Source: Paraglomus occultum (taxonomy: Eukaryota > Glomeromycota > Glomeromycetes > Paraglomerales > Paraglomeraceae). From it: 39,760 bases of DNA. Position numbers and translations under genes: made by a program. The notes beneath the pieces are model-generated. The model saw nothing but the letters and a program-made list of their open reading frames with translations, had not been told where the DNA came from and made no database searches. The first letter of the stretch is position 1. Each line of letters starts with the position of its first letter. Below, piece by piece: positions 1 through 39,760 of this stretch. The stretch is from assembly GCA_910592205.1 (NCBI GenBank), contig CAJVPJ010000150.1, positions 1-39,760 on the forward strand. Direction: 5' to 3'.

Positions 1-110
1 CGCTGCCGATACGCCGTTGGAAGACGCTAAATCTCAAGGAGGTTACACGATCGCTCTCCCACGTGTAACGTCACGACTTACATGTTGATACAAATAAAGT
101 CAATTTACTA
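1..110 (+). repeat. Edge fragment of a dispersed repeat
   Basis: The stretch containing GAAGACGCTAAATCTCAAG followed by a CACGTGTAACGTCACGAC-like segment is a diverged copy of the repeat seen more fully at about 9345-9430, 25560-25630 and, inverted, 17200-17260. It shows that the duplicated family extends to or beyond the left edge of the window. Confidence 0.6.
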
Positions 111-699
111 ATGTTAACACCGTGCATTTCTTGTATTTAGAGACTCAACCTCTTTTTGAAGACTTTTAATTCAGCGGGCTTGTTTACGGTATTCAAGCTC
201 TATCCAATAGTTACAATTAAATAAATTAAATATGATATGCTTCCTACTTCTTACATATACCCTGACAAAGTACGATTTAATACAACTTTATTTCCAAGCT
301 ATCCCGGCAAACTACCAAAATGTATCAGTGATTTTTTTCGATCACGTTAGTTACTATAAATTTTATACACTTTTGAAGCCAATTAATTGCATCTTTTGAA
401 GCATTTTTTTTAGTCCCGTTATTACTTTAAGGCTACAGTATAATAATTACAGATACAGACTGGGAAAAAGCGTTGAAACCCCTTTTTTATTTTCTCCAAA
501 GCGCTATCGTACAACCTGTCAGTTGCATAAATAGAATATCTTGGATTGGCGGGTTATGCAACGTGGCAAGTTTGCAAGAGTGCAACCATTAATTAAAGTA
601 TAAATAAATTGTCTTCTAACTTGATACACAAACAAACGCACTTCACGTGGACTGAGGCAACAGTAATAAGCCACACTACAACATAAAATGCTTATCTAC
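111..699. other. No gene seen
   Basis: AT-rich sequence with scattered short homopolymers. I see no coherent reading frame, RNA gene or match to the repeats found elsewhere in the window. Confidence 0.5.
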
Positions 700-1262
700 T
701 AATTTTTTTGGTTTTTTTTTCTAACCCAAGCTAACTAGATGTTCTTTGCATTTTTTCAATGCTTTTTCTTCTTTGCGAGCATTATACTGTACGCGAGGTC
801 GCATTGTCATCGGGGAACACAAGCAAGAATGGTTCTTGAAAATCAATCCCAATGGCGCGTAAGTAGTTAAGCCCGTTCCGACACATATTAGTGATAACTC
901 TGTCAATGTTATAAAAATTTTTCGTTTTTTTTTCTATCTCACGAACCGTTCTCGGACTTGGAATTTGAATAATTGGTGCCACAACTTGCGGGATGCATCA
1001 TATTTAACAATCATTCGTTTTCAAGACCTGCAATAAATCGCGATACGATTTATAACTCGTAAAAGTGTAAATGATTGAGTAATACGATTGACATTTCTAC
1101 CGGGACTTGATACAGTAATCCATTGATTTCAGCATAAAATTTTTCTCGGCGGTAGCAACGACTATATCAATGGGTTTATTTTTAACTGAAGGCCAAGTTT
1201 CCAACATATTGATGTCAGTAGTAAAACGTTCGCTTATTAGTACGCGTTCTTTTTTTAAGACG
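700..1262 (-). mobile_element. Decayed transposon protein fragment, copy 1
   Basis: Read on the minus strand, this holds broken pieces of one protein in several frames. From 1262 downward come a basic R-L-K-K-R-T-R stretch, an F-Y-A-E-I-N-G-L segment, and a segment reading VVAPIIQIPSPRT; the last leads into an open frame ending near 721 that needs one frame shift. The same pieces in the same order occur at 17515-18064, so this is a dispersed element. The motif order (N-terminal helix, 'NYAE-HGLP-PGR', 'LLP', then 'P-I-I-PRT') recalls uncharacterised transposon-encoded proteins common in animals and early fungi. I cannot name the superfamily, and no DDE residues are visible here. It is clearly dead: several stops and shifts. 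Confidence 0.5.
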
Positions 1263-1709
1263 ATGACTAGTACTTACGGATCACCATCCATGGTCTTGAA
1301 TTGGAACCATTAGAAAGATGTCCTGTCTAGGTTTAAATTTATTTTTATTTTATCATAACAACCTCTCTGTATATGAGCACTATTACTATACGAGTTCAGC
1401 TAAATCCAGATGAATGTCCACAAGTGTATTTACGTAAATATATATTTGAATGTGCACTAGAATTTTTCTCATGTCCCAGTGCTCCAGCACAAATGCTTCT
1501 CTACCCGGAAAATCAACATAATAACAGTCCTCAATCATGCAATACTTATCATTCAACAACTCTCGCTAAAGTCTCCTCAATTATTTATGGCACAACAATT
1601 TCTGTGATATGTGCAGTCAACCCAGATTATTGTCTATTAAATAATGATAAATAACGTTTCTAACGAATATGAATATGAATATGAATGAAATTGTTCGTAG
1701 TTTTTGACA
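1263..1709. other. No gene seen; 3' flank of AP-4 beta
   Basis: Contains a 93-codon plus-strand open frame at 1373-1654 that has no recognisable domain, no paralogue in the window and no splice context. I do not call it. The segment next to 1709 is the 3' flank of the AP-4 beta gene. Confidence 0.5.
1665..1686 (+). repeat. Hexanucleotide microsatellite (GAATAT)n
   Basis: Three full GAATAT units plus GAAT, just 3' of the AP-4 beta stop codon. Confidence 0.8.
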
Positions 1710-4700
1710 TTATACCAGCGATTGGAAAATGTTATTAATACACTTGATAAAAAATTCGACAACCTCTTTAGTGTCTTTTTCATTGGATTTCACGACTAGA
1801 TTGGCTTTAGATGCCTCAAGGTCGAGTTTAATTTCGCAGAGCATTAGAGTTGTAGTCAGCACCTAAAGAATTAAAGATAAAATTTTAGTCAGAATTTACA
1901 GGCAGGCGTCGTGTTTTAACGTCAACGCCTTACCTCGGTGGCATATACAAACAATCGAGGTACATTGTTTGAGACTCCAGAAGCTATGGTGAATATAAAA
2001 TGTTGTTCAAAAGTCTTTTCTAGTGTTTCCAAGTTTATCGATGATACTAGCGCTTTTGGAATTGGAAGGCTAAGTGAATGACTACAAATGTAAACGCAAA
2101 GATGTTAGTATAATCAATGAAGATACCATATTAAAAGGAAAAAAAAAAGTACCTCTCTTTGAACGTTGTCCATGACGCTTTAAATTCTTTTGCATTTATA
2201 AAAGTAGTTGCTGATAGTGCGTACTTGCTAGCAAAATCCACCCGAGACTGATGTGTATTCAGGGTTCGTCAATAAACAATAACATTAAAACAAATCGAAC
2301 AAAAAATTTTAAAACAACCTTATCCACATCAGACATGAAGTCAGCGGGAGGCACAAAAAAGATAAAGTCCTTGTTTTTTTGCGGAATTTGATCCTTATCA
2401 ATAAAGTAGGTTGATGTCTTGCCATACACTACGGAGAGCGTGCTAAACTCTGTAAAGAGGGCTTCCTAAATAATAAATTTCAATGTAAATTTACGATACC
2501 AACTGATTACCAAATAATAACTGTAAAACCCAGCAAATGCTAATATCGCCATTACTTTATTCTCATCAGACTCTTTTATTATTCCCGGAAGACGCTCTCC
2601 ATCATCATCCAATAGAATTTTTTTCACCTATGGGGAAAAAGTTATATATCAGTTACAAGTTTGCATACACTACAAAATTTATTCATACCACTTACCGTCT
2701 CTATATCACTTTCTAGCAAAGTATACAAAAACGTAGCCCTCTCCTGAACATTTATATACTCTTCATTTCTCATGGTCTCTTTGAACAGTCTTTCAAGCAT
2801 ACTTTGACACTCTGCGGGGCGTTCGAGAAACACGGCGACGGTAGCATCAAGTAATTGGATACGGAAAGACGGATTCGGATATTGATCCAACGTGTTAATC
2901 AAGGATTCCAATATGTATGGTGTTTCCGGGAGGGTTCTCGCATTCTTGGCAAGGAGATGAAGAAAAGCAGGACCCGCGGGACTTGAGAGTGAAATGGAAG
3001 GCCAGACTTGTGGAATCAAAAGAAGGAGCTTGGCAGTAATAGTACTGTTGCTTTGAAGAATCGCTAAGAGAGCGTTCAATGATAGACGTCAGCACGAGAA
3101 TAATATGTATCCTGTCCCAACAATCAACGCAATTCATTCCTTACTTGTTAATACAGTTACGGTGCCTGAAACAACTTCCTCTATTTCAGTTTCCATTATT
3201 TTAAGCAATAATTCTATTGCATAATCCATCACGTCATGTACTTTCACGGCAATGTTGGCAATCGTCTCAATCGACTTTAGCGTAATCTCTTCATCAGAAC
3301 CAGTAATATACCCACTATGATAGACTCCAATGATTGAATAATCATGATTGATTGATCGACGTTATCAAGAAAACAGGGCAAATTCGAAAAAAGTGTCAGC
3401 ACAGATCACAAACCTGATTTCATCGATGATTTCTTTTGCAGATGAGGTATCCGCAATAGTCTCTAAAAGCTTTAACTTTTTTAATGTCAAGTAAGGTGGA
3501 TCTTTGAGACTGTCAAGAAAAAGAGATGAATATGTCAGTAGTGTGGCATTGTGTAGACACTAGTCTTTTAAATCGCGGTCTTACCGACGGTAGAAATGTT
3601 TGCTGTACGCACTTAATATTTTCGGCGCACGTACAGTAAGCAGTTGCAGATGAGCGAGACACGCGTAAGCCAACTCGGGGCTTCCTGTTGAGAGAAATGA
3701 CACCAGCGGGTCTAACCATAACCCCAAGGAATGAGTAACCGAGTTTGCGAATAATCGCACCGACATGCCTCCACTACACTAGAGAAACACTACCTCTTAT
3801 TCTTTTATAAATATCTTCTTGTATCTCTGGCATATCTGCTGTCCAGTGTAGAAATAACTTTATGGTAGAAAGCTGAACTCCGCAGTTATGATGTTGCAAA
3901 CGGTCGTCTAGAATATTCTATTGTAAACTCGATTAAGGGGGGAGGGTTCCATGTACCGCTTTGCGATTAGTTACCTCTGAGAAATACTAACCAGGATCTC
4001 AAATAATTCGTCATCCGAATCTGGCTTATATCGTATAAGCACATCAAGTACCAAACACTGATGCCATTCACTAAAGTCAAGTAATCTATGAAGCAAGCTG
4101 TACGCTATACCCTTGTTGATAACCATTCCTCCTTGTGAGCTTAGAATCTCGTCTAATGCAGAGATACAATTGGCCACCACTTCGGTGTCGTCATCGCTTA
4201 ATAATTTATAGAGAGACTCTATGAGATCACCATCTACATAAGAGTTATATATAACAGCGAGGAGGCCGTACAGGTAAATTGCGTATAGTGAACAAATGGA
4301 TACCTCGCCAAATGATGGGGAAACTTTTTTGCATACCTGCGACATGCTCGGGAGCGATATGGTATAATTTCACACATGAAAGTACGGCTATCTTTCGCAC
4401 ATATGCACTTGGATCGGTTAGACCGTTAGTCAACGGTGGAACCATAAATTCCACATAGTTTGAGAGCCTAAACGGATCGAAATACACACCGGAACATAGT
4501 GTAAATACAATAATTACTGCGGATATTGAAAAAACAACAAACCAAACATGGGACCAAATAGCGCTACCTCATCGAACATATGGTCCGAAGCGCTAAACCA
4601 CGTACAACAGCATTATCATCTTTGAGATCTTTCTGAAAGGTATTAATTGCCAAAATGGCTAATTCTGCGTTCTGAGAGGCTTGAGTTGAAATGTACATGT

Positions 4701-5031
4701 ATACCAATTTCTTTTGAACAAGATCTTTGGTTGATGCGGCCTTTATCAAGTGATTAAATTCTCGTGAGCCCAGCTGAAAACACCAAGTTCATTTCGTTGG
4801 ATTTAATCGCAATCCTTTGCTTACCATCAACATATCACTAAACAGTGTTGACACGTCTAACCCAGAAGCCATGGCCTCGAGAACCTCTTTGACAATCGAC
4901 CGTTTAGCCGAAACGTAAAACCCTCGATAATTCATCGTAGCATGCTCACTAGTTTCTCTCAAAGCGAGAGCTAGTCGAGCCGCTTCTCGATTTGGTTGAT
5001 TCTCAAGGAATGATGTCCGTTCGGCTACCAT
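1710..5031 (-). CDS. AP4B1: AP-4 adaptor complex beta subunit
   Basis: Large subunit of the AP-4 coat adaptor, which sorts cargo at the trans-Golgi network. I join 14 coding exons (all minus): 5031-4825, 4740-4568, 4467-4337, 4233-3992, 3917-3794, 3711-3585, 3509-3414, 3314-3145, 3063-2696, 2627-2556, 2465-2319, 2247-2153, 2081-1934, 1862-1710. Introns are 68-103 bases, all GT-AG. The sum is 2253 bases, 750 residues; human AP4B1 has 739. The N-terminal adaptin solenoid shows beta-type blocks LVQKKLVYMY, VVRGLALRTICSMR, DPSAYVRKIAVLSCVKLYHI and GGMVINKGIAYSLLHRL; the last, with RPAECQSMLERL, matches AP-4 beta better than AP-1/2 beta. A short hinge follows, then FTEFSTLSVVYGK and a C-terminal appendage region ending NNIFQSLV. 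I chose the start at 5031 because a TTTTTTCAG acceptor lies just upstream, suggesting a 5' leader intron. Exon 2 has an alternative in-frame acceptor adding 11 residues. Confidence 0.93.
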
Positions 5032-5235
5032 AGCTATGGTGAGTGCTGAAAAAAGCAGATCAAATAGCAAAGGGCTTGATGAACACTTTTCTCGACGTGT
5101 ATTTGTGCATCGTAACACATGGTAACACAGTCCATTAAGTTTATTTATTCATTATCTACAGCTACCTTTGTAGCAAAATTAACATTAAATCGTCTAAGCG
5201 TCTATTGAAATGGGTCCCCGAAATCATATTAAGGC

Positions 5236-6219
5236 TCATGAGTTTTCTCCCCTACTGCTGCTGCTACCACCACCACCACCACCATCATCATCACCACTAG
5301 ACTTGCTACTTTTCCCTGGATTATTTACAAATTGAATGTTGTATGATCCGGTTTCCTCATTCTGAACAAACTGGAAATTGTCAGTCGATAGACCGAAATT
5401 TCCAAGGATCGTATTACCAAGATCCTTGAGTTTTCCCATCATTTCGGCCGTTTCCTTCTCTTTTGCTTTGGCTACTCGATATTCCAGCGATCTAATCGAA
5501 TTAAACACGGTTCTCTGTAATTGTGGTGTGAGGTTGTTCTGATGTTCTTGGTCGGACTCGAGCATCTTGTAGTCTTTGAATTGCAAAATTGGAAAAGGAA
5601 AAAGGGGGGGGGAGGGTTTTCCAAACGCTTTAATCGCATATCAGGAAATCCACGCTGCCCAATTTTAGTCACAACATACCTTCTAATGCACTCGACAATG
5701 GACTGAACCCACCAATCTTTTCGTTTGCTTGAGCACGTCGAAGTAATGCTTTCGTATACGTCGGACAATCTGCCAAAGCTTTTTTTTTCAGACGACAAGC
5801 ACGCAAAGCATTTAGAAACGTTTGTACGAGTCATTTGCATTTCCAAAGAGTTTATGCTGCCGTCCTTTACCTACCTTTGGTACAAGCATCAATGACATCC
5901 TTGTATTTGCCCTATTGATAGAGTAATTAGCATAAAGGTCTTGTCAATGACATCACAAAGTTCATGTATTTACCAATTGCATATAACATGCTCCGAGATT
6001 ATTCCAATACGTGGCCCTTTCTTTTGCCTTTTCAAAGGGACAGACGTCTAATGCCCTTTGATACATGTTTATAGCTTGTTCATATTCTGATCGCCCAAAA
6101 AAGTCATTGCCTTGTGTCTTGTATTCATTTGCTTCCGAACATAATTCCTCAATTTCTTCAGGAGTGAGCGAGGGTGTTTCACTCTCTGGCTGTTTATCTT
6201 TACTTTCTTCCGAGGACAT
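5236..6219 (-). CDS. TTC1: TTC1-like TPR co-chaperone
   Basis: Orthologue of tetratricopeptide repeat protein 1, a cytosolic TPR protein known in animals to bind Hsp70/Hsp90-type chaperones. Four minus-strand exons: 6219-5974, 5911-5875, 5778-5680, 5573-5236; introns of 62, 96 and 106 bases; 720 bases, 239 residues (human about 292, with a longer acidic N-terminus). Residues 1-30 are acidic and disordered. The first TPR begins near residue 33 (EYKTQGNDFF), a second at about 68 (ATYWNNLGACY) and a third around CPTYTKALLRRAQANEKIGG. The C-terminal family signature MGKLKDLGNTILGNFGLSTD and GSYNIQFVNNP is near-perfect, followed by a Gly/Ser-rich tail. An in-frame ATG at 6303 could add 28 residues; I prefer 6219 because the extra residues look non-conserved. 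The stop lies 205 bases from the AP-4 beta start on the same strand. Intron 3 has a C9 run on the coding strand. Confidence 0.92.
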
Positions 6220-6404
6220 TCTATGAATAGCGACAAGTTCCAATAGTGGTACAAAACAGTATGAAACGTCACGAAGAATAGTCTGTGCATCAGAACTTTC
6301 CATATTACGTCATATTTATTCTTTTACAACCATACTAATAATACTAATACTAATGCATGATCTTATCTAATCTATCACCATATGATTGTCTTAATTGGGT
6401 ATCT

Positions 6405-7000
6405 TTATTTTTTGTCACGCGTACGAGTCTCACACAGCAAGCGTTCTACCGACATTTGAGTTCTAGTATGCTCTTCTTCTGCCTGCAGCTCCTCCCGGCT
6501 GGCTATGTTTGCAGTTCGATCTGGGAAGCTTGTCGAAACTCTAGTTTGCCTGGGACGGTGGACATGATGCATCCGCCTAACCGCATCATTGCCATTGACT
6601 AGACAGAAAGGTACTACTCTGAATAACGGTTAAAAAAAGAGAACTGTAGCGATACGTAAATCATACCTTCACGCCGTAATACATTCCGCCACCTGTATCG
6701 TAGTAAACTTGTCATGTTAATATATAGGCTGCAACGGATGTCGTGTAAAAACACATCAACACGATCACCTTTTAGAACACTGCTGGGCTGACTTGGTGCC
6801 CAAGATGCGGGAGATCATTACCCATTGGAGACCTCGCCTGTTGTAGAGATCAATTAAGACAGAGTCTTCCTACATGCCGATAATAATGGTAAGGGATAGA
6901 ATAGTAGTAGTAGCATTTACTGTATTAGTGCATAGTGTATCTAGGCAAAACGTCGCCAATTTTATAACGTGCATCATACCTGAGAGCACCATTTCCCCAT
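6405..7000 (-). CDS. Mini R2R3-MYB protein, type 1 (diverged copy A)
   Basis: Two-repeat MYB-like protein of 113 residues, probably nuclear and DNA-binding if functional. Exons (minus): 7000-6980, 6869-6769, 6692-6667, 6598-6405; the sum of 342 bases is an exact codon number with no stop. Repeat 1 is good: W4, W23 and W42 spaced 19 and 19, with GTKSAQQCSKRW. Repeat 2 is damaged: a clean in-frame loss of seven codons removes the block that reads RPFTTF in relatives, and the central tryptophan is Q (RPRQTRV). The end keeps SREELQAEEEHTRTQMS and then an extended tail. The 3' end sits under 200 bases from the TTC1 start. It is either a decaying gene that has not yet acquired stops or a one-repeat protein. 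This locus is the likely source of the TTC1-MYB duplications. Confidence 0.62.
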
Positions 7001-7067
7001 GCTCGTGAAAATAGGCGTGCTTTGAAAGCAAGTCCTTGATAGTGAACGGCAAGGCTATGCAAGCCTC

Positions 7068-7075
7068 ATTATATA
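7068..7075 (-). promoter_or_regulatory. TATA box of MYB copy A
   Basis: TATATAAT on the minus strand, about 75 bases 5' of the MYB start codon. An equivalent box occurs before the other MYB copies. Confidence 0.6.
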
Positions 7076-7089
7076 GAGCAAAATGCCAA

Positions 7090-7570
7090 GATTCGAATGC
7101 ATCAAACATATTAACCGTTCATGAGTTAGCAATGGCGTAGTTTGGTTGTTTCAAACACTGGCGATGTATATTACACAAGCAAGAACATTCTGTTTTACCG
7201 GGTAGGCCACGTGTAATCAAAATGATGTTATATCATCTAACACGATAGCTAATTATCCTATTAAATTGTGCCAGTCATATTAAAACAGTGCAACAAAGAA
7301 TAAGATACAAAGCACGTGAACCTGCACCCATTCCATTTTTGAACGTGACATACATGAAACTGATCATTATAATTCTGCAGACTTTTCTAGCCAGCTTGTG
7401 GTTTAATTGCCGATAAGACGAGATTATAAAGAAGTAAGGACTAAAATCTCGTCTTTCGGGAAGGGTGATCAATATAATAAGAACGAAATAATCATTGATA
7501 GAGTGCTCTTTAATACTGTCGATAGGCTTATAATCAATTATATTCGTTTGACTTGTTCCGTTATTAGGCA
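7090..7570 (+). pseudogene. Relic of the divergent ORF that accompanies type-1 MYB genes
   Basis: From ATGCCAAGATTCGAATG the plus strand follows the sequence of the ORFs at 15080-15466 (minus) and 27520-27816 (plus): TTCATGAGTTAGCAATGGCG, then TATATTACACAAGCAAGAAC. Deletions, insertions and a rearranged middle destroy the frame. The later part still matches the spacer next to those ORFs. Confidence 0.55.
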
Positions 7571-8105
7571 TTGAGAACGTTCAGTGAGATGTAGGGCTGT
7601 TTCTATCGCGTAACTGCAATAAACGAATGTAGCGCGAACAAAAAGTAATGTTGGTTTGATCTCTATTACACAAAAAACTTTGGTCCATTCTCGAGATTCG
7701 AACCTATTTTAATAGTTTAACTGCCACAAAACAGGTCAATACTTATGATCGAGAGTCGTTAGAAGGTTAATGAGGAAAGAATTAGCATGACAAAGCAGAA
7801 TTAGCTGAACGTATTTTTCGGTAAGACTTTCTTATTCCATAGTTCGTATTACAAATACAATCAGCTCCGCAAAAAGTTTGACATATAACACAATACCAAA
7901 ATAGGTAACGGCTAAAATGAGCGAGAGCCTTCTTCTAACAGAGGATAATTTCCAGTAAACCCGATACTCGGAAACCGATAATTCGCAAAATCGAGATTTT
8001 TTTCAAAACCGAAACACTTATAATGAAATATACTCGTAAAACCAATAACACATGTGATATAGATCTCGCAAACCGATAAACTCGATAAACCGGTGGGGGG
8101 TTTTT
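7571..8105. repeat. Duplicated spacer
   Basis: No gene. The segment at about 7640-7800 (CTCTATTACACAAAAAACTT, GTTAGAAGGTTAATGAGGA) matches 32440-32570 and, inverted, 14680-14800, so it is part of the duplicated unit. Here the type-2 MYB gene that should follow is missing. The stretch around 7950-8090 is rich in short AAACCGATA/AAACTCGATA-like runs. Confidence 0.5.
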
Positions 8106-8400
8106 TTTAGTGGTAGTGTAATCTCATGCAGTTGCAGCAGTATGGAGGGACGACTACTGCATCTACGACTTCATGGTCTCCTAATAACCACGGTTTGCCC
8201 GTCTTTCTCCGATTCGAACCAGGATTTGACAAATGAGTGGAGTGATAATTTTTAATTCGTAATAGTAAGTGCAGTATAGTGGAGCTGAATTTTGAAAAGA
8301 CAATCAAATTTAGTTTAATGATGTTGGTTGTTGCTATTCGTTTGTCAAGAACTACATTTGTGGCGGGACCCCTGCATTGGATTGCCATGTGTTTTAACCA
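8106..8400 (-). repeat. Dispersed repeat B, copy 1
   Basis: Matches 22320-22660 and, more weakly, 29560-29800: CATCTACGACTTCA-GGTCTC-TAATAACCA, then GGATTTGACAA-TGAGTGGAGTGA and GTGGTTGTTGC-ATTCGTTT. The minus strand is open for 93 codons here but not in the other copies, so I treat it as non-coding. Confidence 0.6.
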
Positions 8401-8529
8401 TAATCATAATCATGTGACTAAAGAAGTTTTGTAAGCAGATATCTTTCTTGTCGTACCATTGAAATCAAGGATATGTATAAAAAGTTTTTATTATTGTGAT
8501 ATGCAATCTCATTCAAATGTCAAACTCCT

Positions 8530-8760
8530 CAGTTTATTTGCGTAAACAAATGTCAGATATATTTGAACATACCATCGCTAGAGTTGTTAATAAAGTAATG
8601 TGCTTCGGGAGCTGCTCCAGGCCTAAACTGCGTTCGATATTGTCGTTAATTCGCAGTTAACTATCTTGAAATAGTTCTATAGCTATCACCACGTTTATGA
8701 CACTTTGACACCATGTTAACCCAACCTACATGGGAGTAACTTGTGTGATGATATTAATAT
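8530..8760 (+). repeat. Dispersed repeat C, copy 1
   Basis: Conserved block containing TGTCGTTAATTCGCAGTTAA, then CTATAGCTATCACCACGTTT and a GGGAGTA-CTTGTGTG tail. Copies lie at 10490-10640 and 23025-23270, in the same orientation. The core GTTAA-TTCGCAG-TTAAC is a short palindrome. Confidence 0.65.
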
Positions 8761-8869
8761 GAATAATTAAATAATTAAGTTAATGTTACCTCAAATGCAT
8801 TGGCGTATTATATATTACGCCATAACTATAAAGCACAAAAAACGCTACTACAAACTAAGAAGTAACAGC

Positions 8870-9170
8870 TGTCAATTCACTCTTTAGCCAAAGGAGGATA
8901 TGAGTTTCAAGCTTTTCATAACAACTGTTATTAACGTCTCACGGATAAGGAGTTCACTCTGCATAAAATCTTTTTTCAGCGTTTTTAATTAGAAATTGAT
9001 TTATTTTGTCACCTTTATCAAATTAAACAAAATATCATCAATAGCGTATTACAATAACTTTATTACGGATCAAAATTTCGGCGCAGGGGGGTTGGAGTTA
9101 AACTTATCATTCAACATTCACAACACTACTTAGGGTACAACATTTATAAACACATGTTTTATTTAACTTG
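8870..9170 (+). repeat. Dispersed repeat D, copy 1
   Basis: Includes ATTAGAAATTGATTTATTTT, AGCGTATTACAATAA and a G-rich GGCGCAGGGGGGTTGGAGTT followed by CTTAGGGTACAACATTTAT. The fuller copy is at 23460-23960; the last part recurs inverted at 12430-12540 and shortened at 30470-30540. Confidence 0.65.
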
Positions 9171-9299
9171 TTGTCATAGTCGTAACATATATTTGATATT
9201 GTATAGCAGAAACTTAATTCAGATAAACTTTTATCCCAGTGAATTATAATTGTCGAATAATTCAAAGGTTAAATAGTAATCTACGGGAAGCGTATACAA

Positions 9300-9960
9300 T
9301 ACATAGACATCGTGAGTAAAGTAAGCCCTGTTAAAGATCACTAATTGTTAAATAGATTTACGGAAGGCGCTAAATCTCAAGTGTTATGCAAACACTCTTT
9401 TACGTGTAGCATTACGGCAAAATTCATAATTGGACGGAAGTTATGTATGGTAAAGGCCATCCATCTAAAAATAAATATTTCCGAATTTTGTTCTGCAGAT
9501 TCTAATAAATTACCCAAAACCATCCTCTATTTAGATTTGCGTTTTTGGAACCCGCTCGCGTTTTTGCATCCTCGGCGTGTTTCTATTGCATTATATTCGG
9601 TCAAACCACTTGCTCCGAATTTCCGTGGGTATGTCGCATGTGTTTCTTGTACGTTACATGACACTTATCCAATAAAATGCTTTGAAATAATAGTAATGAA
9701 GAAAACTGCATTTGATTGACCTAAATCAGATTCGATTTCTCCTGATACAGGTTCATGCTTTTTATTTGATATTTGAATTTTATTTCAAAAACTATTTCAA
9801 CACCTATGTCAATGTTGTATGTCAAATCGGAAAAGTACAGTGCATTAGTAACACTATATAACATATTTTGACATAAGCGATACTAACTCCGTTGCCACAC
9901 AACTTAGTAATATTCGCTCTATTAACTGCTTAATATTTAGTTTAATGGAAATACTTCAGT
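9300..9960 (+). repeat. Dispersed repeat E, copy 1
   Basis: Begins near AAGTAAGCCCTGTTAAAGAT and ATTTACGGAAGGCGCTAAAT. Copies lie at 25505-26200 (direct) and 16680-17300 (inverted). The plus strand is open for 124 codons at 9345-9719, but both other copies carry several frame-breaking differences, so I do not call a gene. A poorly conserved gene remnant cannot be excluded. Confidence 0.65.
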
Positions 9961-10480
9961 ACTTGAACAGATCATAGGCTAACCGGGTTCTACAAAGAAA
10001 TTATATGGTCGTATATTGATACAAAACGTTTCTGAATTTGGTTATCCACATATGTACACTGAGAGAAGTGGTCAGATGCATTTACGCGCAACGACTTAGT
10101 TTGAGAATACAATTGTCGTTCATGGCCATAGTTTGCGCTTGTATTGAGCTACATTCCTGCAAAAGTTTAATATGTAAACGGTCAGGTTCACGTATACCCG
10201 ACTTCAATGAATAAACTAGGGCATTACGAAGAAAATTAATACCTCCACAACCATTATTAACAAACTTCAAACGCGGTTTTGTAGCAAATGTCATGTACTT
10301 TGAAAAAAAATAATACGGTGTAAATAAATTTTGTTATGACATTCAAACGACCACATATTAATTTCGCAGACCATTAACTGAAAAATGATCTCATGCATTC
10401 ATGGTGTAAATGTGCTGCATTTACAATGCAGAATATTGCATTAGGCTTCTCCCTCCCTTTTCGCACATTTTTGCAAAAAA
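9961..10480. other. Repeat-derived spacer with a unique insertion
   Basis: The flanks (GAGAGAAGTGGTCAGATGCA and neighbours) match 26270-26345 and, inverted, 16480-16565. About 10130-10300 is absent from those copies and carries an unidentified 70-codon minus-strand open frame (10082-10294). I see no domain in it and do not call it a gene. Confidence 0.4.
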
Positions 10481-10489
10481 ACTCAAGCA

Positions 10490-10900
10490 TTCCAACTGTC
10501 GTTAATTCACAGTTAACGATCTTTGAGATAGTTCTATAGCTATCACCACGTTTATGACCACGTTAACCTCTTCCAGTCTGAGCACCCACGTGGGAGTAGC
10601 TTGTGTGATATTATTGGGTTATACAAATCCTTCAGCTGATTAATAATTAATATTAGTATAAAGAATTAAGTTAATGCCACATAATATATTTCTTTCTCGC
10701 ATTTATGTTCGCCGCCGATAATTGCTTCAAATAATGCATGCATTTATGCATAATGGCGTTATTACGTCATACTTATAAAGTACAACAAAAAGCGCAAACT
10801 TATCAAAATGAAAAGCCGAAGAAATATACTACAAACTAAAAAAAAAGAATTAACATCTGTCAATTTACTCTTTAGCCAAAGGAGGATATGAGTCTCAAGT
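10490..10900 (+). repeat. Dispersed repeats C and D, copy 2
   Basis: TGTCGTTAATTCACAGTTAA to GGAGTAGCTTGTGTGAT repeats 8640-8750 and 23128-23250. The following CTTTAGCCAAAGGAGGATAT repeats 8883-8902, so the C-D order is kept. Confidence 0.6.
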
Positions 10901-10924
10901 TTTTCATAATAACATTTCAGAAGA

Positions 10925-11045
10925 TGAGTTATGGACATTTTAGTCCGAATACGTGGTTCTCCCGCTTTCCTTTCTTCTCAATCACGAGGAAGTTTCTGGC
11001 CCACGGATACAATACAGCCGACTAACTGCATCGTGTTCAAAGTTA
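10925..11045 (-). pseudogene. Fragment of type-2 MYB last exon
   Basis: ATGGACATTTTAGTCCGAAT through CCGACTAACTGCATCGTGTT matches the last exon of the intact MYB gene at 24043-24621. It is truncated, has internal deletions, and no upstream exons follow. It has clearly lost coding capacity. Confidence 0.7.
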
Positions 11046-11750
11046 AATTTTAATCGGGAAACAATAGTTGAATTGATGCTTCATTTACCCTGTAGTTCTG
11101 AAGAATAGGGCATCGGTATTGTCATGGTCTCTATGACTGAAGTAGGACTGCCTCTTGCCAGCTTCACTTGCTTGATAGTGTACATAAATTTCGGCGCGAT
11201 ACAGTATATACGTTACGCCTCCGCAACATCTATTGTGTTAATTTGACCCCACTAAAATTCATTGGCGGGATGTTACTAAGCCACATTCATTTCCCCAACC
11301 CATGCATTATTGTACTCCCTAATGGTTTGCATTGTAGTCACGAGAAGCTCATTGTATTTGGAAAAAGAATTCAAAAGCAAGATTTAAAATTTGACCGTTT
11401 AATCTCAACTACTGAAAAAATATTATTTATTTCAGAGGCAATCATATTCTTAACAAAGGGATAAAGGTAACGTTTTGATAGACAATGATAACAAAACTGC
11501 TTTAGGCATTCGAAATCTGTTACGTAATAGAATATATTAATATGTTGTCCCTTCACCTAAAGTCCATCGCCCCTGACCATTTTGGTAACTAAAAATTTGT
11601 CTTACCTAATATGGAAAAAACAATACACAGTGTGAAACTAAGTCGGACACCGACTTGACGATTCATCATAACACATTTTAATGCATTTAAACTTGGCCTT
11701 CACTAGGAATGGGAAATCAGCATTGTTTCGAAGTGCAAAATATCGCAAAA
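11046..11750. other. No gene assigned
   Basis: A 98-codon plus-strand open frame at 11168-11464 has no recognisable motif and no paralogue in the window. I leave it uncalled. Confidence 0.4.
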
Positions 11751-11754
11751 TGAG

Positions 11755-11985
11755 ATTATCAATGAAAATTTTATTACGTACAATACATTACAAAAACGTC
11801 TTTTCTAAACCGCTATCAATGATATAACGAGGTATAAACAATTTGTTTAATACAAAAATGTCTTTCAAATTTATCAAAAGTAATCAATGACATAATGAGA
11901 TAAACCTTTTTTAAAAGTCTTTCTAAATTATTAAACAAACAATAGCAAAATTATCAATGACGCAATAATAATGTCATTTTCTTTA
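11755..11985 (+). repeat. Degenerate tandem repeat, period about 60-70
   Basis: Four diverged units each start with (T)TATCAATGA or TAATCAATGA (near 11758, 11814, 11882 and 11951) and continue with an AATAC-AAA-GTCTTT-like body. This is an old minisatellite. Confidence 0.55.
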
Positions 11986-12429
11986 AATCAAGGCTAATGA
12001 GTATGACTATTGCGAGGAACTTTTATTCACAACGAGGTGCTCGCTAAAGCCCAGTTTATGCTGTTTTTATCTTTTACATTAGTAAATTAAGAGAATAAAA
12101 GCCCGAAAGTGGCGGATTGTTTGCTATTGTGAGGGGGGAGTGTATCTATCTGTTGTTATTTTAATGAGTGAATATATTTTTTTAACGGAGATCCAGGGGG
12201 GCTAATGAGTATGACAATATGTTATGAATAGTAAAAATCTCTCACGTGAATCCACTCATCGAGAGTCATTTACTAGTCTCTGTCTGGAGAGGTGGTCCAA
12301 CTTGCAGCTTAACGAGAGTAAATATGAAAAAAAAAGGGGGGGGGGGGGGGGGGGGCTGAGAGGTTTCGCCAAATTCGACTTATCGAGTTGGTTATTATTA
12401 TGTCAAATAAACAACAAATTAAATAAATA
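11986..12429. other. No gene; contains the A9G20 tract
   Basis: AT-rich. A short direct repeat, GCTAATGAGTATGAC, occurs at about 11993 and 12199. The 68-codon open frame spanning the G tract (12224-12430) reads largely through low-complexity sequence and is not a gene. Confidence 0.5.
12327..12355 (+). repeat. A9G20 homopolymer pair
   Basis: Nine A followed by twenty G without interruption (G run 12336-12355). It is by far the longest G tract in the window. Confidence 0.9.
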
Positions 12430-12969
12430 AGTGTTCAACGCAAATGTTGTACCCTAAGTAGCGTTGTTAATACTGAATCGTAAATTCAGCCCCAATCCCC
12501 CTGATCTGGAATTTCGACCCATTGTAATACAATATATTTATCATGAATCATCCTTGTTTCCAAAATGTTACAAGTGTACCATGAAAAAAACTCGAGATGA
12601 TTGACAGCTGCTAATTCTGTCGTACAGACGTAATAACAACGCTATCCAATGCGAGAAAAAAGAACAAAGAATGTATTACACAATGTGGTAATGTCTGACT
12701 AATTTAGTTCTTCAACTGTTTAAGCTGAACGGTATTCGGAAATCGTATGAACCAATAATAAAAATATTCCATAACAAGTAACTTCCATGTGGCTCAGACT
12801 GGAGTCAAAGACCGATGCGGTAAAGGTCTGGAGCCAGCTTCCGAAGCACTTTGTTAAACACAAATAAATGGGCGTTGTTATTTGATATGCGAGAACCACT
12901 AATCTATAGAGCCACGTCTGTAATAAAAGATTGATTGTAATAAAAAAAAAGTTTTTTTTTTTAATATAT

Positions 12970-13140
12970 CAAAATCTCAATAGTATGGATCAAAACATGC
13001 GGGGACCCCAACTTTTGTATCCAAAAAAATATCTGCAGGAGGTCGATTCGTTTCGGTCGTTATGGCTTTGCGGGCACTCCCATTCAAACCGCAAGTCTTC
13101 TTTTCTCTTTTCAGATTGAGAATGGAACGGAAATATGCGA
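12970..13140 (+). repeat. Gene-like repeat F, inverted copy
   Basis: CAAAACATGCGGGGAC, then CGTTATGGCTT-GCGGG-ACTCCCA, and TCTTTTCAGATTGAGAATG match the minus strand of 29980-30145. The last block looks like a 3' splice site followed by an exon. This copy carries frame-breaking differences. Confidence 0.55.
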
Positions 13141-13795
13141 AAGGATTGTTTGCACTAACACACCATTAAATTGTAGTTACGCAATAGAAGTTCCCTACAT
13201 ACTGAACGTTCTCAATGGTATCCTCGTCATTAAATATAATAGATTTCACCTTAATATAGTAGAACAAATGCATTAAACTGAGAGAATTTTAGCGGCATAA
13301 GTTAATAAAGATGAAACAAAGGACAAAGAAGAAAACCTTACTTCAGAGAGAAGAAGTTTGTCCGGTGTCTCGAAAGCTGAAATATGTCTTCTAATTGCTG
13401 AGCGCCTGGATAGTGTGAACAATTATATATTGCGTTAAACGACACATATGCATGCCCCATTGATCTAAGTACCACTAAGGCCTAGGCTCTCGCTCTTTGA
13501 CAATAACCATAACAAGCCCCTAAGATATGGTTAAACCGTTACCGTCAGATCGTCTCATTTAGGGTAAACCATTTTCCATTAAGGCATGTGTACCGGCTAA
13601 TCGTGAGAAACAAATATTGACTTGTGATCTTCATTGCAGGGTTACATTTGGCTATATTAGTAGAACGCAGATCTTGCATTCATTACCAAGCCAAGTCTTG
13701 CAGGCGCTATCCTCTTTTTTGTTCAGTATATTTTGCTATGGGTGATGTATTTGGGGGAAAACGATTCGCATGGCGCCAATATTATTGATCAAGCA

Positions 13796-13803
13796 TATAA
13801 ATA
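13796..13803 (+). promoter_or_regulatory. TATA box of MYB copy G
   Basis: TATAAATA, 50 bases 5' of the MYB start codon at 13846. Confidence 0.65.
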
Positions 13804-13845
13804 AGGCTGAATTGTCTTTCTGTTCGGATTGTCGTCGTCTTCGAC

Positions 13846-14440
13846 ATGGAGAAGTGGAGTTTGCAGGTGACATTATTCAACAAACTACAATAGCCGCAAA
13901 AACTCTTCCTAATACTTACATGATTTTACTACCGCCAAATTATTCATATGTAGGAAGACACCGCCTTGATTACTCTTTATCGTATGTACGGCCCCCAGTG
14001 GGTAACGGTCTCGCGTATCTTAGGTACAAAGTCTGCACATCAGATTTCACATAGGTGAGCGTGTTGACAATGTTTCTACATGATATCCGTTGTATCTTAC
14101 GTATTGACATAATTAATTATTACAACATTGATACAGGTGGCATAATGCACTGCGCCCTGGAAGTAAGTAACTCATTATTTCATGTCGTTCGCCATGCTTA
14201 CTTAGAATAAACGATAAACGTACCTTTTCTTCCATTCCCCTAGTCAACAAAGGACCGTTCACTACCTTTGAACATGATGCAGTTACTCAGCTATACCGTG
14301 TTCATGGCTCCAGGTGGGCTAGGATCTCTGCAAACCTCCCCGGTCGCACTCGAAACATGGTAAAAGCCAGTCGAGAGGAGATGCAAGCGGAAGAAGAAAG
14401 TATTCGAGCGAAGATGTCAATAGCTCGTATTCTAAACTGA
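13846..14440 (+). CDS. Mini R2R3-MYB protein, type 2 (copy G)
   Basis: Intact 114-residue protein that is essentially two MYB/SANT repeats, so a likely DNA-binding nuclear protein. Exons: 13846-13866, 13954-14054, 14137-14162, 14244-14440 (21+101+26+197 bases); introns 87, 82 and 81 bases, GT-AG. Repeat 1 (residues 4-46) has W4, W23, W42 at the canonical 19-residue spacing, with YGPQWVTVSRIL and KSAHQISHRW. Repeat 2 (about 54-95) has F55 and W74 with HGSRWARISANLPGRTRNMVK; the usual third tryptophan is lost (SREE). A charged tail, EEMQAEEESIRAKMS, ends it. No activation domain or signal is visible. The start is the only ATG before W4 and follows a TATA box. It is the mirror partner of copy D in the inverted repeat, which keeps the same exon lengths. 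Known: MYB repeats bind DNA. Inferred: that this one does. Confidence 0.85.
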
Positions 14441-15075
14441 ATAACTATCATGTCAAGAATGTACGCCTGGTGACGTAAATATATGCCCATATGCTCCTGC
14501 ATTGTGCCAATAATATGTCAGGATAATAACTAAGTACAATTAATAATGAGTATCTCCAGCGACTATTGGAAAGCAGTAATACTGTAATAACACATACATC
14601 TTGCAATAATAATAATAAAGTTTTCCCGTTGTTGTAGTTACTCACAATCTTTGTTTGACACTGCCAAGCCGCAAGTCTTTTCTCCTCTCATTAACCTTCA
14701 AACCAAGCCGGCGAATCTCGATCATAAGCATTGACCAAGTTGCGAACGGTTTTGTCTGCTTTTAAACAGTAAAATATTAGTATGGGTCCGATCTCGAAAC
14801 AAAGTTTTTTGTACAATAAAGATCAAACCAAGATTACTTTTTATTTGCGATACATGTCATTACATTAATTACAGTTACGCGATAGAAACAGCCCTACATA
14901 AATAGGACAGAAATAAATGTTCTCAATGCCAATATAATTGATTATAAGCCTACCGATCAGGCAGAAGAAACAGCAACGAGCGAAAACTCTATTGAATCAA
15001 TAGTCTTATTAGATTGACCATCCTTCCCAAAGAAGACGAGATTTTAGTCCTTACTTATTGGCATTAAACCATGAG
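14441..15075. repeat. Duplicated spacer (inverted copy of 27830-28430)
   Basis: Includes GCAATAATAATAATAAAG (matching 28218 region inverted), CTCATTAACCTTCAAACC and GTTACGCGATAGAAACAGCC, which also occur around 27985-28150 and 32380-32540. No gene is supported; the two overlapping short minus-strand frames at 14302-14645 run antisense to the MYB last exon. Confidence 0.6.
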
Positions 15076-15079
15076 CTGG

Positions 15080-15466
15080 CTATTTTGAGCTCTTGTCAAT
15101 CATTCGTTCTTTAGGAAAGTCTGCAGAATTATAATGGTCAGTCTCAAACTGGAATGGCCGTACACATTTGAACAAACTATTCTTATTACGCTGGTTCACA
15201 TACTTTGCATCTGTATGTTTTTGATGCACTGACAGTCCAAAAGAATGTTCTTTGCTTGTGTAATATATCCTCAATGTTTGAAACAACGGAACTATGCCAT
15301 CCGCTAACTCATGAATGGTTAATGTCGTTTGATCCTGCATTCGAATCTTGGCATTTGCTTCTAATATAATGAGACTTGCATAGCCTTGCCGTTCACTTTC
15401 AAGGACTTGCTCCCAAAGTTCATGATCATGGGGACACGGAGCTCTCAGATATGATGCGCGCGTCAT
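15080..15466 (-). CDS. Unknown 128-codon ORF divergent to type-1 MYB
   Basis: Unrecognised protein. It starts within the first exon of the adjacent MYB pseudogene (opposite strand) and reads away from it. A conserved core is HELADGIVPLFQTLRIYYT, and the C-terminus has RPFQFETDHYN, SADFPKERMIDKSSK then a stop. The plus-strand relative at 27520-27816 keeps the core and, in one frame, the same C-terminus with conservative changes and the same stop, which argues that this frame was once coding. Copies at 7090, 31740 and 35455 are broken. The real start may be the internal M in the KIRMQDQ region, since upstream sequence overlaps the MYB leader. No signal peptide, no membrane segment, no known domain. 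Alternatively it is a chance open frame in a repeat. Confidence 0.4.
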   Translation of the reverse strand: MTRASYLRAPCPHDHELWEQVLESERQGYASLIILEANAKIRMQDQTTLTIHELADGIVPLFQTLRIYYTSKEHSFGLSVHQKHTDAKYVNQRNKNSLFKCVRPFQFETDHYNSADFPKERMIDKSSK

Positions 15467-15830
15467 AAAATTGGTGACGTTTTGCCTAATACACTAAATA
15501 CAGTAAATGCTACTATTACTATCCATCTTTCCCTTATTGTCGGTAGAAAAACTCTGTCGTATTGATCTCTATAATGTGCGGGGTCTCCAATAGGTAACCG
15601 TTTCCCGTGTCTTAGGTAATAAGTAAGGCTGCTGCTCAGTGTTGTAAAAGGTGAAAGTGTTGATGTTGTGTTTTTACATGATATCCGTTCTACGTATTGA
15701 CATGATGAATTACTACGATACAGGTGGCGGAATGTATTACGGCCTGAAGATATGGTTTACTTATCGCCACTCTTTTTCAAATGGAAGACCGTTCACTACC
15801 TTTGCAAATGATGCGGTTAAGCGGCGGCTC
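15428..15830 (+). pseudogene. Type-1 MYB pseudogene (copy H)
   Basis: All four exon positions are recognisable: 15428-15448 (W4 changed to R, donor GT changed to AT), 15547-15650 (one-base deletion and a TGG-to-TAG change), 15724-15749 (RWRNVLRPE-like microexon, donor destroyed) and from 15779 (RPFTTFANDAV intact). After that the exon jumps to unrelated sequence. Gene is dead. Confidence 0.8.
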
Positions 15831-15939
15831 GCAAATCGAACTGTACACAATCATATGGCGCAATCATTTTCTGCAGGGAAAGGAGTGACGTTTCATTTCT
15901 ATTTTGTGCAATTATCGCAATCCACAGAATATTCCTCGG

Positions 15940-16012
15940 TCTCTGAGCATCTCGGAAGCAATTGAAAATTATGTTCGGAAGCAAACGAATACAAGACAAA
16001 GCATAGCATAAT
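15940..16012 (+). pseudogene. TTC1 5'-end relic (inverted copy)
   Basis: Reverse complement of TTGTATTCGTTTGCTTCCGA plus flanking bases matches TTC1 exon 1 around 6115-6150 (codons for EELCSEANEYKTQ). It is truncated on both sides and lies 3' of the MYB pseudogene, the same arrangement as at the intact TTC1-MYB locus. Confidence 0.65.
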
Positions 16013-17300
16013 TGTATAGTATTTACCTAACTTGCAGTAGAATTTTGAAGATGTTCAATTCCTTTATTAAACTAGTATCCACATCCGTTACATCGTGTAA
16101 TCATCAGTTCGTAGTTATATTTGCCTCGCTAAGTAATTTTTGGTAATAAAAAATTGTTTAGTCGGTGGCTCGTTTGGTAATATTGTCAACATCATTCCAT
16201 AACGAATAAAATTGATCGTATTCTTGTCTCGCGATTAACCGAGTGGCAAATATGATAATTAATTATCAACACATGATATATCCCTTACCAAGACCCCAAG
16301 TCGAGAATTGTTTCACATTACTAGGATAATAACATCGATGATTAGTATTAGTGTACATGACTCGGTTTAAAAGCCTATGTTAAAGGTCACTTACGACGAG
16401 ATAAGCCACGCACTTTCGAAATGGTAGTTAAACCCTTAACCGAGTCAAGGGTCATTACGCTCTCTCGGGACAGCATTAACCATGTACGACAGTTTGTATT
16501 CTCAAACTAAGCCGTTACGCGTAAATACATTTGACCACCTCTCTCAGTGTGCATCAACAAAAATGTGGATAACCAAATTTAGAAACGCTTTGTATCAATA
16601 TAATAATAACGACACATGTACAGTAATTTCTTCGTAGACCCTGGTTAGCCTATGATCCGTTCAAGTACTTTCCATTAAACTAAGCATTAAGCAGTTTAAT
16701 AGGGCAAATATTACTAAGATATGTAGCAACAGAGTTAATATTGCTTATGTCAAAGTATGTTATATAGTGTTATATTGACATAGGTCTGTGAAATGGTAGC
16801 ATAAAACATAAGTAGAGTGTTGAAATAATTAAAAATTCAAATATCAAATAAAGAGCATGAACTTGTATCAGGAGAAATTGAGGAAAATGTATAAAATGTA
16901 GTCTTCATTATTATTACTGTATTATTTTAAAGCATTTTATTGGATAAGTGTCATGTAACGTACAAGAAAACACACGCGACATACCCAAGGGAATTCGGAG
17001 CAGTACCACAATAGATATAATACGATACAAAGCACGCCGAGGATACCAAAAACGCGAGTGGGTTTCAAAAACGCAAATCTAAATGGGTGGTTTTAGGTAA
17101 TTTATTAGAATCTGCAAAACAAAATTCGGAAATATTTATTTTTAGATGACCTTTACCATCCCCCCGTGTTACATAACTTTCGTCCAATTGTGTATTGCTA
17201 CACATAAGAGAGTGCTCGCATAACATTCTTGAGACTTAGCGTCTTCCGTAAATCTATTTAACAATTAGTGACCTTAACAGGGCTTACTCTACTCACAATT
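16013..17300 (-). repeat. Inverted copy of repeat E and its flank
   Basis: 16680-17300 is the inverted copy of 9300-9960 and 25505-26200. 16080-16560 matches 26275-26710 inverted (GAGTCAAGGGTCATTACGCT, CACGCACTTTCGAAATGGTA). No coding capacity is conserved. Confidence 0.7.
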
Positions 17301-17514
17301 TTTATCGGTATTGTATACGCTTCCTGTAGATCACTATTTAATCCTACAGTAACTACTATTCCGAAAGTGCGTGTGCCCACCTCGTCGTAACTAAGCTTAG
17401 ACATCGGTTAATGACCTTTTTTTCACACCTTAACTTACGATTGTAAACCGAGTCACGTACACTAATTATCAATGTTATCATCCTAGAATACGAATCACGA
17501 TAAACCGATTTGTA

Positions 17515-18064
17515 ACCTGTTTCAGCTGGTAAAAGTGTAAGCGATTGAGTAATTCGGTTGACGTTTCTACCAGGACTTGGTAGTCCATGAATTTCCGCAT
17601 AGTTTTCGAGAAAGTTTTTCACAGATGTAGCAACGGTTATATCAATGGTTATTTTGGTTTTCCATCGCAGTATTCATATTACCATGAATACGTGGCATTA
17701 TACCATTCGCTGCTAGATGGTTTCTGACGTTTTCGAAGTGCGTGCGACCAATTCCCTACATATTAAGATACGTTTGCTGACAAAGCGGCGTATTGCGATC
17801 TCAATAATAAAAAGTTCTTTTATACGCGTTTTCTTTTTAAGACGTCGACTGGCAGTTATTTCTCCGCCATTCATCGCCTTCAACTGGGCCATTAAAAATA
17901 TATCTTGTTCGGATTTAGAGAGAGCTGAAACGCTTCACGTAATTCAGCAAACCTTTCTCTCGGAATCTTTTTTGAACAACCATAATTGCAACCTAACTAA
18001 GAAACGGATTGTTTTTTTGTATTCGGTGGAACCATTGTATTCGTTATTATTCATATACGGATAG
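17515..18064 (-). mobile_element. Decayed transposon protein fragment, copy 2
   Basis: Minus-strand pieces in shifting frames: RFRERFAELREAF, LKAMNGGEITASRR-LKKKTR, then GIGRTHFENVRNHL-AANGMIPRIHGN, then NFLENYAEIHGLPSPGR and TLLPAE. This order is shared with 700-1262 and resembles the N-terminal region of transposon proteins with an 'NG..PR.HGN' helix and an 'NYAE..GLP.PGR' segment. At least three frame breaks and several stops make it non-functional. It ends about 280 bases from the stop of the NTPase-nuclease gene. I cannot see terminal inverted repeats or a target-site duplication. Confidence 0.6.
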
Positions 18065-18344
18065 TCCTATATATATATTTTATCATTTTGTAGTTTGTTT
18101 TTCAAAAGAGTTATGATCAAAACTTACCATTTCATCGTAATAAGCATTGCTGGACAACATCACTTTAGCATCACCCATTCTTTGTCTTGCCTTTCCATAA
18201 TACATTAAATTTTTTATTTTACTAAAATTGGTTTACCATTCATTCAATCAACAACTAATTTGAGGCTTAATTTATCAAACTTTACAGATATCACTGTCAT
18301 AATTTTATTTTCATGCCTAAGTATAAGAGCCAAATATATACTAG
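18065..18344. other. 3' flank of the NTPase-nuclease gene
   Basis: AT-rich, not part of the repeats seen elsewhere. No gene. Confidence 0.5.
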
Positions 18345-20987
18345 TTATTTTTGAATCTTCTCAACTGGAAAGAAGCATTTGACATTTGCCCTATGCTGTT
18401 CAATACCAATTGTTGGTCTGCGCTTCCATATACTATCAAATGGATTAATATATGCACATAGTAAAGCATATAATTTGGTTTTAAGATCTTCAGTAAGAAA
18501 TTTAAATGGATCTAATGAGAAAACTCCCCAGTGTTGCTCAAAGTTTTCCCAAGACTTAAATTGTAACCTTGAATTACTCTCAGTTGCACCTAATGACCAA
18601 TAAAAGCACAAATAAGGCAAATCAAGATTAGCTAATTCAGATTCCCCAAAGACTGAAAATGGTGTCAATCTTGTAGTGGCTGCTTCAGTATATGCCTGCC
18701 CAGAAGTTGAATAATTCTTTACTTGTATCAGGATAAATGAATACTGCTCCTCTGATGTATTGTTCATCTTGACTGGCAACAGAAGATCACCACCACGTGC
18801 ATTACGTCCCAAAATCGCCCCAGCACCACGTTCAAAGAGACGTTTAAGAACTTGGCAACTTGGCGGGTCATTAAGCTGAACAAAATGTGTGAGGCACAGT
18901 TTGGACTGCAGAAAAGTTGTTTTAAGTTTTAAAGATTTAAGTCGGTTGTCACGTTGCTTAAGAGTCTGATAAGTCCCAAAAAGTGTGTTCAGAAAATCTC
19001 TCACAGATTTCTCTTGTGTATAAAGAGCATCACCAGATAATAATAACATATGTTGCCATCCAAGAATCAATATAATGCGTGCAACAAGCTCCCCACGAAA
19101 ACCCGCTTCAACAAGTCCATTCTTCAATGAAAATTCAAGTCTATCAAGTACAAATGTTCGATTATCCGTGACTTCAATAAGCCTCAAAGCGGCCTCAGAA
19201 AGTATAGGTTCCGAGGGATATATTACTAAGATATTCTCTCTATCTTCTGAAACAGCAATACAAGTAGCCATATAGCTACCCACAAGTAGATGAGTAAGCT
19301 GTGACTGAACTGAAATGTCCAGTGAGACTAAACAGCCTACAAGGGCCAGAGAAACGGCGATTCTATCCTCTTCTTTGTCAAATAGGATTTCTATTCGTTG
19401 TATTGGTTGATGTCCCCCTAATAGTTTGCACTTGGCAAATTCTATTATCTCTGTAATAGTTTTCCCTGCACAACTACTCGATGCCCACAATGGCCTACCA
19501 AACAGTAAGCGGCGATTTGGATGATCTGCTACCTTATTGTTATTGTTAAGAGCATCCAGCGTCATAACATCAATATACGGCGGAAGCAGCTTGACTCTTT
19601 CATCACGAATTCTCTCAGAATTGGAGCGTTTATACGGAGGGGAAAAGTTAGCTAACTTTCCCATTGTATCGAGCATGGCGCATAAAAATCCATACTGAGC
19701 CCATTGAATGTCCTTAAGAGAGCGACGAATTAGTCTGAATGGTGATAGTTCAGTTCCATGCTCCACATCGAGTAATTTCCGTGCTTCATCAAAACAGAGA
19801 AAGAGGTTTAGACCATGAATTGATTCGACTTGGTGAGGAATATCTTCGGGTGTGTGGCTGTCTTCAGAATCAGAATTCGCTTTCTCGAGCACTTTAACCC
19901 AGAATGCCTTTTCGTCAACTGGATTCATTTGCATTTCCCACAGTTGAGCTGGTCCTAGAAGACGTCCAGCTGAAAGTTCTTCAATAAGTACAGTAACTGA
20001 TGCCTTCAGAAATTTCTGAAACCAATGAATAGCAGCAAGGGCGCCTTCCTCATTTTGCATTACGTTAAGAGTTGACACGAGGCGGTCTGCAACACTGGTG
20101 TGAAGAGGATATCCATGGGCATCGCTTGAACGTAAGCATATGTAGATGACGTATGTATTTTGAGCCAACTCGGCAATCAACCGTGATTTACCGTAACCTG
20201 AACTCTGGATCAGAGCGAAGTAGGGAGCATATACCGGATCCTTGTTACAAGTATGTAAGCAGTATTTGATATGTTGTTCGAATTCGTTCATGACCCCATT
20301 GACGTGCACAAATTCGTCAGTGAAGGCTTTTTTGGCTGTTACAACGTCCAGATTCTCCGCCTTACGCTTTTGTCCAGCCCGATCTATTATAACGTATTTA
20401 AAAAGAAATATTAGTGTAGTGCGATAGGAAAAAACAGCTAATGGAAAACGCGAATTTGCAGAACCCGCAGATTTTCCCTCAGATTCCTTCCGTCGTTCGA
20501 ACAGACGTGCAATTTCCAAGTAACTCCATAGCTGCTCTATGACTTCGTGTGTTCTAATGCCGTTTACTATGCGCTCTTCCCAGGGCGCGTGTTGTAATGC
20601 ATGCCAACTATTCCCTCTGTTGACCCCTTGGCTACTCTAAGAACCCCTATTACTTCACAACGTGCATTGCTTACCTTGCAGAGTCAACCCCATTTTCATG
20701 GCAACAGCTTGCACAACGTTCTGATGCGAGAAGTACGTTCTTATGTTACCAACTGCGTTGTTACGTCCTTCGTCACCACTGTTGTTGTATTCGTTTCGAA
20801 ACAGGGTTGCATTCGTGGGGTCGTTACCAAGAGCGTGGCTGACCCACAGCTCGAAGTATGCGTCACGAGAGCGTTTCCTGTCGTCATCCAGCTCATCGAT
20901 GTCTTTTCCTTCATTCTTGTGGTTTTTCACATAGAGGATAAGCATTGTCAGCTCTTCAGCTGGTGCGTTAAAACTAGAGGAAGCCAT
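18345..20987 (-). CDS. Crinkler/CR-type P-loop NTPase fused to REase-like nuclease
   Basis: Predicted 864-residue protein. Exon 1 is 20987-20675; exon 2 is 20626-18345; the 48-base intron has a GTAAGC donor and a CCAAG acceptor, the only acceptor in phase. Residues 1-140 are not recognised, without a clear LFLAK-type ubiquitin-like header or signal peptide. The NTPase domain has a Walker A loop, QSSGYGKSRL (about 245-254), and a Walker B, LFLCFDEA (about 379-386). The C-terminal restriction-endonuclease fold has E617 in GFRGELVAR, D718 in GGDLLLPV and Q739/K741 in ILIQVKN, a complete E-D-QxK set, so catalysis is plausible. This architecture is described for CR effectors of fungi and oomycetes, which are thought to target nuclei. 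A 66-base in-frame segment near 20400-20465 (hydrophobic when translated) could be a second intron. The gene is visibly more GC-rich than its flanks and lies alone between the inverted-repeat arms. Confidence 0.85.
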
Positions 20988-21705
20988 TTTGTGGAGAGAG
21001 TACGTGTTATCGTTATATTATCGCGTTTTGCTAAAAGCAAATTTTAGATCACGGGAAATTTTGATGCAACACAGGGACTAAATCAATTAGTTATTTATTA
21101 ATTACCGAAATGTAAAAGCGTAGAGAAATAACTCTTCCCCTTGATAACATTATACTGTACATTTTACTGTCACCACTAGTTATTCATCAATAAATTTCGC
21201 TACATCGGGCATTTGCATCAAAATGTTTTCTGTATTAAAGCACTGTAATTTTCCCGCTCTAAATTTTTATTGTAACTTGCATATTATATAGATAATTTAT
21301 GTAACATGCGGCTGGATAAATTACACAAGTTTGTTTTTTTTTAAATAACTGCATTACACTATTCTCAATCACAATTTATGTAAAAGCACTTGGCAAAACA
21401 TAAATCCGCAACCGTTTGAGTACAACAGTTTCTGGTGCACGTTTATATTTGGCAGTATAAACTATTCGAATCACCAGAACTGAAAATCTGTCCGATTGTG
21501 TATGTACGTCGTGATAAAAAGCATCCGAATATGTAACTCTTGACTTAGTATTAGTGGGTCCTTTATTGGCACAGCTACGGTGGACCGCTACAGCTGTTTT
21601 GAATACATAAGAATAAGATAATAAATTTATAAAGTAGTACATTAACAATACATGTATCCTAATTCGAAATTTCGAGTGACATGCTCTTTTTAAAAACATA
21701 AAATT
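20988..21705. other. 5' flank of the NTPase-nuclease gene, no gene assigned
   Basis: AT-rich and unique in the window. A 107-codon minus-strand open frame (21376-21699) has no recognisable domain or splice context. It could be a small unknown gene, but I cannot support it. Confidence 0.4.
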
Positions 21706-21970
21706 TTTCTATCTGAATTAAGATTTTCTTTCTCTGTGAGGCGCCTTTGTCTCATGCTGTTCATTCTCTCAGTTTTAATGCTTTTATTCTAAATCGAACT
21801 TATATATTCTGTTATGTCGAGATAAAATCTACAGTACTATAAGTTACTATTAATGCGAGAATTTCATTATCTCGAGCTAGCCTGTATTCGCTGTGTGTAA
21901 GTCTTGTAATGTACTATATCATTAAATTCAGCGTTTGAATGAATTTACAGTCCACTAAGAGCTATTTATT
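21706..21970 (+). repeat. Dispersed repeat G, copy 1
   Basis: TTTCATTATCTCGAGCTAGC and CCTGTATTCGCTG plus flanks match 34040-34260 (TTTCATTATCTCTAGGATAGC, CCTGTATTCGCCG). The first part (GAGGCGCCTTTGTCTCATG) also matches 29515-29540. Confidence 0.65.
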
Positions 21971-23024
21971 ACATATACTGTACATAAATTATAAAAATAC
22001 ATAGAGCTTAAAAATCTACTAAAAGATACATGATTAGATAAATAATCTCTATATACCGTATATGCCCTACTTCTATTATCTACCTATGATTACCAAGACA
22101 TAAACCAGAGCTACCAATTGAGGAAACTAGCCACCAGTAAAAACTTAACTGCACTTTGTGTATGACTAAGATAGTGGTGTATGTGGGTGTTGCTGTTGTC
22201 GGTATGTATTGTCTCTGAGTTGCGGAAGGGGGCATGTTGGTGGAGGAGAAACTGGTTGGAGATTTAGTTGGTTGGTTGTGAGTCAGGAACTCATTAACTC
22301 GGACATCACCCCTGTCTTCATGCAGTTGCACAGTATGGACGGATGACTACTACTACTGCATCTACGACTTCACGGTCTCTTAATAACCATGAATTGCCCT
22401 TTTTTCTCCGATTCGTCTACCATCGAACCAGGTATGGCTGGAGATTTGGGTGCTTAAGCGCCTTAGCAGGATTTGACAATGAGTGGAGTGACAATCTTTC
22501 TAATTCGAGAAAGTGCGCAGCTATTATATAATTGCGGTTAAAGCTAAAATAAATAATACAGTATAATGGAGCTATCGTATTCGAAAGACAATCATTATTT
22601 TCCCCATACAGGAAATGATGTGGTTGTTGCTATTCGTTTGACTATTTCCTTACCCGTATGCAGGGAAAGTTTGTTGCATAACTACAACGTGTAGTGCAAA
22701 TAATACAACCTCCTGATACTCCTGAAAATCTGAAGAATCAATAAAATGTACCCGGGGCGTAGGCTTCCGTTTTTTGCGCCAACCAGCTATTCTTTCTTAT
22801 ACGTCCATTCCCAATCTGAAAATTTGCAGTTTACGTCGGAGTAGAGTAGCTGACAATATTAAAAACGACTTCTCCGCCAATAATCGGGTCTCTGCATTGT
22901 GTTTCATCAGTATTACAGTATTAGCTTTAGCCATAATCATGTGATTAATGATCTTATTATATAATTGCCCAATAACGATGATATGTATAAAAACAATTTT
23001 TTTATTGTGATATCATCCCGTAAA
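21971..23024. repeat. Repeat B copy 2 and spacer
   Basis: 22320-22660 is the second copy of 8106-8400. 22740-22830 matches, inverted, the 3' part of gene-like repeat F (CCCAATCTGAAAATTTGCAG is the mirror of its TTTTCAG-ATTG junction). The minus-strand frame at 22080-22331 is Thr/Pro/Ser-rich low-complexity sequence and is not conserved in other copies. No gene. Confidence 0.5.
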
Positions 23025-23270
23025 CAAATGTCAAACTCTGTTTATTGCGTAAACAAATGCTAGATATTTCTGAACATACCATCGCTAAAGTTGTTATAAC
23101 ATATTGTGCTTCGGGAGCTGCTCCAGTTCGATACTGTCGTTAATTCGCAGTTAACAATCTTTGAAATAGCTCTTAGCTATCACCACGTTTATGACACTTT
23201 GACACCCACTCCAGTCTGAGCACCCACATGGGAGGAGCTTGTGTGGTATTATTGGTTCATACAAACCGTT
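23025..23270 (+). repeat. Dispersed repeat C, copy 3
   Basis: TGTCGTTAATTCGCAGTTAA, CTATCACCACGTTTATGACA and GGGAGGAGCTTGTGTGGT, as at 8640 and 10498. Confidence 0.65.
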
Positions 23271-24042
23271 CAGCTGATTAATCAAAATTAATAATACGAA
23301 GAACTAAGTTAGTGCTACTAATATAGTATATTCGACATAGCTTTTTTCTCGCATAATTCCCTCAAATAATGTATGCATTTATGCATAATGGTGTCATAAT
23401 GGTGTCACTATTGCGTCATAAATATAAATATAAAAAAACGCTGCAACACAAATATACTATTAACAGCTGGGTCAATTCACTAAGAAAGATATATCTCAAC
23501 ATTTCATAATAACTTTTCGCGGATAATAATAATGGGTTTACTCTGCATGATAAATGAATTTGCGGTATCAGACTTTTTTCAAATTGTTAATTTACTATGG
23601 CAGGGTCTACAAATTTGTTGACCCATTTCGCATTTGTAGATATTATTTTGAGGCTAATTGTAACCCACAACATTATCAATAATATTTATGTTAATTTGGC
23701 ACTTATTTGAAAGATACTTTACGGGGAAAATTTTTTCAGCGTTGTTAATTGGAAATTGATTTATTTATCACCTTTATCAAATTTAAACAAAAAAGTTGTA
23801 AATATTATTCAGGTAGCAAAAGTTTCATTATATCATTGCATTAATAGCGTATTACAATGATTCTATTATGGATCGGAATTCCAGCGCAGGAGGGTTAAAG
23901 TTGAACTTACCATTCAGCATTAGCAATGATACTTAGGGTACAACATTTATAATTTACGCTGAATACATATTTTATTTAATTTGTTGCCATAATTTAACGT
24001 ATATCTACATATCTTAATTCATATAATACTTGTAGCATAAAC
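23271..24042 (+). repeat. Dispersed repeat D, copy 2
   Basis: 23460-23960 follows 8870-9170, with extra internal sequence (23570-23740) that is absent from copy 1. Ends with CTTAGGGTACAACATTTATA. A short tandem duplication, CATAATGGTGT, is seen near 23383-23405. Confidence 0.6.
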
Positions 24043-24621
24043 TTAATTCAAAAGATAAATTATGGACATTTTAGTCCGAATATGTTGCTCTTCTGTCCTC
24101 CTTTCTTCCCGGCTATTTTTAATCATGGTCCGAGTGCGATCAGGAAGTTCTTCAGAAATCCTGGCCCACCTGGGGCCATGGATATGGTACAGCCGACTAA
24201 CTGCATCGTGTTCAACGGCAGTAAGCGGGGTTGTATTGACTAGAGAATGAAAGGTGGTATGGTTATTACGATGTAAAAATAGAGTTGTAACAACACGTAA
24301 ATTTGAAAGACTACATACTTCCTGGGCGTATATTTCGCCATCTGTATTAACATAATAAACGTTGTGTCAAATCGTAGGATACGACAATATTACGACAAAT
24401 ATTATTTAAAAACATGATCAACACGCTTACCTGTGTGAACACTGATGAGCAGACTTGCCTAAAATTCGTGATATATCTAGCCACCGCGGACCGTATAGAC
24501 GATAAAGACCAACCAGGGCAGTGTCTTCCTACATACATATAAGCGAATAAGAAATAGCAATAGTAATAGTAAAATTATGTGCATAGTACATATGTCATCT
24601 TACTGAAGAGCTCCACACCAT
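24043..24621 (-). CDS. Mini R2R3-MYB protein, type 2 (copy C)
   Basis: Intact 111-residue two-repeat MYB-like protein. Exons (minus): 24621-24604, 24528-24431, 24341-24319, 24239-24043 (18+98+23+197 bases, 112 codons with stop); introns 75, 89 and 79 bases. Each of the first three exons is exactly one codon shorter than in copies D, E and G, so the phase survives. Repeat 1 has W3, W22, W40, with LYGPRWLDISRILGKSAHQ and RWRNIRPG. Repeat 2 has L and W at the first two core positions, HIHGPRWARISEELPDRTRTM, and a KNSREE end. It is the most divergent type-2 copy and the only intact MYB inside the inverted-repeat spacer. Expected role: sequence-specific DNA binding; targets unknown. The fragment at 10925-11045 is its closest relative in the window. 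Confidence 0.84.
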
Positions 24622-24666
24622 AATTGTAAACAATAGTCTACGCTGAAAGCAAACAGCAAAACTTTC

Positions 24667-24676
24667 TTTTTATATA
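24667..24676 (-). promoter_or_regulatory. TATA box of MYB copy C
   Basis: TATATAAAAA on the minus strand, about 50 bases 5' of the start codon at 24621, preceded by GCA as in copy E. Confidence 0.65.
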
Positions 24677-24679
24677 TGC

Positions 24680-25504
24680 AAGTTGCAACGGAACGTTGAC
24701 ACGACACTAGTATTATTAGTGCAGTATTATTTTAACAAAATCAATATTTTTCTAATTTTATTTTTAAATACTGGTATTGGTCCATTCTAATTTTATAAAC
24801 TAAGAGGTCATAATAACCAATAATAATGTTTTTTCTGATAATAATGATAATTTATGTTTGTATGCAAAATATGCTGTACTATAAAATGCCGGAGAAAAGT
24901 TTCGCCACAATAACGAACAAAAGCGTTATTTATTACATAAAAATCACGTTTTGATCCCGTGTTTATATAACGATACAAATTCTATAATACATAAACAACA
25001 ATCAATAAATAAGTATATTGTATAATAAGTGGTAAATTTATACGTTTACAGACAACCTGTTATACACGACTGAAGGATTTGAATTAAGAACATAAGGCAG
25101 CTACAGTTGCAAAACGTAATGGTAGACTTTCCATATTGACGAAAAGAGACAAGAAGCAGTTTGCAAGGAACACTCAATATGATGGAGCTGGTGTCATCGA
25201 TGGCTACTATTTTATTAATAACGTGGTTTCTGCTGGTGATACAGCGTAATGATCTGGCACACAAAATTATAGAAAGTACCAAATCGGGAACATAAGCTCT
25301 TACTGTTATTCAATGAACTGCCAAATTTAGCGAATTTGGCACCGATACGGGGGGCCCAGTTCTGTATTGCTATTAGCGTTAGAACCGCTTTCTGGTCATT
25401 GGTTACTTGCCATCGTGTACAGTCAGCACAGGGTTTCTACTTAATTGGTCATTTCGGTTTAGGAAACTTTCTCCTTTTATCCCAGTGGTCGGATAACTCG
25501 AGTA
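24680..25504. other. No gene assigned
   Basis: AT-rich; unique in the window. The two open frames across 25046-25282 (either strand) show no domain. The segment ends where repeat E copy 2 begins. Confidence 0.4.
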
Positions 25505-26200
25505 TTAAATAGCCATCTATAGTGAGTAAAGTAAGCCCTGTTAAAAGTCACTAATTGTTTAAATAGATTTACGGAAGACGCTAAAATTATGCGAGCACTC
25601 GCTTATGTGTAGCATTACGACAAAATCCATAAAGTTATGTAACATAGTAATAGGGGATGGTAGAACCATCTAAAAATAAACATTTCCAAATTTTGTTCTG
25701 CAGATTCTAATAAATTACCCCTATTTAGATTTGCGTTTTGGAACCCACTCGCATTTTTTGTATCCTCGGCGTGCTTTGTATCGTATTGTATTCGGTCAAA
25801 AACCTATTGTAGCACTGCTCCAAAATTTCCATGGTATGTTGCGTGTGTTTTCTTGTACGTTACATGACACTTATTCAATAAACTGATAATGAAGAAGACT
25901 ATAGTTTGATTGAACAAAGTTAGATTACATTTTCGTCAATTTTTCCTGATACAGGTTCATGCTTTTGATTGATCTTTTGAATTTTTATTTTCTAAAATTA
26001 TTTCAACACACTACTTATACTTTATGCTACTATTTTACGCGCCTATGTCAATGTTGTGTGTCAAATCGGAAAGGTACAGTGAATTAGTAACACGATATAA
26101 CATAAGCAATATTAATTCTGCTGCTACATAATTTAATTATATTTGCCTTATTAAACTGCTTGATATTTAATTTAATGAAAAATACTTTAGTACTTGAACA

Positions 26201-26800
26201 GATCATAGGCTAGCCAGTTCTACGAAATGAAATGTGTAGTCGGTACAAAACGTTTTTTGATCTTTTGTTTGTATGCACACTGAGAGAGGTGGTCAATGCA
26301 TTTACGCGTAACGGCTTAGTTTAAGAATACAAATTGTCGTACATGGTTAATATGTCGACTCAATGGTCACGAGAGAGCGTAATGACTCTTGACTCGGTTA
26401 AGGGTTTAACTACCATTTCGAAAGTGCGTGGCTTATTTCATCGTAGACAACAGTTAGTGATTTTTGAAATAGGGTTTTAAATCGAGTCATGTACACTAAT
26501 CATCGATGTTATTATCCTAGAGTAGGAAAAATTCTTGGTCGTAGATCAACTTGGTATTTTATCGGTTGGGGTCTTGGTAAGAGATGTATAATGTGTTGAT
26601 CCGTTATGAACAATGTTGACAATATTACCAAACGAGCCTCCGACTTTAAACAACTTTTTTATTACCAAAAATTACTTAGTGAGGCAAATATAACTGCGAA
26701 CTGATAATTACAGATAGGTTCAGAATGGATAGTTTATAAGTGATATAATAAAGGGATCGAACATTTTCAAAATTCTACTGCGCAAGTTAGGTATATACTA
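26201..26800. repeat. Duplicated spacer
   Basis: 26275-26445 and 26500-26710 match 16080-16560 inverted. CGAGTCATGTACACTAATCATCGATG also occurs, diverged, at 17455 and 30610. No gene. Confidence 0.55.
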
Positions 26801-26807
26801 TATAATT

Positions 26808-26990
26808 ATGCCATGCTTTGTATTGTATTCGTTTGCTTCCAAACATAATTTCCAATTTCTTCGGGAGTGAACGAGGATATTTCGTCCGAGGAACATTCTG
26901 TGGATTCTAATCTGTTGTACAAATACGTCACTCCTTTCTCTGTAGAAAATAATTGTGCATTCTTTCCATATTACGTCACACCTATTATTA
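26808..26990 (-). pseudogene. TTC1 5'-end relic (direct copy)
   Basis: TTCGTTTGCTTCCAAACATA, CAATTTCTTCGGGAGTGAAC and TCCGAGGAACATTCTGTG match TTC1 exon 1 and its start region (6120-6230). The start codon region, several codons and the rest of the gene are lost. The upstream TTTCCATATTACGTCA of the real gene (6298-6311) is kept at 26968-26983. Confidence 0.75.
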
Positions 26991-27029
26991 TCAATCTAAT
27001 CTATATATTAATATATATTAATATCGCCA

Positions 27030-27438
27030 GATGATTGTCGGAAATTCTAATCCGCCTGGACCTAACCGCATCATTTTCAAAGGTAGTAGAACGGTCTTCC
27101 ATTGACTAGTAGAAAGGTACCATTCTGAATAACAGTTGAAAACGAGAGCTGTAGCGATATGTAAATCATGTCTTCAGGCCGTAATACATGTATCGTAGTA
27201 ATTCATAATGTCAATATGTAGGATACAACGGATATCATGTAAAAACACAACATCAACACTTTCACTTTTTAGAACTCTGCTGAGCAGACTTGTTACTCAA
27301 GGCACGTCGTAGAGACAGAGTTTTTCTACCGACAATAAGGGATGGATAGTAATAGTAGCATTTGCTGTATTTAGTGTATTAGGCAAAACGTCGCCAATTT
27401 TATGACGTGCATCATACCTGAGAGCTCCATGTCTCCAT
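27030..27438 (-). pseudogene. Type-1 MYB pseudogene (copy I)
   Basis: Exon 1 (27438-27418) is intact and reads M-E-T-W-S-S-Q with a GTATG donor. Exon 2 (about 27326-27262) has lost roughly 35 bases, the microexon (27190-27167) has lost its acceptor, and the last exon (27105-27030) is cut off after the N-D-A-V-R block. A TATATAAT box remains about 70 bases upstream (27504-27511). Gene is dead. Confidence 0.8.
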
Positions 27439-27519
27439 GATTGTGGAAATAGGCGTGCTTTGGGAGCAAGTCCTTGAAGTGAACGGCAAGGCTATGCAAG
27501 TGTCATTATATAGAAGCAA

Positions 27520-27816
27520 ATGCCCAAGATTCGAATGCAGGAGATCAAACGACATTTAACCGCTCATGAGTTAGCAGATGGCGTAGTTCCGTTGTTTCGA
27601 ACATTGAAGATATATTACACAACAAAGAACATTTCTTTGGACTGTCAAAAGCATGATATTAAATACAGATGCAAAGTATGTGAACCAGCATTACAAAAAA
27701 ACTTATGTTCAAATATGTACGGCCATTCCAGTTTGAAACTGACCATTATAATTCTGCAGACTTTTTTAAAGAACGAATGGTTGATAAGAGCTCAAAATAG
27801 TCAGCTCGTGGTTTAA
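27520..27816 (+). CDS. Divergent unknown ORF, second copy
   Basis: Unrecognised 98-codon frame, head-to-head with the type-1 MYB pseudogene and 80 bases from its start. The core HELADGVVPLFRTLKIYYT matches the minus-strand ORF at 15080-15466. After that core, a one-base shift relative to that ORF gives a different C-terminus here, while the old frame still encodes RPFQFETDHYN and SADFFKERMVDKSSK before the same stop. So the annotated C-terminus is probably not ancestral, and this copy is likely a frameshifted pseudogene. Confidence 0.33.
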   Translation: MPKIRMQEIKRHLTAHELADGVVPLFRTLKIYYTTKNISLDCQKHDIKYRCKVCEPALQKNLCSNMYGHSSLKLTIIILQTFLKNEWLIRAQNSQLVV

Positions 27817-27829
27817 TACCAATAAGTAA

Positions 27830-28438
27830 GAACTAAAATCTCGTCTTCTTTAGGAAGGATGGTCAATATAAGAAGATTATTGATTCTCAATAATAGAGTT
27901 TTCGCTCGTTGCTGTTTCTTCTGCCTGATTGCAGGTTTATAATCAATTAGATCAGCATTTAAAATGTTTATTTCTGTCCCATTTGTGTAGGGCTGTTTCT
28001 ATCGCATAACTGTAATTAATACGATGGCATGTACCGCGAATGAAAAAGTGATGGAAAACCCTTTGTTTCGAGATCAATATTTTATTGTTTAAAAGCAGGC
28101 AAAACAGTTCGCAACTTGGTCAATGCCTATGATTGAAGGTTAATGAGGAGAGGAGAAAAAACTTGCGGCTTGCAGTGTCAAACAGAGATTGTGGGTAACT
28201 ACAACCACGGAAAAGCTTTATTATTATTATTGCAAGACGTATTTCCATAATCATATGCCAGATCCATATTGAAGCTTATGTTCTGTATTACAGTATTACC
28301 ATAGTCGCTGGAGATATGTCGGTTTAATTATACTTATTAATTATTATCTGACATGTAACACAATGCGGGTTACAATGCATGAGCATCTAAGCATATATGT
28401 GCATATGTTTACATCACCAGGCGTGTCACATGGGGATT
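27830..28438. repeat. Duplicated spacer
   Basis: Matches 14441-15070 inverted (ATCTCGTCTTCTTTAGGAAGGATGG and TATCGCATAACTGTAATTAA regions, also at 32125 and 32395). No gene. Confidence 0.6.
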
Positions 28439-29033
28439 TCAGTTTAGCAGACCAGCTATTGACATCTTCGCTCGAATACTTTCTTCTTCCGCTTGCATCT
28501 CCTCTCGGCTGGCTTTTACCATATTTCGAGTGCGACCAGGGAGGTTTGCAGAAATCCTCGCCCACCTGGGGCCATGAACACGGTATTGCTGACTAACTGT
28601 ATCATGTTCGAAGGTATTAAATGGCTCTTTGTTGACTAGGGAATGAAGAAAGGGTTATTATTTATTCTAAATAAGCATGGCGAACGGCATGAAATAATGA
28701 TTTGAATAGTTACATACTTCCAGGGCGCAGTGCATTTTGCCACCTGTATCAACGTTGTAGTAATTTATCATGTCAATACGTAAGATACAACGGATGGGGT
28801 GATGTAAAAAAAACATTGTCAACACGCTTACCTATTTGAACACTGATGAGCAGACTTGGTCTCTAAGATACGGGAGATCGTTACCCACTGGGGGCCGTAC
28901 ATAAGGTAAAGAGTAATCAAAGCAGCGTCTTCCTACATACGAATAATCAAGTAAGAATTGGCGATAGTAAGTAGTAGGAATGTTTTGAGCAATGGTACAT
29001 CTGTCATCTTACTTGAGAACTCCATTTCTCCAT
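28439..29033 (-). CDS. Mini R2R3-MYB protein, type 2 (copy D)
   Basis: Intact 114-residue protein made of two MYB/SANT repeats. Exons (minus): 29033-29013, 28932-28832, 28743-28718, 28635-28439 (21+101+26+197 bases); introns 80, 88 and 82 bases. W4, W23, W42 of repeat 1 are 19 residues apart; MYGPQWVTISRIL and KSAHQCSNRW form its recognition helix, and the microexon supplies RWQNALRPG. Repeat 2 has F55, W74 and HGPRWARISANLPGRTRNMVK, with S-R-E-E where the third tryptophan would be. The tail is acidic and basic mixed (QAEEESIRAKMS). Very close to copy G, its inverted-repeat partner. The leader carries a 16-base tandem repeat and a TATA-like box. Confidence 0.85.
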
Positions 29034-29039
29034 GTTGAA

Positions 29040-29085
29040 GCCGAACAGCGACAATGCCGAACAGCGACAATGCCGAACAGCAATC
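29040..29085 (-). repeat. 16-base tandem repeat in the leader of MYB copy D
   Basis: Plus strand GCCGAACAGCGACAAT twice, then GCCGAACAGCAATCC. Starts a few bases from the start codon. Copy E has only related single units (CCGAACAGCAAAAG, CCGAACAAGACAAT). Confidence 0.85.
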
Positions 29086-29089
29086 CAGC

Positions 29090-29099
29090 CTTTTTATGC
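29090..29099 (-). promoter_or_regulatory. TATA-like box of MYB copy D
   Basis: CATAAAAAGG on the minus strand, about 60 bases 5' of the start codon; the equivalent of the TATATAAG box of copy E. Confidence 0.5.
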
Positions 29100-29559
29100 A
29101 TGTGCCTGATCAATAAGATGGCGCTATGCTAATCGTTTTTCCCCCCAATACATCTCACACACAAAATATACCGAGCGCATTAACATATACCCTTGATATT
29201 AGATTGGTCGATAATGAACACAAGACTCGTGGACGGCGCTGGGCCTGCAATGAAGATCACACGTCAATTTTTGTTCCCACGATTACCCACATGGCCCTAA
29301 ATCTGACGGTAACGGTTTAACCATCTTTAGAGGCTTTAATTTTAGCGTCAAAGAGCGAGAGCCTCTTCCAACAGAGGCCTTACTGGCATTTAGATCAAGC
29401 TCAGCAATGTCAGATTGTGCTTGGATAACACACGTTGCTCTTTTAAAAGACATATTTCAGCTTGCGAGACACTGGACAAACTTCTTCTCTCTGAAGTAAG
29501 GTTTTCTTCTTTGTCTTTGGGACGCCTTTGTTTCATTTTTACTGCTCATCTCTATCTAT
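29100..29559. repeat. Duplicated MYB upstream region
   Basis: 29230-29530 matches 13310-13600 inverted: GACGGTAACGGTTTAACCAT, CAAAGAGCGAGAGCCTCTTC and TCTCTGAAGTAAGGTTTTCT. No gene. Confidence 0.6.
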
Positions 29560-29880
29560 CCTTTGACAATGAGTTGGAGTGACAATTTTTTATTCGTAAA
29601 AGTGCAGTCTACGTGTATAGTAGGAGAGATTACTAACCGTTTAAAGCTAAAATAAATGATGTCTTATTGGGTACTTGAAATGTGCCCGATTATATAGGAG
29701 GAAATCGTTCGAAAAGACAATCACAACAGTTCAGTATTTTCCCATGCATATAATTGAATGATGTGGTTGTTGCCATTCGTTTCGGTATGTAGGGAACTTT
29801 CTGTTGCGCAACTACAATTTAATACTGTAATAGCATGTGAGTACAAACAAAAACTGATCTTCCAATACTATTTATAGTTT
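29560..29880 (+). repeat. Dispersed repeat B, copy 3
   Basis: GAGTTGGAGTGACAATTTTT through GATGTGGTTGTTGCCATTCG, as at 22480-22640 and 8230-8330. Confidence 0.6.
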
Positions 29881-29904
29881 GTATACTAATAATTTAAAGA
29901 ACTA

Positions 29905-30145
29905 CTAGCGACCGTAGCAGTAAACCAATATAAAATGTCCCGGGATATCGTTTTTCTTAACTTTTGTTTTTTTGCTATCCTTTCGCATAAGTTCATTCTC
30001 AATCTGAAAAGAGAAAGAAGACTTGGTTGGGAGTACCCGCGAAGCCATAACGATCGAAACGCCTCGGTCAATAATCGAACCCCTGCGGATATCTTCTTGC
30101 ACACAAAAGTTAAAGTCCCCGCATGTTTTGATGCATACTATTGAG
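29905..30145 (-). repeat. Gene-like repeat F, direct copy
   Basis: Open minus-strand frame of 65 codons to the stop at 29905 containing FSFQIENELMRKDSKKTK and PGHFILVYCYGR. A TCTCTTTTCAG|ATTGAGAATG junction looks like a splice acceptor. Copies at 12970-13140 (inverted) and, partly, 22740-22830 share the junction and the PG-FI/PGTF block but not an open frame. Probably the remnant of another small multi-exon gene carried by the repeat unit; identity unknown. Confidence 0.45.
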
Positions 30146-31122
30146 ATTTGTGTTATAAAAAAATTTTTTTGTTATACTCACAAACCGTGGAAAGATTAGT
30201 GGTTCTCGCATGTCAAATAACAATGCCCCGTCCATTTGTGTAAACAAAGTATTGTGCATGGAACTAACTTGTTATAAATATTTATCACACGATTCACATT
30301 ATGTAATACATTCAGGGAGTCTCTTTGTTCTTTTTTCTCCACCATGCGCTGTATGCATAATGGCGTTATCATTACGTCATTAAATACAACAGCCGTCAAT
30401 TCACTCTTTTCAAGTAGCACTTTTAACATTTCGGAAATAAAGGATGAGGCGTTTACTCTGCATTGTATTAAATCGATCAAAATTCCAGAGCGGGGTTGAA
30501 TTTACAATTCAGTATTAACAGCACAACATTTATGATTTGAAAGTGCCTCGTCGTGACTAAGCTTAGATAGACATCGGTTAATATATGCTCTTCACACTTA
30601 CGATTCTAGACCGAGTCATGTATACTAATCATCGATAGAGTATGTCGACCGGTGGATTAACTATCAGTTGGGCCTTGGTAAGAAAATAATTAACTGTCGT
30701 ATTCGCCACTCGGTTAATCGCGAGACGGGAATGCCCGATCAACCTTATCCGTTATGCGAACTGATGATTTGACAATATGACGGATAAGTTCAGAGAGAAT
30801 GGATACTAGTTTATAAGTGATATAATAAAGGAATCAAACGTTCCACTATTGCCCGCAGCCCCGATCCTCGGAATGTTTCGGTGAACAGCATTTTGAGAGT
30901 ATTATTATTGGAATACGGAACACCCTCAGAGAAATCGTAGTTTATAATATGACATCAATGAATGTTTGGTAAATGCTATACGATTGTGTCATGCTTGTAC
31001 AAATGAAAATGAAACGTCTCTCTCCCTTCCCTGTAGAAAATGCAGAACTTTCCATATTATACGTCAGATTTATTTATCTAATTATGTGATTGCCTTATCG
31101 GGTATTTTCCCACGCCAATTCG
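30146..31122. repeat. Duplicated spacer with a faint TTC1 upstream relic
   Basis: 30470-30540 is a short copy of repeat D. 30545-30640 (CGTCGTGACTAAGCTTAGAT) matches 17385-17470. 31040-31070 keeps GAACTTTCCATATTA-ACGTCAG, the region just upstream of TTC1, but the TTC1 codons are no longer legible. No gene. Confidence 0.5.
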
Positions 31123-31644
31123 TCATTCATCACTCACACTCTGTGCTATTGACATTTGGGTTCTAATATGCTTTTCCTCTGCCTGCGTGTCCTCCCAGCT
31201 GACTATATTTGCAGTTCGATCAGGGAAGATTCTAGTCCCGCCTGGGACCGTGGACATGATGCATCATTTTCATTGACTAGATAGAAAGGTACTATTCTGA
31301 CTAACGGTTGAAAGAAGAGAGTTGTAGCGATATGTAAATCATACCTAATACATTCCACCACCCTGTATCGTAGTATTTTATCATTTCAATACGTAGGCTA
31401 CAACGGATATCGTGCAAAAACACATCAACACATTCACCTTTTAGAGCAGACTTGGCTTGCCTAGGATACGAGAAACGGTTATCCATTGGAGACCCCGCAA
31501 GTCGTAGAGATCAAATAAGACAGAGTCTTCCTACGTACCGATAATGAGGGTAAGGAGATAGATAGTAATAGTAGCATTTAATGTATTTAGTGTATTTCGG
31601 CAAAACGTCGTCAATGCATCATACTTGAGAGCTTCATTTTCTCC
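31123..31644 (-). pseudogene. Type-1 MYB pseudogene (copy K)
   Basis: Exon 1 near 31644-31624 has lost W4. Exon 2 (31530 to about 31437) begins EDSVLFDLYDLRGLQW but ends in a premature stop after a deletion. The microexon is recognisable. The last exon (31276-31123) lost about 40 bases and is out of frame, although a downstream stretch still spells SWEDTQAEEKHIRTQMS in one frame, with the third repeat-2 tryptophan. Gene is dead. Confidence 0.8.
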
Positions 31645-31729
31645 GTTATTATGGAAATAGGCGTGCTTTGAAAGCAATACCTTGAAAGTGAACGGCAAGG
31701 CTATGCAACCCTCATCGTATGCCAAGATT

Positions 31730-32110
31730 CGAATGCAGATCAACCGTTCATGAGTTAGCAGATGGCGTAGTTTCGTTATTTCAAACACTGAAGATATATT
31801 ACATTTTGCTGGACTAAAGATTGCCCTGGTAGGCCACGAGGATCGTTAGAATAATGCTATATGAATACAAGTAATCTAACACGATATTTTTGTGCTCGTC
31901 ATATTAAAACAGTGCATCACATACATGATATTAAGTACGGATGCAAAGTACATGAGCCTGTGTTGTAAGAAAACTTATATTCGAATATGTACGGCCATTC
32001 CATTTTTAGACGTGGATACATGAAACTGACCATTATAATTCTGCAGACTCTTCTAAGAACGAATGATTGGCAAGAGCCCATGATAGCAGTTAATGACCAA
32101 AATCCTAGCT
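31730..32110 (+). pseudogene. Relic of the divergent ORF
   Basis: ATGCCAAGATTCGAATGCAG, TTCATGAGTTAGCAGATGGC and TATATTACATTTTGC follow 27520 onward. The frame is broken by deletions; CATTATAATTCTGCAGACTC near 32030 marks its 3' part. Confidence 0.55.
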
Positions 32111-32778
32111 ATCAATGAGCAAGGACTTAAACCTCGTCTTCTTTTGGGAAGGATGGACAATATAATAAGAACGTAATGATCGTTGATCTTCAATTGACAT
32201 AATCATAATTGTCGTAGGAAGCAAATAGACTGGATCCGTAATAGGGTTTTTGCTCGTTGTACTGTCCTGCTGTTTCTTCTGCCTGATCGATAACCTTATA
32301 ACCAATTATATTTGTTTGACTTCTTCCATATATTAGGCATTGAGAACATTCAGGAGATGAATTCCTAACTTATTTATGTAGGGCCGTTTCTATCGCGTAA
32401 CTAATAGCACCATGCGAAAAAAAAAAAAGCAACCTTGATTTTGATCTCTATTATACAAGAAAGCTTTGGTCGATTCTCGAGATCGGGACCTTTTTTACAA
32501 AACCGGGTCAATGCATATGATCGAGAATTTGGTTAGAAGGTTAATGAGGAGAGGGAAACAGCATTGTGGTAGTCACACACATTTTCAGTTTATTCAATAG
32601 TTTCGTAGTACAAATACGTCAGCTCTCTCGGTTTACTTATAATTATTTCTTATTTCGTATTACAGAGGTTTATGTAACACAATACCAAAATAGGTTGTGG
32701 GTATGTGGAGCTTATGTTATTTATAGAATAGCATATATATTTATAGTATACAAAAAACCGATTACCATCGTGAAACGG
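32111..32778. repeat. Duplicated spacer
   Basis: 32125-32160, 32390-32560 match 27830-28150 and 7640-7800. A 73-codon plus frame at 32566-32787 ends inside the MYB last exon antisense and is not a gene. Confidence 0.55.
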
Positions 32779-33397
32779 TCAGTTTAGTAGACGAGCTATT
32801 AACATTTGAACTCGAATACGTTCTTCTTCCGCTTGCATCTCCTCCCGACTAGCTTTTACCATGTCTCGAGTGCGATCAGGAAGGTTTGCAGAAATCCTCG
32901 CCCACCTGGGGCCATGAACACGGTATTGCTGACTAACTGTATCATGTTCGAAGGTAGTGAATGGCTCTTTGTTGACTAGGGGGAATGGAAGAAAAGGTAC
33001 GTTTATTATTTATCCTAAGTAAGCATGGCAAACGACATGAAATAATGGGTTACTTACTTCCAGGGCGCAGTGCATTATGCCACCTGTATCAAAGTGTAGT
33101 AATTTATCATGTCAGTACGTAGGATACAACGGATATCATGTAGAAACGTTGTCAACACGCTCACCTATGTGAACACTGATGCGCAGACTTGGACTCTAAG
33201 ATACGGGAGACCGTTACCCACTGGGGGCCGTACATACGGTAAAGAGTAATCAAGGCAGTGTCTTCCTACATACGAATAATCGAGTAGGAATGGGCGATAG
33301 TAAAACCATGTAAGTATTAGGAAGAGTTTTTGCGGCTATTGTAGTTTGTTGAATAATGGTACAGCTGTCATCTTACCAGAGAACTCCATTTCTCCAT
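32779..33397 (-). CDS. Mini R2R3-MYB protein, type 2 (copy E)
   Basis: Intact 114-residue two-repeat MYB-like protein. Exons (minus): 33397-33377, 33265-33165, 33083-33058, 32975-32779 (21+101+26+197 bases); introns 111, 81 and 82 bases. W4, W23, W42 and W74 are all kept; repeat 1 reads MYGPQWVTVSRILESKSAHQ, the microexon RWHNALRPG, repeat 2 HGPRWARISANLPDRTRDMVK. The tail EERIRVQMLIARLLN is slightly divergent. Closest to copies D and G; it belongs to the third, more eroded direct copy of the duplicated unit. As for its relatives, DNA binding is expected but unproven. Confidence 0.85.
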
Positions 33398-33462
33398 GGT
33401 AGTCTTACTTTGAAGCCGAACAGCAAAAGCAAAAACAATGCCGAACAAGACAATGTCGACTT

Positions 33463-33470
33463 CTTATATA
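33463..33470 (-). promoter_or_regulatory. TATA box of MYB copy E
   Basis: TATATAAG on the minus strand, about 70 bases 5' of the start codon at 33397. Confidence 0.65.
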
Positions 33471-34260
33471 TGCAAAAGTGAAGCCATGGGATACTGGATC
33501 AATAACATTGGGCGTTAAGTTATGCACATCACACAAATGCAGACAAAAGGGAGAGATGTGGGAGTGATAATGGGGGAAATTATTAAAGCCATTCGCTTGC
33601 ACCACAATGAGTACGTTATAGAACACCAATTAAAGCCCACAATAACCAACTTAATTCATTTACCCAGTCAAGGGATCAACATGCAGTGAGGATCAGCACG
33701 TGAATAAGATTAGCCGGCCGGTACGCCATGCCTTATTGAAAATGGTTTACCCAGATGGTGGATGGGCTTAATACGGCTGAACGTCATAGAAGGCATTGAA
33801 ATCTCTTACGCTAAGGGCTTTTGCAAGTTTTGGTGATCGTCAAAGGGTGAGAGTCTCTTCTGACAGAGGATGCTTTCGTCGCTTCATGATTTCCTTATAT
33901 CAAGAGACAACTATCTTACCTTATCATGCAAAATGGTTGCCTCAGCAATGTCACTATTGTAACTGACCAGCTACTTGCTCTTTTAAACACCATATTTCGT
34001 CTTTCTATATACGGGCAAACATCTCTCTCTGAAATAGACTCTTTTTTCTTTCTCTTTGTAGCGTCTCTGCTTCATCTCCATTCTGCTAACATTCCGCCAT
34101 TTTTAATGCTTTCGTTCTGAAACGTGCTTACATTTCAAGATGCCATATACTATATTTAATGACGGCGATTTCATTATCTCTAGGATAGCCTGTATTCGCC
34201 GATGCAATGCACCATATAATTAAATACATCGGAAAATGAATACGGTTAAATGCAAGTCTA
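33471..34260. repeat. MYB upstream spacer and repeat G copy 2
   Basis: 33830-34040 resembles 29350-29530 (GAGAGTCTCTTCTGACAGAGGA, CTCTCTCTGAAATAGACTC). 34040-34260 is the second copy of 21706-21970. No gene. Confidence 0.5.
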
Positions 34261-34791
34261 CGTCTATAATAAGAAAACTAAATATAGTATCAATAAAATT
34301 GTGCATATTTTATGTGTTCTTTCCTATTTATACGAGGAAAGTGGAATTGGGATTTCTGTTACTTATATTTATTCTGTGGAAGTCCACACGATCATAAAAA
34401 TACACATTCTAGAATTACACATAATAATATTCTTTGTAAATCATAATAGAGTCCACACAATCATAAAGTATTATTCTAAAAATACATTTTGCATAATAAT
34501 TAATACATAAACCCCCGATCGAGATCTTATGCTTACGTAATAATCGTGGTATGGCAAGATTTTGACGTAGAGTCATATACAGTATGTGAAAGTTCCTGTT
34601 CGTAGAAACGTTACTCTATTCACGCATTTGACGTGAAAGAAAACATCAAATGAAAGAAAAAAGTTTTCTCAGAGCGAACTGAGTATTTCCAACTCGAACC
34701 TATCCCTGTCCAACTAAATGTTTACGTCTTGAAGACGATCCAAACTGGCTAGCAACCACATCCTCGGTAGTCGAAGCAACAGGCATAGCAA
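34261..34791. other. Unique AT-rich spacer with a 69-base duplication
   Basis: AGTCCACACGATCATAAA (34381) and AGTCCACACAATCATAAA (34450) start two diverged tandem units. The 86-codon open frame 34250-34510 runs through this AT-rich duplication and I reject it. Confidence 0.5.
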
Positions 34792-35402
34792 CTATTTTTC
34801 GGGGGTTAGTAGACGCGCTACCGACATTTGCACACGAATGCGGTTTAGCTCTGCCTGTGTCTCCTCCCAGCTGTCTTTTATCATCCTTGGAGTGCGATTA
34901 GGGAAAGCGGCCGAACAAATTCTCTTCCATCTGGGTCCATACTCTTTGTACAGTTGTCTGACTAGATCATGTTCAAAAGCAGTAAACGGTCCGTTGTTAA
35001 CTGTAAAACGGTATGGTTATCATTTGAATGTGCGTAACAGGTTGTAGCAAAGTGAAAAAAGGGAGTTGTAACATATGTAAATCTGGAGGGGGAATGTAGA
35101 ATACATACTTCCAGGGCGTAGTACATTATACCATCTGTATTTACATGAAATATCAATATCTAGGATGCAGTAATGGTTTGCAACAGCTATTATATACATT
35201 ACCGTGTAGCACATTGATGAGCTGACTTGGTGCGTGTCTTGCGGGCTATTGCTACCCATTGAGAGCCGCTCACGTTGTAGTGTTGAATCAATAAGGAGTC
35301 ATCCTACATGCCGATAATAATGAGTGAGGGGATATTCAGACAAAACGTTGCGTTGCTATTCTGTAACAAATATCTTACCAGAGGTCTCTGTTGCTCCATC
35401 AT
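34792..35402 (-). CDS. Mini R2R3-MYB protein, type 1 (copy F)
   Basis: Intact and the most ancestral-looking type-1 copy. Exons (minus): 35402-35379, 35303-35203, 35134-35109, 35000-34792 (24+101+26+209 bases, 119 residues; the second ATG at 35399 would give the family's 21-base first exon). Introns 75, 68 and 108 bases. Repeat 1 lacks the first tryptophan (E-Q-Q-R) but keeps two, as GSQWVAIARKTRTKSAHQC and RWYNVLRPG. Repeat 2 is the best in the window: PFTAFEHDLV, EYGPRWKRI, FPNRTPRMIKDSWEE with the third-position tryptophan that other intact copies lost. The tail ends LLTPEK. A relic of the divergent ORF lies upstream, as for other type-1 copies. Confidence 0.85.
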
Positions 35403-35434
35403 ACAATGCTTTGAACGCAAAGAATCAGCATCTC

Positions 35435-35442
35435 TTTATATA
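35435..35442 (-). promoter_or_regulatory. TATA box of MYB copy F
   Basis: TATATAAA on the minus strand, about 35-40 bases 5' of the start codon. Confidence 0.65.
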
Positions 35443-35451
35443 CAATTCAAA

Positions 35452-35525
35452 TGCCAAGATGCGAATGCAGATCAAACAATATTGGGACTCTTCATGAGCT
35501 AACAATGACGCAGTTTTCTGTTAAC
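35452..35525 (+). pseudogene. Short relic of the divergent ORF
   Basis: ATGCCAAGATGCGAATGCAG and TTCATGAGCTAACAATGACGC match the start of the ORF at 27520. Similarity ends within about 75 bases. This marks the right edge of the duplicated block. Confidence 0.5.
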
Positions 35526-35578
35526 CGTTTCTGTCAGAAGCTCGTTACGGATTGTAAAGAATCGTTAGAGAGAATGTT

Positions 35579-36360
35579 CTACTTTTTGTTTGCTTTGTCT
35601 TGAAAAGAACCGAAATTTCCATGTGGATTGTCCGTGCGCGTTACACTACGTTCACGTGCATCCTGCGGAGCCCCACGCGCGTCTATGGAAAAGTCAAGGC
35701 GCATAGAATCCGACAAATAAGGATTAGCAAAAAGAAATTTAGAATGTTGGAAAGAAATTCGAAATGTAATATTAATATGCTGTAACGAACCTCGGTCACT
35801 TGTTGAGAAAAGATAATAAAGGATGAAACACCTATCCTTGCATACATCGGATTTGTTTCCGGAAGGCAACGGTCTATTCCAAAAAAGTTTATATGCACCT
35901 CATTCGCCTTGCAAGCCTTGATTTGGTCCCCTCGCAACTTTTGATCTTTTCTACCAACTTGTAAAATGCATGGCACTTTGGAGAATGTGATAAACGATTG
36001 TCCAAACCCAGATCTTTGCGAGTAACGCACCTGATGTCGAAACAAATTTTTTGGTATAGTCCAAATCATTTACCTCTACCACTAACGTAGCCTGCCACAT
36101 TTTCCACTCACGGGGTTTTGTAAGTTGCGACTGATGGTATTGGTACCAGTTTCCCTGCCATTGTCTTCTTGCTCAAATTCCTAATTTAGGACATGCATTT
36201 CTTAGACTTTGACATCCACTGGATAAAAAATTTATCATCACGAATGATAATGTCTGGTTGTCACAAAATTACCTTTTGCAGCGTTGGACGAGATTTGAAT
36301 AACTTGCAGGATATGAATTGGGCAGTTCAATTCGAAAATCTTTAGCGAATTGGGACCCAC
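35579..36360 (-). other. Unidentified minus-strand exon candidates
   Basis: Several open minus-strand pieces lie next to plausible splice sites. One, about 36360-36285, reads SLKIFELNCPIHILQVIQIS and ends at an AAAG|GTAATT donor. Another, around 36120-36020, reads ATLVVEVNDLDYTKKF before TCAG|GTGCGT. A third, about 35965-35790, reads RKDQKLRGDQIKACKANEVH and FFGIDRCLPETNPMYARIGV before GAG|GTTCGT. No family is recognised and I cannot settle the joins, so this may be one gene, a pseudogene or chance. Confidence 0.3.
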
Positions 36361-37117
36361 GGAAAATTTGTTTTAAACACGATTTTTTTCAGAAAAACTG
36401 CCCTCGCTGACAAATTCTGTCGTAAACTATGAACGGTCTAGTAATTACTGAAATAATTTGATCCCGATGTTTTATCATGCAGAAAATTCATAAATTGAAA
36501 TATTGGTAAAAAAAATTAGACGAGTACTTTTACCAAAACAAACATTTCAAGTCATTAGTAGCATGTGGCTTATGTAACTACACACCACAACTTTTAATTT
36601 ATTGCAAATAGTATTAACTCACATCAAGTGATAAATTAAACATAAATTTTTATCTTCGAAATCAATCAAGTGGCACTAAAACTTACGTGACATTAGTGAC
36701 GTTTAATTTGCGATTTATACTCACAATTTAAATATTGGTCTTTCATACGCTTCTACTGGATTATTATTTAACTTCGAGCATTGCGTCGATTTTTTCTAGA
36801 CTAAAAGCCTCGGTTGGGGAATATGAACTACATTATGCACTAAAAAATTAGATAATAATCCTTATACCAAAAATTTGTTGGAACTCAACCCTAATCGCTA
36901 CTGACTAGAGAAAGCGTTTTGAACACTTTGCAATGACGCGTCTTAAATATTATAATAAAATAAACAATTTACCTTTAAACAACCTATTCTAAGAGCATAA
37001 TGTATTAAATTTGTGGACTTGATTCTTTAGTGAAAATGCTGTTCTGATATCATTTACGATTCGTATTAATAACTATAGAAACTGTCGACATATCGGGACG
37101 GCAAAAAACATGTGCAT
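36361..37117. other. No gene seen
   Basis: AT-rich, without long frames on either strand and without matches to the repeats of the block to the left. Confidence 0.5.
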
Positions 37118-37160
37118 GCAGCATCCGCAGTAGCCGCAGTCTCCGCAGTCAGCACCGCAG
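37118..37160 (+). repeat. CCGCAG-based short tandem repeat
   Basis: CATCCGCAG, TAGCCGCAG, TCTCCGCAG (period nine), then TCAGCACCGCAG. Confidence 0.8.
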
Positions 37161-38426
37161 TTCTTTGTTGACGTTAGGGTTGATATTGAGCGAACAGTAA
37201 CTTATCATTGTGTAATGTTCGTACAAAGTTATATTTATTCATTGGCCAACAGAGTTATTTTGGTTATATAGACGCCGAATGATGATTCGTCCGCAAAGTT
37301 TAGAAATTTACCTTTGTTTTTAGTAAGTGATATCGATATTTTTTATTCGCATGTCATGTTGGACAAGTGAGTTTCTCTTTCGGTAATTATAATTAGAGAA
37401 GAGATACAGAAAAAATATTATTTTTTTCCAGGTATGTCTGCATACTTTATAAATGTGTGAAAGTGAGAACAGAGCTGTACACTTTTTAACCAAATTATGG
37501 AAGGTAAGTGCAGCAAGAGAGACTGTTATTGACACATTCACTAGATACAATGAGTAAGTCTTTCGTATTCTCTGCTACGAAATTATTTCAAACTACCCCC
37601 ATTATATAATCAAAATAATACTACTCACAAAATTACGTATAAAATATAAATAAAATTTTTGTTCTGTAGTACATGCATGATAAAAACTTTATCATCTAAA
37701 CAAAATAACAAATTTTTTATTTATATCTAGAATTGTAATAAGCGACTGTAGGTTTGGGCGAGACTTTTACTGTAATGTTGTAAAGCCAAACAACAATCTT
37801 TATTTAGAACTAGAAGTTACTTTATTTTTATTAGAGAGTACATTATTTAAAATATCGAGAACTAACAATGTATTGTTCTTCACGTCAGTCGAAAACGCTC
37901 TCTTGAAGATAGGTAAACTTTTGCCGTTGTCATGCCTGAAATGAAACGAGCGACACGTTGGGGTTAGAGTGGCGGCGGTTTATCCGATTGGCGGCTGACG
38001 TTCGTGGAATATGACGTGATCAAATTTTTAACAATGTCAAATCTCTCACCTACAAGTTGATTACGTATTCGGTTAAAAGATTCGAAACGCAGTAAAGGAA
38101 ATATAGCTTAAACTTTAAAGTAGAATGAGAAAAAATAGCAAATTGTTTTCTTGTTGGTCATCATACGTTTAGTTAAAAGGCTTCAGTTGCAATTACAGGG
38201 CGGGGAATGCTAGCTCGATTGTTCCTTCTATTTTCAATAAATCATGCCTGAATGAATCACGTCGTCTAATGAGGGTGACTGATGACTGACATTTGTAGAA
38301 TAGGACCGTGATTCCTTTCGATTAAGTTTTTCACGAGTTCCACTCGTTGGTTGTCATATGTAGGAACACATCTGAGTGTAAGTCTAAAAAATTTTATGTC
38401 GATTTCCTCGTTTGTGATCAGATATT
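37161..38426. other. No gene assigned
   Basis: A possible spliced snippet on the plus strand (GGACAA|GTGAGT near 37371, then TTTTTTTCCAG|GTATGTC at 37434) and a short frame LTKLWKVSAARETVIDTF near 37485-37550 are the only coding hints. Both are too short to call. The rest is AT-rich. Confidence 0.35.
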
Positions 38427-38940
38427 TTAATAGTAATATATAACTAAATACGACAACGTATAAATACTAATATTACCATTTCTAAGTTCTTCCAATACTA
38501 CCTGGCCATTATTACTAACAAAAAGACTTCCAGATTCCACATCTTGTGTATGCTTCCCAAGAGGTCTGATGTATGTTTCTTGAAAGCATGTTTCAATGAC
38601 ACTGATCGATATGTACTGCACTTCAGTGGATACCGTAACAGGCTTGCAAAAACATTTTCAGTGTAAATTTCCTTGTTTGTGGGCTATCCGTATATATATG
38701 AATATCAGTGTCATAGTAATAGTGCCTAGCGGCAGTCCCCTCCATTCTCCGAGCGTAATTGAGAGCACGACATGCAAGAATTCCGAGTACTGTAATATCC
38801 AATTTTAGTATAAACATCCAATACCGAGACAGGCCCGTGCAATTGCATCTGACATGATGGACCATTTACAAACAACACACCACGAATAAGACGCAATACA
38901 CGTTTGATTTTGTCAACTCCAAATGGGGCGTAATAATTTG
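38427..38940 (-). other. Unidentified minus-strand coding remnants
   Basis: A 64-codon open frame (38621-38427) contains IRPLGKHTQDVESGSLFVSN and GQVVLEELRNG, and upstream pieces in other frames read KIKRVLRLIRGVLFVNG and GPVSVLDVYTKIGYYS. The composition is protein-like, but the frames do not join through clear splice sites. Possibly a pseudogene; family not recognised. Confidence 0.3.
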
Positions 38941-39664
38941 CAGACGGTCAGCAGATAATTTAATACATGCTGTTGGAATGTTCCGAGTATGTGTGTAGCG
39001 ACATTCGACTGGACGACGGTTCATTGGCCCATCCGGATGTGCATTTCAAACGATTTTTCCCAAATGACACATGATATTCTTGCTCAGCTCTTCACCGCGA
39101 TCGAACGTTGTAGAATGGCCATGCCTCTGCCACACAGCAAACGCCACCCCGCTTTTGTGTGTGTGTGTGTGTGGGGGGTTATTGTGCGCTTTGTACCCTT
39201 TTTTTATTTATATCGTTTTCTTTCGTATTTTTAATAAATGTATCTTCTCTTCTTTTTTTTTCTTTTTTCTTTTTTTGGTTGGGCAATGGTATCTAAAAGA
39301 CTCTTGCTGGGCTAGCCTTTAAGTTACAACACTAGTAATATCAGGTATAAAAATAATGTTATGAAAACGCGAAACCAACTGAAATTGACAATAAGGCCAG
39401 AACGTAGTTACGCATTTTATTCAGTATCATAAATTTTAAATGATGATTACTATATTATATACTACCTTGGAAAAAAATTTAACAGTAAACGTGCAACACA
39501 TTTAATATATAATTGGAAGAGGAGTGAACTCTTTGACTAAAACTCGTAAAACAGTAAATAAACCGCAAATTACAAGAGCGTTTGTGTCACTAAATTATTA
39601 TGCAATAAAACGATATTAATATTGTAAATTGACTTTACTTTGTAACCAATCGTTGCTTTCATAC
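38941..39664. other. Spacer with low-complexity tracts
   Basis: Holds a (TG)n microsatellite followed by a G6 run and, at about 39240-39280, a pyrimidine-rich tract. The two overlapping open frames at 38989-39322 read through these and are not genes. Confidence 0.5.
39156..39178 (+). repeat. (TG)n microsatellite with G run
   Basis: About eight and a half TG units followed by six G. Confidence 0.85.
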
Positions 39665-39760
39665 CTGAAACTCAATTGACATTTCATAACTATTTCTCGG
39701 TTTAGGCAAATCTCCAGTATGTAAGAGTTTACTAGAGTATTTACTCTCCTTCTCGAGACG
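39665..39760 (-). CDS. Partial exon of an unidentified gene, running off the edge
   Basis: The minus strand is open from the window edge to a clean CAG|GTATGA donor at 39665/39664: 96 bases, 32 residues, in a frame reading LEKESKYSSKLLHTGDLPKP and then RNSYEMSIEFQ. The composition and the well-placed donor suggest a true coding exon whose upstream part lies beyond the window. I do not see its next exon convincingly to the left, and I cannot name the family. Confidence 0.45.

What the first reader, a model, noticed from the sequence alone, without database searches (positions are those of the whole stretch)
6405..35402. Expanded family of minimal two-repeat MYB genes: six open copies, three pseudogenes and a fragment in 29 kb
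Ten related loci encode or once encoded proteins of only 111-119 residues that are almost entirely two MYB repeats. The family was found by joining short exons, because no copy has one long frame. Repeat 1 shows the classic W-19-W-19-W spacing, with KSAHQ-(C/I)S-RW in the recognition helix, and repeat 2 has HG-RWARIS-LP-RTR-MVK. A locally amplified set of stand-alone DNA-binding domains without activation regions could act as competitors at the sites of larger MYB factors, but that role is inference. Conventional gene finders would probably miss most copies.
Basis: partly seen in the sequence, partly recalled or inferred. Interest (0 to 1): 0.85.

Follow-up and report, generated by a model that had tools for sequence, protein, structure and literature searches.

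The report
Mini-MYB gene family with terminal peptide
A stretch of DNA from the root-symbiotic fungus Paraglomus occultum holds a locally multiplied set of very small MYB-type DNA-binding genes, part of a genome-wide family whose proteins mostly end in the same short peptide, which resembles the peptide yeast uses to call in a gene-silencing partner, so they may be miniature repressors.

Summary
Ten related loci are real. Six give open four-exon models of 111-119 aa. Deposited Paraglomus occultum proteins equal copies C, E and G letter for letter. The models match Pfam MYB and c-Myb R2R3; a predicted model of copy G has two MYB repeats. Corrections: copy A has a broken second repeat, and the three pseudogenes are downstream partners of C, G and I in a duplicated two-gene unit. 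The family is genome-wide and clustered; MYB enrichment in this species is already in print. The proteins are not bare DNA-binding domains: 27 of 38 own-genome models carry M-[SA]-[ILV]-x-x-h-h (h = I, L, V or M), 20 of them within one residue of the stop, against 2 of 120 other listed MYB proteins, one of these Paraglomus-like. The spacing matches the EH1-like peptide of yeast MATalpha2 that binds Tup1, and a Tup1-like gene is present. I favour compact Tup1-recruiting repressors over passive competitors. Tup1 binding, expression and DNA targets are untested.

The parts
6405..7000 (-). Copy A, open frame of 113 aa (exons 6980-7000, 6769-6869, 6667-6692, 6405-6598); repeat 2 degenerate; doubtful gene
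10905..11040 (-). Copy B, exon-4 fragment similar to copy E
13846..14440 (+). Copy C, 114 aa, 4 exons; ends MSIARILN; identical to deposited protein P0002 (11114_t)
15428..15870 (+). Copy D, pseudogene of the A type, downstream partner of C
24043..24621 (-). Copy E, 111 aa, 4 exons; ends MSIIYLLN; identical to deposited protein P0006 (11117_t)
27040..27438 (-). Copy F, pseudogene of the A type, downstream partner of G
28439..29033 (-). Copy G, 114 aa, 4 exons; ends MSIAGLLN; identical to deposited protein P0001 (11118_t)
31143..31646 (-). Copy H, pseudogene of the A type, downstream partner of I
32779..33397 (-). Copy I, 114 aa, 4 exons; ends MLIARLLN
34792..35402 (-). Copy J, 119 aa, 4 exons; ends MSVARLLTPEK
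12848..17299 (+). Duplicated block with C and D; inverted relative of 25519-30250
25519..30250 (-). Duplicated block with G and F; inverted relative of 12848-17299

Best explanation
The window holds one cluster of a family, found here only in Paraglomus, of miniature two-repeat (R2R3-like) MYB proteins. Shown: gene structure, MYB homology and predicted fold, duplication as a two-gene unit with decay of the second gene, a genome-wide family, and a conserved C-terminal peptide (R-I-R-x-[KQ]-M-S-I-x-R-L-L-N-stop) in most models. Inferred: the two repeats bind specific DNA, with different copies preferring different sites, and the terminal peptide docks on the WD40 propeller of the Tup1 corepressor as the MATalpha2 N-terminus does, so each protein is a compact active repressor.
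For: MYB homology by sequence and fold. Strict terminal motif in 27 of 38 own-genome models, looser form in 31 of 38 by the listing. Within 15 residues of the end, the looser form is in 14 of 18 Paraglomus proteins against 6 of 120 other listed hits, and the strict form in 13 of 18 against 1 of 120; P0010, 72% identical to copy I over 57% of it, is among those others in both. After thinning at 90%, 50% and 40% identity, 31 of 39, 9 of 12 and 3 of 5 tails hold it, against shuffled means of 0.37, 0.046 and 0.024. A whole-genome pattern for M-x-[IV]-x-x-L-L-N-stop has 17 matches against 2 for the reversed control, 11 of the 17 in mini-MYB loci; with the hydrophobic pair one codon upstream there are 4 against 4. 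The motif persists when the linker differs, and a reading frame beside a larger MYB ends MSIDTLLN. Spacing equals MATalpha2 MNKIPIKDLLN, where positions 4, 9 and 10 matter for repression. Tup1 candidate: Tup_N exon over the cut-off and a WD40 exon colinear with 1erj Tup1.
Against: No binding, expression or repression data. The motif is short. The first EH1 position is normally aromatic (Ile in MATalpha2) and is Met here. Similar I-x-x-L-L peptides bind other partners (recalled). Seven of 38 own-genome models lack even the looser motif, and 4 of 18 database Paraglomus proteins lack it near their end. The scan profiles included tail columns, which favours finding models that have the tail. Only E and G of the window's copies match the genome pattern. 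In copy G's model the peptide lies at the end of a long helix, with confidence falling to 55, so it could be structural.
Confidence: 0.42

Rival explanations
1. Passive competitors: the two repeats occupy the sites of larger MYB factors and nothing is recruited.
For: Short proteins; larger multi-repeat MYB frames exist in the genome (C657, C91, C392, C22).
Against: A conserved terminal peptide would not be needed. Positions aligned with c-Myb recognition-helix residues vary among copies, so shared sites are not assured.
Confidence: 0.2
2. Activators: the I-x-x-L-L peptide is a coactivator-docking motif of the KIX or LxxLL kind (recalled class), so the proteins are compact activators.
For: The hydrophobic spacing I-x-x-L-L also fits that class (recalled).
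Against: The motif starts two residues earlier with a Met (required by the pattern used), followed by Ser/Ala in 28 of 32 tails, and its surroundings are basic (R at -3 in 24 of 32, K/Q/R at -1 in 32 of 32) rather than acidic.
Confidence: 0.13
3. Structural tail: the peptide extends the last helix of repeat 2 and serves folding or pairing of copies, with no cofactor.
For: Predicted helix 86-113 runs through the motif. The top fold matches include a Trichomonas Myb3 entry whose title mentions a unique C-terminal feature.
Against: The motif stays at the C terminus when the linker grows from 13-17 to 24-25 residues and, in an unjoined downstream frame beside a larger MYB, after a long tail.
Confidence: 0.15
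4. Mostly decaying duplicates: segmental duplication scattered copies and few are functional.
For: D, F, H are broken, B is a fragment, A is degenerate; intron differences between C and I are no larger than exon differences.
Against: dN/dS 0.24 (C-G), 0.25 (C-I), 0.32 (G-I) (Fisher p 7e-5, 9e-5, 0.006); other pairs of C, E, G, I, J 0.20-0.32; four-exon layout in 19 of the 30 rows, distant copies included; relatives in P. brasilianum.
Confidence: 0.1

Closest known systems
c-Myb / B-Myb R2R3 DNA-binding domain (1h88, 1h89, 1h8a, 1a5j)
   Same: Two three-helix repeats, repeat order and linker; 37% identity over 90 columns and rmsd 1.2 to 1h89
   Different: Whole protein is 111-119 aa; residues aligned with c-Myb recognition-helix positions differ (H for K in repeat 1 of C, E, G, I, J; A for N in repeat 2 of C, G, I), and the third Trp of repeat 2 is Arg in C, E, G and I
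Trichomonas vaginalis Myb2/Myb3 two-repeat domains (3osf, 3osg, 3zqc)
   Same: Close predicted fold, TM 0.75-0.84
   Different: 28-32% identity; terminal peptide not compared
EH1 / MATalpha2-Tup1 interaction peptide
   Same: Hydrophobic residues at 0, +2, +5, +6, and Asn at +7 as in MNKIPIKDLLN
   Different: At the C terminus, on a MYB protein; Met at the first hydrophobic position; Tup1 binding untested
Plant R3-MYB small repressors (CPC/TRY type; recalled)
   Same: Very small MYB proteins, with repression proposed here
   Different: Plant ones have one repeat and work through bHLH partners (recalled); here two repeats and a terminal peptide

Membership tests
R2R3-type MYB proteins | Two tandem MYB repeats by profile | tested here: met
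   PF00249 with two passing stretches in C, E, G, I, J and one in A
R2R3-type MYB proteins | Predicted fold of two three-helix repeats similar to c-Myb R2R3 | tested here: met
   Copy G model pLDDT 87.4; 1h89 E 1.5e-7, rmsd 1.2
R2R3-type MYB proteins | Conserved DNA-contacting residues of both recognition helices | tested here: inconclusive
   Columns 36, 40 and 91 vary in 26 chosen models; which residues contact bases in c-Myb is recalled
R2R3-type MYB proteins | Sequence-specific DNA binding | not testable with these tools
   none
EH1 / MATalpha2-type Tup1-recruiting factors | Hydrophobic residues at 0, +2, +5, +6 | tested here: met
   27 of 38 own-genome models strict; 32 of 40 scored tails loose
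EH1 / MATalpha2-type Tup1-recruiting factors | Aromatic first position (animal EH1; Ile in MATalpha2) | tested here: not met
   Met there in copies A, C, E, G, I and J; the pattern used requires Met
EH1 / MATalpha2-type Tup1-recruiting factors | Tup1/Groucho corepressor present in the organism | tested here: met
   C610: Tup_N exon 33.8 bits over cut-off 28.7; WD40 exon colinear with 1erj, 197.8 bits
EH1 / MATalpha2-type Tup1-recruiting factors | Physical binding to Tup1 and repression | not testable with these tools
   none
Plant CPC/TRY R3-MYB repressors | Single MYB repeat (recalled) | tested here: not met
   Two repeats
Transposon-borne MYB-like protein (PIF/Harbinger type; recalled) | Partner transposase and terminal repeats | not tested
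   Duplicated blocks were compared; no transposase search was made

The most novel reading that the evidence does not exclude
Paraglomus has evolved a large set of near-minimal repressors: two MYB repeats plus an eight-residue Tup1-docking peptide at the extreme C terminus, with recognition helices diversified between copies, multiplied in local clusters in an obligate plant symbiont.
Probability: 0.33. Interest if true: 0.7.

Novelty: new variant of a known kind. Interest (0 to 1): 0.5.

Why it matters
If the terminal peptide recruits Tup1, these would be unusually small complete sequence-specific repressors for a eukaryote, and they would tie the MYB enrichment already reported for this early-branching mycorrhizal fungus to a testable mechanism. 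The peptide also gives a simple handle (last eight codons) for finding and testing the family.

Tried and rejected
Mosaic origin of copy I (5' part like C, last exon like G): a one-breakpoint permutation test gave 7656 of 10000 shuffles at least as strong, so rejected. Bare DNA-binding domain: weakened by the tail. Relatives in other mycorrhizal genera: the third protein search found 505 hits, of which the best 120 are listed; among the named ones the only Glomeromycotina are Paraglomus. Most rows carry no name, so absence elsewhere is not shown. Paper searches for MYB families in Paraglomus or Glomeromycotina (one search listed 15 of 182 papers) and for EH1/Tup1 motifs in fungi or MYB proteins (one search listed 20 of 22) showed no description of this family in their listings; only the passages and sections cited were read. 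Dropped rows: 5 of 47 models had no anchor and 2 partial models were left out. In one search the 26 models were chosen by hand among those with an alignable tail, so their motif conservation is partly by selection; A3 was also hand-picked. The motif of L034 and L035 lies on a fifth exon that the scan added and may be wrong; in L046 (also five exons) a tail of 23 residues follows it. Of the six pattern matches outside the mini-MYB loci, two were inspected (C12 and C96): C12 adjoins a larger MYB, C96 is a short frame with no visible relation; four were not.
Full report
Identity and gene models. The deposited proteins place the window in Paraglomus occultum, an arbuscular mycorrhizal fungus: hits P0001, P0002 and P0006 are named from that species, lie on a 39760-base contig and equal copies G, C and E letter for letter. 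The window is contig C150 of a 32.3 Mb assembly of 1408 contigs. Six copies give four-exon models with GT-AG introns at matching positions, 111-119 aa. A splice-aware profile scan finds the same genes with scores of 172 to 367 against at most 15.7 in 12 reversed nulls; for copy A it picks another last acceptor.

What they are. Pfam Myb_DNA-binding matches C, E, G, I and J at 2e-17 to 2e-22 and A at 5.7e-8. The best solved relatives by sequence are c-Myb and B-Myb R2R3. A structure prediction for P0001 (identical to copy G), on 13 aligned proteins, has mean pLDDT 87.4 and six helices in two repeats, the last running from residue 86 to 113. Foldseek's top matches are c-Myb R2R3 and Trichomonas Myb2/Myb3 complexes with DNA.

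How the cluster arose. Blocks 12848-17299 and 25519-30250 are inverted relatives at about 75% identity. Copies C, G and I each have an A-type copy starting about 1.6-1.75 kb downstream (D, F, H), and all three of these are broken. The surroundings of A match those of H, and also those of D and F, so A looks like the surviving member of a fourth such pair; that is inference. A lacks the start of repeat 2 and its RWARIS core. B is an E-like exon-4 fragment. In a tree of 45 proteins C, E, G and I form a supported P. occultum-only group (100/99), while J groups with a P. brasilianum protein with weaker support (84/73).

Selection. Nei-Gojobori dN/dS is 0.24 for C-G, 0.25 for C-I and 0.32 for G-I, with Fisher p of 7e-5, 9e-5 and 0.006. 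The other pairs among C, E, G, I and J give 0.20-0.32. Against this, introns of C and I are 194/211 identical and exons 307/345 (sums over), so with introns as yardstick that pair shows no exon constraint; for G-I and C-G the introns (180/211 in both) differ more than the exons (318/345 and 308/345).

The family in the genome. With copy I as query there are 38 exon-level matches at E <= 0.001; the Pfam model gives 128 exon-level matches at E <= 0.01, many in clusters on C10, C175 and C57, though larger multi-repeat proteins are among them. Fetching 47 stretches and scanning with two profiles gave 38 own-genome models including the six in the window, two of them covering repeat 2 only. Both profiles included tail columns, so models with the tail were easier to find. 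The published genome paper says in one sentence that P. [quoted passage not shown] I do not know whether the deposited proteins come from that paper.

The terminal peptide. In 27 of 38 own-genome models M-[SA]-[ILV]-x-x-[LIVM]-[LIVM] is present, 20 of the 27 within one residue of the stop; a looser form is in 31 of 38 (by the listing). Models without the looser form: L044, the second L017 model, L019, two of L023, L032 and L045. Of 18 Paraglomus proteins from the database 13 have the strict and 14 the loose form within 15 residues of the end; of the 120 other listed proteins, 1 and 6, one of them (P0010) a Paraglomus-like fragment. Anywhere in the protein the others have 2 strict and 9 loose. 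Tails beyond the last recognition helix hold the loose motif in 32 of 40 scored models; 25 of these 32 end exactly at the eighth position. Thinned sets give 31 of 39, 9 of 12 and 3 of 5 against shuffled means of 0.37, 0.046 and 0.024. Shared ancestry means these counts are not independent. A test that does not depend on the models: a pattern for M-x-[IV]-x-x-L-L-N-stop matches the 32.3 Mb genome 17 times against 2 for its reversed control; 11 of the 17 lie in mini-MYB loci, two of these in the window (E and G). With the hydrophobic pair shifted by one codon the count is 4 against 4. In 26 hand-chosen models columns 107, 109, 112, 113 and 114 are as conserved as the MYB core while 110 is free, which is the EH1 spacing; the choice of models favours this.

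Comparison with known motifs. The homeodomain review states that MATalpha2 positions 4, 9 and 10, which when mutated relieve repression, have the same spacing as EH1, with Ile in place of the aromatic residue (PMC4901127, section 9 read). A table gives the MATalpha2 N-terminus as MNKIPIKDLLN (PMC10163088, section 20 read, other passages seen). Aligned on it, the Paraglomus consensus M-S-I-x-R-L-L-N matches the pattern at 0, +2, +5, +6 and +7, with Met for Ile at 0. Copley 2005 reports EH1-like motifs both N- and C-terminal to various DNA-binding domains (PMC1310626, passages). A Tup1 candidate exists on C610: a Tup_N exon over the family cut-off and a WD40 exon colinear with 1erj Tup1 over 168 residues; eight other WD40 chains score higher in that search but their best stretches are shorter.

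DNA specificity. By the alignment, residue 36 (H, K, R, Y or Q) and residue 40 (E, Q, D, H and others) face c-Myb K and E in the first recognition helix, and residue 91 (N, A, D, S or T) faces N in the second. That these c-Myb residues touch bases is recalled. Different copies may therefore read different sites; this is inference.

Verdict. The new element is the conserved terminal peptide, which turns 'bare DNA-binding domain' into a testable compact repressor. Binding, expression and targets remain untested.

Noticed in passing
18345-20519 (-): Single 724-aa open frame with no Pfam family above its cut-off; one 43% relative on C655 and 17 further partial matches, several with stops. A possible expanded family of its own.
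   Followed up: partly
L061 (C12:66800-68800): A larger two-repeat MYB is followed by a separate frame that ends MSIDTLLN-stop, the same kind of terminal octapeptide.
   Followed up: partly
L023, L032, L045 (C175, C976, C1193): A second group of short two-repeat MYB models without the terminal peptide, well separated in the tree.
   Followed up: partly
1056-1182 and 17526-17655: A 130-base repeat at 74% identity outside the paired MYB genes.
   Followed up: no
29040-29081: A 16-base unit repeated 2.6 times without mismatch just upstream of copy G's start.
   Followed up: no
2642-6303 (-): Exon-like frames of ordinary genes (recalled resemblance to an adaptin and to a TPR protein) beside the cluster; not searched.
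   Followed up: no
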